From assembly GCF_018889995.1 (NCBI RefSeq), contig NZ_CP076547.1, positions 2,914,001-2,978,000 on the forward strand: a stretch of DNA of 64,000 nucleotides, read 5' to 3'. Below, in pieces: positions 1 to 64,000 of this stretch. The notes under the pieces are model-generated. The model worked only from the letters and a program-made list of their open reading frames with translations, made no database searches and was not told where the DNA came from. The position numbers and the translations under genes were made by a program. Every line of letters starts with the position of its first letter. Position 1 is the first letter of the stretch. This stretch comes from Subtercola sp. PAMC28395 (lineage in GTDB: Bacteria > Actinomycetota > Actinomycetes > Actinomycetales > Microbacteriaceae).

Positions 1-2
1 CT

Positions 3-152
3 GCCGCCGAGCTCGCACTGGCACTGGAACTCTCGCGCGTCACCACTCGGAGATACCTCGAACACCTCACCGCCGAAGGCACCGTCGTGAGATCGCCCCG
101 GTACGGCACACCCGGCAGGCCAGAGCTCGAGTACGTCTGGAAGCGCGTCTGA
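3..152 (+). CDS. C-terminal fragment of a CitB/DcuR-type response regulator
   Basis: Only the last 49 codons lie in the window; the start is off the left edge. The visible residues run AAELALALELSRVTTRRYLE, then EHLTAEGTVVRSPRYGTPG and a TGA stop. That is the DNA-binding end of response regulators of the CitB/DcuR class, which pair with sensor kinases for citrate, malate or other C4/C6 acids: a helix-turn-helix (LSRVTTRRYLEHL) followed by the wing with the conserved RYGTPGRPE. The receiver domain and the partner kinase would be further upstream, so the inducer cannot be told. It is transcribed toward the thiamine operon but is separated from it by a riboswitch leader. Confidence 0.75.
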   Translation, partial: AAELALALELSRVTTRRYLEHLTAEGTVVRSPRYGTPGRPELEYVWKRV

Positions 153-230
153 GAGCGGTCATAACCTGCGCGCCGCGCTAGCCCGCGATGAGTGAGGAAT
201 CCCCTTCGACCCGTGGTCTGGGGTGGTGAT

Positions 231-304
231 CGACGCGGGGTGCGCACTGGCGCTGAGAACATACCCGTCGAACCTGATCTAGCTCGAACTAGCGAAGGGA
301 CGTC
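231..304 (+). promoter_or_regulatory. TPP (thiamine pyrophosphate) riboswitch upstream of thiM-thiE
   Basis: The leader has the conserved THI-box blocks in order: GGGGTGC at 237-243, GCTGAGA at 252-258, ACCCG at 262-266, GAACCTGATCT at 270-280 and GCGAAGGGA at 292-300. The outer strands CGACG (231-235) and CGTCA (301-305) can pair to close helix P1. It lies 87 bases before the GTG of thiM. In actinobacteria such elements usually block translation or elongation when TPP is plentiful; which applies here is not evident. Confidence 0.93.
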
Positions 305-390
305 ACCTCAGTGGCTCCGAACCTGCCCCCGACTCTGCCCTCTACTCCGCCCCTACCAGCCCCGGCGAATCCAGGAGCAACTCTGTACCC

Positions 391-742
391 GTGACCGCAC
401 AGGCGATCGGCCACGCGCTTCGCCTTTTACGGGAGAGCCCGCCGCTGGTCCAGTGCATCACAAACATCGTCGTCGCCCAGTGGACCGCCAATGTGCTGCT
501 CGCAGCCGGCGCCGCACCGGCGCACCGGCGTCGGCTGCGCCTTCGGAGCACTCATGGCCGGATTCAGCGGGGTGGTCGACGACGCGTTGCTCGCCGCTGC
601 GGCCGCAACGGCCACGCTCACTGTGGTGGCCGACCGTGCAGCCGTCTACAGCCGAGGAACAGGCAGCTTCGCCGTTGGCCTGCTCGACGAGCTCACCACG
701 CTCACACCCGAACGCCTCGAAGAACTGACGCGCCTGTCGTGA
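391..742 (+). pseudogene. thiM: Broken hydroxyethylthiazole kinase gene with a large internal deletion
   Basis: ThiM phosphorylates the thiazole alcohol in thiamine salvage and is normally about 260-280 residues. Here the GTG at 391 (AGGAG at 373-377) opens a good N-terminus ([20 protein letters not shown]), about 40 residues long. Near 512-530 the reading jumps to another frame and continues as the C-terminus: [14 protein letters not shown], then the [13 protein letters not shown] tail, ending at 742. Roughly 150 central residues are missing and the two parts are out of frame. The junction lies in two adjacent copies of CACCGGCG, which suggests deletion between short repeats. The stop still overlaps the thiE start. 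A sequencing or assembly error cannot explain a loss of this size by a single base, but a misassembly should be excluded. Confidence 0.82.
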
Positions 743-1398
743 GCGGGCTCGAGGCCAGCGCGCTTCGGGCGCTAGACCTCTCGGTCTACTTCGTCACCGA
801 CACCCGCCTCTGCGGTGCGTTCGGCGTCGCCGCCACTGTCGCGGCCGCAATCGATGCAGGTGTGACCATGGTGCAACTGCGCGACCCCGATGCCACCGAC
901 GCCGAACTCGTCACCCTCGGCAGGTCGCTCATCACGGTTCTCGCCGGCACATCGATTCCACTGCTCGTCAACGACCGGGTGCATCTCGTGGAACCCATCG
1001 GTGCGCAGGGAGCCCACATCGGGCAGTCAGATCTATCCGTCATCGCGGCCCTGCAGCTCCTCGGCCCCCACGCGCTGCTCGGCCTCTCGGCCCAGACCCT
1101 CGACCACGTCACGGATGCCCGGGCCACACCCCCGCGCACCATCGACTATCTCGGCGTCGGCCCCGTCTGGCACCAGAAGACCAAGCCGAACGCTGCCGCT
1201 CCCTGCGGCCTTGACGGGTTCGCTCACATTGCCGCAGCGAGCCCGTGGCCATGTGTCGCGATCGGCGGTATCAACACCGAGCGCATCCCCGCCCTTCGCT
1301 CTGCCGGTGCCGCGGGCGTGGCCGTCGTGAGCGCCATCTGCGGCCAACTCGACGTCGCCCACGCAACCGGACTTATCAGCGCAGCCTGGCAGTCTTAA
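739..1398 (+). CDS. thiE: Thiamine-phosphate synthase
   Basis: ThiE joins HMP-pyrophosphate and thiazole phosphate to give thiamine monophosphate in the cytoplasm. The 219-residue product has the TIM-barrel landmarks of the family: YFVTDTRL near the start, [48 protein letters not shown] and the phosphate-binding [12 protein letters not shown] followed by GVAVVSAI. The GTG at 739 overlaps the thiM TGA as GTGA, so translation was probably coupled to thiM. The same frame stays open to 391 through the damaged thiM, so a read-through fusion could also be made. The riboswitch upstream places it under TPP control. Confidence 0.93.
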
Positions 1399-1481
1399 GA
1401 ACGCTGAGCCGTGTCAGAACACTGAGCCCAATCAGCACACTGAGCCCTCAGAACACTGAGCCCAATCAGAACACTGAGCCA
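1399..1481. repeat. Intergenic tandem repeat, about 18 bp x 5
   Basis: The core CTGAGCC starts at 1404, 1422, 1440, 1456 and 1474, giving spacings of 18, 18, 16 and 18 bases, within a longer unit like TCAGAACACTGAGCCCAA. It fills the gap between the convergent thiE and ECF genes and runs into the last codons of the ECF gene, whose stop is at 1466-1468. No terminator-like hairpin with a T-run is visible here. Confidence 0.85.
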
Positions 1482-4381
1482 AACACAGAACCAAACACCA
1501 ACGGCACGCTCGCGACCAGTCCGACAACGACAAGCAACACGGTATCGGCGCGAGTCCAATGGGCCGGCTCGGCCCAGGTTCGTGTGTGGCTGGGTGTTTC
1601 GAGGCGGGAGAAGCCCCGGGCATCCATCGCCACCGCCATGCGCCCAGCCTTGCGCACCGATTGCACCAGAAGAGCGAAAGTCAGCGAGCCGAACTGCGAA
1701 GCACGTCTGAATGGTGACCGGCCCGCGCTCAGCCCGCGCACCCTCCGCACCCGTTGCAGCTGCTGCCACTGCTCGCTGAGCATGGAGAACTGTTGCAGCG
1801 CGGCGGTCGCAGCGACGACGGGCCGCGCAGGTAGGTGCAGCAGCTGCCCGAGATGGTCGCCGAGCGACGACGGCTCGATATACCCCGCCAACAGCACGCC
1901 GGGCAGCACGAAGAACGCAATCCGAAGCCCTGCAGTGACTCCGGCCAACAGACTCTGATCAGGGCTGAGCAGCCAGGTGGAGAAGGCGACCGACGCGGCC
2001 GCAAGGAGCCCCGGGGCAAGACGCCGCAGCCGGATCGATCGCAGATCGATCACCACAGGTGCCACCACAAGCAGCACGGCGACACCGATGATCGCCTGCC
2101 CGATGCTCGTGATGAACAGCGACCCGACCAGCATCAGCATCCCTCCAGCCAGCAGTGAGAGCGGCCCGCAGCGCCGCGCGAGACCAAGCCGTGCAGATGC
2201 CTGTCTGACGAACCCGAATGGATGCCCGGCTCCCCCCGGGCGAACGCCTGGCTGTTGCATTGTCTCTGCGGGTGTCATCTCTACAGGTGTTGCGTCTGCA
2301 GGTGCTGTCTCTGCAGGTGCTGCCTCTGCGGATGCGCCCGCCACCGCAGTGCCACGTGGCTCTGCGTGCTCACTCCCAGCACCTCCCACGACCCGACCGC
2401 CCTCGAGCCGAATTGTCCGGTCGGCGAGCTGCATGAGCAGCGGGTCGTGCGTCGCAACGACAACCGCCACCCCCGCGTCGCGCGCAGCAACGATGACACC
2501 CGCGACCGCAGACCAGGTGTGGCGGTCGAGTCCGACTGTCGGTTCATCGAGCACGAGCAGCGCCGGCCCGTGCGCGACGGCACCGGCCAGGGCGACCCGC
2601 CGGAGCTCGCCCCCCGAAAGGTGGTGAGGATCTTCGGCCGCGAGGGCTGTCAGGCCGAGAGCGGCGAGCAGGGCATCCACTCGACTATGCGCTTCGTGGG
2701 CGTCGTACCCGAGACGGATGCTCGTGCTGAGCACATCGTCGCGCACCGTTCGGGCCACAATCGCCAGCTCGGCGTTCTGCGGCACCCACCCCACGCGCTC
2801 AGCGAGTCGCCGCGAGGCCCACCGGCCAGGGTGTTGTTCGGCAGCGCTGGTCCGGGCAGCGCTGGTTTCGGCAGCGCCTTCCAGGCCGCCACCCTCCCAC
2901 ACGACGTCGCCGGATGTCGGGTTCGAGAGGCCGGCGAGCAGGGCGGTGAACGTCGACTTTCCTGCCCCGCTGGGCCCCACGACAGCCGTGATCTCACCGG
3001 CGAAGATGTCGGCGGTCACGTCTACGAGCACCGGCACAGCGGCTGCGCGTGCTGAGCTCTGCTGGCCGAACGACGCTGCTCGCTGAAGGGCGACGCCGAC
3101 GTTTCGGGCGCTCACGAGGGGCCCGCCTGGTTGGTTGGCCTGATTGGCCGGCTTGGCGTGATTGGCCGGCTTGACGGGCCCTCTTGGTCTGGCCTGGCAC
3201 AGCTCCGCCGACACCTTCTGCGGCGCAGGCGGGGCCGAATCTGGAACCCAGACACCAGCGCGGGCAAGGGCATCACGATGGGCGACCAGGGTAGCCGAAG
3301 CCTCCCCATCGGCGACGATCTCACCACCTTCGCCGAGCACCACCAAACGCGTGACCCGGGGCAACCACTCGGCAAGCTGGTGCTCCACGACGATGACCGT
3401 CGCACCGGATGCTGCGGCCGTCGCCCACACGGCTTCCCTGACCGCTGCGGCCGCAACCGGGTCGAGCATCGACGTCGGCTCGTCGAGCAGCACCAGCCGC
3501 GGGCCCATGACCAGCACCCCGGCGAGGGCGAGGCGCTGGGCCTCCCCTCCCGACAACCGGCTCGACGAATGGTCCGTTCCGTAGGGGAACGACACCGCAT
3601 CGAGCGTCCGCACGACTCGTGCACCCATCTGCGCGCGTTCGACGCCCTGGTTCTCCAGCCCGAACGCAGTGTCCCGGCCCACGGTCGCGGCCACGAGAGC
3701 ATCGCCCGGATCCTGAAGCAAGAGTCCGACGCTCGTCATTCCAGCCTCGCCAAGCTGGTCGACGCCGTCACCCTGGTCGAGGCCCGCAACCTGGTCAACA
3801 CCCTCACCCCGGTCGAGGCCCTCACCCCGGTCGAGGCCCTCACCCCGGTCGACACCATCACACCGGTCGACACCATCACCCCGGTCCACACCATCGACCG
3901 TCACCGAACCCGAGAGCCCGCCGGACTCCGTGGTTCCCAGGACCCCCGCAAGGGCGCGGAGCAGCGTGCTCTTGCCCGAGCCGCTCGGCCCGGTGACGAG
4001 AACACGCTCCCCCGCACCCACATGCAGGTCGAGACCACGCAAGATGGGCTCGGTACGACCGAAAGGACGCCAGGTGAGCCCGAGAACTTCGAGATCTGCA
4101 CCTGCGCTGGGCAGGGCATCCGGAGCGCCAGTGCGTTCGCCGTCGCCTCCGGACAGGCCACCCAAAGACTGGCCACCCGCAGACAGGCCATCCACAGACA
4201 GGCCGCCTACAGGCACGCCGTCTGCTGTCAGGCCGCCTACAGGCACGCCGTCTGCTGTCAGGCCGTCTACGGGCACGCCGTGACCAGACGAGCAGTGACC
4301 AGATGAGCAGTGACCAAAAGAGCCGTGACCAGACGAGGCGATCGGAGCACCGGTCACGGCCCCCGTCGAATCAGCCTCCAC
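1466..4381 (-). CDS. Single-chain ECF transporter: two ATPase domains fused to the EcfT membrane component (YkoD-YkoC type)
   Basis: The 971-residue protein powers a vitamin ECF importer, and its neighbour YkoE and riboswitch mark the cargo as thiamine or its pyrimidine precursor. In order: a repetitive N-terminus (about 1-90); ATPase 1 with GPSGSGKS at 131-138, Q-loop LLQDPGDALV, signature RLSGGEAQRLALAG and Walker B LVLLDEPTSMLDP; a linker; ATPase 2 with VVGPSGAGKST, HLSGGELRRVALAG and LLVLDEPTVGLD; and from about residue 700 the T component with several membrane segments, the coupling motif RRVRGLSAG and AMDARGF. Most family members split these parts over two or three genes. In-frame repeat arrays sit at the N-terminus, between Walker A and the Q-loop of ATPase 1, and in both linkers. 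The GTG start at 4381 has no clear ribosome site, so the true start is uncertain. Confidence 0.9.
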   Translation of the reverse strand: MEADSTGAVTGAPIASSGHGSFGHCSSGHCSSGHGVPVDGLTADGVPVGGLTADGVPVGGLSVDGLSAGGQSLGGLSGGDGERTGAPDALPSAGADLEVLGLTWRPFGRTEPILRGLDLHVGAGERVLVTGPSGSGKSTLLRALAGVLGTTESGGLSGSVTVDGVDRGDGVDRCDGVDRGEGLDRGEGLDRGEGVDQVAGLDQGDGVDQLGEAGMTSVGLLLQDPGDALVAATVGRDTAFGLENQGVERAQMGARVVRTLDAVSFPYGTDHSSSRLSGGEAQRLALAGVLVMGPRLVLLDEPTSMLDPVAAAAVREAVWATAAASGATVIVVEHQLAEWLPRVTRLVVLGEGGEIVADGEASATLVAHRDALARAGVWVPDSAPPAPQKVSAELCQARPRGPVKPANHAKPANQANQPGGPLVSARNVGVALQRAASFGQQSSARAAAVPVLVDVTADIFAGEITAVVGPSGAGKSTFTALLAGLSNPTSGDVVWEGGGLEGAAETSAARTSAAEQHPGRWASRRLAERVGWVPQNAELAIVARTVRDDVLSTSIRLGYDAHEAHSRVDALLAALGLTALAAEDPHHLSGGELRRVALAGAVAHGPALLVLDEPTVGLDRHTWSAVAGVIVAARDAGVAVVVATHDPLLMQLADRTIRLEGGRVVGGAGSEHAEPRGTAVAGASAEAAPAETAPADATPVEMTPAETMQQPGVRPGGAGHPFGFVRQASARLGLARRCGPLSLLAGGMLMLVGSLFITSIGQAIIGVAVLLVVAPVVIDLRSIRLRRLAPGLLAAASVAFSTWLLSPDQSLLAGVTAGLRIAFFVLPGVLLAGYIEPSSLGDHLGQLLHLPARPVVAATAALQQFSMLSEQWQQLQRVRRVRGLSAGRSPFRRASQFGSLTFALLVQSVRKAGRMAVAMDARGFSRLETPSHTRTWAEPAHWTRADTVLLVVVGLVASVPLVFGSVFGSVF
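2263..2340. repeat. In-frame 15-bp tandem repeat in the ECF gene (linker before the T domain)
   Basis: Units beginning CTGCGGGTG, CTACAGGTG, CTGCAGGTG, CTGCAGGTG and CTGCGGATG start at 2266, 2281, 2296, 2311 and 2326, exactly 15 bases apart. On the coding (minus) strand they give five-residue repeats of the AETAP / ADATP / VEMTP kind, in the linker between ATPase 2 and the membrane domain. Confidence 0.9.
3755..3898. repeat. In-frame 18-bp tandem repeat, 8 units, inside ATPase 1 of the ECF gene
   Basis: GGTC anchors at 3757, 3775, 3793, 3811, 3829, 3847, 3865 and 3883 are exactly 18 bases apart. The encoded six-residue units read GVDRGD, GLDRGE, GVDQVA and similar, at about residues 162-210. 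This lies between Walker A and the Q-loop of the first ATPase domain, where related domains have a short turn. Confidence 0.93.
4151..4339. repeat. Compound 15-bp and 30-bp repeats at the N-terminus of the ECF gene
   Basis: Three blocks follow each other: 15-bp units at 4151, 4166, 4181 and 4196 (AGACAGGCC core); two identical 30-bp copies at 4201-4230 and 4231-4260, with a diverged partial third; and 15-bp GTGACC units at 4280, 4295, 4310 and 4325. They encode GHCSS, VPVGGLTADG and related repeats. All periods are multiples of three. Confidence 0.92.
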
Positions 4382-4431
4382 AGTTCACCGCCCACTTCAT
4401 CTGGCAGCGAAGATCACTGGCAAAGCGCGAG

Positions 4432-5115
4432 TCACTTTCCAGCGCGCGCTTCACGCAGCTCGGCCCCCGCAGGGAACGCGTTCAGTGCGCCAGAGCGCGC
4501 CAGGGCCCGCACAAGCAGCCACCCGCCGATGCCGGTGATTACCGCGCCCGACACCATTCCGCTCGCGAGGTACACGAAGCGCCAGGTCCACGAGAACCCG
4601 GGAACGTATGCCCACCACTCGTAGACGACGATCTCGAGCACCGCAGAGAGCACACCGCCGGCCATGGCAACCGGCACTCCGAAGCGCCTCCACAGCAGCA
4701 GTCCGAACACGATCTCGACCCCGAGGCCCTGCAACGCGCCTGAGGCCAGCACGGCGACGCCCCATTGGTTACCCAGCAGCATCTCGACGTTGGCCGCAAT
4801 CAGCTCGGTGAGCAGAGCGGCTCCCGGGCGACGGATGACCAGCGCACCCACCACGGCGGGAAGCAGCCACACCCCCAACGCCAGTTCGCCGAGCGGAGGG
4901 AAGCCCGCTGACGCAAGGCCCACCACGGGGTAGACGAAGGTGTCGAAGCCCCAGAAGACCACACCGAACGCCACGGCCAGCATCGCCGCAGTGATGAGGT
5001 CGATTCCCCGCCAGGCCGTCAGGCGGCCCGACGCGGTGAAGCTGATTCTCTCGCTGGAGGATGGTTCGGTGTTTCGTGCTGCACGTGTACCGGCAGCTGT
5101 CTTGTCTGTTGTCAT
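4432..5115 (-). CDS. ykoE: YkoE-family substrate-binding component of the thiamine/HMP ECF transporter
   Basis: YkoE is the integral membrane S component that captures thiamine or hydroxymethylpyrimidine and docks on the ECF module encoded next door. The 227-residue product has several hydrophobic helices beginning at ITAAMLAVAFGVVFWGF, and the family core LLTELIAANVEMLLGNQWG, GALQGLGVEIVF and YVPGFSWTWRF. I chose the ATG at 5115 (MTTDKTAAG), preceded by ACAGGA; an in-frame ATG at 5211 would add 32 residues that look like leader, not protein. The gene lies 50 bases before the ECF gene on the same strand, downstream of its own TPP riboswitch. Confidence 0.92.
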   Translation of the reverse strand: MTTDKTAAGTRAARNTEPSSSERISFTASGRLTAWRGIDLITAAMLAVAFGVVFWGFDTFVYPVVGLASAGFPPLGELALGVWLLPAVVGALVIRRPGAALLTELIAANVEMLLGNQWGVAVLASGALQGLGVEIVFGLLLWRRFGVPVAMAGGVLSAVLEIVVYEWWAYVPGFSWTWRFVYLASGMVSGAVITGIGGWLLVRALARSGALNAFPAGAELREARAGK

Positions 5116-5252
5116 TGTTATTCCTGTCCCGTTGAATCCAGTGGATACCACGGGGAAGATGCGCAGAAACTCCTCCAGATTCGCGCGAATGTCACGGACT
5201 GCCGCAAGCACTCATTCAATCTGGGGGAATCACCAAGCACTCTTGAGATTCC

Positions 5253-5340
5253 CGACTCCCTTCGCCGGTACTAACCGGAGCAGGTTCGAGGGTCTGCGGC
5301 GAGCCGCACTCTCAGCGCACTGACGTGCGCTCCCCTGTCG
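5253..5340 (-). promoter_or_regulatory. TPP riboswitch upstream of the ykoE-ECF operon
   Basis: Read on the minus strand the blocks are GGGGAGCGCAC, GCTGAGAGT, ACCCTCGAACCTGCTCCGG and CGAAGGGAGTCG, a standard THI-box. CGAC (5340-5337) and GTCG (5256-5253) close P1. It ends about 138 bases before the chosen ykoE start, room for an expression platform. It faces the other TPP riboswitch across the locus. Confidence 0.94.
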
Positions 5341-5373
5341 TTTGTTCACCTCAGAGTACACCGGAGCTGGCGC

Positions 5374-5889
5374 TCACACAGCGACTGAGAATTTTCGTAT
5401 TTCCTCAGCCACTTCAGGATGGCTGGCCGCGAGCTCGTCGACGTCTCCGAGCTCGACGTCGAGTGGCACGACTCCTGGCCACTCCGTACTCCCGCCCAGA
5501 AACCAGCCGCTACCCCCTCTCACCCGTGCAGTGTGGAACGTGCCGCCAGGAATGAGGAACTGCACCTGCTCACCTCCCAGAATGTCGGGGCCGATCACCA
5601 GCCGTTCGCTCCTGCCGTCATCATGAAGCAGCAGCAACTCCAGCGCCTCGCCCTGGTAGTAGTGATAGAGCTGGTCGTTCATGATCCGATGAAGCTTCAC
5701 CGGCGCCTGCGGAGTCACCAGAAAGTACAGCGCACTTCCCACGGCCCGCTCAGCCTCGAACGGCGGCGCAAGAACATTTGCCTCCACTGCCAGACCGCTC
5801 ACATATGTCACCCGAACGAACCCGCACGTCTGATTCGGCTCAAGCTGCAGAGCAGCGACGATTTCCTCTGCACTAGCTTTCGACTGCAC
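5374..5889 (-). CDS. Cupin-fold protein of the DUF985 (Cupin_5) family
   Basis: A small cytoplasmic beta-barrel protein of unproven function; relatives are described as sugar or metal-binding cupins. Landmarks are SALYFLVTPQAPVKLHRI, YHYYQGEALELLLL, LGGEQVQFLIPGGTFHTARV and a C-terminal GVVPLDVELGDVDEL. The HRI, HYYQG and HTA positions offer likely metal ligands. I chose the GTG at 5889, 5 to 6 bases after a GAGGGGG ribosome site, giving 171 residues and an N-terminus beginning QSKASAEEIVAAL; an upstream start at 5958 is open but has no such site. No operon partner is evident. Confidence 0.8.
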   Translation of the reverse strand: MQSKASAEEIVAALQLEPNQTCGFVRVTYVSGLAVEANVLAPPFEAERAVGSALYFLVTPQAPVKLHRIMNDQLYHYYQGEALELLLLHDDGRSERLVIGPDILGGEQVQFLIPGGTFHTARVRGGSGWFLGGSTEWPGVVPLDVELGDVDELAASHPEVAEEIRKFSVAV

Positions 5890-5926
5890 AAAGCCCCCTC
5901 GATCTAGTTGAACTCTCCCTGAACTG

Positions 5927-6130
5927 CTACCTGTCGAGTTCTTCGATCCACTGCGCACTTGTCTTGTAGCTCACGTTCCCCAGTAGTTTATGGCTCTCAG
6001 CTCGATCAATGAGGTTATGGCGGACGGCTTCCGTTGGGACCGAAATATCCTGACCAGATGCCCCATCGAGGGTGATCAGAGCGCAACTCGAAATTCGACC
6101 TGGATGTGTCCCCCGCCGTTGTACTCTCAC
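5927..6130 (-). CDS. Possible small protein coupled to the HNH gene, unrecognised
   Basis: A 67-residue frame opens with GTG overlapping the stop of the upstream HNH gene in the pattern GTGA, the usual sign of translational coupling. The product contains ISVPTEAVRHNLIDRAESH and ends YKTSAQWIEELDR. I do not recognise a family. Third-position GC looks lower than in the neighbours, so it may be a remnant of another gene or an acquired fragment. Chance is possible for a frame this short. Confidence 0.3.
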   Translation of the reverse strand: MRVQRRGTHPGRISSCALITLDGASGQDISVPTEAVRHNLIDRAESHKLLGNVSYKTSAQWIEELDR

Positions 6131-7626
6131 GCAGACCTACGCAAATCGTGGCCGGCTGTTCGTCGTTGTGTGCATGGCCTGGGTGTTTGTGTCCAGTCGA
6201 TCTCGGGCGGCGGGACGATGTGCGGTGCGCCCGTGATCATGACGAGTTTCCACCGGCTCTTGTGCACGTTCGAATGATGAAAGTGACACAGCAGTACCCC
6301 GTTGTCGACATCTGTTCGGCCGGGCAGATAACCCTTGTCACGCCAATCGAGAACATGATGGGTTTCACACCACGACGGGGGTCTCCCGCACCCCGGCCAC
6401 ACACATCCGCCGTCGCGGGCGGCGAGGGCCCTGTTCTGCGCCGGAGTGAACAACCGTTTCGTCTTCCCGTGCTGCAACACCCGCCCCTCCCGCATCACCG
6501 TCGCAATCACATCCCCATGGCACAGCAACTGCTCGACGGTTGCCACCGGGACGGGCTGGTCGACCCCGTCAACCCAGCCCACACCCCGCCCGTCGACAAC
6601 ATCTTCCAAGGTGACGTGCACGTTGATCGTCGGACGCGCCCCACACAACACCGGCATACCCGGCAACCCCGCAACCCGATCGATATACGCCGTGAACCCA
6701 TCCACCAACAACTGCTCACGCGTGCGGCTGTCGGCCAACACCGGACTCACCTCATCGTCGGTGTCGTCGCCGGTGTCGTCGTCGGTGTAGTCGGCGTTCT
6801 CGTCACTGGTGAATGTGGGGAGTCGGGGGCTGAGGATGGTTTGGGCGATGGCCTGCCACTTCGCACCCTGCACCGCCGTCAACAGCCCACCGACCTTGAA
6901 CGTACCGTCCACCTGCTGCCGCAGCCACAACCCGCGCTTCTCTTCCAACTCCCGAGCTGTGGGTTCGGCACCATCAGGATCCAGATGCCCCTGCCACTGC
7001 GCCACCATCACCGCAACCTGATCCGCCGACAACGAAAGCCCCACATCCGCCCTGGGGTCAGCGGCGAGCACCAACATCCGTTCACACTCATGCAGATCCG
7101 CACCGAACCCCACCCGCCTGGCCGAATCCCCCAACATCCGGGTGATGACCTGCGCACTATCGACCCCGAGCCGACCCTCCCGCAGCGCCTCCTGCACGGA
7201 CGGGAAGTTACTCTCATTCACCAAACCCACCACCGACATCGACGACCGCACCGCCATACCCAACTTCACCCGGGCTGCCGCGGTCTTCTTCGACACCCCC
7301 GTCAAACCACTGATCAACGACACCACATCCGCGCAGCCATGCTTCACCGTCAACCGGTCATCACCATGCTCACGTTTAGATCGTTCAGCCAGCTCCCCCG
7401 CCGCCTCCACAACGATCCCCTCCGCACACCGCAACAGCGCCTCACCCGTCACCACCCACGCGAGGAGTTCTTCGTCGGCAAGCCCGCAGGGCGCGGCAGC
7501 CCCAAACCCGCCCGACGACACCACCGCTTCTACAGCCGCACGCAACGCCGCAACCCGCGGGTCATCAAGACCCTCAGGCGACGACCCGGAACCTCCGGCA
7601 GCTGGTGTATTCATACCCCCATTCAA
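6127..7626 (-). CDS. DUF222 / HNH endonuclease-domain protein (13E12-type)
   Basis: A 499-residue member of the DUF222-HNH family that is abundant and repeated in actinobacterial genomes. The N-terminal two thirds is the helical DUF222 region (GLADEELLAWVVTGEALLR, the VSKKTAAARV helix, LSADQVAVMVAQ). The C-terminus is an HNH nuclease site with DGGCVWPGCGRPPSWCETHH, VLDWRDKG, DNGVLLCHFHHSNVH: four zinc-type cysteines, the catalytic HH and the final HxxxH. An acidic stretch TDDDTGDDTDDE is encoded by a 12-bp repeat near 6760-6795. The biological role of the family is not established; such genes are often dispersed paralogues. ATG at 7626 or the ATG four codons later could start it. Confidence 0.88.
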   Translation of the reverse strand: MNGGMNTPAAGGSGSSPEGLDDPRVAALRAAVEAVVSSGGFGAAAPCGLADEELLAWVVTGEALLRCAEGIVVEAAGELAERSKREHGDDRLTVKHGCADVVSLISGLTGVSKKTAAARVKLGMAVRSSMSVVGLVNESNFPSVQEALREGRLGVDSAQVITRMLGDSARRVGFGADLHECERMLVLAADPRADVGLSLSADQVAVMVAQWQGHLDPDGAEPTARELEEKRGLWLRQQVDGTFKVGGLLTAVQGAKWQAIAQTILSPRLPTFTSDENADYTDDDTGDDTDDEVSPVLADSRTREQLLVDGFTAYIDRVAGLPGMPVLCGARPTINVHVTLEDVVDGRGVGWVDGVDQPVPVATVEQLLCHGDVIATVMREGRVLQHGKTKRLFTPAQNRALAARDGGCVWPGCGRPPSWCETHHVLDWRDKGYLPGRTDVDNGVLLCHFHHSNVHKSRWKLVMITGAPHIVPPPEIDWTQTPRPCTQRRTAGHDLRRSA

Positions 7627-7900
7627 ACACCCACCACTGACAATCCCTCACTAAACGAGGGCCGTCATCAACACCAGTGGTCAACCACTTTCGTACACCA
7701 AATGTGGAGGACAAGACGCGTCCAAGAAAGACGGCAGCCCCGCCCAGTGCGTACGCTCGCAGCCAGCCCCAGGCGGCGAGGCGCGGCGCGCAGTTCTGCC
7801 CAAGTTAGCCTGCTGCGACAGATCGAGACAGCCGCACCGGACTCGAATTGGCGTCACGGACTCAACCCCGATACCGGCATTGGGACACCCCGCGAAACAA
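7627..7900. other. Intergenic stretch between the HNH gene and the tRNA terminator
   Basis: I see no supported gene here. It should contain the promoter of the HNH gene at its left end. A weak hairpin CCCTC...GAGGG lies at 7644-7661. Open frames crossing it have no family resemblance. Confidence 0.5.
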
Positions 7901-7901
7901 G

Positions 7902-7930
7902 AAAAGGCCCGGCCAGAGGCCGGACCTTTT
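7902..7930 (-). terminator. Rho-independent terminator of tRNA-fMet
   Basis: AAAAGGCCCGGCC and GGCCGGACCTTTT form a strong stem with one mismatch and a 3-base loop. It lies 10 bases past the tRNA end. On the minus strand the stem is followed by CTTGTTTC, and the A/T tracts inside the stem make it usable in either direction. Confidence 0.85.
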
Positions 7931-7940
7931 CTTTCTTTTG

Positions 7941-8014
7941 TTGCGGGGACAGGATTTGAACCTGCGACCTCTGGGTTATGAGCCCAGCGAGCTACCGAAC
8001 TGCTCCACCCCGCG
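7941..8014 (-). tRNA. Initiator tRNA-Met (CAT anticodon)
   Basis: The minus strand folds as a 74-nt tRNA: acceptor CGCGGGG against CCCCGCA, D arm GGAGCAGTTCGGTAGCTC, anticodon arm with CAT between GGGCT and AACCC, and T arm GCAGGTTCAAATCCTG. The unpaired C1-A72 and the three G-C pairs of the anticodon stem are the hallmarks of the initiator form. CCA is not encoded; the next bases are CAA. Confidence 0.95.
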
Positions 8015-8154
8015 GCACAAGATGTAACACTACCACAGGGTTCAAGGGCAGTCGACCGCGGGGCCCTTTCGGCTGCACGACGAGAGCAATTTCGGAGCGA
8101 CAACCGGCGCGAGAACCGGCCACCAAGCCGGCTCCGGCTGCCCGCTCCGCTCGC

Positions 8155-11070
8155 CTACTGCCCGCTGGCCGCAATCGCTGCGGCAACGGCCGTCTTGAGC
8201 TGCGCGTCAGCGACGCCGTACGCTGCCCAGTCGGCCGCCTTGAGCGCAGCATCCCTCGCCGTCAATGCCGCCTGCGCCTCGTTCAGCGCCTGCTGGAGAG
8301 CCGCATTGTTGGTTGTCGACGGCGTAGTCGTGCCGGTGCCTGTCGACGTGCCAGTGCCCGTCCCAGTGCCAGCTCCCGGAGAGGGGGTATTACCGTCGCC
8401 AGCGGTCGCGCCAGAGTCGCCCCCGAAGAGGTCGTCGAGGGCCGCATTCAGGGTGTCTTCGAAGGCGATCTTGTCACCGAAGCCCACGAGGATCTTCTGC
8501 AGCAGCGGGTAACTCGTCTCACCTCGTGACTTGACATAGACCGGTTGCACGTAAAGTAACCCGCCACCGACCGGGAGGGTCAGCAGGTTACCGCTGATCA
8601 CGTCGGTCGAGCCCTGTTTCAGCAGGTTGAGCGCCTGCGAGACAGTGGGGTTCGAGCTGAACTTGTTCTGCTGCTGCCCGGGGCCGGGCACCGTGCCGGC
8701 CTTGGGCAAAGTCAACAGGCGAAGCTTGCCGAAGTCGGCAGACTTCTGCCCTGCCGTGGCCCCCGCGTTGGAATCGACCGCGAGATACCCGTTGAGGCTC
8801 TTGGACGTGTCTTCGCCGGTCAGTGGAATGAAGGTCGTGTACAGCGAGTACTGCGGCTCTGTCTGGCCCGGCATCTGCAGGGTCAGGTAATAGGGAGGCT
8901 GCAGCGTGGGGCTTGCCGCGAGAGACGTCGGGTCGTTCGGCGTCGTCCAGGCGTCTTCACGCGAGTAGAACGAACCGGCATCGGTGACGTGGTACTGCCC
9001 GAGGATGGCACGCTGCACCTTGAAGAGGTCTGCGGGGTACCGCACGTGGCTCATGAGCTGCGAGCCCATCTCGCTCATGGGCTTCACCGTGGCGGGAAAG
9101 ATCTTCTCCCAGGTCTGCAGCATCGGGTCGGTGTCATCCCAGGCGTAGAGCGTGACCTTGCCTGTGTAGGCATCGACGGTGGCCTTCACCGAGTTGCGGA
9201 TGTAGTTGATGTTGTTGTCGACCGCATACCCGAGCTTGGGAGTGTTCGTGTCGGCAATGGCCGCACTCAGCCCCTCGGTCTTGGAATACGGGTAGTTCGA
9301 CGAAGTGGTGTAACCGTCGACGATCCAGACCACCTTGCCGTCGACAACCGACGCATAGGGATCAGAGTCGATCGTCAGGTACGGCGCGACCTTCGACACG
9401 CGGGTCGCCGGATCGCGGTCGTAGAGGATCTGTGAGTTCGCATTGACGGCCTCAGAAAGGAAGATCTGCTCCGACTGGAACTTCAGCGCATAAGCCAAGC
9501 GGTTGAAGACGTTGTCGAGCTTCGGCCCGCCGTCGCCGGTGAACGTGCTGTAGGCCTGCGACGCGCTGTCAGTGCCCGACGGGTAGTCGAGTTCGACCGC
9601 CGACGCGCCCTGGGCGGCACCAACGATCGAGTAGTCCGGTGATGTCTTGCCGAAGTAGATGCGCGGTTCGTAGGCGCCCAGTACACCGGTGCTAGGGATG
9701 CCCGACTCGGCAAAGACCGGCTGGCCGTCGGCCGAGCGCTGGTTGCCGTAGGCGGCGACCACCCCGTACCCGTGCGTGTACACGACGGTCTGGTTGTACC
9801 AGCTCGCCGAGGTGCCGAGCTGCGTGAGGTTCAGGTCACGTACGGTGGTGACCGTGTCCTGGCTCTTGCCGTCGATGGTGTACCGGTCGACGTTGAGGTC
9901 GGTCGGGAACTGGTAGTACTGCCGGAACTGCTGCAGCGCCGCGAATGTTCCGCTCACGATGGCAGGGTCGAGAATCCGGATGCTCGAGGTGGTCGCTGCG
10001 TCGGCCCGGAGCGCCCCTGCCTCAGCCGTCGTCTTCGCGTCGTACGGAATCGTCTCGACATCGGAGACCCCGTAGGCATCCCTTGTCGCATTGATGTTGT
10101 CTTGAAGGTAGGGCTGCTCGAGGCTTTTCTCAGACGGGTCGACCTGGAAGCGCTGAACGACCCACGGGTAGAGCGAGCCAAGGATGAGACCGCTGATGAT
10201 GAGCAGCACCGTGCCGATGACCGGCAGCCTCCACCGGCCGATGAAGGCAGCGATCAGGAACAGGATCGCGACGATGACAGCGATACCGGAGAGGATCTGA
10301 AGGCCGGGGATGGTGGCATTGACGTCGGAGTAGGAGGCCCCGGTGAGGAGCCCGCCACTGCTCGTGAGGGTCGCGTACTGGTCGAGCCAGATGCTGACGG
10401 CCTGCAGCAGGAGATAGATGCCGGCGGTGATCGCGACCTGTACGCGGGCGGTCTTGGAAATCCGCACTTCACGCTGCCCGAACCTGATGGCGCCGTAGAG
10501 GTAGCTCGTCGAGACTGCAGCGATACCGGAGAGGATCACGACCGCCGAGGCGAACCCGACGACACTCTGCCAGAACGGCAGGTCGTAGACGTAGAACGAG
10601 ACATCGAGCCCGAACTGCGGATCGGTCTTGCCGAACGACGTCCTGTTGAGGTACATCAGCACGACCTGCCAGCGCGTGGCTGTGGCGACACCGGCGAAGA
10701 GACCGAGAAGCGCCGGGATGCCGAACGCCGCCAGGCGACGCAACGGTTCGACGACCTGCTGGTAACGGTCGAGCTGGGAGTTCAGCTTCGCGTAGACCGG
10801 CCTGAAGCGGAAGGCGATCTCGATGCTCGCGAAGACAGGAATGGCCATGGCGAAGAAGCCGATGAAGAACATCACTGTTCCGGCCACCCACTGGGTGGTG
10901 AGCACGCTGACAAACCCGAGCTGGTTGTACCACAGCACTTCGGTGTAGAGGTTCGTGAAGATGAAGAAGGCGATGGCGAGAACCGCGATTACGGCAATCG
11001 CGACCGCGATCACTGTTCGCGACTTACGCGCGGGCTTCTGGCCGGAGTTCTGGGCGGTGGAGGAAGTCAC
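8155..11070 (-). CDS. UPF0182 family large membrane protein
   Basis: A 971-residue protein with about seven N-terminal membrane segments (first near residues 19-40, VIAVAIAVIAVLAIAFFIF) followed by a very long extracytoplasmic part. Family landmarks include NLYTEVLWYNQLGFVSVL, VYDLPFW, DPSEKSLEQPYLQ.NI.ATR and VKATVDAYTGKVTLYAWD. The C-terminus is Gly/Thr-rich (about residues 896-920) and ends in an alanine-rich helix. The function is not known to me; the family is widespread in actinobacteria and here, as in mycobacteria, lies next to the PDZ-Lon protease gene, transcribed after it. Start is GTG at 11070. Confidence 0.92.
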   Translation of the reverse strand: MTSSTAQNSGQKPARKSRTVIAVAIAVIAVLAIAFFIFTNLYTEVLWYNQLGFVSVLTTQWVAGTVMFFIGFFAMAIPVFASIEIAFRFRPVYAKLNSQLDRYQQVVEPLRRLAAFGIPALLGLFAGVATATRWQVVLMYLNRTSFGKTDPQFGLDVSFYVYDLPFWQSVVGFASAVVILSGIAAVSTSYLYGAIRFGQREVRISKTARVQVAITAGIYLLLQAVSIWLDQYATLTSSGGLLTGASYSDVNATIPGLQILSGIAVIVAILFLIAAFIGRWRLPVIGTVLLIISGLILGSLYPWVVQRFQVDPSEKSLEQPYLQDNINATRDAYGVSDVETIPYDAKTTAEAGALRADAATTSSIRILDPAIVSGTFAALQQFRQYYQFPTDLNVDRYTIDGKSQDTVTTVRDLNLTQLGTSASWYNQTVVYTHGYGVVAAYGNQRSADGQPVFAESGIPSTGVLGAYEPRIYFGKTSPDYSIVGAAQGASAVELDYPSGTDSASQAYSTFTGDGGPKLDNVFNRLAYALKFQSEQIFLSEAVNANSQILYDRDPATRVSKVAPYLTIDSDPYASVVDGKVVWIVDGYTTSSNYPYSKTEGLSAAIADTNTPKLGYAVDNNINYIRNSVKATVDAYTGKVTLYAWDDTDPMLQTWEKIFPATVKPMSEMGSQLMSHVRYPADLFKVQRAILGQYHVTDAGSFYSREDAWTTPNDPTSLAASPTLQPPYYLTLQMPGQTEPQYSLYTTFIPLTGEDTSKSLNGYLAVDSNAGATAGQKSADFGKLRLLTLPKAGTVPGPGQQQNKFSSNPTVSQALNLLKQGSTDVISGNLLTLPVGGGLLYVQPVYVKSRGETSYPLLQKILVGFGDKIAFEDTLNAALDDLFGGDSGATAGDGNTPSPGAGTGTGTGTSTGTGTTTPSTTNNAALQQALNEAQAALTARDAALKAADWAAYGVADAQLKTAVAAAIAASGQ

Positions 11071-11164
11071 GGTGTGCCTCTTGTGTTAGCTGTGTGTGTT
11101 GTTTCTGGCTGTGCGATGTCTGCCTCATACTAGACAACCCACGCTGAGAACAGCCTGTCGCCCG

Positions 11165-12241
11165 CTACTTCGAAGCCTGCACCGAGTCACAAGTTGGCAA
11201 CGAATCAAGACCTGTTCCCGACGAGATGTCGTTCAGTGCGGTGAGCGAGTCGGTGAGAGTCGACACGGCGTAGACGGTCAGGCCACCCGGCACGTGGCCG
11301 GTGACCTCGTCACAGTTCGAGGAGGGTGCCAGAAAATACGATGCACCGTTCTGTTTGGCGCCGAAGAGTTTCTGGCGGATTCCGCCGATCGGTCCCACCG
11401 TGCCGTCTGCGGTGATGGTGCCGGTGCCCGCAACGTTCTTTCCGCCGTTGAGCTGCCCCGGCGTCAGCTGGTCGATGATTCCGAGAGCGAACATCATCCC
11501 TGCACTCGGGCCACCGACGTTGTCGAGCTGGATGTCGACAGTGAACGGGAACTGGTAACTCGCCGACGCCGCGATACCGAGAAGAATTGTTCCGTCGTCA
11601 GCCTTCTTCGGCGTGACGGTGACGGTCTGCTGGGCGCCCTTGCGCGTGATCACCAGCGTTGCCGGCGACGCGTCGCCGTTTGCTGTGACCGCTTTGCGCA
11701 GGCCGTCGACAGTCGTCACCGGTGTTCCGTTCACCGAATCGATCACATCGCCCACGTCCAGCACGCCGGTCGCCGCCGAGTTGTCGGCGAGCTGGGCGAC
11801 AGTGACGGTCGTGGTGAACGGGATCGACAGGTCGGTGAGCGCCGCCGCAATGGCCTCCTGCTGCGAGTCGACCATCATCGCGGTGTTCTCCTGGTCGCGC
11901 TGCTCGACGGTCACCGACGGTGGGTAGACCGCGTCGACTGGCACGGCTGCCCGGGAGGGGTCGAACCACGCCGAGATGACCTCTGCCCAGCTGGGCAGGC
12001 TCTGCGGCGTGCCCACCACCGAGACGGTGAGCATGTCAAGTGCACCAGCAGTCGGGTAGGTCGGCGCACCGGTGATCGAGATCAAGGGCACCTCTGTACC
12101 GTCGTGCGTGGTTGTGCCGAGCGTGTTGAACACCGGCCCCGGCTGCTCGATCACGTAGGGAGAGGGAATGAAGCTCATTCCCAGCGCCAACCCGAGGGCC
12201 ACGATGAGGCTGACCCAGCCGATATTCCTGCGCCGTCTCAC
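11165..12241 (-). CDS. PDZ-domain Lon-like serine protease (YlbL family)
   Basis: A 358-residue membrane-anchored protease. Residues 9-27 form an N-terminal membrane anchor; a PDZ domain lies about 150-215 (VLDVGDVIDSVNGTPV); the Lon-type proteolytic domain follows, with the nucleophile Ser246 in NVGGPSAGMM and the general base Lys291 in IGGIRQKLFGAK. Relatives cleave membrane or secreted proteins in quality control or cell division. It is transcribed ahead of the UPF0182 gene (94-base gap) and divergently from the DUF2342 gene, the same arrangement I recall from mycobacteria. Confidence 0.93.
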   Translation of the reverse strand: MRRRRNIGWVSLIVALGLALGMSFIPSPYVIEQPGPVFNTLGTTTHDGTEVPLISITGAPTYPTAGALDMLTVSVVGTPQSLPSWAEVISAWFDPSRAAVPVDAVYPPSVTVEQRDQENTAMMVDSQQEAIAAALTDLSIPFTTTVTVAQLADNSAATGVLDVGDVIDSVNGTPVTTVDGLRKAVTANGDASPATLVITRKGAQQTVTVTPKKADDGTILLGIAASASYQFPFTVDIQLDNVGGPSAGMMFALGIIDQLTPGQLNGGKNVAGTGTITADGTVGPIGGIRQKLFGAKQNGASYFLAPSSNCDEVTGHVPGGLTVYAVSTLTDSLTALNDISSGTGLDSLPTCDSVQASK

Positions 12242-12541
12242 GTCGACCTTTCACGGTGATTTCAGTTGGGTTGGTGGTTCTCCTGCGCCCGAATGACCGC
12301 ACGGGATGATCGTACGGGCTGTGAGCCGAAGGTCCGGCCAGCGCGTTCGCGGGGTCTGCTCCGAAGTATTCGCCGAAGTGTTCGCCACGGGCGCACGGCC
12401 AAGCGACCAGCTTATGAGAAAACTCAGCTTGCCGAACGGGCCACCGGCTAGCGTAGAAGTCGATGCTGACATGTGCCAGAGAACGGCACACGATGTGTTC
12501 GGCAGAAGTGAATTCGGCAGAAGATCGAGAGTGGTAGAACC
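12242..12541. other. Divergent promoter region with small direct repeats
   Basis: This 300-base gap separates the divergent PDZ protease and DUF2342 genes and must hold both promoters; no -35/-10 pair stands out. It contains two short tandem duplications: 12 bp (CCGAAGTATTCG then CCGAAGTGTTCG at 12361-12384) and 15 bp (TTCGGCAGAAG at 12498 and 12513). No supported gene. Confidence 0.6.
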
Positions 12542-13888
12542 GTGAGCGACGTTCCAGAACAGGGCCAGGGGCAGAACCCTGAAGACGAGTTCGCCGAGAT
12601 GCTCCGGCAGTTTCTGTCGGGAAACTCCGAGCTCGACCCCTCGAAACTCGCGAGCGCGGCCGGCCTGCCGTCTGACCCCGCTGCTGTCGCGGCGCTGATG
12701 CAGCAACTGCAGAGCGCCATGCAGAACACCACCGATGGCGTGGACTGGAAGGTCGCACTGAACGCAGCCCAGGAGATCGCCTCAGCCGAGACCGTCGTCT
12801 CCTCCCCCGCCGCCAAGTCCGCCCTCGAGCAGGCCCTGCACGTGGCCGAGCTATGGCTCGACGAAGTCACGTATGTCGCCGAGTTGGCGGCTTCGCCGAA
12901 GCTGATGTCGCGCAAGGAATGGGTCACAGCATCCATGCCGGTGTGGACGGAGCTCGCAGAGCCCGTCGCTCTGAGCATCGCAAACGCCCTGACCGAGGTC
13001 CTGAAAGACCAGGCACCCGAGGAACTCTCGGGGATGATGGCCAGCGCGAGCCAGATGATGCGCAACATCGGCGGCGCCCTGTTCGCCATGCAGCTCGGCC
13101 AGGTCGTGGGGCAGCTCTCGACCGAAGTCGTCTCGGGCGGCGACGTCGGAATTCCGTTGATGAGCGAACAACAGGCCGTACTCATCCCACAGAACCTCGC
13201 CGAGTTCGGTGAAGGCCTCGACATTCCCGCAGACCAGGTGCAGCTGTACCTGGCTGTGCGCGAATTGGCGCACGCCCGACTGTTCCGGCACGCGAAGTGG
13301 CTGCGACTGCACATGATCTCCTCGATCACCGAGTTCGCCCGCGGCATTTCGATCGACACCAGTCGCCTCGAAGACCTGGCCAGCGGGTTCGACCCCTCGA
13401 ACCCCGAAGAACTCCGCCAGGCGATGATGAGCGGCGCCCTGATCCCGCCGAAGACCGACACGCAGCTGCAGGCACTGGCGCGCCTCGAGACCACTCTCGC
13501 ACTGGTCGAGGGATGGGTCGACGTGGTCACCGCGGCGGCAACGGTTCGCCTGCCGAAACGCGACTCCGTCGCCGAGACGGTTCGTCGTCGCCGCGCGACA
13601 GGGGGGCCTGCAGAGTCGGCATTCTCAACGCTCGTCGGCCTCGAGCTCCGGCCGCGGCGCCTCCGCGAAGCGGCAGCGATGTGGCAGGCCGTCACTGACG
13701 CCGTGGGCCCCGAAGCACGGGATGCCCTGTGGTCACACCCCGACGTGGTGCCCACCACTGAAGACCTCGACAACCCCGCAGCTCTCGTGGCGCGGCTCCT
13801 TGCGGGCGAACCGGAGCCCGACGAGATGGATCAGGCCATCGAGGACTTCTTTCGCGCAGAAGAGGGTGACACCCCGCCGGCCGTCTGA
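12542..13888 (+). CDS. DUF2342 / zincin-2 family protein
   Basis: A 448-residue cytoplasmic protein of the DUF2342 family, annotated elsewhere as a putative zinc metalloprotease or hydrolase. Landmarks: EFAEMLRQFLSG at the N-terminus, MMRNIGGALFAMQLGQVVGQLS, DIPADQVQLYLAVRELAHARLFRH and LARLETTLALVEGWVDVV near the C-terminus. The would-be HExxH motif reads R-E-L-A-H at residues 240-244, so the first histidine is arginine. Start is GTG at 12542. It is divergent from the PDZ protease and upstream of the ThiF-like gene. Confidence 0.88.
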   Translation: MSDVPEQGQGQNPEDEFAEMLRQFLSGNSELDPSKLASAAGLPSDPAAVAALMQQLQSAMQNTTDGVDWKVALNAAQEIASAETVVSSPAAKSALEQALHVAELWLDEVTYVAELAASPKLMSRKEWVTASMPVWTELAEPVALSIANALTEVLKDQAPEELSGMMASASQMMRNIGGALFAMQLGQVVGQLSTEVVSGGDVGIPLMSEQQAVLIPQNLAEFGEGLDIPADQVQLYLAVRELAHARLFRHAKWLRLHMISSITEFARGISIDTSRLEDLASGFDPSNPEELRQAMMSGALIPPKTDTQLQALARLETTLALVEGWVDVVTAAATVRLPKRDSVAETVRRRRATGGPAESAFSTLVGLELRPRRLREAAAMWQAVTDAVGPEARDALWSHPDVVPTTEDLDNPAALVARLLAGEPEPDEMDQAIEDFFRAEEGDTPPAV

Positions 13889-13961
13889 GCGGTTCGCCGC
13901 AGCACCAGCCTCCTGTGGATAACTCTGCAGGCACTCTGGCGATTCGGTGCATCATGGTGCG

Positions 13962-14939
13962 ATGGATTCGACCACCCTCCGCTTCGACGAGCGTTACCCG
14001 CTGGTCTGGCGCACGCCCAGCTCACTCCAGATCGGAATCGACCGGCCTCTGGTGGTCCTCCCCGAGGTGAGTCAGGCTGAAGAGCGGCTGTTGCACGCAC
14101 TCCAGCGCGGCGTGAGCCCCGAAGGCCTCCGGATGATCGGGCAGAGGTTCAGAACGACCGGAAAGCAGCTCGCAGCTCTTCTCGCGGCAGTCTCGCCCGC
14201 CCTCGATGCACGACCAGCGCCGCACGATCGGGCTGCCGGCCCGGTTCTGCCGACACCCTCCTCGGCGACGAGCCTCGGGACGGCAACCGCAGCCATCCGC
14301 TCGCTGCTTCGGAACATGGCCCTGAGCGAGCATGTCGTCGTCGACGCCGCCGATGACCAGCCGGCCCCGGCAACAGCACCCGCATTGACCGTACTCGTCG
14401 CGGCATGGGGTGTGTCTCCCGTGCGTGCGGCACGATGGATGAGTGGAGACAGGGCTCATCTGGCGGTCGTCTTCGGGGATCGTGACGTTCGCATCGGGCC
14501 CCTGGTGCGCCCGGGCCTCGGGCCCTGTCTGCATTGCATCGATCGATGGCACATCGACGTCGACCCTACGTGGCCGGCGATCGCCGGGCAGCTGCTCGGG
14601 CGATCGGCGGCCACAACCGACCCCCTGACGATCGCAACGGTGAGTTCCCTGGTCGGTCGACTCTGCGCCGAATTCATCATGGGCGACGACTCAGGGGCCT
14701 CCATCGCCCTCCGGCCGGGGCGAACCCTTCACCTCGACTCGTTCACGGGTGTCGTCACCGAGAGCGAAGCGGAGGTGCATCCGGAGTGCGCGTGCCAAGC
14801 TCTGCCAGAAAGCGCGATGGTTGTCGCACTTGGGAGCGACTGGCACCCGTCTGGGCCCACGACAACGCCAGAAGACGGCGCGCCCGCGTCACCCCCACAT
14901 AGAGAAGTCGTCGTTCTTCATCGACCAGATCGAGCGTAG
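13962..14939 (+). CDS. ThiF/cyclodehydratase-like protein, short relative of TOMM leader-binding proteins
   Basis: About 325 residues. The N-terminus (RYPLVWRTPSSLQIG) and the C-terminal HPECACQ resemble the standalone cyclodehydratase-like proteins often found beside uvrD2 in actinobacteria. The central CLHCIDRWHIDVDPTWP supplies a Cys pair and, with the ECAC motif, could bind zinc. No bacteriocin precursor or YcaO gene lies nearby, so a peptide-modifying role is unlikely to be local; function unknown. I chose the ATG at 13962 (MDSTTLRFDERYPLVW) over the GTG at 13947; neither has a clear ribosome site. The last 62 codons are antisense to the 3-prime end of uvrD2. Confidence 0.7.
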   Translation: MDSTTLRFDERYPLVWRTPSSLQIGIDRPLVVLPEVSQAEERLLHALQRGVSPEGLRMIGQRFRTTGKQLAALLAAVSPALDARPAPHDRAAGPVLPTPSSATSLGTATAAIRSLLRNMALSEHVVVDAADDQPAPATAPALTVLVAAWGVSPVRAARWMSGDRAHLAVVFGDRDVRIGPLVRPGLGPCLHCIDRWHIDVDPTWPAIAGQLLGRSAATTDPLTIATVSSLVGRLCAEFIMGDDSGASIALRPGRTLHLDSFTGVVTESEAEVHPECACQALPESAMVVALGSDWHPSGPTTTPEDGAPASPPHREVVVLHRPDRA

Positions 14940-16620
14940 TGGCGTAGCTGATCGGCACGAGCCCCTCACTCAGGCCGAGAATGAAGACGCTCCCCCACTC
15001 CAGCCCCTTGGCCGAGTGCAGGGTAGCCAGCGTCACCGCAGCGATGGTCGGCTCATGCTGGCCCGCCTGACGCTCGAGCAGCTCATCGGTGAAGGCGCGG
15101 AACGAGGTGCGTGCCGGCTGCTGTTCGGCGAGGCCCATGATGGCATTCAGGGATTCCCAGCGATCGCGAACTGCACCTCTGGCTTCGGGAGGACTCTGCG
15201 ACCAGCCGAGCGAACGGAGAACGTCGCTCACCGACTTGAACAGGGGCTCGCCCGAGATGGATACCGATGCCGCTCGCAGGCTCATGACCGCCTGCTTGAC
15301 CTCCGGCAGGTCGAAGAAGCGCTGCGATCCCCTTATCTGGTAGGTCACACCCGCTTCGGCCAGGGCGCCTTCGAGCGCAGCGGCTTGGGCATTGATCCGG
15401 TACAACACGGCGATGTCTTCGGGTTTCGTGCCGTCGACGATCAGGCGTGCGATGGTCGCAGCGACTCCGCGCGCCTCTGCCGCGTCGGAGGCGTATGCCG
15501 TGATCGTCGGTTCTGCGCCCCGGGCGGTGGTACTGGCTCGCGCATCACTTGCCCGCGCACCGATCTCACGCGCGGCGCCGTCGCCTGGGCCGCCCCCTGC
15601 AGATCGAAGGCTCAGTGCGCCGGTGCGCCCACGCATGAGGCGGTTCGCCGCGTCGACAACCGCGGGTGTCGAGCGATAGTTGCGCTCGAGCCGAACCATC
15701 TTCGAATTGGGGTACGCACGACCGAACGACAGGAGAAAGTCCGAGTTGGCACCTGCGAAGGAGTAGATCGTCTGGCTCGCATCGCCGACGACGCAGAGGT
15801 CCCGGCGGTCGCCGAGCCAGAGCGAGAGCAAGTGGTGCTGCAGGGGCGAGACGTCCTGGTATTCGTCGACGACGAAGAACCGGTACTGCTCGCGAACCTG
15901 CATGGCGACCGAAGGCTCGGTCTCGATCATCCCTGCAGTCGCCAGCAGCACGTCTTCGAAATCGAGCTGCCGACGCTCGTCTTTCACCTTCTCATATTCG
16001 CGCTGGAGGTCGATGACCTGTTCGACGCTCAAGGAGCCGGGCTGCGCCCTGCTGGTTCGCGCAGCGAGCCCATAGGCGTCGAGCGACAGGTTCGAGATCT
16101 TGCGCCACTCGATTTCTGCGGCGAGGTCGCGGAGGGTCGCAGTGTCGACCCGCAACTTGAGGTTCTCTGCGACCTGCCCGAGCAGGCGGCCCTTGCCCTC
16201 GAGCAGCCGCGGCACGTCACCGCCGATCACCTGGGGCCAGAAGAAGTTCAGCTGGGCGAGGGCGGCCGAATGGAACGTTCGTGCAGAGACTCCGCCCGCT
16301 CCCAGGGACCGCAGGCGCGAGCGGAGTTCCGCCGCCGAGCGGGCGGTGAAGGTGAGGGCCATCACCTTGCTCGGAGGGAAGACACCGGTTGCAACGCCGT
16401 AGGCGATGCGGTGGGTGATTGCCCTGGTCTTACCGGTGCCAGCCCCGGCAAGAACACAGACCGGGCCGAGAAGGGTGCTGGCGACGACTCGTTGTTCTGA
16501 GTCAAGACCCGACAACAGCGCCTCAGCACCGGTTGCCGGCTCACTCCGCTCACCCAGGCCGTCTTCGACGCTGTATTCCGCGGCGTGGTCTCCAGCGTCG
16601 TCTGGGCCCGGTCTCACCAA
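14755..16620 (-). CDS. uvrD2: ATP-dependent DNA helicase UvrD2 (SF1A)
   Basis: A 621-residue 3-to-5-prime DNA helicase. Motifs in order: GLDSEQRVVA (Q motif), AGAGTGKT at 58-65, TFTARSAAELRSRL (Ia), ARTFHSAAL (Ib), FFVVDEYQDVS (II), VVGDASQTIYSFAGA (III), LERNYRSTP (IV), TLHSAKGLEW (V) and LLYVGVTRARRLL (VI). It ends soon after motif VI, so it lacks the HRDC and zinc modules of mycobacterial UvrD2. It overlaps the upstream nudC gene by 7 bases and should be translated with it. Its 3-prime end overlaps the convergent ThiF-like gene. Confidence 0.94.
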   Translation of the reverse strand: MVRPGPDDAGDHAAEYSVEDGLGERSEPATGAEALLSGLDSEQRVVASTLLGPVCVLAGAGTGKTRAITHRIAYGVATGVFPPSKVMALTFTARSAAELRSRLRSLGAGGVSARTFHSAALAQLNFFWPQVIGGDVPRLLEGKGRLLGQVAENLKLRVDTATLRDLAAEIEWRKISNLSLDAYGLAARTSRAQPGSLSVEQVIDLQREYEKVKDERRQLDFEDVLLATAGMIETEPSVAMQVREQYRFFVVDEYQDVSPLQHHLLSLWLGDRRDLCVVGDASQTIYSFAGANSDFLLSFGRAYPNSKMVRLERNYRSTPAVVDAANRLMRGRTGALSLRSAGGGPGDGAAREIGARASDARASTTARGAEPTITAYASDAAEARGVAATIARLIVDGTKPEDIAVLYRINAQAAALEGALAEAGVTYQIRGSQRFFDLPEVKQAVMSLRAASVSISGEPLFKSVSDVLRSLGWSQSPPEARGAVRDRWESLNAIMGLAEQQPARTSFRAFTDELLERQAGQHEPTIAAVTLATLHSAKGLEWGSVFILGLSEGLVPISYATTLDLVDEERRLLYVGVTRARRLLALSWAQTGASRSQVRQPSRFLAELGTRTPDAPPLRSR

Positions 16621-17618
16621 TCCCGCCCGGGAATGGAACCGCCGTACCAGTGCTCGATGATCGCACGCGCAATCGAAGAGGATCCGGGCAGGATCGCCGT
16701 CTGGGCCGGGTCGGCCAGGTCTTCGCGGCTGAACCAGCGCACATCGAGGATCTCTTCACCGTCGGGCACCAGCGGATCAGTCGAGGAGGCAGGGTCGACG
16801 CGGGCGAGGAACCCGCACATCAACGACGCCGGAAACGGCCATGGCTGCGAACCGAGGTACTCGGGCGTGAGAATCCGGACTCCTGACTCCTCGTAGACCT
16901 CGCGAATCGCCGCGGCCTCGAGCGACTCGCCTGGCTCGACGAAGCCGGCCAGCAGCGAGTACCGGTTGTTCTCCCACAGGGCGTTCGAGCCCAGCAGGAT
17001 GCGGTCATGCTCATCGACGATCCCGACGATCACCGCCGGGTCGGTCCGGGGAAAGATCTCGATGTCCTGCACGGGGCATCGCCTCACCCAGCCGCCCATC
17101 TCTGGCACGGTCTCTGCTCCGCAGCGTGGGCAGTGGGTGTGGGAGTTGTGCCAGTTGATGATGCCGAGCGCCTCGGTGAAGACACCGGCGTCACGGTCGG
17201 TCAGCCCCGGCGCGACCATACGCAGGTTCACCCACCGGCTTTCGTCTGGCTCGAGTGCGCGTGCTGCGTCGTCGGTGAGCGACAGCGCGACGAGTCGGGT
17301 TCCGACTGGCTCGGTGACATCGGTGGCCAGCGAGCGCCCGAGGTACACCGCGACCTCCACTCCAGCAGAACCGGTCACACCCGCCCCACTGACTGCTCCG
17401 ATGCTCGCTGGAGGCAGGAAAGCCAGCTCCGGATGCCCGGCAGAGCCAGTGCCCAGAAGCGCCAGCCCGTTCCAGAACACCGCAACGCGCGTAGCCTCGT
17501 CTGCCCAGAGTGTGTCGAACAGCTGCGGCGTGCCGCGAAACTCGTGATCGCGGTCGATCTCGAAACGGGAGAGCGGCAGCGAAGAGAGAAAAGTCGTATG
17601 CAAGGGTTGACCAATCAT
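16614..17618 (-). CDS. nudC: NAD(+) diphosphatase (NADH pyrophosphatase)
   Basis: NudC hydrolyses NAD(H) to NMN(H) and AMP and can remove NAD caps from RNA. The 334-residue protein has a zinc-ribbon-like section at 163-184, FPRTDPAVIVGIVD, the Nudix box at about 225-247 (GFVEPGES...REVYEESG) and the NADH-specific SQPWPFPAS at 257-265. Only three of the four ribbon cysteines are present (C163, C166, C181; the fourth position is Q184). It precedes uvrD2 with a 7-base overlap and is divergent from the kinase-fold gene, whose start is 47 bases away. Confidence 0.94.
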   Translation of the reverse strand: MIGQPLHTTFLSSLPLSRFEIDRDHEFRGTPQLFDTLWADEATRVAVFWNGLALLGTGSAGHPELAFLPPASIGAVSGAGVTGSAGVEVAVYLGRSLATDVTEPVGTRLVALSLTDDAARALEPDESRWVNLRMVAPGLTDRDAGVFTEALGIINWHNSHTHCPRCGAETVPEMGGWVRRCPVQDIEIFPRTDPAVIVGIVDEHDRILLGSNALWENNRYSLLAGFVEPGESLEAAAIREVYEESGVRILTPEYLGSQPWPFPASLMCGFLARVDPASSTDPLVPDGEEILDVRWFSREDLADPAQTAILPGSSSIARAIIEHWYGGSIPGRDW

Positions 17619-17665
17619 GCGTGGCGAAAGCCATCGAGTGCAGATGCCAGCCCTACCCTGAGAGT

Positions 17666-18748
17666 ATGGCCAGATCCTCTCTCACTCTAGCCGCGCTAGC
17701 GACCGCGGCCGTCGCCGGGCTCGACGTCGTGTCGACCTCGCCTCTCTCCACCGGGCAGTCCGGCCGGTACGACTCAGCGCTGCTGCAGGCCAGGGGCGGA
17801 GACCGGTATGTCGTGCGGGTTCCGACGGCCGATGAGGCAGAGCGCGAACAGTCAGGCGATCTCGTGGCCCTGCGTGCGTTGACCGGCGGGTCACGGAGCC
17901 GTCTTCCCTTCGCCGCCCCGGAGTTCGTCGGCCAGGCCCCCATTGCCCAGGTCCCCAGCCCCCAGACGTCAAGCGGCCAGACCCGCGGAATGGTCTACAA
18001 CTACATCGAGGGTCGGCCTGCCACACTCGCAAGCCTCGACGACAGTGTCGAGCTGGCCGAGTCGTTCGGCCGCGCCATCGCCTCGATTCACTCGCTGCCG
18101 ACCTCCGTCGTCACCGACGCCGGGCTGCCCGTCTTCAGCGCAACGGAATCGGCCCGGGTTGCACGAACGGCGAAAGACCGCGCGGCTGCTACCGGCAAAG
18201 TGCCCACCGAGCTGCTCACGCGATGGTCGCTCGCCCTCGAAGACAGCGCCCTGTGGCAGTTCCAGCCCACCGTCATCCATGGCTCGCTCGGCCCGGAATC
18301 GTTCCTGGTCGCCGGCGACAGGGTCACGGGCATCCTTGACTGGTCGAATTTCAAGGTCGGCGACCCAGCCAGCGATCTCTACTGGCTGAGCTCGGTCTCG
18401 CGTGAGGAGTCGGCCACACGGGTGTTCTCGGGCTACAACGTCGCCCGCTCAGGGCCCGTCGACCGACAACTGCGAAAGCGGGCCCGGCTCTACGCCGAGC
18501 TCGAGATAGCGAAGTGGCTTGTGCACGGCTATGACCTCAGGGACTCCCTGATCGTCGACGACGCGGTGGGCATGCTCGCCGGTCTCGCCTCCACGGCCCA
18601 GTCCGACCTGCTGAACCCCCTGTCGACTGACACCGGGCGCATCATGGCCGTCGACGAGGTCGAAGAGATGCTGGCGCGCACACCGCGCTCCGAAACCGTC
18701 ACTGCTCGAGACCACGCCAACGCAGCTCGCATCTCCGAAGACGACTGA
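17666..18748 (+). CDS. Aminoglycoside/macrolide phosphotransferase-fold protein with altered catalytic loop
   Basis: A 360-residue protein of the APH kinase-like fold. The N-lobe has RYDSALLQARGGDRYVVRVP (lysine replaced in the nucleotide site region), and the C-lobe has VIHGSLGPESFLV and GILDWSNFKVGDPASDLYWL. In active APH enzymes the catalytic loop is HGDxxxxN; here it is H205-G-S207-L-G-P-E-S212, so the catalytic Asp and the Asn are both Ser, while the downstream metal-site Asp (ILDW) is kept. It is more likely a binding or regulatory pseudokinase than a resistance enzyme. I chose the ATG at 17666 (MARSSLTLAALATAAV); the frame extends further upstream into nudC. Confidence 0.8.
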   Translation: MARSSLTLAALATAAVAGLDVVSTSPLSTGQSGRYDSALLQARGGDRYVVRVPTADEAEREQSGDLVALRALTGGSRSRLPFAAPEFVGQAPIAQVPSPQTSSGQTRGMVYNYIEGRPATLASLDDSVELAESFGRAIASIHSLPTSVVTDAGLPVFSATESARVARTAKDRAAATGKVPTELLTRWSLALEDSALWQFQPTVIHGSLGPESFLVAGDRVTGILDWSNFKVGDPASDLYWLSSVSREESATRVFSGYNVARSGPVDRQLRKRARLYAELEIAKWLVHGYDLRDSLIVDDAVGMLAGLASTAQSDLLNPLSTDTGRIMAVDEVEEMLARTPRSETVTARDHANAARISEDD

Positions 18749-18760
18749 GCCGTCTTTCCC

Positions 18761-18797
18761 ACTCGGCAGGCCGACTGATTCTTCGGGCCTGCCGAGT
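18761..18797. terminator. Hairpin between the convergent kinase-fold gene and adnB
   Basis: ACTCGGCAGGC at 18761-18771 is an exact inverted match of GCCTGCCGAGT at 18787-18797, with a 15-base loop. No T-run follows on either strand, so it may stop or stabilise transcripts with help from other factors. Confidence 0.6.
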
Positions 18798-18802
18798 AAT
18801 GC

Positions 18803-18870
18803 AGGCACCCGAGAACTACAGGCGCCTGAGAACTGCAGGCGCATGAGCACTGCCGGCGCGTGAGCACTAC
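18803..18870. repeat. Intergenic 17-bp tandem repeat x 4 overlapping the adnB stop
   Basis: Units such as AGGCGCCTGAGAACTGC are anchored by GAGAACT or GAGCACT at 18811, 18828, 18845 and 18862, exactly 17 bases apart. The last unit contains the adnB stop codon (CTA on the plus strand at 18867). The unit resembles, but does not equal, the CTGAG-bearing array after thiE. Confidence 0.9.
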
Positions 18871-21800
18871 ACCTGCGCCTCGACGGCCTCCCAGAGTCTG
18901 AGCAGTTCAGTCTCGGAGTAGACCCGCGCGGGTGCGATGACCTCGTCGACGGCCACGAAGTAGAAGACGGCGTCGATGAGTTCGGGTTCGACTCCGCGCC
19001 ATTTCGAGTACGCGAGTCGGTACAGCGCCAGCTGCAGTTGTTTCGCCTCGAGATCGGCTGCGTCCACCGGGGCACGCCCGGTCTTCCAGTCGACGATCTG
19101 ATAGCGGCCGACTCTGTCGAAGACGGCATCGATCTTGCAGACCACGATGTGGCCGCCCAGCGCCAGGTGGATCTCGATTTCGACGTCGACCGGCGCAAGC
19201 CCTGACCACTCCGATGCCTCGAACGTTGCCTGGAGCGCTCGCAAGGCTTCGTCTTCAGCCGTGTCTGCGACCCTGGTGGCGACCAGCAGCCCGTCACTGT
19301 CGAGCGCTTCGTCGGCGTCGAGCTCGAGCAGTGATGCATCGAGTTGCTCAGACCCGCCGATGATGCCGTACCGGTTCTCCACCCAGGTGTGAAAGCGCGT
19401 GCCCAGCCTGGTCTGGCGGTAGGGGCGCTCAGGCATCGGGCGTCGGAGCTGCCGCAGCACCGCGGGCGTGTCTCCGACGTAGTCCTTGAACCGGGAGGCG
19501 GCTACACGAACGGGTACGGCCAGGGGCTCCCCCGCTGCTGAGGCTGCGCGTTCGGCGAGCAACAGGTCGATGTCGTTCGACCACTCGGTCTCGAGCGTGG
19601 GGTCAGCGCTCAGCACGAGTTCTGCCGCAGCATCCACCCTGGCCTGTCGTGAACCCAGCGGGTCACTCGGCCATGGCACGAGCCGCACCGACTCCGGCAG
19701 CGGATTCTGTTCGTTCTGAGGGGCGTCGGGAAGGGCATCGGGTGCGATGAGCCCGTGACCTGCTAGCTCGGTGAGAAACAGGCCAGGGCCGCGGTGCTGC
19801 GTCTGGATCGACCAGAACGAGCCGCTCAGGAGGAGGCTCTGCCTGGCACGGGTCACCGCAACGTAGATGAGTCGCCTCTGCTCTTCGGCGTAACGGTCGA
19901 CGATCTCATCGTTGAACTCCGACTTCGCGGTGGCGAACTCGGCCTGGGTGTCGCAGCTGCGCCACGGCAGAAAGGGCAGTTCGGCGGCGTCGCCCCTGAA
20001 TTCGAACGGAAGTTCGCCGAACGCAAGCCACCCCTGCTTGCTCTGGACCTTGCCGGGCAACTCGTCTTCGACCATTCGCGGCACTGAAACGACGTCCCAC
20101 TCCAGGCCCTTGGCGCCGTGGATGGTGAGGATCTGCACGGTTCCGGGTTCTGGCTCCTCGGACCGAGGGGAGAGCTTGTCGCGTTTCTCGGCCTCTTCGA
20201 GCCACGAGAGGAAGACGCCGAGGCCCGCGGTCGCATCCGCGGCGACGAACGCCGTGACCTGCTCGGAGAAAGCGTCGAGACTGGCCTGGCCGAGGTACGA
20301 CCTCTCGTTCGCTGCCACCTCGATGTCGAGCAGGAGCTCCTGGGTGACGAGATTCACCAGGTCGAGAAGGTCGAGACCGGTGCGGGTGCGGAGGAACGCG
20401 AGCTGGGACCCCGCCTGGCGGATGCGGGCAACCCCCGCCTCGCTGAAGCCTTCGAGCATGCGGTGACCGGCAGGCGCTGTCGCCACAAAGTCCACAGCGT
20501 CGACCAGAGACCGGGTCTCGTCGGCAACCACGGAGTTGCGCAGACGCTGTTTCACGCCCGCATCGAGAGTGGCGAAATGATGATCGCGTTCGGCGAGCCA
20601 TGATGCGACACGACTGAGAACGAGAACATCACGAAGGCCGACACGCCATCGGGCTCCGGTGAGCAGTCGCACCAGTTCGGATTCGGCCGCCGGATAGTAG
20701 ATGACCCTGAGCGCCGAAACGAGGTCAGCGACGGCGGGTTCTTCGAGCAGGCCCCCCAACCCCAGCACGTGAAACGGCACGCCGTGTTCGGCCAGCGCGT
20801 TGGTGAAGGCGTCGATCTTCTTGATCGAACGGCACAGCATGGCTGCCGACCTGACCGCGCCCCTGGAATCGGGGATCGCGAGCTGGTGCTTGAGCCATCG
20901 GGCGACGGCCTCGGCCTCATCGGTGACCGTCTCGCCGTAGAAGGCATCGACAATGCCCGTGCCAGCATCGGGGCGCGCCTCGAGGCGTTCGACGGCAACG
21001 GCCGATGCCGCCGTGAGGGGCGCAACGAGGGTGTTGGCGACATCGAGAACGCGGAGCGGGTTTCGCCAACTGGTCGAGAGCGCGAAAGACCTGGCGCCGT
21101 CACGCTTTCCGGTGAAGTCCACCGCGAACGTCGCCAGGTTTGCCGCACTTGCGCCGCGCCAGCCGTAGATCGACTGGTGCGGGTCGCCCACAGCCATGAC
21201 CGGCTGACCACCGAAGAGCTGCGACAGGAGCCTTGTCTGAACGACGCTCGTGTCCTGGTACTCGTCGAGCAGAATGACGCGGAATCGGCCGCGATAGTCG
21301 GGGATCACTCGGGGCACTCGCTCGGTGATGGCAAGGGCGAGGGCGACCTGGTCGGAGTACTCGACGAAGCCGCGCCGGATCTTCTCGGCGGAGTACTGCT
21401 CAGCCAGATCGACGAGCACCGGCAGCGCCTGCACGGAGACGATGGCATCGCGCAGGGAGGCGTTCAGTGTCTTCACGCGTGTCGAGCCCGTCGGCAGGTC
21501 GGCGAGCTGCTCGAAGTCGGAGGCGAGCGCGATGACCTCGGAAGGCGTGACCACGTTCTCGCTCATGGCACGGCTGAGCGACAGTACGGCCTCGGTGAGC
21601 GAGTCGATGGGCTTGTCGAGGGTGATGAGCCGATCATCCGTGCTGCTCGTCACGATCTTTCGCGCCATCTGCCACGCGGATGCTTCGCTCAGGATGCCCG
21701 AATCACCCTCGCGGCCGATGAGAAGGGCGTTGTCTCGAAAGATGCTGTTGGCAAACGAGTTGTACGTGGCCACGGTCGGCGCGTCGAACGGATCGAATGC

Positions 21801-22178
21801 GGCGATCGTGGGCTGCGAGGCGTCGCTGGGCTGCACGCCGGCGCTGGGCTGGGCTGCAGCAACGCGCTGCGCTGCATCACTGCGCTGGGCTGCATCACCG
21901 CGCTGCGCTGCCGCGAGCTGGTCGAGGCGTGACCGGATGCGCTGCGAGAGCTCCCCTGCCGCCTTCCGTGTGAAAGTGAGGCCGAGGATCTCCGAGACCG
22001 GAACGAGATTGTTGGCCACGAGCCAGACCACCCGGTTGGCCATCGTCTCGGTCTTGCCGCTGCCAGCGCCAGCGATCACGATGCTCGGGGAGAGAGGGGC
22101 CTCGATCACCGCCTGTTGCTGCGGAGTGGGTGCCGGCAGACCGAGCTTCCCAGCGATTTCGAGCGCGCTGATCATCAT
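18867..22178 (-). CDS. adnB: AdnB subunit of the AdnAB helicase-nuclease
   Basis: AdnAB resects double-strand breaks in actinobacteria, and AdnB is its main motor. The 1103-residue protein has a complete UvrD-type helicase: AGAGSGKT at 36-43, LGLTFTRKAAGELSQRI, VILLDEYQDTSVVQ, MAVGDPHQSIYGWRG, LTIHGAKGLEWD and RLIYVAVTRARQSLL. A RecB-type nuclease follows near the C-terminus: CKIDAVFD, QIVDWKTGR and QLQLALYRLAY. An 18-bp repeat array encodes AAQRGDAAQRSDAAQRVA at about residues 88-112, just after motif Ia. Its start overlaps the adnA stop as ATGA, so the two subunits are co-translated. Confidence 0.94.
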   Translation of the reverse strand: MMISALEIAGKLGLPAPTPQQQAVIEAPLSPSIVIAGAGSGKTETMANRVVWLVANNLVPVSEILGLTFTRKAAGELSQRIRSRLDQLAAAQRGDAAQRSDAAQRVAAAQPSAGVQPSDASQPTIAAFDPFDAPTVATYNSFANSIFRDNALLIGREGDSGILSEASAWQMARKIVTSSTDDRLITLDKPIDSLTEAVLSLSRAMSENVVTPSEVIALASDFEQLADLPTGSTRVKTLNASLRDAIVSVQALPVLVDLAEQYSAEKIRRGFVEYSDQVALALAITERVPRVIPDYRGRFRVILLDEYQDTSVVQTRLLSQLFGGQPVMAVGDPHQSIYGWRGASAANLATFAVDFTGKRDGARSFALSTSWRNPLRVLDVANTLVAPLTAASAVAVERLEARPDAGTGIVDAFYGETVTDEAEAVARWLKHQLAIPDSRGAVRSAAMLCRSIKKIDAFTNALAEHGVPFHVLGLGGLLEEPAVADLVSALRVIYYPAAESELVRLLTGARWRVGLRDVLVLSRVASWLAERDHHFATLDAGVKQRLRNSVVADETRSLVDAVDFVATAPAGHRMLEGFSEAGVARIRQAGSQLAFLRTRTGLDLLDLVNLVTQELLLDIEVAANERSYLGQASLDAFSEQVTAFVAADATAGLGVFLSWLEEAEKRDKLSPRSEEPEPGTVQILTIHGAKGLEWDVVSVPRMVEDELPGKVQSKQGWLAFGELPFEFRGDAAELPFLPWRSCDTQAEFATAKSEFNDEIVDRYAEEQRRLIYVAVTRARQSLLLSGSFWSIQTQHRGPGLFLTELAGHGLIAPDALPDAPQNEQNPLPESVRLVPWPSDPLGSRQARVDAAAELVLSADPTLETEWSNDIDLLLAERAASAAGEPLAVPVRVAASRFKDYVGDTPAVLRQLRRPMPERPYRQTRLGTRFHTWVENRYGIIGGSEQLDASLLELDADEALDSDGLLVATRVADTAEDEALRALQATFEASEWSGLAPVDVEIEIHLALGGHIVVCKIDAVFDRVGRYQIVDWKTGRAPVDAADLEAKQLQLALYRLAYSKWRGVEPELIDAVFYFVAVDEVIAPARVYSETELLRLWEAVEAQV
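21846..21917. repeat. In-frame 18-bp tandem repeat x 4 in adnB
   Basis: Units close to GCGCTGCGCTGCATCACT begin at 21846, 21864, 21882 and 21900. They encode AAQRxx six-residue repeats inserted between helicase motifs Ia and Ib. Confidence 0.88.
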
Positions 22179-25100
22179 GATGAGACTGCCTTCACGAGGT
22201 GGATCCGATAGCGCCAGGATCCGTGGGGGTCGCGATCGCCGAGGCCGTCGCGGCCAGGGAAGACGGTTCCGGCCATGCCGAGCGCGGCACGCTCGATGCG
22301 GCCGCGGAAGAACTGCTCTGACTCTTCGTCGAGGGGTGGCTGGGTCAACAGTTTGTAGAGCACCTTCTTCGATCCGGCGCCCGCACTGAGGGCCACGTAG
22401 AGCAAAACGGCACCGCCGTTCTGCGACGGGTCGATGACGATGGGCCCAGTTCGCGACTCAGTTCGCGACTCAGTTGGGGACTCGGTTCGGGACGCTGCTG
22501 AGGATTCAGCTGAGGATTCTGCCGGAGTCTCCTTCGGCGCGGGGTTGACCACCCCTGCGAGCAGTGCGATCTGGTAGCTGCCGAGCTGTGCGTGTTCGGT
22601 CACGCCGAGCGCAGACGGAGCATATGCACCGGTCTTCAGGTCGACGACACTGACGACGCCATCCGGACCACGCTCGAGGCGATCGATCGTTCCGCGCAAC
22701 CGCGCGCGACCGACCTCTACGACGAACCCGGCTTCGCCGCCGACCAGCTCCCCTCCGCTGCGTTCGAACTCCCTGAGATACTCGGAGAGACCCTCCACGC
22801 GCCGGAATGTGCGCCGACGTTCTCTCTCGGCGAGCCACAGTGACTCGAAGTCGAGCTCATTCCAGCGTTCCTCGAGTCGACCCCAGAGTGCAGTCACACT
22901 CAGGTCTGGCTGGGTTTGGGCCGCCACTTCCTCCATCACTGAGTGCACGATCGTGCCGATGCTGGCCGCCATGCCGAAGGTACTGCCGGAGACTTTGTCG
23001 ATGTACCACGCCAAGGGTGATTTCTCGAAAGTCTCGAGCTTCGACGGCGAGACATCGACGAACACCTCAGGGTCGTCGAGATCAGCCAGCGGCTCAACCG
23101 TCGACGGGTCGAGCAACCCGAACCAGCTGGCCGGATGCGCGCCGGGCACTCCTTCGGCAGCGAGACGAGCGAGTGCTGTCGCCGCCTCTGGGCGCCCCGT
23201 TACTGCGAGTTCCCGGCGGAGGGTGCCCGTCAAGGCTCGCAAGGTCAACGGGTGTGTGAGAGCGGGTGAACCACTGGTTTCAGCCCGGCCGATCACCGGA
23301 GCCTCGGGAGCGAGCCGCAGGAACGGAGACGGCTGTTCGTCGTCGTTCGCGACGCAGCTGAGCACGGCCTGGGTGGTGGCCCGCGAGGCCGCGAGCACGA
23401 ACATCCGGAGTTCGTCACCCATCACTTCGGCGCGGTCATCGATTGCGCCGGCCCCCTGCCCAGCGAAGTGTTGATCGGCAGCGCGATGATCCGCGGAGTG
23501 TTGATCCGCGGAGGGAAGACCAGCCACCACAGAGCTCAGCCGGTCGGGGTGCAGCAGCGAGCCGCGCAGACGAAGGTTCGGCCAGACCGCTTCCTGGAGG
23601 CCGGCGATCACGACGATCTTCACCTGGACGCCGACGACGCCCGTCGGAGTGGAGACGAACACAGAATCACCGGCAGCGCGTGGTGAGAGAGAGTCCTCTG
23701 GCACTTCGCTCTCGCGCACGTCGATCAGGAACTCGGTTGCGGGGCGATGGGGGCTGCGTTCGACGAAGCGCTTTGCCGCAGTGAACAGGCCGACGATACC
23801 GTCGAGGTTGCGGTTGGCCTCGTCCGCCAGAATTCCCGACCCCCTGGACTGGGCCAGCCAGAGATCGGGAAGTGCGCTCCGGCTCCAGGCCGACCAGAGC
23901 AACTCCTCGATGCTGGCTCCGCTCGCATGCATGCTCCTGACGACACCCAGGCTGTCGGCCAGGCGGGCGACCCTGCGCGCGGGCGACGAGTCGATGGTGA
24001 CAAGTCGACCGGGTGCATCAAGCGCCTCCCGCAACAGCAGCTCGGCCGAACGATTGCCTCCACCCGCCAGCTCTTCGTGGCGGAGTGAGAGCCGCAACCG
24101 GCGCAGCGAAACGGCATCGAGGCCCCCGAATGGCCCCAGCAGCAACTCGGTGATGGTCTCGTCATCGAGCTCCTGCACTCCCGTCGCGACCGAGATGACC
24201 GTGACGAGATGACGGGCCGAGTAGTCGTCGCGCAGTGCACGACCGCCCGTCGTGGTGGCCGTCGGCACTTCGGCCAGCGCAAGCCCCCTGGCGAACGACG
24301 AGATCGCCCCGCCCGATCGCACGACGACCGCCATCTCTCGCCACGGGACCCCTCGCAGCAGGTGGTGTTCGCGCAGAAGCTGGGCGATCTGTGCCACCTC
24401 GGCGGCAGGCGAGGTCGCTTCGATACGCACGACAGGGTGGTCGATCCCGGCCGGCGCTGCTGCCGCTCCAGCACCCTCGTACTCTTCAGCCCTCGGGTTC
24501 GCTTGCGGGTCATCGCCGCCACCAACACTCAGTGCTGCCCGCTGGCGCCCGGCCGCTGCAGCACCGATGCGCGCTGTCGCTCGCTGAACCAGACTCCGGA
24601 TGCCCGGGCCATGCCTGTACACACCCTGCAGGTACATCGTGGGCTCCGTCGCAACGGCGAGTACCGAACCCAGGCGCCCCAGGCTGTCGGTCGAACCGCC
24701 ACGAAAGCTCGCGCTGGCTACGTCGGGGTCCCCGAAGGCGACGATCGCAACTCCGCTGCGTGCGAGGGTCGAGAGAAAGTTCACGGCCCCGCTCGAGAGC
24801 TCGGGAAAGTCGTCGACGACCACCAGTTTCACCCCGCGCAACACCTCGGCCTCGCCGCGAGCCACAACGAGGCGAGCCTCTGCGATCAACTCAGCAGAGT
24901 CGAGGTACGAATCGCGAAAGCTCGAGGCGACCTGCTGGTATTCCTCCGCGAACTCACCAGCAGCCACCCATTCGGCGACATCGTGTCGTTTCCCGAGCTC
25001 CCTGAGTTGCCGGGGTGAGATGCCCTCCTCTGTTGCGCGCATCATGAGTTCGCGCAGTTCTGTTCTGAAGCCGCGAAGCACCCGCACTTCGGGGCGCAAT

Positions 25101-25699
25101 GGGTCTGGCCACTGGGGGCCTGTGTCGGTTTCGAGGTGACCCTCGATGAGCTCAGCGATGATTCTGTCGTGTTCTGCCCCGGTCAGGAGCGCAGGCGGGG
25201 CGGCCCCCGTGCGCGCGGCCTGCGCCTGCACGATCTGGAAGGCCAGCGAATTCACCGTTCGGGCGAGCGGACCGTTCGTGGGCGACGCAATTCTGAGCGC
25301 GAGCGTGTCACGCAAGCGTGTAGCGGACTGCCTTGTGGGAGTGAGCACCACAATCTCAGACGGCGCAAATCCACGTCGCGTGACCTGATCGGCGACGAGT
25401 TCGACGAGTACCGTCGTCTTCCCGGAGCCGGGAGCACCGATGACAGCGACCGATGAGCCGTGCGGGAGGCGTAGGACTGCCTGTTGTGATTCGTCGAGGC
25501 GCAGTGATTGGTCGAGGCTCAGTGATTGGTCGAGGCCCAGTGATTCGTCGAGGCCCAGTGATTCGTCGAGCAGCAGAGATGTGTCGTGTTCGAGCGATGC
25601 CGGAAGCTGCGGGGATGCGTCTGGCCGGGTGCGCTTCGCTTCGGGTTCGTCGTCCACGCCTGCAACGCTAGCAACCGCCGGCGACACCCACCGCCGCAC
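22175..25699 (-). CDS. adnA: AdnA subunit of the AdnAB helicase-nuclease, with degenerate motor
   Basis: The partner of AdnB in break resection, 1174 residues. Walker A is intact (GAPGSGKTT, 88-96), but Walker B reads VVVDDFPELS instead of DEYQD, and motif III reads FGDPDVASASFRG without the usual Gln and Tyr, so ATP hydrolysis is probably weak or lost. The nuclease domain looks complete: GTIDRLERG, VSVVDLKTGAYAP and AQLGSYQIALL. Repeats lie in the N-terminus (LDESLGLDESLGLDQSL), in a middle loop (ADQHSADHRAADQHF) and near the C-terminus (TESRTESRT). The GTG at 25699 has no good ribosome site; later starts in the low-complexity N-terminus are possible. Confidence 0.92.
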   Translation of the reverse strand: MRRWVSPAVASVAGVDDEPEAKRTRPDASPQLPASLEHDTSLLLDESLGLDESLGLDQSLSLDQSLRLDESQQAVLRLPHGSSVAVIGAPGSGKTTVLVELVADQVTRRGFAPSEIVVLTPTRQSATRLRDTLALRIASPTNGPLARTVNSLAFQIVQAQAARTGAAPPALLTGAEHDRIIAELIEGHLETDTGPQWPDPLRPEVRVLRGFRTELRELMMRATEEGISPRQLRELGKRHDVAEWVAAGEFAEEYQQVASSFRDSYLDSAELIAEARLVVARGEAEVLRGVKLVVVDDFPELSSGAVNFLSTLARSGVAIVAFGDPDVASASFRGGSTDSLGRLGSVLAVATEPTMYLQGVYRHGPGIRSLVQRATARIGAAAAGRQRAALSVGGGDDPQANPRAEEYEGAGAAAAPAGIDHPVVRIEATSPAAEVAQIAQLLREHHLLRGVPWREMAVVVRSGGAISSFARGLALAEVPTATTTGGRALRDDYSARHLVTVISVATGVQELDDETITELLLGPFGGLDAVSLRRLRLSLRHEELAGGGNRSAELLLREALDAPGRLVTIDSSPARRVARLADSLGVVRSMHASGASIEELLWSAWSRSALPDLWLAQSRGSGILADEANRNLDGIVGLFTAAKRFVERSPHRPATEFLIDVRESEVPEDSLSPRAAGDSVFVSTPTGVVGVQVKIVVIAGLQEAVWPNLRLRGSLLHPDRLSSVVAGLPSADQHSADHRAADQHFAGQGAGAIDDRAEVMGDELRMFVLAASRATTQAVLSCVANDDEQPSPFLRLAPEAPVIGRAETSGSPALTHPLTLRALTGTLRRELAVTGRPEAATALARLAAEGVPGAHPASWFGLLDPSTVEPLADLDDPEVFVDVSPSKLETFEKSPLAWYIDKVSGSTFGMAASIGTIVHSVMEEVAAQTQPDLSVTALWGRLEERWNELDFESLWLAERERRRTFRRVEGLSEYLREFERSGGELVGGEAGFVVEVGRARLRGTIDRLERGPDGVVSVVDLKTGAYAPSALGVTEHAQLGSYQIALLAGVVNPAPKETPAESSAESSAASRTESPTESRTESRTGPIVIDPSQNGGAVLLYVALSAGAGSKKVLYKLLTQPPLDEESEQFFRGRIERAALGMAGTVFPGRDGLGDRDPHGSWRYRIHLVKAVSS
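22447..22520. repeat. In-frame 12-bp tandem repeats in the adnA nuclease region
   Basis: CAGTTCGCGACT units lie at 22447, 22459, 22471 and 22483, the first two identical, followed after two bases by GCTGAGGATTCA at 22497 and GCTGAGGATTCT at 22509. They encode TESR and ESSA four-residue repeats between the DLKTG and the C-terminal nuclease strands. Confidence 0.88.
23463..23507. repeat. In-frame 15-bp tandem repeat x 3 in adnA
   Basis: GCGAAGTGTTGATCG, GCAGCGCGATGATCC and GCGGAGTGTTGATCC follow one another at 23463, 23478 and 23493, with the start of a fourth unit. They encode ADQHS / ADHRA / ADQHF in a loop of the helicase-like region. Confidence 0.85.
25483..25572. repeat. In-frame 18-bp tandem repeat x 5 at the adnA N-terminus
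   Basis: Units like CCCAGTGATTCGTCGAGG start at 25483, 25501, 25519, 25537 and 25555. They encode LDESLG / LDQSLS repeats directly ahead of the Q motif (LDESQQAVL), which itself looks like the last, functional copy of the unit. Confidence 0.92.
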
Positions 25700-25831
25700 G
25701 ATCTCGACAGGTGTTCGCTCAGGGCTGAGGGCCTGCGGGCGCGCAGGGGCGATTCGGCACAGGGGAACTGTCGTAATCTGGGCTGTGGTGATCAGAGCAC
25801 ACGATCACTCAACCGTTGAAAGGCGCACCTG

Positions 25832-26056
25832 GTGGAAATTCGTATCGGCATCACACAGACTCCCCGAGAACTCAGCTTCGAGTCGACCCAGACTCCCGAC
25901 GAGATCGAGAAGCTGGTTTCTGACGCACTCGCCTCCGGCACTGGTCACCTGTCGCTCAAAGACAGCAAGGGCAAGCTCTACCTCGTTCCCGTAACCGGCC
26001 TCGCCTACGTCGAGATCGGCTCAGAAGACACCCGCCGAATCGGCTTCGTCGGCTAG
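25832..26056 (+). CDS. DUF3107 family small protein
   Basis: A 74-residue protein beginning MEIRIGITQTPRELSFEST and ending GLAYVEIGSEDTRRIGF, matching the short DUF3107 proteins of actinobacteria. Relatives are small conserved cytoplasmic proteins without a settled function, sometimes labelled ATP-binding. GTG at 25832 is preceded by GAAAGG at 25818-25823. It is divergent from adnA and sits in the same neighbourhood as its mycobacterial counterpart. Confidence 0.85.
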   Translation: MEIRIGITQTPRELSFESTQTPDEIEKLVSDALASGTGHLSLKDSKGKLYLVPVTGLAYVEIGSEDTRRIGFVG

Positions 26057-26068
26057 GGTCAGCTCACT

Positions 26069-26374
26069 ATGGAACTTCTCTTCGTCGTCCTGGCCGGAAT
26101 CATTCTGGGGTTGGCAGCACGCTACCTCTTTCCGTTGAGGGAGACGCATGGGGCGTTCCTCATCCCCGCGATCGGGGCGGTCACCGCTTCGGTCGTGTGG
26201 GAGGCCCTGACCTGGCTCGGCTGGGCCTGGAATGGCGGCTGGATCTGGACGACGACGCTCCTGCTCACCGCAGCCGTCGTCTCGGTTTCGGCCGTGACCA
26301 TCGGGCGTTCCAGGCGCAGCAGGGACCGGGCCCAGCTGAGTGCCCTTCTGTCTCCCAAAGCGCGAGCGGTCTAG
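26069..26374 (+). CDS. Small three-helix membrane protein, unrecognised
   Basis: A 101-residue protein with three predicted membrane segments (about 2-19, 27-50 and 57-77) and a basic C-terminus (GRSRRSRDRAQ). It starts 12 bases after the DUF3107 stop and is probably in the same transcript. The small GIILGLAARYLFP opening resembles proteins of the Gly-rich GlsB/YeaQ type only loosely. Function unknown. Confidence 0.7.
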   Translation: MELLFVVLAGIILGLAARYLFPLRETHGAFLIPAIGAVTASVVWEALTWLGWAWNGGWIWTTTLLLTAAVVSVSAVTIGRSRRSRDRAQLSALLSPKARAV

Positions 26375-26399
26375 GCAACTCCTCGGGTCACCGCACCGC

Positions 26400-27116
26400 T
26401 CAGGCGGTCAGCCCCAGCCCGTCCATGCGCCGGCTGTGCTTGGCGATCAGCTCCGTGAACACCGGCTCGATCCGCTGTTCATCGTTCTGCGGGTTCCCGC
26501 TGTGATGAATGGCTGACCGGGCAACCAGAAGCGTGTCGCCGACGAGTCGCCTCCCCCAGAGGGCAAGGCGCGAGCTGAGCAGGGGGTCGGCCGACATCGC
26601 GTCGGAGAGCAGGGTCACGATCACCTGGCGGCCATCGTCACCTGCAACGATCCTGGCCGAACGTGGGCCGACATCGCCCTCGAGACCCGTTGCCAGCAAC
26701 ACGAAGAAATCGTCGAGAATCCCGGCGGTCAGATAGATGCTCGTCAACGACTCGAACCAATCCCCGCCGCGGATCTCCGCTGAATACCTGTCGATGGCGG
26801 GCGCAAACGGCTCGATGACGTTCGATGGCTCGGCGACGAGCCTTCGAAGTTCGGCCGTCAGCTTCTCGTGTTTGGCCAGGGCGAACCCCGCAGCCGGCCC
26901 GAGCAACTCTTTCGCCCCGACGTTCGGCGCGAGCATCACCGCTCGCGCCAGCGACTCGAACACCGAGAGCTGGATGTAGGCCGCCTGACCGAGATAGGGC
27001 ACGATCTCCGGCGTGAGCTCAGCCAGGTTGACGCGCTCGGTCAGCGCGGGAGGCCGACGCGGCTTCAGCCGCGGAACCTCGATGCGCACCTTTGGGCGCT
27101 TGAAAACATCAAACAC
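26400..27116 (-). CDS. Ferritin-like fold protein (MiaE-like)
   Basis: A 238-residue helical protein related to the ferritin-like, tRNA-hydroxylase MiaE-like proteins that sit near rhlE in actinobacteria. Helices carry AAYIQLSVFESLARAV, KHEKLTAELRRL, WFESLTSIYLTAGILDDFF and a final RIEPVFTELIAKHSRRM. Glu and His residues in FES, KHEK and D-D-F could form a di-iron site, but I cannot assign all six ligands. It is convergent with the small membrane gene and divergent from rhlE. The substrate is not evident. Confidence 0.75.
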   Translation of the reverse strand: MFDVFKRPKVRIEVPRLKPRRPPALTERVNLAELTPEIVPYLGQAAYIQLSVFESLARAVMLAPNVGAKELLGPAAGFALAKHEKLTAELRRLVAEPSNVIEPFAPAIDRYSAEIRGGDWFESLTSIYLTAGILDDFFVLLATGLEGDVGPRSARIVAGDDGRQVIVTLLSDAMSADPLLSSRLALWGRRLVGDTLLVARSAIHHSGNPQNDEQRIEPVFTELIAKHSRRMDGLGLTA

Positions 27117-27419
27117 CCGGCGAGTCTACCGGCTGGCAGTGGGCTACCGATCGACTACTTCGGTGACACTCGAACGCCGAAGCGCGCCCCACGGCGGTGA
27201 ATTCCGGATGCTCGGCTAAACTGAACGCAGCCCTGACACGAATCGGGGCGTCTACGCCCCCAGCCAGGCGCCATCGCCGGCCCTAGTTCTGTCGAAGATC
27301 GCGTATCCGGGCACATCGTGTCCGAGCAGTACACGGTGTGCAGCTCAGTTTCACTCCAGGTGCACTTCTCAGGACTCTTCACTTTCAGGCGTAGCCCACA
27401 CAACGACAGGGCACCCCCA
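27117..27419. other. Leader region between the ferritin-like gene and rhlE
   Basis: A 303-base gap with both divergent promoters. A possible -10, TAAACT, lies at 27216-27221 on the plus strand, followed by a small hairpin GGGGCG-TCTA-CGCCCC at 27245-27260. If that start is right, rhlE has a leader of nearly 200 bases, as is common for cold-inducible DEAD-box helicase genes. An in-frame GTG at 27318 would put part of it in the protein. Confidence 0.4.
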
Positions 27420-29144
27420 ATGACATTCTCTGAACCGAACACCGAATCCAGTACAAATACAGGCATCGATGCAGACGTAATCGATGCGGACGCAATCGAT
27501 GCTGTCGAGATCGATGCGGTCGCGGTCATCGATGTGATCGCACCGGACCCCACACTTCCCGACGCGGTCATCGATGAATCGACCTTCAGCGATCTCAAAG
27601 TCGACCAGGACCTCGTCGATGCGCTGGCGTCGAAAGGCATCATCCACCCCTTCCCGATCCAGACCCAGACCATCCCGCTCGGCCTCGAGGGCCAGGACAT
27701 CATCGGCCAGGCCAAGACCGGTACTGGCAAGACGTTCGGCTTCGGCCTCCCTCTGCTGCAGAGCCTCGGGCAGAACCCGGCTCCCGGAGTGCAGGCGCTC
27801 GTGGTCGTTCCGACCCGTGAACTCGCCGTACAGGTCACCGAAGACCTGCAGCTTGCAGCCAAGAACCGGCCCACGACGGTCATCGCCATCTACGGCGGCA
27901 AGTCGTACGAGGGCCAGATCGAGCAGCTGAAGGCCGGCGCGCAGGTCGTGGTCGGCACCCCCGGCCGTCTTCTCGACCTCGCAGGCCAACGCCTGCTGTC
28001 GCTCGCCAACGTTCGCGTCATGGTGCTCGATGAGGCAGACAAGATGCTCGACCTCGGCTTTCTCGCCGACGTCGAGAAGCTCTTCTCGCAGACGCCGGCC
28101 GGCCGCCACACGATGCTGTTCTCCGCGACGATGCCCGGCCCGGTTGTCGCGCTCGCACGCCGGTTCATGACGCGTCCGATCCACATCCGCGCGACAGATC
28201 CCGACGAAGGCCTGACCCAGGCGAACATCAAGCACGTGGTCTACCGCGCGCACAACCTCGACAAAGACGAGGTCATCGCGCGCATCCTGCAGGCGAACGG
28301 CCGCGGTAAGACCGTCATCTTCACCCGTACCAAGCGTGCGGCTGCCCGGCTGGTCGAAGAGCTCGGTGACCGCGGGTTCAATGCCGCTGCCGTGCACGGC
28401 GATCTCAACCAGGAGCAGCGTGAACGCGCCATGGCCGCGTTCAAGGCCGGCAAGCGCGACGTTCTGATCGCCACCGACGTCGCCGCCCGCGGTATCGACG
28501 TCAACGACGTGACACACGTCATCAACCACACCATTCCCGAAGACGAGAAGACCTACCTGCACCGCGCCGGCCGCACCGGCCGCGCGGGCAAGACCGGTAT
28601 CGCGGTCACCTTCGTCGACTGGGATGATCTGCACAAGTGGGCGCTCATCAACAAGGCACTCGACATGGGCCAGCCGGAGCCGGTCGAAACCTACTCCTCC
28701 TCCCCGCACCTCTTCACCGACCTCGACATCCCGGCAGGCGTAAAGGGCCGCCTGAAGCCGACTCCCCCGGCAAAGGGTGTCGACGCTGCGGATCGGCCGC
28801 CACGCGCTCCGCGTGAGGGCTCTACCGGCGGGTCACGCGGCGGCAACTCGAACGCTGGCGGCTCGGGTGAAAGTCGGGCTCCCCGTGAAGGCGGCAGCGA
28901 GCGCCCGCCGAGGTCGCGCAACCGTCGCCCCAACGGAAGCGGAGCATCCATTACCACCACCACCGAGGTCGCGGCCAGCGGCCTGGCCGGCGACACGACG
29001 GCAGTCAGCTTCTCGGGCGCAGTGGACGCAGCAGGTGATGCCCCGGTAGGCGGCCAGGCACACGCGGGCCACGAACACCACGATGGCAACAGCGCTCCAC
29101 GCCGGCGCACCCGGTCGCGCAACCGCGCACCACGCCCCGAGTGA
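27420..29144 (+). CDS. rhlE: DEAD-box RNA helicase (RhlE type)
   Basis: An ATP-dependent RNA helicase for ribosome assembly or RNA decay. Motifs: HPFPIQTQTIP (Q), AKTGTGKT (I), PTRELAVQ (Ia), GTPGRLLDL (Ib), VLDEADKML (II), FSATMP (III), VIFTRTKRAA (IV), TDVAARGIDV (V) and HRAGRTGRAG (VI). The C-terminal tail is Gly/Arg/Ser-rich and basic, suited to binding RNA. I chose the ATG at 27420 (574 residues). The N-terminus carries a 15-bp repeat insertion: MTFSE at the start is echoed by TFSDL about 50 residues later, where relatives normally begin. Confidence 0.93.
   Translation: MTFSEPNTESSTNTGIDADVIDADAIDAVEIDAVAVIDVIAPDPTLPDAVIDESTFSDLKVDQDLVDALASKGIIHPFPIQTQTIPLGLEGQDIIGQAKTGTGKTFGFGLPLLQSLGQNPAPGVQALVVVPTRELAVQVTEDLQLAAKNRPTTVIAIYGGKSYEGQIEQLKAGAQVVVGTPGRLLDLAGQRLLSLANVRVMVLDEADKMLDLGFLADVEKLFSQTPAGRHTMLFSATMPGPVVALARRFMTRPIHIRATDPDEGLTQANIKHVVYRAHNLDKDEVIARILQANGRGKTVIFTRTKRAAARLVEELGDRGFNAAAVHGDLNQEQRERAMAAFKAGKRDVLIATDVAARGIDVNDVTHVINHTIPEDEKTYLHRAGRTGRAGKTGIAVTFVDWDDLHKWALINKALDMGQPEPVETYSSSPHLFTDLDIPAGVKGRLKPTPPAKGVDAADRPPRAPREGSTGGSRGGNSNAGGSGESRAPREGGSERPPRSRNRRPNGSGASITTTTEVAASGLAGDTTAVSFSGAVDAAGDAPVGGQAHAGHEHHDGNSAPRRRTRSRNRAPRPE
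27465..27530. repeat. In-frame 15-bp tandem repeat at the rhlE N-terminus
   Basis: ATCGATG anchors lie at 27465, 27480, 27495 and 27510 (15 apart) and again at 27528 (18 apart). They encode IDADV / IDADA / IDAVE / IDAVAV before the conserved helicase core. Confidence 0.9.
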
Positions 29145-29157
29145 GCCAGACCCCACA

Positions 29158-30453
29158 GTGAGCAGTGGGCAACCGAATCCGCTGACCCCGAACTCGCTCA
29201 CCCCGAACGAGATCGTGAAGCTGCAGGCGCTTCGCCGCATGAAGCTCCTGGCAACAAGCCTGTTGCTCGTGATGGCCGTGATCTTCGCGGTGGCGTTCGC
29301 CCTGCAGTCACGCTACCCGTGGCTGCAGTACGTGCGCGCGGCCGCCGAGGGCGGCATGGTCGGTGCCCTCGCCGACTGGTTCGCCGTGACCGCGCTGTTC
29401 CGGCACCCGCTGGGGCTGAAGATTCCGCACACGGCGATCATCCCGACCCGCAAGAACGAGATCGGGGCCAGCCTCGGCGAGTTCGTCGAAGAGAACTTCC
29501 TCTCCGAGGCGATCGTGCGCCAGAAACTCGCCGACGTCGGTGTCTCCCGGGTGGTCGGCAGCTGGCTCTCGAAACCAGCGAACGCCGAGCGCATCACCAA
29601 GGAACTCGCCAGTGGGCTGCAGGGCGCCCTCACCTTCTTGAGCGACGACGAGATCCGCGAGGTGATCGAAGGCCTGGCGCGAATGCATCTGGTCGGTCGC
29701 GACTGGTCTGCCCAGATCGGTGAGCTCGCCCAGAAGGTGATCGAATCCGGCCATCACCACCTCGCTGTCGACCTCCTTGTCGACAAGACCGAACAGTGGC
29801 TCGCTGCCAACCCCGACTCGTTCACCGAGCTCGTGTCGCGGCGCCTTCCCAGCTGGCTGCCGTCATTCGTCGACAAGCTGGTCGACGAGCGCGTCTACCG
29901 TGAAGCGCTGAAATTCGTGCAGTCGGTGCAGGTGAACCCCACGCACCAGCTCCGCCTTGCCCTCGACACCTACCTGTTGCAGCTCAGCGCAGACCTGCAG
30001 CACGACCCCGAGATGATGCGCCGTCTCGAGAGCGTCAAGGAGAACCTGCTCGACGACCCGCGACTGCGCGAACTGGCCGGTCTGGCCTGGGACGCGATCA
30101 AGTCGGCGTTGCAATCGTCATTGGCCACCCCAGGAAGCCCGCTCCGCCTGTCGATCCAATCCACCCTCGCCGACGTCGGCGCGCGATTGGTTTCGGATGC
30201 CCGGCTCGCCCTCACCGTCGACACCTGGGTCGGCAACGCCGCCGCCCACCTCGTGCAGAACTATCGCCACGACATCGCCGCCGTCATCGCCGAGACCGTT
30301 GAGCGGTGGGACGGCCGCGAGGCCAGCCAGAAGATCGAGATCCAGGTCGGAAAAGACCTGCAGTTCATCCGCATCAACGGGACCGTCGTCGGCTCGCTGG
30401 CAGGCCTGGCGATCTTCACGGTCGCCCAGGCCGTGGTTACACTCACCAGCTGA
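29158..30453 (+). CDS. DUF445 family membrane protein
   Basis: A 431-residue protein with a membrane segment near each end (LLATSLLLVMAVIFAVAFAL; VVGSLAGLAIFTVAQAVV) and a long helical section between. The start of the conserved part, AAAEGGMVGALADWFAVTALFRHPLG, and IIPTRKNEIGASLGEFVEENFL are typical of DUF445. Function is unknown to me. The frame opens at 29083 inside rhlE; I prefer the GTG at 29158, 13 bases after the rhlE stop. A 15-bp repeat (CCGAATCCGCTGACC then CCGAACTCGCTCACC at 29173-29202) encodes PNPLTPNSLTPNE at the N-terminus. Confidence 0.85.
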   Translation: MSSGQPNPLTPNSLTPNEIVKLQALRRMKLLATSLLLVMAVIFAVAFALQSRYPWLQYVRAAAEGGMVGALADWFAVTALFRHPLGLKIPHTAIIPTRKNEIGASLGEFVEENFLSEAIVRQKLADVGVSRVVGSWLSKPANAERITKELASGLQGALTFLSDDEIREVIEGLARMHLVGRDWSAQIGELAQKVIESGHHHLAVDLLVDKTEQWLAANPDSFTELVSRRLPSWLPSFVDKLVDERVYREALKFVQSVQVNPTHQLRLALDTYLLQLSADLQHDPEMMRRLESVKENLLDDPRLRELAGLAWDAIKSALQSSLATPGSPLRLSIQSTLADVGARLVSDARLALTVDTWVGNAAAHLVQNYRHDIAAVIAETVERWDGREASQKIEIQVGKDLQFIRINGTVVGSLAGLAIFTVAQAVVTLTS

Positions 30454-30516
30454 TCGAGAGCGTCGATACTGACGCATCGGCCGTGGCTGATCAGCCGTCA
30501 CGCTTGGGCCCCGAGG

Positions 30517-31389
30517 TTACGCGTGGATCGGCTGCGAACCCGTCGCACGATCGACGATCTTCTGCAGAACCTCGAGGGGCGTCGTGTTCTCGCCAAGCCG
30601 GTTCGGCTTCCCGGAGCCGTGATAATCGCTCGAACCCGTGACCTCGAGCCCGAACTTCTTCGCCAGCTCGTAGAGCCTGGTCTTGCCGTCGGCTGTGTTG
30701 AGGCTGTGTTCGATCTCGAGACCGAAGAGTCCAGCATCCACCAGCCGGCGCAGGTTGGATTCGGGAATCACCCGATCGCGACCACTCGTTCCCGGGTGGG
30801 CGAGCACGGGCACTCCCCCGGCCGCCACCACCAGCTGCACGCCGATCAGCGGCGTCGGGGCGTAGTGCGGCTGGAAGTAGCCTGCCTTCCAGTGCAATAT
30901 GCCCTGAAAGGCATGACTCCGCGTCGGTGCGAGGCCTTTGGCAACCAGGGCATCGGCGATGTGCGGCCGGCCTATGGTCGCCCCTTCGGTGGTCTGGTCG
31001 AGGACGTCCTGCCAGCTGAGGTCGTAGTCCTCTGAAATGCGGGCCACGATGCTCTCGGCACGCTTCATTCGGGCGCTGCGGATCGTGGTCGTCTCGGCCA
31101 GCAGCGCTTCGTCTGTGGGGTCGAAGAGGTAGGCCAGAAGGTGAACGCTGGTGTACTCCTGCCGGGTGCTGAGTTCCATTCCGGGGATCAGCGACAGGCC
31201 GTAGTGGCGGGCGGCCTTCGAGGCGGATGCCCATCCTGCCGTCGTATCGTGGTCGGTCAGGGCGATCGTTCCGAGGCCTCCCTCGTGTGCAGACCGCACG
31301 ACCTCGTACGGGGTTTCCGTTCCGTCGGACGCACTGCTGTGAGTGTGAAGATCGACAGGACCGCGGAACGCGGGTGCAACGTCAGGCAT
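30517..31389 (-). CDS. PHP-domain phosphoesterase (TrpH/YciV type)
   Basis: A 290-residue metal-dependent phosphoesterase. The PHP motifs are present: DLHTHSSASDGTETP (motif 1), ALTDHDTT (motif 2), IPGMELSTR (motif 3), VLAHPGTSGRDRV and a final GSSDYHGSGK. Relatives act on 3-prime,5-prime-bisphosphate nucleotides or short RNA. It is convergent with the DUF445 gene, with a palindrome GGCTGATCAGCC at 30485-30496 between them, and divergent from the MerR-type gene. No operon partner. Confidence 0.9.
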   Translation of the reverse strand: MPDVAPAFRGPVDLHTHSSASDGTETPYEVVRSAHEGGLGTIALTDHDTTAGWASASKAARHYGLSLIPGMELSTRQEYTSVHLLAYLFDPTDEALLAETTTIRSARMKRAESIVARISEDYDLSWQDVLDQTTEGATIGRPHIADALVAKGLAPTRSHAFQGILHWKAGYFQPHYAPTPLIGVQLVVAAGGVPVLAHPGTSGRDRVIPESNLRRLVDAGLFGLEIEHSLNTADGKTRLYELAKKFGLEVTGSSDYHGSGKPNRLGENTTPLEVLQKIVDRATGSQPIHA

Positions 31390-31494
31390 ACCCCCATGCT
31401 AAGGCGTGCGATCGATACGCTTGCCGCATGCCGGGTGGCGTTGCGCTGGCCGGATGGTGGTCGTGACAGACCCGGCCACCTCACATCCGCGCCC

Positions 31495-31525
31495 TTGACA
31501 TTGACGCGACGTCAATCTCTACAGT
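31495..31525 (+). promoter_or_regulatory. MerR-type promoter with operator in a 19-bp spacer
   Basis: TTGACA (31495-31500) and TACAGT (31520-31525) are separated by 19 bases, the overlong spacer that MerR proteins twist into an active shape. The spacer holds the dyad ATTGACG-CGA-CGTCAAT at 31500-31516. The start of the downstream MerR/TipA gene is 37 bases after the -10 box, so self-regulation is likely. Confidence 0.85.
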
Positions 31526-31561
31526 TCAGTTGTCGATGAAAACGTGGAAGGAGATCCTGGG

Positions 31562-32305
31562 ATGGAGTGGTCGATCAACGACGTCGCCCGCCTTGCCTGC
31601 ACGACGTCGCGAACTCTCCGCCACTACGATTCCCTCGGATTGCTGGCACCGAGCCGGGTGGGGTCGAACGGCTACCGCTACTACGACGAGGCAGCGCTGG
31701 CCCGGCTGCAACGGATCCTGCTCCTCCGGGAGCTGGGCGTAGGACTCCCCTCGATCGCTGAGATCCTCGCCAATCGAGGCAACAACGGAGACGCTCTGCG
31801 AAGCCACCTCCGTGGGCTTCATCAGCAAAAGGAACGGCTGGACCGTCAGATCGACTCGGTCGAACTCACAATCTCAAGAATGGAAAGAGGCGAAGAACTC
31901 GTGGCAGAAGAGATGTTCGAGGGTTTTGAACACACCCAGTACAAGATCGAGGTCGAGCACAACTGGGGCGCCGAGGCATATGCGCAGTCGAGCCGGTGGT
32001 GGAACTCCCTGACGACCGATGGCCGAACAGACCACGCGCGCGAACAACACAGCATCCAAGACGCATTCACGGCTGCCCACGGGGCCTCTCTCGGCGTCGA
32101 CAGCAGCACCGTGCACGAGATCGTGAAACGACACTTCGATTGGATCACGGCGGCCTGGGGCGGTGCCAGTCCCACCTCTGAGCAGTTCGTCGGCATTGCT
32201 GACATGTATGTCGCAGACGAACGGTTCAGCGTCAACTACGGCGGCATCGACGGCGCCCGGTACGTGCGCGACGCGATGATCGCCTTTGCCGCGATGCTTC
32301 GCTGA
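31562..32305 (+). CDS. MerR-family regulator with TipAS drug-sensing domain
   Basis: A 247-residue transcription activator. Residues 1-70 form the MerR winged helix (WSINDVARLACTTSRTLRHY, GYRYYDEAALARLQRILLL); a dimerising coiled coil follows (LHQQKERLDRQIDSVELTIS); the C-terminal TipAS domain (about 105-247) resembles the thiopeptide-binding domain of Streptomyces TipA (NWGAEAYAQSSRWWNSL). Such proteins sense antibiotics or hydrophobic drugs. ATG at 31562 follows AAGGAG by 8 bases; an upstream GTG at 31544 is less likely. No drug exporter lies next to it, so its targets beyond its own gene are unknown. Confidence 0.92.
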   Translation: MEWSINDVARLACTTSRTLRHYDSLGLLAPSRVGSNGYRYYDEAALARLQRILLLRELGVGLPSIAEILANRGNNGDALRSHLRGLHQQKERLDRQIDSVELTISRMERGEELVAEEMFEGFEHTQYKIEVEHNWGAEAYAQSSRWWNSLTTDGRTDHAREQHSIQDAFTAAHGASLGVDSSTVHEIVKRHFDWITAAWGGASPTSEQFVGIADMYVADERFSVNYGGIDGARYVRDAMIAFAAMLR

Positions 32306-32377
32306 GGTAACCAGAGGCCCCTGGCGCACCTCCGGCGCCCGAGTCGCAATCGCCTGTCACGAGCGAGACAATGGAGT

Positions 32378-33976
32378 ATGGCTGATTCGACAGACACTGC
32401 AGTGACAGAGACCGCTTCAACGACCGCTTCACCAGGCACCGCTTCTCCAGGCACCGATCCGGCAAGCCCCGCCCCTCGCGCCACCTCGAACCGCTCGACG
32501 ACCCCCGGCTCTGAGGCTTTCAAGCACTACATCTCCGAAGGGTGGGCCGAGCGAACGGATGTTCTGCCGCCCGCCCGCGAACAGGCCCCCTTCGCCGCCG
32601 ACCGTCGCGCACGCATCTCGGCGATGTACCCGGGCATGCGGCTGATCATCCCCGCCGGTCGACTGAAGCAGCGCTCGAACGACACCGACTTCGCCTTCCG
32701 AGCCCACACCTCCTTCGCGTACCTCACCGGGTGGGGCTCAGACAGCGAGCCAGGGTCGGTGCTGGTGCTCGAACCGATCGACAGCCCAGAAGCCGGCAAC
32801 GGCGGCGAAGGCCACACGGCGTCCCTCTACTTCCGCGAGCGCGCCGGCCGCGACTCCGACGAGTTCTACGCGAACCCCGAGATCGGTGAATTCTGGATCG
32901 GCCCACGCCCCTCGCTTGCGCAGGTCGCCAGTGACCTCGGCCTGCAGACCTTCGGAATCGCCGAACTCGACGAGGTCGTCGAGACCTCCGACGAGAACAC
33001 CCGCATCGTCCGCGAGGCCGATCCCGCGCTCACAGCCCTGGTCGACGCGAGCCGTGGCGAAGCCTTCGAACTCGCTGAACTCGACACGGTGGGCAACAGG
33101 AGCGCGTCCTCCGACCTGCTCGAACGTGACCTCGCTGAGTTGCGGCTCGTGAAAGACGAGTACGAGATCGCCCAGATGCGCCTTGCCATCGCTGCAACCG
33201 CACGAGGCTTCGACGACATCATCGCCGACCTGCCACGGATCGTCGCTCACGAGCGCGGAGAACGTCTCGTGGAGGGTGTGTTCTATGGCCGCGCGCGCTC
33301 AGACGGCAACGCACTCGGCTATGACACGATCGCCGCATCCGGCCCGCACGCCTGCATTCTGCACTGGACCCGCAACGATGGCCCCGTGGTCCCCGGCGAC
33401 CTGATTCTCATCGACGCTGGTGTCGAAGCCGACAGCTACTACACCGCAGACATCACGCGCACCCTGCCTGTCTCCGGCACCTTCAGCGAAGAGCAGCGGA
33501 TGATCTACGAAGCCGTGCGCGAGGCCGCCGACGCCGCCTTCGCCATCGTGCGCCCCGGCATCCGGTTTCGCGAGATCCACCAGACCGCCATGGCCGTCAT
33601 CGCCCGCCGAACGGCCGAGTGGGGCCTGCTGCCTGTGAGTGCCGAAGAGGCCATCAAAGTCGAGAACCAGCAGCACCGACGCTACATGGTACATGGCACG
33701 AGCCATCACCTCGGCCTCGATGTGCACGACTGCGCCAGGGCGAGGCGTGAAATGTACCTCGACGGTGTACTCGAAGCCGGCAACGTCTTCACGATCGAAC
33801 CTGGGCTCTACTTCCAGCCAGACGACCTGACGGTGCCGGTGAACTTCCGCGGCATCGGCGCGCGCATCGAGGACGACATCCTTGTCACGCCCACCGGAGC
33901 CGAGAACCTGTCGGTTGCGATCCCGCGCTCGGCTGACGATGTCGAGTCATGGGTGAGGGCGGCGGGCGGCCTATGA
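32378..33976 (+). CDS. pepP: Xaa-Pro aminopeptidase (M24B)
   Basis: Removes N-terminal residues ahead of proline. The 532-residue protein has the creatinase N-domain (about 70-230) and a pita-bread M24 domain with metal ligands in LIDAGVEADSYYTADITRT (two Asp), VHGTSHHLGLDVHD (His), NVFTIEPGLYF (Glu) and GIGARIEDDIL (Glu). The first 45 residues are Thr/Ser/Pro-rich and contain 15-bp repeats (ACCGCTTCACCAGGC at 32423, ACCGCTTCTCCAGGC at 32438). The last codons and stop fall inside a 50-bp tandem duplication that continues past the gene. Confidence 0.94.
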   Translation: MADSTDTAVTETASTTASPGTASPGTDPASPAPRATSNRSTTPGSEAFKHYISEGWAERTDVLPPAREQAPFAADRRARISAMYPGMRLIIPAGRLKQRSNDTDFAFRAHTSFAYLTGWGSDSEPGSVLVLEPIDSPEAGNGGEGHTASLYFRERAGRDSDEFYANPEIGEFWIGPRPSLAQVASDLGLQTFGIAELDEVVETSDENTRIVREADPALTALVDASRGEAFELAELDTVGNRSASSDLLERDLAELRLVKDEYEIAQMRLAIAATARGFDDIIADLPRIVAHERGERLVEGVFYGRARSDGNALGYDTIAASGPHACILHWTRNDGPVVPGDLILIDAGVEADSYYTADITRTLPVSGTFSEEQRMIYEAVREAADAAFAIVRPGIRFREIHQTAMAVIARRTAEWGLLPVSAEEAIKVENQQHRRYMVHGTSHHLGLDVHDCARARREMYLDGVLEAGNVFTIEPGLYFQPDDLTVPVNFRGIGARIEDDILVTPTGAENLSVAIPRSADDVESWVRAAGGL

Positions 33977-34051
33977 CGGCCGCTCGCTCACACCCCGGCA
34001 CGGTGAGGGCGGCGGGCGGCCTATAACGGCCGCTCGCTCACAGCCCGGCAC
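33952..34051. repeat. 50-bp tandem duplication carrying the pepP stop and a hairpin
   Basis: Copy 1 (33952-34001) and copy 2 (34002-34051) both read GGTGAGGGCGGCGGGCGGCC, then TAT(G/A)ACGGCCGCTCGCTCAC. They differ at only a few positions, including TATGA versus TATAA. Each copy can fold CGGCC against GGCCG with flanking GTGAG/CTCAC, a terminator-like stem. Copy 1 encodes the last residues and the stop of pepP. Confidence 0.93.
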
Positions 34052-34169
34052 AACGCTGCGGAACTGAGGACGAGCACGAGCACCAGCGACTTTCCCGAAG
34101 GTGCGAAGAACTCACCCGAATCCTGCACATTCGGGCAACTCGATCTCGGCGCCTGGGCCACGGGGGGGG

Positions 34170-34715
34170 TCAGGGCGCGGAGAGTGGGTCTGAGGGGTGT
34201 TGCGGTGCTGGCGCCTGGCCCCAGGTCGCGTCGGGAGCGATGATGTTGCGGGCCCGGTTCGCCACTTCGGGGTCAGCCAAAATGGAGTAGCTCGTGGCGA
34301 CGACCTGCATGGTCGAGGTGAAGTCGCGTCGGCGACGGGTGATCGTGTACGACACTATTCCGAAGAGCATGCCGAACCCGGCGCCGATCAGGATCGCAGC
34401 AGCGACGAAGCCGAAAGACGTCGCGTTCGGTGAGAAGATCACCAGCAGCAGGCCGAAGAACAGGCCCATCCACGCACCGCTGAATGCCCCCGCCAGTGCC
34501 GCCCGGCCGTAGCTCAGCTTGCCCGTCACATTCTCGACCGTCTTGAGGTCGCTACCGATGATCGCCAGCTGGTTGACCGGGAAATCCGCTCGCGCCAGCA
34601 CGTCGACGGCCTGCTGCGCATCTTCGTAGGTCTCGAAGGTCTCGACGACCTCGCCCCGGGGAATCCGCGGGGTTGTTCGGGGGTTGCGTCCCATGCCGGG
34701 CATCTGATTCGTCAC
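34170..34715 (-). CDS. General-stress-type membrane protein with N-terminal ferredoxin-like module
   Basis: A 181-residue protein. Residues 20-70 (RGEVVETFETYEDAQQAVDVLARADFPVNQLAIIG) match the alpha-beta module of Bacillus general stress protein 17M relatives; two adjacent membrane segments follow (GAFSGAWMGLFFGLLLVIF; FVAAAILIGAGFGMLFGIV) and a soluble tail. Function unknown; it is often near Mg transport genes and lies divergent from the CBS/MgtE-N gene here. I chose the GTG at 34715, preceded by GGAAG; in-frame starts at 34703 and 34784 also exist. Confidence 0.8.
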   Translation of the reverse strand: MTNQMPGMGRNPRTTPRIPRGEVVETFETYEDAQQAVDVLARADFPVNQLAIIGSDLKTVENVTGKLSYGRAALAGAFSGAWMGLFFGLLLVIFSPNATSFGFVAAAILIGAGFGMLFGIVSYTITRRRRDFTSTMQVVATSYSILADPEVANRARNIIAPDATWGQAPAPQHPSDPLSAP

Positions 34716-34893
34716 GAACCCATTCTTCCACGGGCATCCGGCAGCGTGGGGGTGGCAGGGCGAAGTGCCAGGGCCAACGGGCACTCCGGGGTTTGCAGAG
34801 CACGCGTTTCAGCAGAGAGTTCGCAGCTCACGGTTTGCAGCGCAGGGTGCCGGCACGGAGGGTCTGTTCACACAGACGGTCTAAGTTAGTAGC

Positions 34894-36180
34894 GTGAGTG
34901 CCACCAGAGTCTTCGTTGCCAGATTGGCCGGGTGCACCGTCTTCGACCCCGCGGGTGACCGCCTGGGCAAGGTGCGTGACGTACTGGTGGTGTACCGAAG
35001 TCCAGACACGCCCCGGCTCGTCGGGCTCATCGTCGAGATTCCCGGCAAACGGCGGGTCTTCGTCTCGATCGGGCGAGTGACGAGTATCGGCAGCGGCCAG
35101 ATCATCACCACGGGCCTCATGAACGTGCGACGATTCGAACAGCGCGGCGGCGAAGTGCGGGTCATCGCCGAGATACTGGGTCGCAAGGTGGTCTTCACCG
35201 ACGGCTCCGGCGAGGCGACCATCGAAGACGTCGCCATCGAGCAGTCCGGCCCCGGCGAGTGGGCAGTCTCCCAGCTCTTCCTGCGGCGCCCAAAGACGAG
35301 TGCCAGCCCGTTCGGCAAGGGCCCCACCGTCTTCGCGACGTGGGCAGAGGTCAGAGAGCGCAACCAGACTGGCCAGTCGCAGTCCGCCGAACAGTTGATC
35401 GCCACCTACGGCGACATGAAGCCGGCCGACCTCGCGAACACCCTGCTCGACCTGCCGCACCTGCGCAGGCTCGAAGTCGCAGAAGAATTACCGGATGCCC
35501 GGCTCGCCGACGTTCTCGAGGAGATGCCCGAGAGCGACCAGGTCGAGATCATGAACCAACTCGACGACACCCGCGCCGCCGACGTGCTCGACCAGATGCA
35601 GCCGGATGACGCGGCCGACCTCATCGCGCAGCTCTCCGAGGCCCGCGGTGAAGAACTGCTGAAGCTCATGCAGCCCGAAGAAGCCGACGACGTGCGTATG
35701 CTGCTCGCCTACGCACCAGACACGGCGGGCGGCCTCATGACGACCGAGCCGATCATCGTGTCGGCCGACGCGACCGTCGCCGAAGGACTCGCCCTCATCA
35801 GGCGGCACGAGCTCGCTCCCGCGCTCGGGGCCGCGATCTGCGTCACGCTGCCCCCGTATGAACCCCCGACCGGACGGTTCCTTGGCATGGTGCACTTCCA
35901 GCGGATGCTGCGCTACCCGCCGCACGAACGCCTCGGCGCCCTGCTCGACGACGGCCTCGAGCCGGTCAAGGCCGACACCTCCGCCGCCGAGGTGTCGCGC
36001 ATCCTGGCCAGTTACAACCTCGTCTCGGTGCCCGTCGTCGACGAGAACCACCGTCTTGTCGGGGTGGTGACCATTGACGATGTTCTCGATTACCTGCTGC
36101 CTGACGACTGGCGAAGTCACGACGGCACGGTGATCAACGCAACACCACTACGCGGAAGGAGAGTCGGCAATGGCTCGTAG
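34894..36180 (+). CDS. PRC-barrel / MgtE-N / CBS-pair protein lacking a channel domain
   Basis: A 428-residue cytoplasmic protein. A PRC-barrel-like module opens it (GDRLGKVRDVLVVY); the MgtE N-domain follows, with its helical repeats (LADVLEEMPESDQVEIMNQL, RAADVLDQMQPDDAADLIAQL); a CBS pair closes it (MTTEPIIVSADATVAEGLALI; LVSVPVVDENHRLVGVVTIDDVLDYL). In MgtE these parts sense Mg and gate the channel, but no membrane part follows. It overlaps the DUF1003 gene by 11 bases and may act with it. GTG start at 34894. Mg-sensing is inferred. Confidence 0.9.
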   Translation: MSATRVFVARLAGCTVFDPAGDRLGKVRDVLVVYRSPDTPRLVGLIVEIPGKRRVFVSIGRVTSIGSGQIITTGLMNVRRFEQRGGEVRVIAEILGRKVVFTDGSGEATIEDVAIEQSGPGEWAVSQLFLRRPKTSASPFGKGPTVFATWAEVRERNQTGQSQSAEQLIATYGDMKPADLANTLLDLPHLRRLEVAEELPDARLADVLEEMPESDQVEIMNQLDDTRAADVLDQMQPDDAADLIAQLSEARGEELLKLMQPEEADDVRMLLAYAPDTAGGLMTTEPIIVSADATVAEGLALIRRHELAPALGAAICVTLPPYEPPTGRFLGMVHFQRMLRYPPHERLGALLDDGLEPVKADTSAAEVSRILASYNLVSVPVVDENHRLVGVVTIDDVLDYLLPDDWRSHDGTVINATPLRGRRVGNGS

Positions 36181-36931
36181 CTCCATCACCCGGACCCCTG
36201 ACGCCCGGCTCGACTCCCCCAAGGGCCTGCGTTCTCGCGTGCTTCCCGGCCGCAACCGCGCCAGCCGCGACCGCTTCGGCCGGTCGACCGAGGCCATCGC
36301 CCGCGGCATGGGAACGCCGTGGTTCCTGATCATCCTGACTGGCTTCGTGGTTCTCTGGATCGGTTTCAACACCTATGGGCCCGACAACCTGCGCTTCGAC
36401 TCCGCAGCGATCGGTTTCACCGCCCTGACACTCATCCTGTCGCTGCAGGCGTCGTACGCGGCCCCGCTGATCCTTCTGGCCCAGAACAGGCAGGATGACC
36501 GCGACCGCGTGCAGATCGAGCAGGATCGCCAGCGCGCCGAACGAAACCTCGCCGACACCGAGTACCTCGCCCGCGAGGTGGTCGCCCTGCGCCTGGCGAT
36601 GCAGGACATGGCCAGCAAGGACTTCATCAGGGGCGAGCTCCGCGCACTCCTCGAGGAACTCTCTGCCGAGGAGGGCGGCCCTGGCTCGAAGCGGCCGGAC
36701 AAACGCAGCGGCAAACGCAAGACCGGCGAGCCTCGACCGAGCGACACACGACCGAGCGAATCACGACCAGGCGAATCACGACCAGGCGAATCACGATCAA
36801 GTGAGACCCGATCAAGTGAGACCCGAAGCGCCCGACAACCGGAGGTCGGTCGACCTGAGGGCGCAGAGACTCGTGCTGCAGCGCCCACCGGCGATCCTCA
36901 GCCCGCCGGAGTCGAGCCTGGCAGTGCCTGA
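36170..36931 (+). CDS. DUF1003 membrane protein with repetitive charged tail
   Basis: A 253-residue protein with two membrane segments (MGTPWFLIILTGFVVLWIGF; FTALTLILSLQASYAAPLILL) and the family motif SYAAPLILLAQNRQDDRDR, followed by a helical AERNLADTEYLAREV. The last 90 residues are low complexity, including ESRPG/ESRSS/ETRSS repeats. Start ATG at 36170 follows GGAAGGAG. It overlaps both neighbours (11 bases with the CBS gene, 8 with mrp), so the three are one operon. Confidence 0.9.
   Translation: MARSSITRTPDARLDSPKGLRSRVLPGRNRASRDRFGRSTEAIARGMGTPWFLIILTGFVVLWIGFNTYGPDNLRFDSAAIGFTALTLILSLQASYAAPLILLAQNRQDDRDRVQIEQDRQRAERNLADTEYLAREVVALRLAMQDMASKDFIRGELRALLEELSAEEGGPGSKRPDKRSGKRKTGEPRPSDTRPSESRPGESRPGESRSSETRSSETRSARQPEVGRPEGAETRAAAPTGDPQPAGVEPGSA
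36731..36820. repeat. In-frame 15-bp tandem repeat x 6 in the DUF1003 gene
   Basis: Units start at 36731, 36746, 36761, 36776, 36791 and 36806; TCACGACCAGGCGAA occurs twice without change. They encode five-residue units such as SRPGE in the cytoplasmic tail. Confidence 0.93.
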
Positions 36932-38087
36932 GGATCCGGTCAGTACCGCCGATTCCGGCCTCGCCGACGACGTACTGCTCGCCCTCGCCCGGGTGATCGA
37001 CCCCGAGATCCGCAAGCCGATCACCGAACTCGACATGGTCGGTGACGTCTCTGTAGACGCAGACGGCATGGCCTCGGTGGTCGTCAAGCTCACGATCACC
37101 GGATGCCCGGCCGCAACAGCGATCGAACGAGACGTTCGGGCGGCCACCCTGGGTGTCGCGGGTGTGACGGCCGCGAGCATCCATGTCACCGTGATGTCGC
37201 GAGACGAACGTACGGCCCTGACCGAGAAGCTGCGGGGGGCCGGTGGCGCTCGACAGATGCAGTTCGGCCCTGACTCGCTCACCCGCATCTACGCCGTCAC
37301 CAGTGGCAAGGGTGGTGTCGGCAAGTCGACCCTGACCGCGAACCTGGCGGTCGCCCTCGCGGCCCGCGGGCTCGCAGTTGGCATCGTCGACGCCGACGTG
37401 TACGGGTTCTCGATCCCGGGCATCCTCGGGCTCGTCCACGACGGGGTCGCGGTGAAACCGACGCGGGTCGACGACATGATCCTGCCGCCGGTCGGCTACG
37501 ACGTGAAGGTCATCTCCATCGGTATGTTTGTCGACGACAACGCCGCCGTGGCGTGGCGCGGGCCGATGTTGCACCGCACCATCACGCAGTTCCTGAGCGA
37601 CGTGTACTTCGGCGACCTCGATGTTCTGCTGCTCGACCTGCCGCCCGGCACCGGCGACGTGGCGATCTCGGTGGGGCAGTTGCTCCCCCACGCCGAGGTA
37701 CTGGTCGTCACGACTCCCCAGCCTGCCGCCGCCGACGTGGCAGAGCGTTCGGGCGTCGTTGCCCGCCAGACCGGCCAGAAGATCGTCGGCGTCATCGAGA
37801 ACATGGCGGGGCTGCCCCAGCCCGACGGCACCGTGATCGAGCTCTTCGGCTCAGGCGGTGGGCTGGAGGTCGCGCGCCGCCTTTCAGCCGGCCAGGATGC
37901 TGCCGTACCCCTGCTCGCCTCGATCCCGCTGAGCGTGGCGCTGCGCACCGGCGGCGACTCTGGTGCGCCGATCGTACTGAGCGACCCGACCGACCCTGCA
38001 AGCGTGGCAATCCTGGCCATCGCCGAAACGCTGGCCTCGCGCCCCCGCGGCCTCGCCCGGCGCCCGCTCGGCGTCTCGCCGCGCTGA
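36924..38087 (+). CDS. mrp: Mrp/ApbC-family Fe-S carrier ATPase
   Basis: A P-loop ATPase thought to carry iron-sulfur clusters to target proteins. The 387-residue product has the N-terminal MIP18-like domain (LARVIDPEIRKPITELDMVG) and the ParA-type ATPase with AVTSGKGGVGKSTLTANLAV, VDADVYGFSIPGILG and LLLDLPPGTGDVAISVGQL. The cluster-binding CxxC of many Mrp proteins is not visible. I chose the GTG at 36924 (VPEDPVSTADSG), overlapping the DUF1003 stop and preceded by GGAG; the frame is open far upstream through the DUF1003 gene. Confidence 0.92.
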   Translation: MPEDPVSTADSGLADDVLLALARVIDPEIRKPITELDMVGDVSVDADGMASVVVKLTITGCPAATAIERDVRAATLGVAGVTAASIHVTVMSRDERTALTEKLRGAGGARQMQFGPDSLTRIYAVTSGKGGVGKSTLTANLAVALAARGLAVGIVDADVYGFSIPGILGLVHDGVAVKPTRVDDMILPPVGYDVKVISIGMFVDDNAAVAWRGPMLHRTITQFLSDVYFGDLDVLLLDLPPGTGDVAISVGQLLPHAEVLVVTTPQPAAADVAERSGVVARQTGQKIVGVIENMAGLPQPDGTVIELFGSGGGLEVARRLSAGQDAAVPLLASIPLSVALRTGGDSGAPIVLSDPTDPASVAILAIAETLASRPRGLARRPLGVSPR

Positions 38088-38262
38088 CGCGCGGGCAGAA
38101 ACGGACGAACCTCAGCCCCACCGCCTCGCTATTTTCGACGGTCAGGCTCACGTTCGCCGGATTTCCGAAGACGCCTCCCGCAGTCGCTCGGTTCATCGAC
38201 CAATCGTCGATCTGTCGGCACGCTCGGGCAGGGAACGGTTGGACGGCAGGCCGAATTGCCCG

Positions 38263-40002
38263 TCAGTGACCCGTGCCGGTGCGCGGTCGCAGGCGGGTCT
38301 CCTCGACGTCGAGCATGGCCTGGGCCTCTGCGAGGATTCGTGACGCATAGGCGCCCCGGCTGCGTGCGTCCAGCAGTGCCGCCCGTTCCGCCTCCACGAC
38401 CGCGAGCCGCAGCTCCCGGTACACGCGGTGAGGAGTCTCGTCGGTTCCGGCCGTCAGCTCCATCGAGCGCTCCCAGGCCGATTCGGTGCGGAGGAACGAC
38501 GTCTGGCGCACACGCTCCACCACATCGGGGTCGACCGGGGATTCTTCGCCGAGGGCCCTGGCCGGATCATCCAGCACCTGAAGACCCTCGCCACTGATCT
38601 CATCGAGAAGCCGCGCGAGTTCACGCCGGTCTTCGGCGACATCGATGCCCTGGATGCCCACCAGTCGTATCACCCACGGCAGGGTGCCACCCTGCACCAC
38701 GAGGGTCACGACGGCCACGGTGAAGGCGATGAGAATGAGCTGGTCCCGGTACGGCGTGTTCTCAGGCAGGGACTGGGCCGCAGCGAGCGTGACCACCCCG
38801 CGCATGCCCGACCAGCCGATGACCACGCCGCCACGCCAGTCGATACCCTCATTCCGCAACTGCTGGAGGTCTGATCGCCGACGCGTGTAGGAGCGCTCGG
38901 CGATCTTGCGTCTTCGGGCCTGTCGAGGGCTCGTCACGGGCTGGCTCTGCACGTAGTCGAGGGCGAGTCGCGAGCGGAGCGTCGTCTTCTCGGCACGCTG
39001 GGCGCGCCACTGCAGGCCGAGAACGAGAGGGCCGGCCCAGAGGAATCGCAGCAGGATCAGGGCGACTGTGGTGAGCAAACCTATTCCGATCGACTCCCAG
39101 ACGCCAAGGGGCGACGACTCGTCGTTGACATTGTCGATCAGCGTGCGGATCTCGAGTCCGATCAGCAGAAAGACGCCGTTCTCGAGAAAGAACTGCACGG
39201 TGCGCCAGTTGATGCGGTCGCTGATGCGGGACTGCGCAGAGAAAGCGCTCGGGGCGGCATGCCCGGTGTAGAGCCCTGCGATCACCACGGCGAGTACCCC
39301 AGAGGCGCCGACACCCTCCGCGGGCATGAAAGCGGCGAAGGGCACTGCGAACGAGATCGCCGTATCGAGGACGGGGTCATTGAGCTTCGACCTGATGAAT
39401 ACAGTCACGAAGCCCACCACGAGCCCGATGGCGATGGCGACCACCACCGCGAAGACGAAGTCGAGTACGCCCGCCCACGGGCTCGCCAGGGCCCCCACCG
39501 CCGCCGCTGTGGCTGACCGGAGCAGGACCAAGGCGGTGGCGTCGTTCACGAGCCCTTCGCCTTCGAGCACCGTCAGCAGACGAGGCGGCAGGCCGAGCCG
39601 TCTGCCCACCGATGTCGCAGCGACAGCGTCTGGCGGACTGATGATCGCACCCAGGGCGATCGCCGCCGCCAGGTTGAGGTCGGGCAGCATCGTGTACAGC
39701 AGAAAACCCGTGCCGAACGCGGTGATGACGACCAGCACCACCGACAGGCTCGTGATGGTTCCCAGGTTGCGCCGGAAGTCGACGATCGGCACACTGATGG
39801 CCGCGGCGTACAGGATCGGCGGGAGCAAGCCGTTCAGGATGTACTCGTGCGGGATCTCGATGTCGGGCACACCCGGCAGGTACGAGAGGCCTACGCCGAC
39901 GACGACGAGGATGATCGGGGCTGCGATTCCGAGCCGCTTGGAGAAGGCCGCAACAGCCACGATGACGGCGACACCGATCACCGCATAGATCCCCAGCTCC
40001 AT
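38263..40002 (-). CDS. Na+/H+ antiporter (CPA1 family)
   Basis: A 579-residue membrane antiporter with about 12 helices. The ion site is in IISPPDAVAATSVGRRLG, followed by LLTVLEGEGLVNDATALVL, both family hallmarks; GLEIRTLID and WSGMRGVVTLAAAQSLP are further conserved blocks. A cytoplasmic tail of about 150 residues follows, mostly helical. Of two adjacent ATGs I take the second, at 40002. It is convergent with mrp (175-base gap, no clear terminator) and downstream of tatB. Confidence 0.92.
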   Translation of the reverse strand: MELGIYAVIGVAVIVAVAAFSKRLGIAAPIILVVVGVGLSYLPGVPDIEIPHEYILNGLLPPILYAAAISVPIVDFRRNLGTITSLSVVLVVITAFGTGFLLYTMLPDLNLAAAIALGAIISPPDAVAATSVGRRLGLPPRLLTVLEGEGLVNDATALVLLRSATAAAVGALASPWAGVLDFVFAVVVAIAIGLVVGFVTVFIRSKLNDPVLDTAISFAVPFAAFMPAEGVGASGVLAVVIAGLYTGHAAPSAFSAQSRISDRINWRTVQFFLENGVFLLIGLEIRTLIDNVNDESSPLGVWESIGIGLLTTVALILLRFLWAGPLVLGLQWRAQRAEKTTLRSRLALDYVQSQPVTSPRQARRRKIAERSYTRRRSDLQQLRNEGIDWRGGVVIGWSGMRGVVTLAAAQSLPENTPYRDQLILIAFTVAVVTLVVQGGTLPWVIRLVGIQGIDVAEDRRELARLLDEISGEGLQVLDDPARALGEESPVDPDVVERVRQTSFLRTESAWERSMELTAGTDETPHRVYRELRLAVVEAERAALLDARSRGAYASRILAEAQAMLDVEETRLRPRTGTGH

Positions 40003-40094
40003 CAACCAAGCTTACCGGGGAGCGAGACGGCTGCTGTCGGGGAACGATCCCGCTAGGGCGACCGGCGGGGTCAGGGGGGTCAGTTCAGGGCGGT

Positions 40095-40622
40095 TCAGGT
40101 CGATTCGGAGTCGTACGGAGCCACGACCGGAGCCGCCTGACCGCTGCCACCAGCGCCAGCTGCCGCCGCGAGGTTCTTCTCTTCGAGAAGGCGCTTGTGC
40201 TGCAGGTAGGCAGGTTCTGGGCGTTTGAGCATGACCGTCGTGTCGACGTCTGTGGCGGTATTGGGTACCGCGGTGAGCGGGTCGGAAATCAATGCAGCAC
40301 CTGAGGCTGCAGCTCCGGCTGCCGCCATCGTTGCGGAAGGCTTCGTGGGAGTCGTGCCGACAGTCTCGGGGTCTTCGAGCAGGGCATCCCGGATGATGCG
40401 ACGGGGGTCGTACTGACGGGGGTCGAGCTTCTTCCACTCGACCTCGTCGAAGTCCGGGCCCATCTCCTCTTTCATGCGCGACTTGGCGTCGTTCGTGAAA
40501 CCGCGCAGCTGGCGCACGAATTTGGCAAGCACCGAGGCGTAGTGGGGCAGGCGCTCAGGACCGATCACGAAAGCCGCAATGACTCCCACGATTATCAGTT
40601 TCTCGAAGGTCAACCCGAACAT
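40095..40622 (-). CDS. tatB: Sec-independent (Tat) translocase component TatB
   Basis: Part of the twin-arginine exporter for folded proteins. The 175-residue protein has the short N-terminal membrane helix (FEKLIIVGVIAAFVIGPERLP), the amphipathic helix (ASVLAKFVRQLRGFTNDAKSRM) and EMGPDFDEVEWKKLDPRQYDPRRIIRDAL, which separate TatB from TatA, then a variable tail. EfeB in this window is a likely Tat substrate. Divergent from the O-methyltransferase gene. Confidence 0.93.
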   Translation of the reverse strand: MFGLTFEKLIIVGVIAAFVIGPERLPHYASVLAKFVRQLRGFTNDAKSRMKEEMGPDFDEVEWKKLDPRQYDPRRIIRDALLEDPETVGTTPTKPSATMAAAGAAASGAALISDPLTAVPNTATDVDTTVMLKRPEPAYLQHKRLLEEKNLAAAAGAGGSGQAAPVVAPYDSEST

Positions 40623-40719
40623 GGCACCAGACTACAGGGTTGTTCTGCCGCGGTTTCTGCGAGCCTGCCGCAAGCCCCGGGCTCGTCAACCTAAACTGGG
40701 CCGCGGAGGATATGAACCC

Positions 40720-41349
40720 GTGTCGAAAGAGACCAACTGGAAGTACGCCGAAGACATCGTCACCGAACCGGCGGTGATCGCTTCGGCGCGCGCACACGCC
40801 ATCGAGCTCGGTGTCGAATCCGTCTCGCCCGGCATCGGAGCCCAACTCGCGGTGCTTGCCGGCACCTCTGCGGCCCAATCGATCGTCGAGATCGGAACCG
40901 GCCTCGGTGTCTCCGGGCTCTGGATGTTCGCGGGAGCCCCCGGCGCAACCCTCACCTCGATCGACACCGAGGTCGACAGGCAGCAGTCCGCCCGTGCCGC
41001 GTTCCTTGAAGCTGGCGTCACTCCGAACCGTATCCGGCTCATCACGGGCCGGGCCCGTGACGTGCTGCCCCGCATGAACGAGAACTCCTACGACCTCGTC
41101 CTCGTGGACGGCGACCCGGAGTCGGTCATCGAGTACGTCGAGCACGGTCTGCGACTGGTGCGCGTCGGCGGTACAGTACTGGTTCCCCACGCGCTCTGGC
41201 GTGACCGCGTCGCAGACCCGGTGCAGCGCGACGAGACCGTCACCGATTTCCGCACCCTCATCAACGAACTGTCGGGGTCGACAGCGGTGATCACCGCACT
41301 GTCGCCGATCGGGGACGGGCTGCTCCAGGTCACGAAGATCGTCGGCTAG
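40720..41349 (+). CDS. Class I SAM-dependent O-methyltransferase
   Basis: A 209-residue enzyme of the catechol/caffeoyl-CoA O-methyltransferase class: SAM site IVEIGTGLGVSGLWMF, ITSID-type strand (LTSIDTEVDRQQSARAAF), ITGRARDVLPRM and YDLVLVDGDPESVIEYVEHGL with metal-type Asp residues. The substrate is unknown. The GTG at 40720 follows GGAGGA by 9 bases. It is followed at once by a strong terminator. Confidence 0.9.
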   Translation: MSKETNWKYAEDIVTEPAVIASARAHAIELGVESVSPGIGAQLAVLAGTSAAQSIVEIGTGLGVSGLWMFAGAPGATLTSIDTEVDRQQSARAAFLEAGVTPNRIRLITGRARDVLPRMNENSYDLVLVDGDPESVIEYVEHGLRLVRVGGTVLVPHALWRDRVADPVQRDETVTDFRTLINELSGSTAVITALSPIGDGLLQVTKIVG

Positions 41350-41368
41350 CAGGGGTTTCGAGAACGAG

Positions 41369-41404
41369 AAAGGCCCCCTCCACAACCACTGGAGAGGGCC
41401 TTTT
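41369..41404. terminator. Bidirectional rho-independent terminator
   Basis: AAAGGCCCCCTCCA pairs with TGGAGAGGGCCTTTT across a short ACAACCAC loop, with an A-tract on one side and TTTT on the other. It lies between the convergent O-methyltransferase and DUF3117 genes and can serve both. Confidence 0.92.
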
Positions 41405-41414
41405 CGTCTGTCAG

Positions 41415-41588
41415 CTAGGCGGGCGCCACCACACCAGCAAGAGCGTCGTGCAGTTCGCGTGCTTCAGCGTCGTTGACGGAGACGACGAGTCGCCCACCGC
41501 CCTCGAGAGGTACCCGAACGATAATGAGGCGTCCTTCTTTAACAGCCTCCATCGGGCCGTCACCGGTCCTTGGTTTCATGGCGGCCAT
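41415..41588 (-). CDS. DUF3117 family small protein
   Basis: A 57-residue protein, MAAMKPRTGDGPMEAVKEGR at the start, then LIIVRVPLEGGGRLVVSV and a NDAEARELHDAL end, a clear match to the small DUF3117 proteins conserved across actinobacteria. AAAGGGGA lies about 6 bases before the ATG at 41588. Function is not known. It shares the terminator at 41369-41404 with the convergent methyltransferase gene. Confidence 0.92.
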   Translation of the reverse strand: MAAMKPRTGDGPMEAVKEGRLIIVRVPLEGGGRLVVSVNDAEARELHDALAGVVAPA

Positions 41589-41680
41589 GCGGCATCCCCT
41601 TTCGTGGTGTCGTTCTTCTATTATCGGGCATTGGTGCCGTGGTCAAAAACTGACACTGTCTCGGCGTCAGAAGTCCAGCA

Positions 41681-43087
41681 TCACGGCGGGGTCCAATCCG
41701 AGCCGTCCACGCCCCAGCAGATCAGGAGCCAGCCCCATTGGGCGGCGACGAAGACGATCACCAGGGCGACTCGGTACACACGCGACTTCGGCAGCGCCAT
41801 CACACCGAGCAGCGGGAACAGGGGCATGAGCAGCCGGAAGGTGCTCGACTGCGGAAAGAACACTGCGAAGAGGTACACCGCATAGGCGATCACCCAGAGT
41901 CGCAGAGTGAGGTCGATGCGCCTGACCGCCTTCGTCGCCATGACCAGCGCGAAGGCTACAGCCAGCAGCACGACCACGATCGCCCCTGCAGGGGCCCCCA
42001 GCCACCAGTTGCCACCCTGGAACCAGGCCGTGAACGGAATCAGTTTCGTGTAGCCGATGTAGCTGGCCCGCCAGGCGAGCTCCGTGTCGGTGTAGGCCGA
42101 GAAGTAGCCTGTGCCGGCCCACGCCGCGAGGGTCCACGCGAAGCCCATGAAGGCACTGAATACGGTCGCCGCACCGACGAGCACCCGCTCCTTCGTCTCG
42201 AACGGGTCTTTCGCGCGCGTCCACCACCGGTACCCGAAGTACGCAGCCAGGCAGAGGGCGAAAGCCAGACCACTCGGTCTCGTGAGCGCCATGACGAAAA
42301 CGATCGGGAAGAGCATCCAGTAGTTCCGCTTGATGAGGAACCAGAGCGCCAGCATGAGCAGGAACAACGCCATCGACTCGGCGTAGGCCACCTGGAACAT
42401 CGGCGAGACGGGCGCAATGCAGAGCAGAACGGTTGCGAAGAGTGCGGTGCCGTTCGGCAGCGTGAGCCGCATCAGTTTGTAGAAGACGAGCGCCGCGCCA
42501 AGCCCGAAGACGAACGACACCGCAACCGACACGTACTCCCAGGGCGCGGTGGTCAGGGTCGAGAGCCCGCGAACGACGTACGGATAGCCCGGCAGGAAGG
42601 CCCAGGCGTTCTCGCTCACGTGACCCGACGTGGTGAGCGGCAGCTGGCTCGGGTACGGCCAATAGGCGATGATCTTGTACCAGGTGCCATCCCAGATCGA
42701 CGCGTAGTCCCAATACGAAGGCTGGGCACCCGTCCACGGGTTCTTGCCCTGCACGCTGGCGAGAACGAGCAGCATCACCGTCGTCACCGCGCGTGCTGCC
42801 AGGTAGATGCCGATCACGCTCAGCCACCACGGCGGTCGCCAGCCTGGGCGGTGCCCGGTTGACTGCTGGATGCCCGCCGCCGACGCGCTCGTCGCCTCAC
42901 CTGATGCGGCCAAGCCCGGGCTCTGAGCTACCTGTGGGGGTGTGCCCACCTCGGCTGCCGCACCTGTGCCGACGCTGTCTGTGCCGACGCTGCCTGTGCC
43001 GACCTTACCCATGCCGACGCTGTCTGTGCCGACGCTATCTGTGCCGACGCTGCCCATGCCGGCGTTGCCTGTGCCCGCGCTACCCAT
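41681..43087 (-). CDS. Multi-pass membrane glycosyltransferase-like protein (PIG-V type)
   Basis: A 468-residue protein with about nine to ten membrane segments, resembling PIG-V/GT-C mannosyltransferase-like proteins of actinobacteria. Landmarks: SYWDYASIWDGTWYKIIAYWPYP with an acidic loop motif, ENAWAFLPGYPYVVRGLS, VAYAESMALFLLMLALW and FPQSSTFRLLMPLFPLLG. Relatives transfer sugars from polyprenyl carriers outside the membrane; the acceptor is unknown. The first 45 residues are a 15-bp repeat product (GTDSVGTDSVGMGKVG) and the ATG at 43087 lies in that array. It overlaps the dapE stop by 8 bases. Confidence 0.82.
   Translation of the reverse strand: MGSAGTGNAGMGSVGTDSVGTDSVGMGKVGTGSVGTDSVGTGAAAEVGTPPQVAQSPGLAASGEATSASAAGIQQSTGHRPGWRPPWWLSVIGIYLAARAVTTVMLLVLASVQGKNPWTGAQPSYWDYASIWDGTWYKIIAYWPYPSQLPLTTSGHVSENAWAFLPGYPYVVRGLSTLTTAPWEYVSVAVSFVFGLGAALVFYKLMRLTLPNGTALFATVLLCIAPVSPMFQVAYAESMALFLLMLALWFLIKRNYWMLFPIVFVMALTRPSGLAFALCLAAYFGYRWWTRAKDPFETKERVLVGAATVFSAFMGFAWTLAAWAGTGYFSAYTDTELAWRASYIGYTKLIPFTAWFQGGNWWLGAPAGAIVVVLLAVAFALVMATKAVRRIDLTLRLWVIAYAVYLFAVFFPQSSTFRLLMPLFPLLGVMALPKSRVYRVALVIVFVAAQWGWLLICWGVDGSDWTPP
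42966..43085. repeat. 15-bp tandem repeat x 8 across the glycosyltransferase N-terminus
   Basis: Units such as GTGCCGACGCTGTCT start every 15 bases at 42966, 42981, 42996, 43011, 43026, 43041, 43056 and 43071; the next ATGCC at 43086 continues the phase. The array contains the start codon of this gene and the stop codon of dapE, in different frames. Confidence 0.94.
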
Positions 43088-44195
43088 GCCGAGGGGCGTT
43101 GTCGGCGCTCAGCCAGGCCCGCAGGCCCCGCTCACAGTCGGTGATCTGTTCGAGAAGCACCCGCTCATCGTCGGCGTGCGCCTTCAGGGGATCACCCGGT
43201 CCGTAGTTCACGGCCGGAATACCGAGCGCTGAGAACCGGGCGACGTCGGTCCAGCCGTACTTGGGCAACGCCACCCCGCCGACCGCGGCGAGGAAGTGCT
43301 GGGCGAGCGGAGCATCCAGACCCGGTCGTGCCCCCTCGGCGAGGTCGACGACGGTGATCTCATAGTCGCCGAACAGCTCGTGCATGTGGGCGATCGCCTC
43401 GTCGCCAGAGCGGTTCGGGGCGAAGCGATAGTTGATGTGCACCATGGCCTCGTCGGGAATGATGTTGCCTGCCACTCCCCCGCTGATTCCCACTGCGTTC
43501 AGGCCCTCGCGGTAGACCAGTCCGTCGACCTCGACGTCTCGGGCCTCGTAGGCAGCAAGAGTGTTGAGGATCGGCGCAAGCTTGTGCACGGCGTTCTCCC
43601 CGACCCAGCCACGGGCCGAGTGAGCGCGCAGACCAAAGGTACGCACCTCGATGCGCAGGTTGCCGTTGCACCCGCCCTCGATCTGGCTTCTGGTCGGCTC
43701 GCCGAGGATCGCGAAATCACCGGCAAAGAGATCCGGCCTGTTCGCGGCCAGGCGGGTGAGACCGTTGAGTTCTGCGGAGACCTCTTCGTGGTCGTACCAC
43801 ATCCAGGTGATGTCGACGGCGGGCGCTACGAGTTCAGCCGCGAGTTTCACCTGCACGGCGACACCCGCCTTCATGTCGACGGTTCCCCGGCCCCACAGGT
43901 AGTCGAGGCCGTCAATCGTTTCGAAACGGGTCGGCAGGTTGTGGTTCAGCGGCACAGTGTCGATGTGGCCGGCAATCACGACCCGCTGGGCACGCCCGAG
44001 GTTCGTGCGGGCGACGACCGTGTCGCCGTCACGGGTGATCTCCAGGTGCGTGAACGGAGCAAGTGCTGCTTCGATGGCGTCGGCAAGAGACTTCTCGTTG
44101 CCCGACACCGATTCAATGTCGCAGATCTGGCGGGTCAGGTCGATCGACGAAGCCGTCAGGTCGAGGATGGCGGGGGCTGCATCGTGCGTCGGCAT
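43080..44195 (-). CDS. dapE: Succinyl-diaminopimelate desuccinylase
   Basis: Catalyses the desuccinylation step to LL-diaminopimelate, for lysine and peptidoglycan. The 371-residue M20 metallopeptidase-fold enzyme has metal ligands in VVIAGHIDTVPLNHN (His), WGRGTVDMKAG (Asp), WYDHEEVSAE (Glu pair), AILGEPT and a C-terminal VNYGPGDPLKAHADDE (His). The ATG at 44195 gives MPTHDAAPAILDLTASS. It is divergent from dapD and followed by the membrane glycosyltransferase gene with an 8-base overlap. Confidence 0.94.
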   Translation of the reverse strand: MPTHDAAPAILDLTASSIDLTRQICDIESVSGNEKSLADAIEAALAPFTHLEITRDGDTVVARTNLGRAQRVVIAGHIDTVPLNHNLPTRFETIDGLDYLWGRGTVDMKAGVAVQVKLAAELVAPAVDITWMWYDHEEVSAELNGLTRLAANRPDLFAGDFAILGEPTRSQIEGGCNGNLRIEVRTFGLRAHSARGWVGENAVHKLAPILNTLAAYEARDVEVDGLVYREGLNAVGISGGVAGNIIPDEAMVHINYRFAPNRSGDEAIAHMHELFGDYEITVVDLAEGARPGLDAPLAQHFLAAVGGVALPKYGWTDVARFSALGIPAVNYGPGDPLKAHADDERVLLEQITDCERGLRAWLSADNAPRHG

Positions 44196-44318
44196 AGCTT
44201 GTAGTTTATGTGCACTGTTTGTGGGCACGCAGGATGGCGTGCTTGCCGGTGTGCTCGTCAGTGTGCTCACCACCGGCGGGTGATCGGGCAGAACTCTCAT
44301 CTCAACTAGCCTTGATGC

Positions 44319-45299
44319 ATGACTTCGGAACCGACCCGTGAAACTCCCTTGTCCGGCCATGCGTGGGGCTACGGTCTCGCGACCATCGCCGGCGACGGAA
44401 CCGTGCTCGACACCTGGTTTCCGACCCCTCGACTGGGTCGACCCGGCGACGCCGCAGAACCATGGGTTGTTCCCGCCGAACTGGAAGAAGTTGCCGGCCC
44501 CGATCCGCGACGCAATGTACGCATCGAACTGGTGACGGTCGAGATCGAGCTGAAACGGCCTCCGCAGGGCACGTCCGATGCCTACCTGCGCCTGCACCTG
44601 CTCTCGCACCTTCTGGCTGAACCGAACTCGCTCAACCTCGACGGGATCTTCGGGCACCTGCCCATCGCCGTGTGGACCAACGCCGGCCCCATCCTGCCCT
44701 CCGACTTCGACCGGCTTCGCCCAGCGCTGCAGCGACAGGGGATCGCCGCCCACGGTATCGACAAGTTCCCCCGGATGCTCGACTATGTCAGCCCCGACAG
44801 GGTGCGCATCGCGGATGCATCTCGCGTGCGACTCGGTGCCTACCTGTCGCCGGGCACCACGGTGATGCACGAGGGGTTTGTGAACTTCAATGCCGGGACC
44901 CTCGGCACGTCGATGGTCGAGGGGCGTATCTCGCAGGGCGTCGTCGTGGGCGACGCATCCGACATCGGTGGCGGGGCATCCATCATGGGTACCCTCTCGG
45001 GTGGCGGAACCCAGCGTGTCTCCATCGGGCAACGAGTGCTTCTCGGCGCGAATTCCGGGATCGGGATTTCGATCGGCGACGATTCTGTCGTGGAGGCGGG
45101 CCTCTACGTCACTGCGGGCACGAAGGTTCTGCTGGTGGGCAGCGCACCGAAGGCCGACGGAACCGTGCCATCGGTGAAAGCCGTAGAACTCTCCGGCATG
45201 CCGAACCTGTTGTTCCGCCGCAATTCGATCTCGGGTGCCGTCGAAGTGCTTTCACGCACCGGCGCGGGAGTGACCCTGAATGAGACGCTCCACGCCTGA
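44319..45299 (+). CDS. dapD: 2,3,4,5-tetrahydropyridine-2,6-dicarboxylate N-succinyltransferase
   Basis: Succinylates tetrahydrodipicolinate, two steps ahead of DapE. The 326-residue actinobacterial-type enzyme has an N-terminal domain ([19 protein letters not shown]) and a left-handed beta-helix with hexapeptide-like turns: [24 protein letters not shown] strand, [40 protein letters not shown] and [23 protein letters not shown] at 44319, divergent from dapE with 123 bases between for both promoters. Confidence 0.95.
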
Positions 45300-45360
45300 G
45301 GTCCTTTTCGCCCCAACTCTGGCCGCCGACAAAGCACAGCTTCGTCGGCGCTGGCGTCGC

Positions 45361-45385
45361 AGCGAGCATCCACTGGATGCTCGCT
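45361..45385. terminator. Perfect 12-bp hairpin at the gltA end (convergent with dapD)
   Basis: AGCGAGCATCCA (45361-45372) is an exact inverted match of TGGATGCTCGCT (45374-45385), touching the gltA stop at 45385-45387. A second smaller stem GCCGAC...GTCGGC lies at 45325-45349. No T-run is seen. Confidence 0.7.
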
Positions 45386-46692
45386 TACAGCTCCAGCGCG
45401 CTCTGGGGGAAATCTCTCTCAGGGCTGCCGATGTAGAGCTGCTGGGGCCGACCGATCTTGGTGGCCGGGTCGATCTGCATCTCCCGCCAGTGGGCGATCC
45501 AGCCGGGAAGCCGACCGATTGCGAACAGCACGGTGAACATGCGCGTCGGGAAGCCCATCGCCTTGTAGATCACGCCGGTGTAGAAGTCGACGTTCGGGTA
45601 GAGCCGGCGTGAGATGAAGTACTCGTCGGCCAGGGCGATCGCTTCGAGCTCCTTGGCGATGTCGAGCAGGTCATCCTGCACGCCCAGGGCCGCGAGCACC
45701 TCGTCGGCCGCCTCTTTGACGAGCTTCGCACGCGGGTCGTAGTTCTTGTAGACCCGGTGGCCGAACCCCATGAGCCTGACGCCGGCCTCTTTGTTCTTGA
45801 CGCGCTCGACGAACTTCTCGACGCCTTCACCCGAATCGCGGATCTGCGCCAGCATCGTGAGCACGGCCTCATTCGCGCCGCCGTGAAGAGGCCCGTAGAG
45901 GGCATTGATGCCGGCCGAGATCGACGCGAAGATGTTGGCCTCGGTCGAACCGACCAGCCGCACGGTCGACGTCGACGCATTCTGCTCGTGGTCTTCGTGC
46001 AGGATGAGAAGGCGCTCGAGCGCCTTCGACAGCACCGGGTTGATCACGTAGGGCTCGGCATTCGTGCCGAAGTTGAGCCGCAGGAAGTTGTCGATGAAGC
46101 TCAGGCTGTTGTCGGGGTAGAGGAACGCCTGCCCGAGGCTCTTCTTGTGTGCGTACGCCGCCATCACGGGCAACTTTGCCAGAAGGCGGATGGTCGAGAT
46201 CTCGACGTGCTCGGGGTTCCGCGGGTCGAGGGAGTCCTGGTAATACGTTGAGAGTGCCGAGATTCCCGCAGACAACACAGACATCGGGTGGGCATTGTGG
46301 GGCAGCGCGTCGAAGAAGCGCTTGAGATCTTCGTGCAGCAGGGTGTGGTGGCGGATCTTGTCGTCGAACTCCGCCAGCTCTGTCGGAGTCGGCAGTTCGC
46401 CGTAGATGAGCAACCACGCCGTCTCGAGGTAGGTCGAGTTCTCGGCGATCTGGTCGATCGGATACCCGCGATACCGCAGGATTCCCTTGTCGCCGTCGAT
46501 GTAGGTGATCGCCGACTTCGTGGCCGAGGTGTTGACGAACCCGTAGTCGAGCGTCGTCAGCCCGGTCTGCTTGGTGAGCGTAGAGATGTCGATCGATGAC
46601 GCGCCGTCAACACTCTGGAGAATCGGAAACTCAGCAGAGCCGCCGGGGAACGACAGGGTGGCCTTCTGGATGTCCGGGTCGATTTCGCCCAT
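45385..46692 (-). CDS. gltA: Citrate synthase (type II)
   Basis: Condenses oxaloacetate and acetyl-CoA at the entry of the TCA cycle. The 435-residue hexamer-type enzyme has [16 protein letters not shown], the catalytic histidines in [16 protein letters not shown] and [15 protein letters not shown], and a catalytic Asp region [14 protein letters not shown]. The ATG at 46692 follows AGGAGG. It is downstream of dapC on the same strand (87-base gap) with its own strong ribosome site. Confidence 0.96.
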
Positions 46693-46779
46693 GGCGCTCC
46701 TCCTACGAGATGACTATCGGCATGACGATGCCTGGAGTTGTGTGATGCTCAACGTTGTGATGTCGTACCACCCCTCAGC

Positions 46780-47916
46780 CTAAACGACGCCGGGGGTAGC
46801 TTCGCGCCGAGATACTTCGGCCAGCCGCCGCACCGCCTCTGCGACCTTCTCGTCGGTCGCCGTGAGGGAGAACCTGACGTGCTGGGGAAAGTGCTCGCCA
46901 TAGAAGGTGCCCGGCCCCGCGACGATTCCCAACCGGGCAAGTTCGGCGATGGTCTGCCACGCGTCGACTCCGGCGGTTGCCCAGAGGTAGAGCCCCGCCT
47001 CGCTCCGGTCGATTCGAAGGCCATACCCTTCGAGAGCCGGCTTGAGCATCTCGCGCCGAGCGCGATACAGCTCCTTCTGGGCGGTGACGTGCTCGTCATC
47101 ACCGAGAGCGACCGTCATGGCGGCCTGCACCGGCGCCGGCGGCATCATGCCGGTCTGTTTGCGAACATTCAGGAGCCGGGCGATCAGTTCAGCGTCGCCA
47201 GCGATGAACGCGGCCCTGAAGCCCGCGAGGTTCGACTGCTTGCTGAGCGAGTAGACCGAGAGCACCGACGTTGCGTCGCCACCGGTCACCCGGGGGTCGA
47301 GGATGCTCGGCACAGCCTGGTCAGCCCACTCCCCCTCCCACCCCAGTTCGGCATAGCACTCATCGTTGGCGATGATGGCGCCCAGCTCCCGGGCGCGGGC
47401 GACGGCGACCCGGAGCTCGGCCACACCGAGAACGTGGCCGTCGGGATTGCCCGGAGAATTCAGCCAGACGAGTTTCGTCTCGGCCGGCCATTCGGCAGGG
47501 TCATCGGAGGCGAACGCACGCGCACCGGCAATGAGGGCGCCGATCTCGTAGGTGGGGTAGGCAGCGCGAGGGTGCACGACGACGTCGCCCTCGCCGAGCC
47601 CGAGCATGAAGGGCAGCCAGGCCACGAGTTCTTTCGACCCGATGGTCGGGAGCACCTGCCCTGGAGTCAGGCCGGGTACTCCGCGCCGGCGCGCGTACCA
47701 CGCTACGATCGCGTTCCGAAGCTCCGGCGTACCGGCTGTCTGAGGGTAGGCGTGTGCGTCGGTGGCTGCTGCCAGCGCCTCACGGATGAGCGCGGGAGTC
47801 GGATCGACAGGAGACCCGATCGACAGGTCGACGATTCCGCGCGGGTGGCTCTTCGCCTGCTCGACGTAGGGAAGCATCTGGTCCCACGGGTAGTCGGGCA
47901 GTGCCCTCAGGCTCAT
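46780..47916 (-). CDS. dapC: N-succinyldiaminopimelate aminotransferase
   Basis: Supplies the transamination step between DapD and DapE. The 378-residue class I/II PLP enzyme has YPQTAGTPELRNAI, PTIGSKELVAWLPFML, LVWLNSPGNPDGHVLG, NDECYAELGWEG and the PLP-lysine in VYSLSKQSNLAGFRAAF. Its start is 7 bases after the fdxA stop on the same strand, and the ferredoxin-dapC pairing is common in actinobacteria. Assignment to DapC over another aminotransferase rests on this pairing and the sequence. Confidence 0.9.
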   Translation of the reverse strand: MSLRALPDYPWDQMLPYVEQAKSHPRGIVDLSIGSPVDPTPALIREALAAATDAHAYPQTAGTPELRNAIVAWYARRRGVPGLTPGQVLPTIGSKELVAWLPFMLGLGEGDVVVHPRAAYPTYEIGALIAGARAFASDDPAEWPAETKLVWLNSPGNPDGHVLGVAELRVAVARARELGAIIANDECYAELGWEGEWADQAVPSILDPRVTGGDATSVLSVYSLSKQSNLAGFRAAFIAGDAELIARLLNVRKQTGMMPPAPVQAAMTVALGDDEHVTAQKELYRARREMLKPALEGYGLRIDRSEAGLYLWATAGVDAWQTIAELARLGIVAGPGTFYGEHFPQHVRFSLTATDEKVAEAVRRLAEVSRREATPGVV

Positions 47917-47923
47917 GCTGGGC

Positions 47924-48244
47924 TCATGCTCCCTGCGGCGGAAGCACTGAGATCACCGGGTGGTCCTTCGCGATCACGCCGACCTTCGCAGCTCCACCCG
48001 GGGAGCCGATGTCGTCGAAGAACTCGACATTCGCCTTGTAGTAGTCCGCCCATTCCTCTGGCAGGTCGTCTTCGTAGTAGATCGCCTCGACGGGGCACAC
48101 CGGTTCACAGGCGCCGCAGTCCACACACTCGTCGGGATGGATGTAGAGCGAGCGCTCGCCCTCGTAGATGCAGTCGACCGGGCACTCATCGATGCAGGCC
48201 CGGTCTTTCACGTCGACGCAGGGTAAGGCGATGACATAGGTCAC
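47924..48244 (-). CDS. fdxA: Ferredoxin, 7Fe/4Fe type
   Basis: A 106-residue electron carrier. It holds [19 protein letters not shown] and [20 protein letters not shown]; the spacing matches the FdxA type with a 3Fe-4S plus a 4Fe-4S cluster. GTG start at 48244 after AAGGGA. It leads the fdxA-dapC pair. Confidence 0.94.
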
Positions 48245-48273
48245 AGTGGTGAAATCCCTTCGAAAGAACAGCT

Positions 48274-48777
48274 CTATTCTATTGGACGCCCGGTTCCCGA
48301 AAGACGCCCGGCACCCCCGTGCTCGGCTGTGGCCCGTCGCAGCGGCCTGCTGGGCCAGGCGAGCACCACCAGAGCGATGATCGTCGGTGCGAAGGTCCAG
48401 ATGTAGCCAGCGACGTTCGCCGGGATCAGCACCGACCCGCCAGGGCTCGGCAGGGTGAGAACGGCCACCATGCCCACCGAGCCCACAGCCGCGAGCACAG
48501 CCACCGTTCGGGTCGGCAGTATCAGACGGAGCCCGACCAGCAGCAGGGCCAGACCGACGCAGGCGAAGATCAACCCGATCGGCACGTCGAAGAGACCGAA
48601 GAAACTGAACGTCGCCTGGTTCACGACGGTGCCGAGCATCCCGTAGACCACACCGAGGAGCAGGCCGATCGCCCAGCTGCCAACCCGAACGATCATCGAC
48701 TCGCCGACGTCAGGTTCGTCTGGATGGGGTGCCTGGCTCACTGCCTGACTGTTCGCTGCCAATGATTCGTACGACAT
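48274..48777 (-). CDS. Four-helix membrane protein (DUF6113-like)
   Basis: A 167-residue protein with four membrane segments (about 37-60, 66-88, 96-114, 122-145) and soluble ends, resembling small actinobacterial proteins upstream of fdxA. ATG at 48777 ([11 protein letters not shown]) follows AAAGG; an upstream GTG at 48804 is less likely. It is 29 bases ahead of fdxA and probably co-transcribed with it. Function unknown. Confidence 0.75.
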
Positions 48778-48914
48778 CACGATTACCTTTCGATATGCCC
48801 CCAATGTAGTTCAGCAAGCGCAAGCAATTCTGCGAACGGGTACCGTAGAGGCGGCGAAGGTGCCGCGTTGCAGCCGCGACAACTTTCTGTCTTGACGACC
48901 CACGGAGACCATTC

Positions 48915-49811
48915 GTGAAAAAACACCATTCCGCCCTGGCCCTCATCGCCGTGGCGGTGACTCTCGTCGTGAGCGGATGCACTGCCCACACATCCACGTC
49001 GATGAAGTCTGCGGCGCAGCCCGTCACCCAGGCCCAGTTCATCACCCTGCAGCTCAGGGAGTCGACGAGCGACTTCGCGTTGTACCTGCGCCAGCAGGCC
49101 GAACAGCTCGACGGAGGCACGGCAGAATTCGCCGCCGCCTTCCAGTCCGGAGACACGGCCCTCGCCCAGGCGCTCTATGCCCCGACCCGCATGTTCTACA
49201 ACCGGATGCTCGTCGCCAGGAGCGAATTCTCCGATCTGGCCGCCCGCATCGACGGGCCAGACCCGGCACTCGGTTCGCTGACCACCTCCACAACAGCCGG
49301 CACGGTGCTGAACGGGTGGCAGGCGATCGAGAGCGACCTGTACCCGGTCGCCGGCCAGCCAGCTCTGACCGTGGAACAACGAACGGCACTCGCCACAGCC
49401 CTCACCACAGACACGCATTCTCTCTCCGAGGTCGTCTACGGCCTGAGTCTCACCACAGATGAACAGACCGCCGGCGCGGCTGCGCTCATCGCCACCCTCG
49501 CGAACGAGGCAGCGAGCGGCACCAAGGACTCCCTGTCGAAGAGCGCGGTCTCCGATCTGCAGGGTTATGTCGACGGAGCCCGAGTCGTCTTCGACGGCAT
49601 TCGTGCGGTGCTTGTCACGCAGGACGCGGCCCTGGCGACACGGCTCGACCACCAGTTCGCCGCCGTGCAGGATGCTCTCAACTCCTATCGTGTCGGAGTG
49701 ACCTTCATGACGTACGACCAGCTCACCGAGAGCCAGGCGAGATCCCTGCGATCCGACGTCGCGGACCTTGCGGCCTCCCTCGCCCGCGTGGAGCCCACGA
49801 TGGGTCTCTGA
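48915..49811 (+). CDS. EfeO/EfeM-like lipoprotein without the metal-binding histidine
   Basis: A 298-residue secreted lipoprotein (lipobox VVSGC, Cys22) made of the helical M75/imelysin-like domain found in EfeO and EfeM. The region that carries HxxE in EfeO (H236-E239, FHPIEKDLF) reads W-Q136-A-I-E139-S-D-L-Y here, so the histidine is glutamine. It lies convergent with efeB. It is probably a diverged copy of the EfeO C-terminal domain; it may bind a partner instead of iron. GTG start at 48915 after GGAG. Confidence 0.8.
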   Translation: MKKHHSALALIAVAVTLVVSGCTAHTSTSMKSAAQPVTQAQFITLQLRESTSDFALYLRQQAEQLDGGTAEFAAAFQSGDTALAQALYAPTRMFYNRMLVARSEFSDLAARIDGPDPALGSLTTSTTAGTVLNGWQAIESDLYPVAGQPALTVEQRTALATALTTDTHSLSEVVYGLSLTTDEQTAGAAALIATLANEAASGTKDSLSKSAVSDLQGYVDGARVVFDGIRAVLVTQDAALATRLDHQFAAVQDALNSYRVGVTFMTYDQLTESQARSLRSDVADLAASLARVEPTMGL

Positions 49812-49854
49812 GTTACGAAGCTGGCCTTCGATACGCCTCGCTCCTCGATCAGCG

Positions 49855-51174
49855 TCAGGCTCCGAACAGGGCCTTGCCGAAGTAGTCCCCCGCGCCAGAG
49901 AGACCGGGTGGCACAGCGAAGACGCCGGAGCCGACGTGCCTGATGTACTCGTTGAGACGATCAGAAGCGCCGAGTTTCGACTGAAGGGCGACGAACTGCG
50001 CCGGGTCCTTCTGGTACGAGAGGAACATCAGGCCTGCATCGAGCCGGCCCACGCTGTCGATGCCATCGGTGAAGTTGTACCCGCGCCGCAGGATCTTCAC
50101 CCCGCCGTTGTTCTCGTGCGCAGCGAGGGCGACATGGGACGTCGCCGGAATGACCGGCGAACCGTCGGCGGCCTTCGCGGTGAAATCCGGAGTATCGAAT
50201 TCCTGTGCCCCGCCCAGCGGCGCGCCCTCGACCTTCGTGCGCCCGAACACCGCGTGCTGGTCGCCGATGAAGTCAGCGTCCCACGTCTCGATGAGCATGT
50301 GGATCTTGCGGGTCACGAGGTAGCTGCCGCCGATCATCCACTGCTGGTCTGCGTCGTCGCCGACCCAGACGAACTTCTCGAAGTCGTCATCGGTGGTGAT
50401 GTTTCGTGTGCCATCTTTGAAACCCATGAGGTTGCGGGGCGTCGGCTGGCCAGCGCCGGCGGATGCCCGGCCGAACCCCTGCACGACGTACCGTGTGGCC
50501 GCGGTGGTCCTGGCCATTCTCGCGAGATTGCGTATCGCGTGGTAGGCGACCTGAGGGTCACTCGCGCAGGCCTGCACGCAGATGTCACCGCCGGTGTACC
50601 CCGGGGTGAGCGCGTCGCTCGCGAATGCCGGAATGTCGACGAGAGCCGCCGGCCGGTGTGACTTCCAGCCGAAACGCTCGTCGAACATCGACGGCGCGAA
50701 GCCCACCGTCACCGTGAGCTGGTTCGGGCCCATGCCCTCGGCCTCTCCGGTGTCGCCCGGCACGGCGAGGTCTCGCTCGGGTTCGACCGCACCGACGGCC
50801 AGGCCACCGGTGTACTGGGCAATGGCGGCAGACCACTTGGCGAGCATGACCTGCAGCTCGGCAGCTGAAGTGGTGGTGACGTCGAAGACCATGAGCACCA
50901 GGTGGTCCTGCGGGGGCGTCCGGATGCCCGCCTGGTGCTGCCCGTAGAAGTCGTATGCGCTGTCAGACGCCGATACGACCGCTGACCCCACGTTCGCTGC
51001 AGTCGACGCCAGTCCGGTCGTGGTGATGCCGACGGCCGCACCGGCCGCTGCACTCGCGACCGCCCCACCGAAGAACGCCCTGCGCGAGATGCCGGGTTCG
51101 GTTGTCTGTAGGGCTGGAGGTTCTGGAGCTGGGGGTGCTGAGGGTTCAGTTGCGGCGTGTTCCGAAGCCTCCAC
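49855..51174 (-). CDS. efeB: EfeB, Tat-exported Dyp-type haem peroxidase
   Basis: The haem peroxidase of the EfeUOB iron importer. The 439-residue protein has a Tat signal (SRRAFFGGAVASAAAGAAVG, about 30-50), the Dyp motif NLMGFKDGTRN with its catalytic Asp, and the likely haem His in VALAAHENNGG. The GTG start at 51174 overlaps the last base of the efeO stop (TAGTG). It is the last gene of the efeUOB operon and needs the Tat exporter, whose tatB is in this window. Confidence 0.94.
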   Translation of the reverse strand: MEASEHAATEPSAPPAPEPPALQTTEPGISRRAFFGGAVASAAAGAAVGITTTGLASTAANVGSAVVSASDSAYDFYGQHQAGIRTPPQDHLVLMVFDVTTTSAAELQVMLAKWSAAIAQYTGGLAVGAVEPERDLAVPGDTGEAEGMGPNQLTVTVGFAPSMFDERFGWKSHRPAALVDIPAFASDALTPGYTGGDICVQACASDPQVAYHAIRNLARMARTTAATRYVVQGFGRASAGAGQPTPRNLMGFKDGTRNITTDDDFEKFVWVGDDADQQWMIGGSYLVTRKIHMLIETWDADFIGDQHAVFGRTKVEGAPLGGAQEFDTPDFTAKAADGSPVIPATSHVALAAHENNGGVKILRRGYNFTDGIDSVGRLDAGLMFLSYQKDPAQFVALQSKLGASDRLNEYIRHVGSGVFAVPPGLSGAGDYFGKALFGA

Positions 51175-52373
51175 TACGCCGTTGCCACCTTCTCGGCGAG
51201 CTGCGCGAGCGGCGCCTGCAACGCCTGGATGGCCTGCGTGAGCTTCGTGGCGTCCGATGCCTTCAGCGTGTCGGTGTAGAGAACGAAGCCCCCGAGCGCA
51301 CTCGTGTCTGCGTAACTGGCGAGCAGGGCATCCACTGATTCGAACTGCCCGCTGATCGTCGTGGTCAGGTCGGGATCGATGGTGGTCAGGGCTGGCTTCA
51401 GGTACTCGAACGCCTGCTCAGAACCCTCGATGTTCGCTGCGAAGTCGACGAGGTCGATGTGGCTGTACGCCTCTTCTTCGCCGGTGATCTTCGAGGACTG
51501 AACCTCTTCGAGCAGGCTCGAAGCGCCGTTTGCGAGTTCCTCCGGCTTGTAGCTGAGGCCGGTGGTCAGGGTCTGCAGTTGGGCGATGTCGGCGACGAGC
51601 TTCGTGCTCAGCGCCTTGGTCGTGTCGGCGATGGCGCCGGTGTCGAACAGGTCTTTCTCGATGGGGTGAAAGCCCGTCCACGCGGTACCCGGGGCCACAT
51701 CGGCGACCCGGGCATCGATCTGGGGGTCGAGGTCGGCGAAGCTCTCGGCGACCGGTTCGATGCGCTCGTAGAACGGGCGCGCTGCGGCGTACGCCTTCTT
51801 CGCTGCGGCGACATCGCCGGCCTGTATGGCGGCGTCGAAGGTGGCGACCGCCGCAACGAGCCCGGCGGCCTGGTCTTCGATGAATGAGCCGTAGCCGGAG
51901 GTGCCTTCGGTGAGGCGGCCCTGCACGTCGCTGGCTGGCGTGGTTGCCGCACCGGTGACGGTGAAGGTCGTGTTCTCCGAGGTGGCTCCCGGGCAGTTCA
52001 GCGCATAGGTGCCGCCGGAGAGCGTCACCGTGAACGTGGCAGGCTTCAGCCCCGCGACGATATTCTCCCGCTCGCCCAGGATCCGCTTGTCGCTCATCAA
52101 CTCGACCTCGCTGAGCCCGGCGGCGTCGGTGTTCGTCACCGTGAACGTGACCGGGCCCGCGGGCGCCGTGGTGTGGTCGAGCGTGCACTGCGAGCCCGTG
52201 AGAGTGACGGCGACCTGTGCTGCGCCGTTGGCAACGGGTGCCGCGCTTGACCCTGACGACACTGACGACCCCGCAGACGACCCCGCTGTGCAACCGGTGA
52301 GCAGCATGCTGCCGGCAACAACCGCAGCGAGGAGAGTGAGACGGACCGTGCTGTGGCTGGTGCTAGGCGTCAT
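51174..52373 (-). CDS. efeO: EfeO, iron-binding lipoprotein
   Basis: Delivers ferrous/ferric iron to EfeU. The 399-residue protein has a lipobox (MLLTGC, Cys28), a cupredoxin-like domain (about 50-140; VAVTLTGSQCTLDHTTAPAG, YALNCPGATSENTTF) and a C-terminal M75 domain with the HxxE metal site H236-P-I-E239. I chose the ATG at 52373 (MTPSTSHSTV), which overlaps the efeU stop by 11 bases; the frame extends upstream through efeU without a better start. Ser/Gly-rich linker follows the lipid anchor. Confidence 0.94.
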   Translation of the reverse strand: MTPSTSHSTVRLTLLAAVVAGSMLLTGCTAGSSAGSSVSSGSSAAPVANGAAQVAVTLTGSQCTLDHTTAPAGPVTFTVTNTDAAGLSEVELMSDKRILGERENIVAGLKPATFTVTLSGGTYALNCPGATSENTTFTVTGAATTPASDVQGRLTEGTSGYGSFIEDQAAGLVAAVATFDAAIQAGDVAAAKKAYAAARPFYERIEPVAESFADLDPQIDARVADVAPGTAWTGFHPIEKDLFDTGAIADTTKALSTKLVADIAQLQTLTTGLSYKPEELANGASSLLEEVQSSKITGEEEAYSHIDLVDFAANIEGSEQAFEYLKPALTTIDPDLTTTISGQFESVDALLASYADTSALGGFVLYTDTLKASDATKLTQAIQALQAPLAQLAEKVATA

Positions 52374-54069
52374 GAAGGTGAAGCTCCTGGTTCTGAGCGC
52401 TGGGTGCGTGTTCGGGAAGGGACTGCTGTTCGGGAAGGGACTGCTGCTGGGGAAGCGGCTGCTGCTGAGAGGAAGCTGCGTTCCCAGCGACGGTGCGCAC
52501 TCTCCTCGCCGAGCGGAGACCACGTACCCCGAATGCGGCGAGTACCGCAGCAGCGAGCAGGAGTGCAAGTGGCAGGTAGTACCTGAAGAGAGCTGCTTCG
52601 TCGGCAGCCGAACGCCAGTCGGTCACAGTCGTTGCCACGGCCTCGGAATGTGTGCTGTCGACGGCCCACGACAGCGACCCTGTAGCGGTGTCGGCCGAAG
52701 CAGCACTCGCAGAAGCCACGGCAACGGTTCGCGCTGAAGTGAGACCGCCACCTGACAGCGTCACCGTGCTCACCGACTGGTGCGTGGCATCCAGCAGCGT
52801 ATCGCTGGCGACCCAGACCTGGTCGGTCACCGCCACATTCCAGGCCGCATCGAACGGGCCGGGATTCAGTGCTCGGTTGACACCCACCGGAGTGCGACCG
52901 CCATTCAGCGCCGCAAGCTGGTCGAGCGTGAGCGAGGTGGACAGGCCCGTGGTGTCTGCGTTGGACGTGACCGACCAGGACCGGGCATCCAGACCCATGT
53001 GGGTGTCGGGCTCAGAAGCGGAGGCATCGAGGATGGTCGTGGACTCTACGCCCGACACTGTGGTCTCCAGCGCGAGCACGCCGTTGGAGGTCACCAGCTG
53101 GGTAGAACCGAGTGGCTGGCCGTCGGCCGCAACGATCGGCGCACTGCCTGTGGTTGTGGTGCCGGCAGCGCCGGGCGAAACCGGCATCGGCACAGCAACG
53201 GCGAGCATGAGCGCAACCGCAGCGAATCCGCCCGCGAGCCCCAGCTGCAGCCGGTAGGCGTTGAGCCCGGGGCGGAGCGTGCGTGGCCAGAGCACGAACA
53301 ACAGCACCGGAACGAGGTAGAGAGCCCAGCCCAGAACCTCGATGACGCGGGGGTCAGAGGGGATTCCGAGCACCCCGGTGAGCAGGGCGGCCTGCACAGA
53401 ACCGGCAGGAGCGAGCCACTCCAGGTCAACGGTGCTCTGCTGCCCGAGCGTGATCCAGCCGGCCTCGTGGGCGGTGCGGAGCGCGCTCATCACCAGACCG
53501 GCTGCGACGAACACCAGGAACACGCCGGTGACAGTGAAGAACTTGCCGAGGTTGAGCTTCACCCCGCCGCGGTAGATCGCGTAACCGATACCAACGGAGA
53601 CGAGAATGCCGATGATCGCTCCCATACCCGCAGCCAGGGGGCTCACCGACGACTGAAAGGCCGCGAGGAGGAAGACCGAAGTCTCGAAACCTTCACGCAG
53701 TACGGCGAGAAAGGCCATACCCGAGAGAGCGAGAACGGAACCGTTGCCGAGTGCGCGACCGGCGGTGGATTCGAGTTCACTCCGCATGTTGCGGGCGTGC
53801 TTGCTCATCCAGATGATCATCGCGGTGACCATGACGACGGCGACCGCCGCGATGATCGACTCCATGGCCTCTTGTTGGGCCTGGGGCAGGCCGACGGAGA
53901 TCACCTCGAGAATGATTCCCACCGCGAGGCTCAATACGAGCGCGGCTCCGACACCGACCCACATCGACTTCAGCGAGTGCCCGTTGCGCTTCAGGAAGGC
54001 GGCGATGATGCCCACGATGAGCGCGGCTTCAAGCCCCTCGCGAAGGCCGATGACGAACGTGGCTAGCAC
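52363..54069 (-). CDS. efeU: EfeU, FTR1-family iron permease with extracytoplasmic extension
   Basis: The iron channel of the importer. The 568-residue protein has FTR1 helices with both REGxE motifs (REGLE 10-14, REGFE 125-129) and VAAGLVMSALRTAHEAGWI. After the seventh helix (around 295) a Ser/Thr-rich extracytoplasmic domain of about 200 residues follows, then a last helix (LPLALLLAAAVLAAFGV) and a Gln/Pro-rich cytoplasmic tail from an 18-bp repeat (QQQSLPEQQSLPEH). GTG at 54069 follows GGAGAGA. First gene of efeUOB; two DtxR/IdeR-like sites lie upstream. Confidence 0.93.
   Translation of the reverse strand: MLATFVIGLREGLEAALIVGIIAAFLKRNGHSLKSMWVGVGAALVLSLAVGIILEVISVGLPQAQQEAMESIIAAVAVVMVTAMIIWMSKHARNMRSELESTAGRALGNGSVLALSGMAFLAVLREGFETSVFLLAAFQSSVSPLAAGMGAIIGILVSVGIGYAIYRGGVKLNLGKFFTVTGVFLVFVAAGLVMSALRTAHEAGWITLGQQSTVDLEWLAPAGSVQAALLTGVLGIPSDPRVIEVLGWALYLVPVLLFVLWPRTLRPGLNAYRLQLGLAGGFAAVALMLAVAVPMPVSPGAAGTTTTGSAPIVAADGQPLGSTQLVTSNGVLALETTVSGVESTTILDASASEPDTHMGLDARSWSVTSNADTTGLSTSLTLDQLAALNGGRTPVGVNRALNPGPFDAAWNVAVTDQVWVASDTLLDATHQSVSTVTLSGGGLTSARTVAVASASAASADTATGSLSWAVDSTHSEAVATTVTDWRSAADEAALFRYYLPLALLLAAAVLAAFGVRGLRSARRVRTVAGNAASSQQQPLPQQQSLPEQQSLPEHAPSAQNQELHLHDA
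52410..52463. repeat. In-frame 18-bp tandem repeat x 3 in the efeU tail
   Basis: GTTCGGGAAGGGACTGCT occurs unchanged at 52410 and 52428, then as GCTGGGGAAGCGGCTGCT at 52446, with a partial fourth. It encodes QQQSLP / EQQSLP units in the cytoplasmic C-terminus. Confidence 0.93.
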
Positions 54070-54116
54070 AGGGTCTCTCCAAGCGGGGCGGGTGGTAGAA
54101 CGCGGGTCAGTTCTTC

Positions 54117-54149
54117 GTAGGTAAGCCTACACTTACTTAGGGCTACCTT
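54117..54149 (-). promoter_or_regulatory. Two adjacent DtxR/IdeR-type iron boxes upstream of efeU
   Basis: GTAGGTAAGCCTAC (54117-54130) is a near match to the AGGTAAGCCTA core of the iron-repressor box and is palindromic in its arms. ACTTAGGGCTACCTT (54135-54149 region) is a weaker neighbour in the same helix phase. They lie about 50-80 bases before the efeU GTG, and also about 90-120 bases before the divergent polymerase gene. Confidence 0.75.
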
Positions 54150-54238
54150 GCTTCATGGATTTCGGCCGAGCCGGCGAATGACCGTCGCTGAACAACCGGG
54201 GGTGCGTCGCCGTCAGTGGATGCAGCGACAATGGAGAG

Positions 54239-56125
54239 ATGTACGTCGTTGTTTCTCCCGCCGGCCCCGACGGGTATGCGCTGTCGTTCCTCGATGACTC
54301 CGGCGAAGAAGAACAGCAGGGCGAATTGGTCGCGACCGACGAATTGGGCGAAGCCGTCGAAGCGATCGAGCTCGAGTCCCCTCGCTGGGTCTGGCACGAC
54401 ACGGCCGCAACATATTCCCAGATCCTCGAGGCGGGAGTCCGCGTCGAACGCTGCCACGACCTGCGACTCACAATAGCCCTGCTGAGATTGTCGAGCCTCA
54501 CTTCCGGCACGGGCCTGGCGATGTCACCCCCTGGCCCATGGGACACGGCAATCACCTCTCCGAAGCCGAGCGTTGCAGGGAATCGGTCAGGCAACGAACT
54601 GAGTTTTGACGACGACAAGCCAGAGGGCTTTGGCACTGGCCGAGACAGCTCTGGCGAAGACGATGCTGGCAGCGACAACGCTGAAGGCAACGCATCTGGC
54701 GTGGCCCAACCCACAATCGACGAGTTTCGGCTCCAGCTCGAGACCGTCAGGGCCGCCACCGAGCCGAACCGCCTTCGCCTGCTCATTGCAGCCGAGTCGG
54801 CGGGGGCCCTCATTGCTGCGGAGATGACGCACGCCGGTCTACCGTGGCGAGAAGACGTGCATGACGCCCTGCTCACCGAGCTTCTCGGCCCCCGTGTTGC
54901 GCCGGGACTTCGGCCAGCCCGCCTCGAACAGCTGGCCACGATCATCCAGCACGAACTCGGCTCCCCCGGCCTCAACACCGACTCACCCGCCGAGGTGCTC
55001 AAGGCACTCAGAGCCGCCGGGCTCTCAGCCGAGACGACGCGGTCGTGGGAGCTGCAAGCGCTCGATCATCCGGTGATCGAGCCGCTGCTCGAATACAAGA
55101 AGCTCTCGCGCCTGCTGAGCGCCAACGGATGGTCGTGGATGGAGTCCTGGGTCACCGACGGCCGGTTCTCTCCCGAGTATGTGCCGGGCGGGGTCGTCTC
55201 CGGCCGGTGGGCCACTCGCGGGGGCGGCGCCCTGCAGCTGCCGAAACAGGTGAGACGGGCGGTCACCGCCGACGAGGGGTGGAAGCTGGTCGTGGCCGAT
55301 GCCGCCCAGCTCGAGCCTCGCATCCTCGCCGGCGTCTCTGGAGACCTGATCATGGCTCGTGCGGGCCAGGGGGCTGATCTCTATGCCGGAATCGTCGCGA
55401 GCGGGGCAGTCGAAAGCCGAGCACAAGCGAAGGTGGCGATGCTCGGGGCCATGTACGGTGCCACGACGGGCGAGAGTGGCCGGCTGCTGCCGCGACTGGC
55501 TGCGGCATTTCCTGCGGCTCTCACGTTCGTCGAAGACGCGGCCCGTGCAGGCGAACGCGGCGAAGTCGTGACCTCGAGACTGGGCCGGAGTTCACCTCGG
55601 CCAGGGGAAGACTGGTGGGAAGCGCAGGCTGCGGCGCGAGAAGGTGCCGGGTCGGAGCGTGAGCGGCAGCGCGCTCGGCAACAGGCGCGGGACTGGGGCC
55701 GCTTCACTCGCAACTTCGTCGTGCAGGCCAGCGCGGCAGACTGGGCGCTGTGCTGGATGGCCGACCTGCGGCGGCGCCTCTGCGCTCTCGGAACAGCGGC
55801 TCTCGGAACAGCGGCACTCGGAACAGCGGATCTCGGAACAGCGGCCCTCGAAACAGCGGCACTCGGAACAGCGGCACTCGGAACAGCGGCCCTCGCAACA
55901 GCGCATGGACCAGGCCGGGCCGCCGAACCGTTCGGCACAGTTCCGCACCTCGTGTTCTTCCTCCACGACGAGGTCATCGTGCATGCGCCCGAGTCTCTGG
56001 CCGAGGCCGTGGCCGATGCCCTGCGTTCCGCTTCGGCCAGCGCCACGAAGCTGCTCTTCGGCGAGTTCCCGCTCACTGTGCCGCTCGACGTATCCATCGT
56101 CGACTCCTACGCCGACGCGGCCTGA
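54239..56125 (+). CDS. Family-A DNA polymerase-like protein (bifunctional exonuclease/polymerase type)
   Basis: A 628-residue relative of DNA polymerase I, lacking the 5-prime nuclease, found as a second pol in actinobacteria. Motif A reads VVADAAQLEPRILAGVSGD (catalytic Asp kept, YSQIEL changed), the fingers motif SRAQAKVAMLGAMYGATTG keeps R, K and YG, and motif C is FFLHDEVIVHAP. The N-terminal exonuclease part (1-85) shows no obvious DEDD set. An acidic Ser/Gly linker lies about 115-160. A 15-bp repeat x 8 encodes ALGTAALGTA at about 516-556, some 20 residues before motif C. Start ATG at 54239. Confidence 0.88.
   Translation: MYVVVSPAGPDGYALSFLDDSGEEEQQGELVATDELGEAVEAIELESPRWVWHDTAATYSQILEAGVRVERCHDLRLTIALLRLSSLTSGTGLAMSPPGPWDTAITSPKPSVAGNRSGNELSFDDDKPEGFGTGRDSSGEDDAGSDNAEGNASGVAQPTIDEFRLQLETVRAATEPNRLRLLIAAESAGALIAAEMTHAGLPWREDVHDALLTELLGPRVAPGLRPARLEQLATIIQHELGSPGLNTDSPAEVLKALRAAGLSAETTRSWELQALDHPVIEPLLEYKKLSRLLSANGWSWMESWVTDGRFSPEYVPGGVVSGRWATRGGGALQLPKQVRRAVTADEGWKLVVADAAQLEPRILAGVSGDLIMARAGQGADLYAGIVASGAVESRAQAKVAMLGAMYGATTGESGRLLPRLAAAFPAALTFVEDAARAGERGEVVTSRLGRSSPRPGEDWWEAQAAAREGAGSERERQRARQQARDWGRFTRNFVVQASAADWALCWMADLRRRLCALGTAALGTAALGTADLGTAALETAALGTAALGTAALATAHGPGRAAEPFGTVPHLVFFLHDEVIVHAPESLAEAVADALRSASASATKLLFGEFPLTVPLDVSIVDSYADAA
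55786..55905. repeat. In-frame 15-bp tandem repeat x 8 in the polymerase gene
   Basis: Units of the form (T/A/C)CTCGGAACAGCGG start every 15 bases from 55786 to 55891 (55786, 55801, 55816, 55831, 55846, 55861, 55876, 55891), most differing by one or two bases. They encode ALGTA five-residue repeats just ahead of polymerase motif C. Confidence 0.96.
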
Positions 56126-56205
56126 CAATCGAGGACCAGCCGACGTGCCTTTGGCGCGCGTGACGCAGTCTCGTCATCCGGCTCGCGCTGTGGGGTTTAA
56201 CGAGT

Positions 56206-56270
56206 TGTGAGGCGGTTGCAACGAAAGTGAGGCACGTAGACGTGTCTCACCGCGTCGCAACCGCCTCACA
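56206..56270. terminator. Nested perfect hairpin between the polymerase gene and typA
   Basis: Outer arms TGTGAGGCGGTTGC (56206-56219) and GCAACCGCCTCACA (56257-56270) are exact inverted copies. Inside, GTGAGGCACG (56227-56236) pairs with CGTGTCTCAC (56241-56250) through one wobble. The convergent genes on both sides suggest a terminator, but there is no T-run and the two-stem form is unusual. GTGAGGC also recurs as a direct repeat. Confidence 0.7.
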
Positions 56271-56296
56271 CAGTGGAGCGGACGCGCAGGTGCCGG

Positions 56297-58210
56297 TTAG
56301 GCGTTCGCGTTCTGGCTCTTCACGCGGCTTGCGCTGCGCTGGCGGGCCTGGGCGGAGAGCTCGACCTTGCGGATGCGCACCCACTCGGGCGTGACCTCGA
56401 CGCACTCGTCTTCGCGGGCGAATTCGAGGCTCTCTTCGAGGGTCAGCTTGCGCGACGGGGTCATGCGCTCGAACGTGTCAGACGTCGACTGGCGCATGTT
56501 GGTGAGCTGCTTCTCCTTGGTGATGTTCACGTCCATGTCGTCGGCGCGCGAGTTCTCACCGATGACCATACCTTCGTAGACCTCCTGCGTCGGCTCCACG
56601 AAGAACGACATGCGCTCCTGCAGGTTGACGATGGCGAACGGTGTGACGACACCGGAGCGGTCGGCAACGATCGAGCCGTTGTTGCGGGTGACAATGGGGC
56701 CGGCCCACGCTGCGTAGCCGTGCGAGATCGCGTTGGCGATACCGGTACCACGGGTCGTGGTGAGGAACTCGGTTCGGAACCCGATGAGCCCACGCGAGGG
56801 AACGATGAACTCCATACGAACCCAGCCGGTGCCGTGGTTCTGCATGGTCTCCATCATGCCCTTGCGGGAGGCGAGCAGCTGGGTGATCGCGCCGAGGAAC
56901 TCCTCGGGAGCGTCGACCGTAAGGTGCTCGAACGGCTCGTGGGTCTTGCCGTTGACCTGCTTGGTGACCACCTGTGGCTTGCCGACGGTGAGCTCGAAGC
57001 CCTCGCGGCGCATCTGCTCGACGAGGATGGCGAGGGCGAGTTCGCCGCGGCCCTGCACCTCCCAGACGTCGGGGCGGCCGATGTCGACGACCTTCAGCGA
57101 GACGTTACCGACGAGTTCGCGGTCGAGGCGGTCCTTCACCATGCGGGCGGTGACCTTCGACCCCTTGGTGCGACCGATCATCGGCGAGGTGTTGGTGCCG
57201 ATCGTCATCGAGATCGCAGGGTCGTCGACCGTGATGATCGGCAGGGGCCGAACATCTTCGGGGTCGCTGATCGTGTCACCGATGGTGATCTCGTCGATAC
57301 CGGCGATGGCGACGATGTCCCCGGGGCCGGCAGTCTCTGTCGGAAAGCGGGTAAGGGCTTTCGTGATGAGAAGTTCGGTGAGCTTGACGTTCTGAACAGA
57401 GCCGTCGTGGCGCACCCAGGCGACCTGCTGGCCCTTCTTGATGTGGCCGTTGAAGATTCGCAGCAGCGCAAGGCGGCCGAGAAAGGGCGAAGCGTCGAGG
57501 TTGGTGACGTGCGCCTGCAGGGGGTGCTCGTCGTCGTAGACGGGAGCCGGAACGTGCTTCAGAATCGCTTCGAAGAGCGGCTCGAGGTCGTCGTTGTCGG
57601 GCAGAGTGCCATTCTCGGGCTTGTTGTTCGACGCGGCGCCGGCACGGCCTGAGGCGTAGACGATCGGCACGTCGAGCACGGCGTCGAGGTCGAGGTCGGG
57701 GTGATCATCCGACATGTCAGATGCAAGGCCGAGCAACAGGTCTTGGGACTCAGCGATGACCTCGTCGATGCGCGCATCGGGCCGGTCGGTCTTGTTCACG
57801 AGCAGGATGACCGGGAGGTTCGCCTCGAGCGCCTTGCGCAGCACGAATCGCGTCTGCGGCAGTGGGCCCTCCGAAGCGTCGACGAGCAGCACGACACCGT
57901 CGACCATGGAGAGGCCGCGCTCGACCTCACCACCGAAGTCGGCGTGGCCTGGGGTGTCGATGACGTTGATGACAATGTTCTTGCCATTGGCGTGCTTTCC
58001 GCTGTAGAGCACCGAAGTGTTCTTCGCGAGGATGGTGATGCCCTTTTCGCGTTCAAGGTCATTCGAGTCCATCATGCGGTCTTCGCCCTCGAAGTGGGCG
58101 TCGAATGAGTTGGTCTGCTTGAGCATCGCGTCGACGAGCGTGGTCTTGCCGTGGTCGACGTGGGCAACAATGGCTACGTTACGTAGGTCATCGCGGGTGG
58201 CTGACGCCAT
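56297..58210 (-). CDS. typA: Translational GTPase TypA/BipA
   Basis: A ribosome-associated GTPase of the EF-G class, important in stress and 50S assembly. The 637-residue protein has [10 protein letters not shown] (G1), GITILAKN (G2), [14 protein letters not shown] (G3) and [11 protein letters not shown] (G4), EF-Tu domain II ([20 protein letters not shown]), domain III/V ([20 protein letters not shown]) and the BipA C-terminal domain ([20 protein letters not shown]). Start ATG at 58210. Single gene; the peptide transporter operon lies upstream on the same strand with a 143-base gap. Confidence 0.96.
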
Positions 58211-58353
58211 GGATGATCGTCCTCAATGTAATGCGGACTCAAACTGGTGGCGAGCCCGACGAATAAACGGGTTGGGGCAGCGACGCCCTCAGGAATGTGT
58301 TCTTCGCCGGGGCTCGCCCAGCAGGAGAATACACGCAGGTTGTGAACGCGGCG

Positions 58354-60096
58354 TTAAACTCCGAGGGCGATACCGGCCCCGGGGATCGCGTTCAGCAACT
58401 CTTTAGTATATTCCATCTGCGGGTTGTCGAACACCTCGTTTGTCGTGGCCTTCTCGACGATCTTTCCGCGCTGCATGACACAGACGTTGTCTGCGATCAC
58501 CCGGACGACGGCGAGGTCGTGCGTGATGAAGAGATAGGTGAGATCGAGTTCGGTCTGGAGGTCAGACAGCAACTGCAGGATCTGGGCCTGTACGAGCACA
58601 TCCAGCGCCGACACAGCTTCGTCGAGAATGACGATGTCGGGCTTGAGTGCGAGGGCCCTGGCAATCGCAACACGCTGGCGCTGGCCGCCGGAGAGCTCGT
58701 TCGGGTACCGTGACGACAACGTGCGGGGCAGCGAGACCTGGTCGAGCAGCTCATGCACCCGATCGCGGCGCGACTGAGCGTCACCGACCTTGTGGGTGTG
58801 CAGCGGCTCACTGATGGTATTGCCGATGTTACGGAGCGGGTCGAGCGAGCCGTATGGATCCTGGAAGACCGGCTGCATCTTTCTGCGCAGGGCGAGCAAC
58901 TCGCGCCCCTTGAGCGGAGCCGTGTCGGTTCCATCGATCAGGATCTTCCCTGCCGTGGCATCTTCAAGGCGCAGAAGCATCTTGGCGACAGTCGACTTGC
59001 CAGAGCCCGACTCGCCGACCAGAGCGGTCGTCGTGCCGCGCTCGATGGCGAACGAGACATCGTTGACAGCAGTGAGAGGCTCTTTGCTTCCACGGATCTT
59101 GTAGACCTTGGTCAGGTTCTCGACAACGATGGCCGGCGCCTTCGCCGGGGCTGCGGCCACCGCTTCTGCGCGAGCCTCGGCGGTCTCGATGAGGTCGAGA
59201 CCCTCTGTCACCTTCGTCGCCGAGTAGTCCAGATCGGTCAGCTTGTGCACCGACGACTGGATGCGACGCGAGGCGAGGCTGGGGGCCGCGGCCACGAGAC
59301 GCTGGGTGTAGGGGTGGACCGGGTTGGCGAGAATCTCGCGCGAAGGGCCCGATTCGACGATCTGGCCCTTGTACATGACCACGAGCTGCTCGGCACGCTC
59401 AGCTGCGAGGCCGAGGTCGTGTGTGATGAAGAGGAGCGCTGTGCCGGTCTCCCTCGTCAGCTTCTCGAGGTTGTCGAGAATGGTGCGCTGCACTGTGACG
59501 TCGAGGGCCGAGGTCGGCTCGTCGGCGATGAGCAGCTTCGGCCGGGACGAGAGCCCCATGCCGATGAGGACGCGCTGGCGCATACCGCCCGAGAACTGGT
59601 GCGGGAACTGGCGCAGTCGCTTGTCGGCGTCGGCGAGGCCCGCCTCTCTGAGCACCGTGATGGCGTGCTTCTTGATCTCCTTGCGGCCCTTGGCGACGCC
59701 GTTGGCCTTGATGGCCTCTTCGACCTGGAACCCGATGCTCCAGACGGGATTCAGGTTCGACATCGGGTCCTGAGGCACGAAACCGATCAGCTTGCCCCGG
59801 ACCTCCTCCATCTCGCGCTCGCTGAACGTAGTGAGGTCGCGACCCTCGAAGAGGATCTCGCCGCCTGTGATCAGACCAGAGCCGGGAAGCAGGTTGATGA
59901 TGGCGTGAGCGGTCGTCGATTTTCCTGACCCCGACTCCCCCACGATGGCGAGGGTCTTGCCTGCATGCAGGGTCAGGCTTGCACCACGAACCGCAGGAAC
60001 GATACCGCCGGTCGTGCGGAAGCCGACCTGGAGGTTCTTGATCTCGAGCAGCGGGGCGTGGGCATCCGGTTTCTGTGAAGCCTGGCTTGAACTCAT
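58354..60096 (-). CDS. Peptide ABC transporter, dual ATPase (DppD-DppF fused)
   Basis: A 580-residue protein with two complete ABC domains of the oligopeptide/dipeptide type. Domain 1: GESGSGKST at 53-61, FSGGMRQRVLIGMGLSSRP, LLIADEPTSALDV. Domain 2: VGESGSGKSTVAKMLLRL, LSGGQRQRVAIARALALKP, IVILDEAVSALDV (E-A in place of E-P). Both end in the FITHDL loop. The fused form is common in actinobacteria. ATG at 60096 overlaps the dppC-type stop as ATGA. Confidence 0.94.
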   Translation of the reverse strand: MSSSQASQKPDAHAPLLEIKNLQVGFRTTGGIVPAVRGASLTLHAGKTLAIVGESGSGKSTTAHAIINLLPGSGLITGGEILFEGRDLTTFSEREMEEVRGKLIGFVPQDPMSNLNPVWSIGFQVEEAIKANGVAKGRKEIKKHAITVLREAGLADADKRLRQFPHQFSGGMRQRVLIGMGLSSRPKLLIADEPTSALDVTVQRTILDNLEKLTRETGTALLFITHDLGLAAERAEQLVVMYKGQIVESGPSREILANPVHPYTQRLVAAAPSLASRRIQSSVHKLTDLDYSATKVTEGLDLIETAEARAEAVAAAPAKAPAIVVENLTKVYKIRGSKEPLTAVNDVSFAIERGTTTALVGESGSGKSTVAKMLLRLEDATAGKILIDGTDTAPLKGRELLALRRKMQPVFQDPYGSLDPLRNIGNTISEPLHTHKVGDAQSRRDRVHELLDQVSLPRTLSSRYPNELSGGQRQRVAIARALALKPDIVILDEAVSALDVLVQAQILQLLSDLQTELDLTYLFITHDLAVVRVIADNVCVMQRGKIVEKATTNEVFDNPQMEYTKELLNAIPGAGIALGV

Positions 60097-61079
60097 CGGA
60101 GTGCTCTCGCTTTCGGGTCGAGCGCATCTCGGATGACTTCGCCCATGAGAATGAACGAGAAGACAGTGACAGAGAGAGCGATCGAGGGGTAGATCAGGGT
60201 TTGCGGGTTGGTGCGGATGTCGCGCTGGGCCTGGTTGATGTCGTTGCCCCACGACATGATGTCGCTGCCGAGCCCGACGCCGAGGAACGACAGTGTCGCT
60301 TCGGCCACGATGGCTCCCGCGAGAGAGATCGTCGTGATGGCGATGACAGGTGCGATCGAGTTGGGCATGACGTGGCGCCAGAGGATCCGGAATCTCGACA
60401 CACCGAGCGCCTCCGACGCCATCACGAAGTCGGAGTTCTTCACCCGGAGTATCTCGGCTCTCAGCACCCTGGCCGTTGAGGGCCACGCGAAGATACCGAT
60501 CGCCAGCGAGATCGTCCACACACTCCGGTACTGCGCGAGAACCGACATGACGACGATCGCCGCGAGGATGTAGGGAATCGAGAAGAAGATGTCACCGACG
60601 CGAGACAGGGTCGCATCGATCGCGCCACCGTAGAAACCGGCGAACGCCCCGAAGACGATGCCGAGCACTGTCGTCAGAACAATGACGATGATGCCGACCG
60701 CGAGAGACGTCGAGGTGCCGTTGATGATGCGCGAGTAGACGTCGCAGCCCTGCTTCGTGAAGCCGAGGGGGTGCCCGTCGGTGGGGCCGCCATTACTGAA
60801 GTGAAGATCGCAGCCGTTGTTGGGAGGCGTCTGAGTGAAGAGCCACGGGAACAGAGCGACGACGATCACGAGCAGGATGAGCGCGCCCGAGATCCAGAAG
60901 ATCGGGCGCCGCCGTGCGTCACGCCAGGCGTCGATCCACAGGTTGCTGGGCTTCTCGGCGACGTTCACCACGTCGATGGCGACCAGCGGCGTCTCCTCGA
61001 GGGGCGCGACGAAGTGGTCTGCAGAGCGCGGGGCGTCGGAGCCGGGCGCTTCGGGTGTGTCGATGATGTTATTTGACAT
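60093..61079 (-). CDS. Peptide ABC transporter permease, DppC type
   Basis: A 328-residue inner-membrane permease with an N-terminal cytoplasmic tail, one helix (FWISGALILLVIVVALFPWLF) and the BPD_transp_1 domain: TSTSLAVGIIVIVLTTVLG, FAGFYGGAIDATLSRVGDIFFSIP, the EAA loop (SEALGVSRFRILWRHVMPN) and NPQTLIYPSIALS. It overlaps the upstream permease by 11 bases and the ATPase by 4. Confidence 0.93.
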   Translation of the reverse strand: MSNNIIDTPEAPGSDAPRSADHFVAPLEETPLVAIDVVNVAEKPSNLWIDAWRDARRRPIFWISGALILLVIVVALFPWLFTQTPPNNGCDLHFSNGGPTDGHPLGFTKQGCDVYSRIINGTSTSLAVGIIVIVLTTVLGIVFGAFAGFYGGAIDATLSRVGDIFFSIPYILAAIVVMSVLAQYRSVWTISLAIGIFAWPSTARVLRAEILRVKNSDFVMASEALGVSRFRILWRHVMPNSIAPVIAITTISLAGAIVAEATLSFLGVGLGSDIMSWGNDINQAQRDIRTNPQTLIYPSIALSVTVFSFILMGEVIRDALDPKARALR

Positions 61080-61998
61080 AGCGGATCCTTGGGTCGAGCA
61101 GGCCGTACAGCAGGTCCACGACGAGGTTGACGACGAGGTAGATCAGCACCATCACGGTGACGAAGGAGACGACCGTGGGCCCCTCACCCCTGATGATGGC
61201 CTGATAGAGCGTGTTGCCGACGCCTGGAACATTGAAGATACCTTCGGTGACTGTCGCACCGACGAGCAGGACTCCGAAGTCGGTGGCGAGGTACGTGACG
61301 ACGGGAATCAGGGAGTTGCGCAGAATGTGCACCGGCACAATGCGCCGTCGCCCGAGCCCCTTGCCGTAGGCCGTGCGAACGAAGTCGAGGCTCGACGTCT
61401 CGATCACCGATGATCGGGTCAGCCTGATGATCTGGGCGAAGCTGATGCTCGCCAGCACGATGGCGGGCAGGATGAGGTCGACAATCGGTGCATCTGGCCT
61501 CACAGTGGTTCGGGCCCAGCCCAATTGCACACCGAAGACGAATTGCGCGACGAAAGCAATGACGAAGATCGGCAGCGAGATCAGGATGAGGCTGATCACC
61601 AGTGACGAGTTGTCGAAGAGCTTGCCCTTGCGGAGGCCGGAGACCAAGCCGACGAAGATACCGGCGATGGTCTCGATGAGCAGCGCCATGATCGCCAGCC
61701 GGATGGTCACGGGGAAGGTTCTCGCGAGCACCTGGCTCACGGGTTCACCCGAGAAGGAGATACCGAAGTTGCCCTGGAAGATGCCCGCGATGTAGCGGAA
61801 GTACTGGATCAGGAAGGGATCGTCGAGGTGGTACTGCGCGCGGAGCTGGGCGACAACGGCGGGGTTCGGAGTCTTGTCCCCGAACAGAGCGACGATGGGG
61901 TCGCCGGGCATCGCGAAGACCATGAAGTAGATGAGGAACGTGGTTCCCAGGAAGACGGGTATCGCCTGCAGAACGCGGCGGAAGATATAACCGGCCAT
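61069..61998 (-). CDS. Peptide ABC transporter permease, DppB type
   Basis: A 309-residue partner permease. Start MAGYIFRRVLQAIPVFLGTTF, then LAIMALLIETIAGIFVGLVS, DFVRTAYGKGLGRRRIVPVH and HILRNSLIPVVTYLATDFG (EAA loop) and GEGPTVVSFVTVMVLIYLVVN. It follows the binding-protein gene across a hairpin and overlaps the second permease, so the order is binding protein - DppB - DppC - ATPase. Confidence 0.93.
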   Translation of the reverse strand: MAGYIFRRVLQAIPVFLGTTFLIYFMVFAMPGDPIVALFGDKTPNPAVVAQLRAQYHLDDPFLIQYFRYIAGIFQGNFGISFSGEPVSQVLARTFPVTIRLAIMALLIETIAGIFVGLVSGLRKGKLFDNSSLVISLILISLPIFVIAFVAQFVFGVQLGWARTTVRPDAPIVDLILPAIVLASISFAQIIRLTRSSVIETSSLDFVRTAYGKGLGRRRIVPVHILRNSLIPVVTYLATDFGVLLVGATVTEGIFNVPGVGNTLYQAIIRGEGPTVVSFVTVMVLIYLVVNLVVDLLYGLLDPRIRYVK

Positions 61999-62128
61999 GG
62001 CCTAACTGGCCTGGACTTCGGATTGGATGCACATATGGAGAAGTTGACCTTACTGTGACGGGCCACGGGCTTTGGAACAGGCTACTCGTTCGAAACCCCG
62101 CGGCCGGCATAACTGTCGGAATCACACC

Positions 62129-62161
62129 GCAGGGGCGGTAGCTCAACGCCACCGCCCCTGC
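62129..62161 (-). terminator. Hairpin downstream of the binding-protein gene
   Basis: GCAGGGGCGGT (62129-62139) and ACCGCCCCTGC (62151-62161) are exact inverted arms with an 11-base loop, 18 bases past the binding-protein stop. No T-run follows, so it is likely a partial terminator or an RNA-stabilising stem that keeps binding-protein mRNA more abundant than the permease part. Confidence 0.75.
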
Positions 62162-62178
62162 AGATGTCTGGGCTGGTG

Positions 62179-63795
62179 TTAGCCCTTGGTGATTTCGTAG
62201 TACAGCGGTACCGAGTTCCAGCCGAAGTGCACGCTCGACACTGCGGTGCTGAAGCCACCGGTCACGTTTGAGTACCACAGCGGAATTGCAGGCAGGTCCT
62301 TGAACAGGATTGTCTGGGCGTCCTGGTAGTCCTTGATCGCAGCGGCCGAGTCGGTCTCGCTCGAGCCCTTCGTCAGCAGTGCATCGAAGGCCGGGTTCGA
62401 GTAGTCCCCGTCGTTCGAGCCGGCGTTGGTCGCGTAGATCGGGCCGAGGAAGTTGAACAGGCCGGGGTAGTCGGCCTGCCATCCGGTGCGGAACGCGGTC
62501 TGGATCGAGCGGTCGGTGATGGCCGTACGAACCTGCTTGAACGTCGGTGACGGAGCGCCGGAGGCGTCGATACCGAGGTTGTTCTTCAGGTTGTTCACAA
62601 CTGCGTCGACCCAGCCCTGGTGGCCACCGTCTGCGTTGTACGCGATCTGGAAGGTGCCGGTCCACGGTGAGATGGCGTCCGCCTGTGCCCACAGCTTCTT
62701 GGCGTCTTCAGCGTTGTACTTCAGAACATCTGAGCCCGAGATCGAGTCCGACCAGCCGTCGATGACCGGCGACGTGAAGTCTGCGGCCGGCGTACGGGTG
62801 TCTTCGAAGATCACCTTCGTGATGGTCGCGCGGTCGATCGCTTCTGAGATCGCCTGGCGACGCAACTGGCCTTCCTGGCCGCCGAAGTGAGCCAAGCGGT
62901 CCGGAATCGTGAACGACTGGAAGATCGCAGCCGGCTGGTTCACGGCACGGTCGCCGAGGTCGTTCTTGTACGTGGCGTAGGCGCTGTCGGGGATCTGGTC
63001 GATCACGTCGACGTTGTTCGCCTGCAGGTCGGCGTAGGCCGCGTCTGCCGTCGGGTAGAACGTGATGGTCAGGCCACCGTTCAGCGGCTTGCGGCCACCG
63101 GTGTACTCGGGGTTCGACACGAGGTCGATCTTGACGTTGTGCTGCCACGCGCCGGCCTTGGCCAGCATGTAGGGGCCGTTTCCGATCGGGTTCTCGCCGA
63201 ATGCCTTCAGGTCGGTGAACGCGACGCTGGGCAGCGGCATGAAGGCCGTGTAGCCGAGGCGGAGCGGGAAGTCCGAGTGCGGCGCCTTCAGGGTGACCGT
63301 GAAGGTCGTGTCATCGACCTTCTTCAGACCGGTGAGGGGTGAGTCTGCGTCGTAGCTGAAGCCCACGATGTCCTCGAAGAAGTAGCTGTTCAACTGGGCG
63401 TTGCTGAGGAGCGCGCCGTACTGCCAGGCATTGATGAAGGAGTCAGAGGTGACGGCCTCACCGTTCGTGAACTTCTCGTTCGGCTTGATCTTGATCGTGA
63501 ACGTGGTGGAGTCGGTCGTCGTGATGGAATCGGCGACATCGTTCTGCGGAGCGCCCTTCTCGTCGTAGTAGACGAGTCCAGCGAAGATGTTGTCCGTGAT
63601 CTTGCCGCCACCGGTCTCGTTGGTGTTGGTCGGGATCAGCGGGTTCTGCGGCTCAGAGCCGTTCGTGGTGATGATCGCTGACGTGTTGGCACTCGCGGTG
63701 GGCGTGCTGCTGCCCCCGCTTGCGCATCCTGTGAGCACGAGCGCGCTGGCTGCTGCCAGAGCGACGACGCCCACTCCAATACGACTGATTCTCAA
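62179..63795 (-). CDS. Peptide ABC transporter substrate-binding lipoprotein (SBP family 5)
   Basis: A 538-residue extracytoplasmic binding protein. Signal peptide with lipobox LTGC (Cys24), Ser/Thr linker, then family-5 marks: GGKITDNIFAGLVYYDEKG, FTNGEAVTSDSFINAWQYG, NPIGNGPYMLAKAGAWQHN, GGLTITFYPTADAAYADLQA and RRQAISEAIDRATIT. It starts with TTG at 63795, 5 bases after a perfect AGGAGG. The cargo is probably a peptide, but the family also binds other solutes. Confidence 0.93.
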   Translation of the reverse strand: MRISRIGVGVVALAAASALVLTGCASGGSSTPTASANTSAIITTNGSEPQNPLIPTNTNETGGGKITDNIFAGLVYYDEKGAPQNDVADSITTTDSTTFTIKIKPNEKFTNGEAVTSDSFINAWQYGALLSNAQLNSYFFEDIVGFSYDADSPLTGLKKVDDTTFTVTLKAPHSDFPLRLGYTAFMPLPSVAFTDLKAFGENPIGNGPYMLAKAGAWQHNVKIDLVSNPEYTGGRKPLNGGLTITFYPTADAAYADLQANNVDVIDQIPDSAYATYKNDLGDRAVNQPAAIFQSFTIPDRLAHFGGQEGQLRRQAISEAIDRATITKVIFEDTRTPAADFTSPVIDGWSDSISGSDVLKYNAEDAKKLWAQADAISPWTGTFQIAYNADGGHQGWVDAVVNNLKNNLGIDASGAPSPTFKQVRTAITDRSIQTAFRTGWQADYPGLFNFLGPIYATNAGSNDGDYSNPAFDALLTKGSSETDSAAAIKDYQDAQTILFKDLPAIPLWYSNVTGGFSTAVSSVHFGWNSVPLYYEITKG

Positions 63796-64000
63796 GGTTT
63801 CCTCCTGTGCAAACTGGGAATTTCGAATCCGCGGCTCGTGGCCGAAGTCTCGAATCGAATGTGTCGCTCACGATGCGTGTGAAGCCTCGCAAATCGGGCA
63901 CGCTGAGGTGATCGGCGCGCTCGATGACTACCGAGTACCCTAAAAGGGGTGGCGCGAAGAACCAAATGCGTGTGAAAAAAGTTACATACTAGAAACTAAA
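63796..64000. other. Leader of the peptide-transporter operon
   Basis: About 200 bases upstream of the TTG, containing the AGGAGG ribosome site at 63801-63806 and presumably the promoter. An AT-rich tract at 63955-64000 is unusual for this GC-rich window and could be the promoter or an element beyond it. No gene is supported. Confidence 0.5.

Follow-up and report, generated by a model that had tools for sequence, protein, structure and literature searches.

Genomes of the genus Subtercola carry short tandem arrays in numbers well above chance, both inside and outside genes, and lineage-enhanced short tandem duplication, tolerated through indel-blind NucS repair and then filtered by selection, probably accounts for them. 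In Subtercola sp. PAMC28395 (hereafter G000) and its relatives, we observed more arrays than chance would give, a reading-frame filter, copying of the DNA itself, turnover of arrays between two species, and, in noncoding sequence, an excess in the genus that centres on 12–18 bp.

The window examined is a 64,000-bp stretch of the G000 chromosome. TRF returned 76 rows for it at a score of at least 30, and the 37 rows at a score of at least 50 (the array cut-off in window counts) merged into 22 non-overlapping tandem arrays. Head-to-tail units were thus above chance, as is expected of minisatellites and variable number tandem repeats (VNTRs): 30 order-3 Markov shuffles of the window gave a mean of 1.0 array (maximum 3) at this score, and at a score of at least 60 there were 18 arrays vs. 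0.23 in the shuffles. Nineteen of the 22 arrays are genic, all with periods divisible by three, and the remaining three have periods of 17, 34, and 50 bp. They are given below by window position and strand, with the state of the sister species (G006).

1398..1480, unstranded: 18/34-bp unit array, gene edge and intergenic (TRF score 127)
2279..2329, minus: 15-bp array, ABC/CbiQ transporter gene, between domains
2839..2877, minus: 15-bp array, transporter gene, within best ABC domain match
3135..3173, minus: 18-bp array, transporter gene
3757..3886, minus: 18/54-bp array, transporter gene
4199..4281, minus: 15/30-bp array, transporter gene, near N-terminus
6751..6804, minus: 12/24-bp array, DUF222 gene; at this site G006 carries a 240-bp insert with a 9-bp x15 array
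8330..8372, minus: 18-bp array, UPF0182 gene, C-terminal tail
18800..18868, unstranded: 17-bp x4 array, intergenic; G006 lacks it
21848..21911, minus: 18-bp array, AdnA-like gene, in helicase domain match; G006 without a called array
22447..22493, minus: 12-bp array, AdnB-like gene, past nuclease domain; in G006, 12-bp array with a different unit
23463..23513, minus: 15-bp array, AdnB-like gene; G006 short by one 15-bp unit
25486..25570, minus: 18-bp array, AdnB-like gene, N-terminal tail; G006 lacks 45 bp, no array called
27465..27523, plus: 15/30-bp array, DEAD helicase, N-terminal tail; G006 lacks part
29180..29208, plus: 15-bp array, DUF445 gene, N-terminal tail; 3.1 copies in G006
32423..32456, plus: 15-bp array, M24 peptidase, N-terminal tail; G006 lacks the array
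33952..34051, unstranded: 50-bp x2 hairpin-forming array spanning the M24 peptidase gene stop; 5 copies in G006
36734..36816, plus: 15-bp array, DUF1003 gene, C-terminal tail; 30 bp shorter in G006
38034..38084, plus: 21-bp array, Mrp-like gene, C-terminus; weak (score 53)
42967..43092, minus: 15/45-bp array, N-terminus of a gene with no Pfam match; 30 bp shorter in G006
52409..52464, minus: 18-bp array, FTR1 permease, C-terminal tail; common to G006
55787..55903, plus: 15-bp x7.8 array, family-A polymerase, C-terminal tail; 3.2 copies called in G006

Pfam supported most of the genes that the original prediction had named as array carriers. The array genes with matches encode an ABC/CbiQ (ECF-type) transporter, a DUF222 protein, UPF0182, two UvrD-helicase/PD-(D/E)XK proteins, a DEAD helicase, DUF445, M24 aminopeptidase P, DUF1003, an Mrp-like ParA, an FTR1 permease, and a family-A polymerase. 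A glycosyltransferase was left unconfirmed (array-carrying gene 41681–43087, no Pfam match); adnA, adnB, and HNH are names retained from that prediction, and the DUF222 array protein, for which Pfam itself gave only DUF222, is presumably HNH-type. The claim that coding periods are multiples of three held for every genic window array, but the 16-bp spacing placed outside genes did not, as the sole 16-bp TRF row (17434–17465, score 43, below the cut-off of 50) sits within a NUDIX gene.

The same frame filter was seen in the sampled G000 chromosome. Among arrays with a period of at least 9 bp, 142 of 145 in coding sequence had periods in multiples of three, vs. 26 of 65 in noncoding sequence, which bears out the predicted filtering by reading frame and is a further property of minisatellites and VNTRs. 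Array density was 4.88 per 10 kb outside genes vs. 1.31 inside (3.7-fold). The noncoding share of periods divisible by three was above one third in G006 (17 of 29) and in other genus members (10 of 17), which may have been raised by genes missed in gene calling. Period, density, and noncoding lag counts used corrected gene calls that include DUF445 and DUF1003, whereas codon-shuffle, codon-identity, and composition counts used gene calls lacking these two.

A set of 1153 genes held 142 arrays, vs. 13–21 after codon shuffling, 21–32 and 25–40 after local shuffling (25- and 10-codon, respectively), and 67–93 after synonymous redraw, with five runs per scheme. A comparison with random sequence of matching codon usage had been set in advance as a refutation test, and the tendency survived it. 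As synonymous redraw leaves about half of the coding arrays, protein-level repetition contributes; same-amino-acid codons in adjacent units were identical in 904 of 1076 pairs (84% vs. an expected fraction of 0.43), and therefore the DNA itself was duplicated, not the peptide alone. Residues P, T, A, S, Q, D, and E were enriched in coding arrays, and W, C, Y, F, I, and L were depleted.

Turnover was evident against G006. Across 174.6 kb of alignment, 11 arrays were common to both species and 23 and 31 were private (54 in all), and 22 of 149 indels examined were tandem-like, of which 12 were 12–18 bp and six were 30 bp long. In the window alignment, identity was 72.6% in arrays vs. 90.3% outside, and copy number differed between these related genomes as in VNTRs (G000 vs. 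G006: 2.0 vs. 5.0 at 33952, and 7.8 vs. 3.2 at 55787). These data bear on whether arrays persist because they are useful, i.e., whether positive selection keeps flexible linkers and tails built from repeats, for example for cold adaptation. The residues enriched in coding arrays would suit such a role, as would the position of 14 of the 19 genic window arrays, assigned by hand, beyond the best Pfam stretches and the cold sites given as the source of several published Subtercola strains. We nevertheless consider it unlikely, since arrays are denser outside genes and show the same size band there without a frame, the repetition extends beyond residues to codons, and at least half of the arrays occur in only one of the two close species compared.

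As a control for TRF detection bias, we counted lags between exact 9-mers, a measure independent of copy number. Noncoding lags of 12–18 bp yielded 121 matches in the genus (53.9 per 100 kb) vs. 12 in the family (19.6 per 100 kb, from a small sample of 61 kb), a 2.7-fold difference (p = 0.0002), and no excess was found at 19–25 bp (23.2 vs. 22.9 per 100 kb). Noncoding lags of 5–8 bp were also in excess (34 vs. 3 matches, p = 0.046), while the coding excess at 12–18 bp was just 1.3-fold (p = 0.027; gene calls without DUF445 and DUF1003). Detection bias was rejected as the source of the band, which persists in the lag count as a 12–18 plateau and not as a sharp peak at 15. A short band thus exists as predicted, but the noncoding band spans 12–18 bp, and the predicted dominance of 15–18 bp is this band viewed through the frame filter. 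Because 15 bp is also frequent in coding arrays of other family genera (9 of 35), the size is only partly peculiar to Subtercola. Unit sizes of about 20–21 bp were hinted at in Herbiconiux, where the noncoding sample was 11 kb and held no fully noncoding TRF array.

The predicted genome-wide tendency was upheld along the G000 chromosome and across the genus. G000 had 240 arrays in the 1.264 Mb sampled (about 190 per Mb), with at least one array in 56 of 63 20-kb pieces, and arrays were present in all seven same-genus genomes with at least 40 kb sampled (G000, G001, G003, G004, G006, G007, and G009, in a collection of one genome per species), five of which had 14–29 arrays in 60–75 kb. Density is uneven, however (0–21 per 20 kb), and the window, about 1.8-fold richer than the genome average, sits in an array-rich arc. 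Replication geography was rejected as an explanation: the correlation of density with dnaA distance was weak (rho = 0.30, p = 0.018, 63 pieces), and no leading/lagging orientation of array composition was found. Faster-evolving regions tended to hold more arrays (rho = −0.56, p = 0.059, 12 blocks only), and array density in G000 and G006 showed no significant positional conservation (rho = 0.28, p = 0.38). Outside the genus, G013 (GC 0.646 vs. 0.652 for the window) matched 32 of the 49 window genes and had three arrays in 60 kb. Some high-GC relatives reached similar densities, with higher shuffle values (39 arrays in 130 kb for Herbiconiux, 14 in 40 kb for G025, and 8 in 23 kb for Microbacteriaceae 3FA27C10). 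Gene-level synteny with the window was checked in G006, G001, G007, G009, G004, and G013, and pieces of G003, G012, G015, G017, G018, G021, and G024 were placed by adnB position alone. Some units of 104–114 bp recur at several loci.

Mechanistically, we propose that Subtercola genomes duplicate local sequence in tandem, mostly over 12–18 bp, and that units would then be gained, lost, and homogenised via slippage or misalignment between copies, the likely copying step. Selection would act as a filter, with any period staying in noncoding DNA and genes retaining multiples of three, i.e., units of 12, 15, 18 bp and their doubles, mainly in Pro/Thr/Ala/Ser-rich tails and linkers. The permissive condition would be the NucS-type mismatch repair of Actinobacteria: NucS is described as unable to correct indels (PMC8228993), and slipped intermediates may persist because short indels are left uncorrected. 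Indel-blind repair is common to relatives and so cannot account for the genus-level excess. More tentatively, a built-in ruler might lie behind the 12–18 bp duplications and the sharp drop at 19 bp, in which the unit takes its length from an enzyme footprint, flap, or excision patch (e.g., a displaced patch of ~15 nt), with the in-frame 12, 15, and 18 bp of genes as its filtered shadow.

Strand asymmetry (A+C vs. G+T) was 0.245 in arrays vs. 0.191 in unit-length controls (p = 6e-6), significant for arrays in genes (p = 6e-5) and not outside (p = 0.09). A strong whole-array asymmetry was discarded, as its control was unsuited to repeated sequence and the signal weakened with unit-length controls. 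Array-masked 500-bp bins near arrays (0.073 vs. 0.055, p = 3e-7) and array-rich 20-kb pieces (rho = 0.38, p = 0.002) were also more asymmetric.

A repair defect had been suggested as a cause, but none of six repair families tested showed a loss tracking the genus-wide excess, as a mutator signature would require. NucS (including in G000), Ku, and XseA were matched in all 12 genus members, and a PolA-sized PF02739 match in 11, with only a fragment in draft G002. In G000 and in G006 there is a single PF02739 match, of PolA size, and no SbcD match, and the 10 other same-genus genomes have two PF02739 matches (one of those in G002 being the sub-threshold fragment); the second PF02739 protein and SbcD vary within the genus without tracking the excess. 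Flap-nuclease defects yield short tandem duplications in yeast and E. coli work, and in G000 and G006 loss of SbcD and of a further 5'-3' flap-type exonuclease (FenA-like) might leave flaps and slipped structures to persist and be ligated into duplications. This is quite improbable, however, as G001, G003, and G007 retain both genes above cut-offs yet carry 2.75–3.83 arrays per 10 kb, and G012, G015, G018, and G024 also have a single PF02739 match with only 1.17–1.5.

Spreading or cutting at the arrays by a mobile repeat or by a nuclease, for example one of the multicopy DUF222 family (which we take to be 13E12-type), is very improbable: G000 has 15 DUF222 matches and one window DUF222 gene carries an array, but G013 has 17 and few arrays, with 12 and 13 in G012 and G017, and DUF222 copy number was rejected as a driver for want of any link to arrays. 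By eye, the 12–18 bp consensus units differ between loci and no single unit recurs at many loci in REP- or MITE-like fashion, in agreement with the prediction that this is not one mobile repeat. Chance arising from high GC, codon usage, and low-complexity proteins is hardly credible and was ruled out, for although higher-GC relatives tend to have more arrays (shuffled and real), the Markov, codon-shuffle, and local-shuffle nulls all fall short, and G013 has few arrays despite similar GC and many of the same genes.

In open-licence full texts, we found no report of Subtercola tandem repeats and no paper on Microbacteriaceae VNTRs with a repeat unit, and titles and abstract openings of the open-licence literature gave no report of a 12–18 bp band. 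The S. vilae genome paper (PMC6518244) contains neither "repeat" nor "tandem", and the PAMC28395 genome paper uses "repeat" once, for a pentapeptide repeat protein. In Subtercola, the birth, frame filtering, and turnover of short tandem repeats can be followed in the sequence itself, and noncoding DNA serves as a built-in control for selection. The 12–18 bp band and its fall-off at 19 bp offer a quantitative hint as to which DNA transaction makes short tandem duplications where mismatch repair ignores indels. Our data further suggest that the disordered tails of conserved proteins, among them the AdnAB-like helicase-nuclease, can lengthen through neutral duplication.

The short tandem duplications of Subtercola clearly exemplify a type of mutation that is already known. 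In yeast rad27/FEN1 and E. coli polA flap-nuclease mutants, local sequence is duplicated de novo in short tandem copies, and Subtercola likewise shows such duplications; unlike those mutants, G000 has a PolA-sized 5'-nuclease-domain protein, and the pattern across the genus does not follow loss of the second nuclease. As in bacterial minisatellites and VNTRs, short units occur in and outside genes, are in-frame in genes, and vary in copy number among related genomes, whereas the roughly 190 arrays per Mb of sample, diverse units, 12–18 bp centre, and genus-level excess set Subtercola apart. A rule imitating SATFIND from its published description (not the program itself) gave 16 satellites in 1.264 Mb of G000 (12.7 per Mb), 11 in 475 kb of G006 (23.2 per Mb), 3.6 per Mb in other family genera, and 15.4 per Mb in Herbiconiux (2 in 130 kb). 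The available part of a satellite survey (PMC6749651), in which Subtercola does not appear, lists group medians of 0–3 per Mb, with M. tuberculosis at 5.0 and Burkholderia mallei chrI at 12.8, and by this imitation the satellite density of Subtercola resembles that of the satellite-rich prokaryotes described there.

TRF arrays were abundant in the window, with 76 rows at a score of at least 30 and 37 at a score of at least 50, the latter forming 22 arrays once overlaps were merged. Chance is dismissed, as order-3 Markov shuffles of the window (n = 30) yielded a mean of 1.0 array and a maximum of 3 at that score versus 22 real ones, and 0.23 versus 18 at a score of at least 60. The host genes named in the original prediction were Pfam-backed except for the "glycosyltransferase" (41681-43087), which had no Pfam match. 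Relative to the best Pfam stretch, as derived by hand for the 19 genic window arrays, 14 lay outside (one of these, the N-terminal array of the AdnB-like protein, runs into it by ~4 residues), 3 inside, 1 was uncertain, and 1 sat in a family-less gene. The gene originally called ECF (1466-4381, minus strand) is a fused transporter combining ABC domains and a CbiQ part, and held five arrays, the most of any window gene.

We then sampled the window (G000:C1:2914001-2978000) together with sixty 20-kb stretches, which amounts to 1.264 Mb or 39% of the single-contig PAMC28395 genome (3,214,492 bp; sampled GC 0.639 and 0.652, in keeping with the 64.5% given in PMC10303725). These contained 240 arrays, with 0 to 21 per 20-kb piece and none in 7 of 63 pieces, and density was ~1.8-fold higher in the window than on average (3.44 vs. 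1.90 per 10 kb). The trait is therefore genome-wide yet patchy, and the proposed genome-wide tendency to tandem duplication held, with arrays in 56 of the 63 pieces. Array-rich parts were the first 20 kb and those at ~1.23-1.30, 2.19-2.26, 2.72, and 2.83-3.17 Mb. dnaA lies at 0.964 Mb, and the cumulative skew peaks broadly at 2.56-2.78 Mb. Two rich 20-kb stretches, L049 (G000:1280001-1300000; 21 arrays) and L128 (G000:1227001-1247000; 13 arrays), have GC skews of opposite sign (+0.096 and -0.084), and encode, among other products, a DUF222 protein, a cellulase, a thymidine kinase, a signal peptidase, a beta-helix protein, and a response regulator. In array-masked 500-bp bins of the sample, A+C/G+T asymmetry was 0.073 near arrays vs. 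0.055 far from them (p 3e-7).

Within the genus, the window's region carried 3.87 (sister species G006), 3.2 (G001), 3.83 (G007), 2.67 (G009), and 2.33 (G004) arrays per 10 kb, and 40 kb of G003 carried 2.75. Other family genera had 0.5 (G013), 1.33 (G012), 1.17 (G015), 0.83 (G017), 1.5 (G018), and 1.17 (G024), and Herbiconiux (G021), whose GC is higher, had 3.33, compared with 0.83 in its shuffles. Pooled per Mb, there were 190 arrays in PAMC28395, 204 in G006, 298 in the remaining genus members (drawn from the window's region only), 95 in other family genera, 300 in Herbiconiux, and 155 in the order's other families. The 400 kb sampled along the G006 chromosome had 68 arrays, and E. coli K-12 had a single array in 50 kb.

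By corrected gene calls, PAMC28395 arrays comprised 148 genic (1.31 per 10 kb), 67 noncoding (4.88 per 10 kb), and 25 straddling. Filtering by reading frame, as originally suggested, was borne out: periods of at least 9 bp were divisible by three in 142/145 coding vs. 26/65 noncoding arrays, with 50/51 and 17/29 in G006 and 57/58 and 10/17 in other genus members. These noncoding shares exceed one third, for which missed genes may be a partial source. Codon usage did not reproduce the genic arrays, a check the original prediction had called for: codon shuffling within genes gave 13-21 arrays versus 142 real (21-32 and 25-40 for local 25- and 10-codon shuffles). Redrawing synonymous codons with the protein unchanged gave 67-93, while 904 of 1076 same-residue codons in neighbouring units were identical (0.43 expected), with identities between adjacent units of 0.85, 0.84, and 0.80 at codon positions 1, 2, and 3. 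Duplication therefore takes place at the DNA level, and protein-level repetition is the source of part of the signal. Array peptides were enriched in P, T, A, and S and depleted in W, C, Y, F, I, L, M, and R, as expected if duplications survive in loosely structured parts.

The arrays also turned over between PAMC28395 and G006. The window aligned to G006 at 89.9% identity, with 72.6% within arrays vs. 90.3% elsewhere; 8 of 16 window arrays in the aligned span overlapped a G006 array and 8 did not, and 8 further arrays were private to G006. Ten collinear blocks totalling 174.6 kb had 11 common, 23 PAMC28395-only, and 31 G006-only arrays, and 22 of 149 indels (3-130 bp) resembled tandem duplications (12 at 12-18 bp, 6 at 30 bp, 4 other). 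By eye, the shared arrays at 22447 and 42967 kept their base period with changed unit sequences, as repeated unit loss and re-expansion would give.

Since TRF scoring at 50 or above is blind to two-copy arrays shorter than ~12 bp, we counted exact 9-mer recurrences per lag, irrespective of copy number, and reran this with corrected genes. Genus noncoding DNA had 9, 18, 12, 19, 21, 19, 12, 20, 6, and 4 recurrences at lags 11-20, with echoes at 24, 28, and 30. Lags 12-18 reached 53.9 per 100 kb (121 hits) vs. 19.6 (12 hits) in the rest of the family (p 0.0002), and lags 19-25 gave 23.2 and 22.9; lags 5-8 were also in excess (34 vs. 3 hits, p 0.046). Within genes, lags 12-18 showed a more modest excess of 1.3-fold (p 0.027, based on the first gene calls). 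The short-unit band noted originally is thus real, but it spans 12-18 bp, and its passage through the frame filter leaves 12, 15, and 18 in genes, which accounts for the apparent dominance of 15-18 bp and not for the band's own size.

Local sequence is duplicated, copies are gained and lost, and the products are filtered; slippage or misalignment would be the natural candidate for the copying step. The actinobacterial mismatch repair enzyme NucS leaves indels uncorrected (PMC8228993), but because it was matched in 39/40 genomes, including PAMC28395, such indel-blind repair is a background that relatives share and does not cause the difference seen in the genus. The 5'-nuclease PF02739 was matched in 40/40 genomes (a PolA-sized match listed for 37, the exceptions being drafts G002, G034, and G038), XseA in 40/40, Y-family polymerases in 37/40, and Ku in 30/40, including 12/12 genus members. 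A second, FenA-like PF02739 protein was absent within the genus only from PAMC28395 and G006 (present in 10 others), and SbcD had no match in these two or G002 and only sub-threshold matches in G004, G005, and G009. Sister species retaining both genes are array-rich too; therefore, neither loss is a cause common to the genus, although both might contribute. Across these six repair families, the repair defect originally suggested was not upheld.

Longer-unit repeats were also present in PAMC28395:
33952-34051, window: tandem array of GC-rich 49-50 bp units overlapping the M24 peptidase stop codon
L115:18570-18911 and L122:6521-6636, sampled stretches: tandem arrays of GC-rich 49-50 bp units
45328-45398, 34084-34149, L132:8173-8405, and L130:12064-12364: places related to 112- and 114-bp units
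The first array has 5 copies in G006 and folds better than all but 2/200 shuffles (z -3.3). The units of these three arrays had no mutual match at E 0.01, and that of L115 has matches elsewhere in the genus. The 112- and 114-bp-unit families are dispersed over 12 and 7 places in the 39% sample (300-bp bins, arrays counted in) and also occur in G006; at E 0.01, nothing matched them in samples from the rest of the genus or the family.

Minisatellite-rich bacteria are already known. Our search of open-licence full texts found no earlier report of a genus-level excess or a 12-18 bp band. By our own version of a SATFIND-like rule, rather than the SATFIND program, the PAMC28395 sample had 12.7 and G006 23.2 satellites per Mb. 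For comparison, PMC6749651 lists group medians of 0-3 per Mb and a value of 12.8 for B. mallei chrI.
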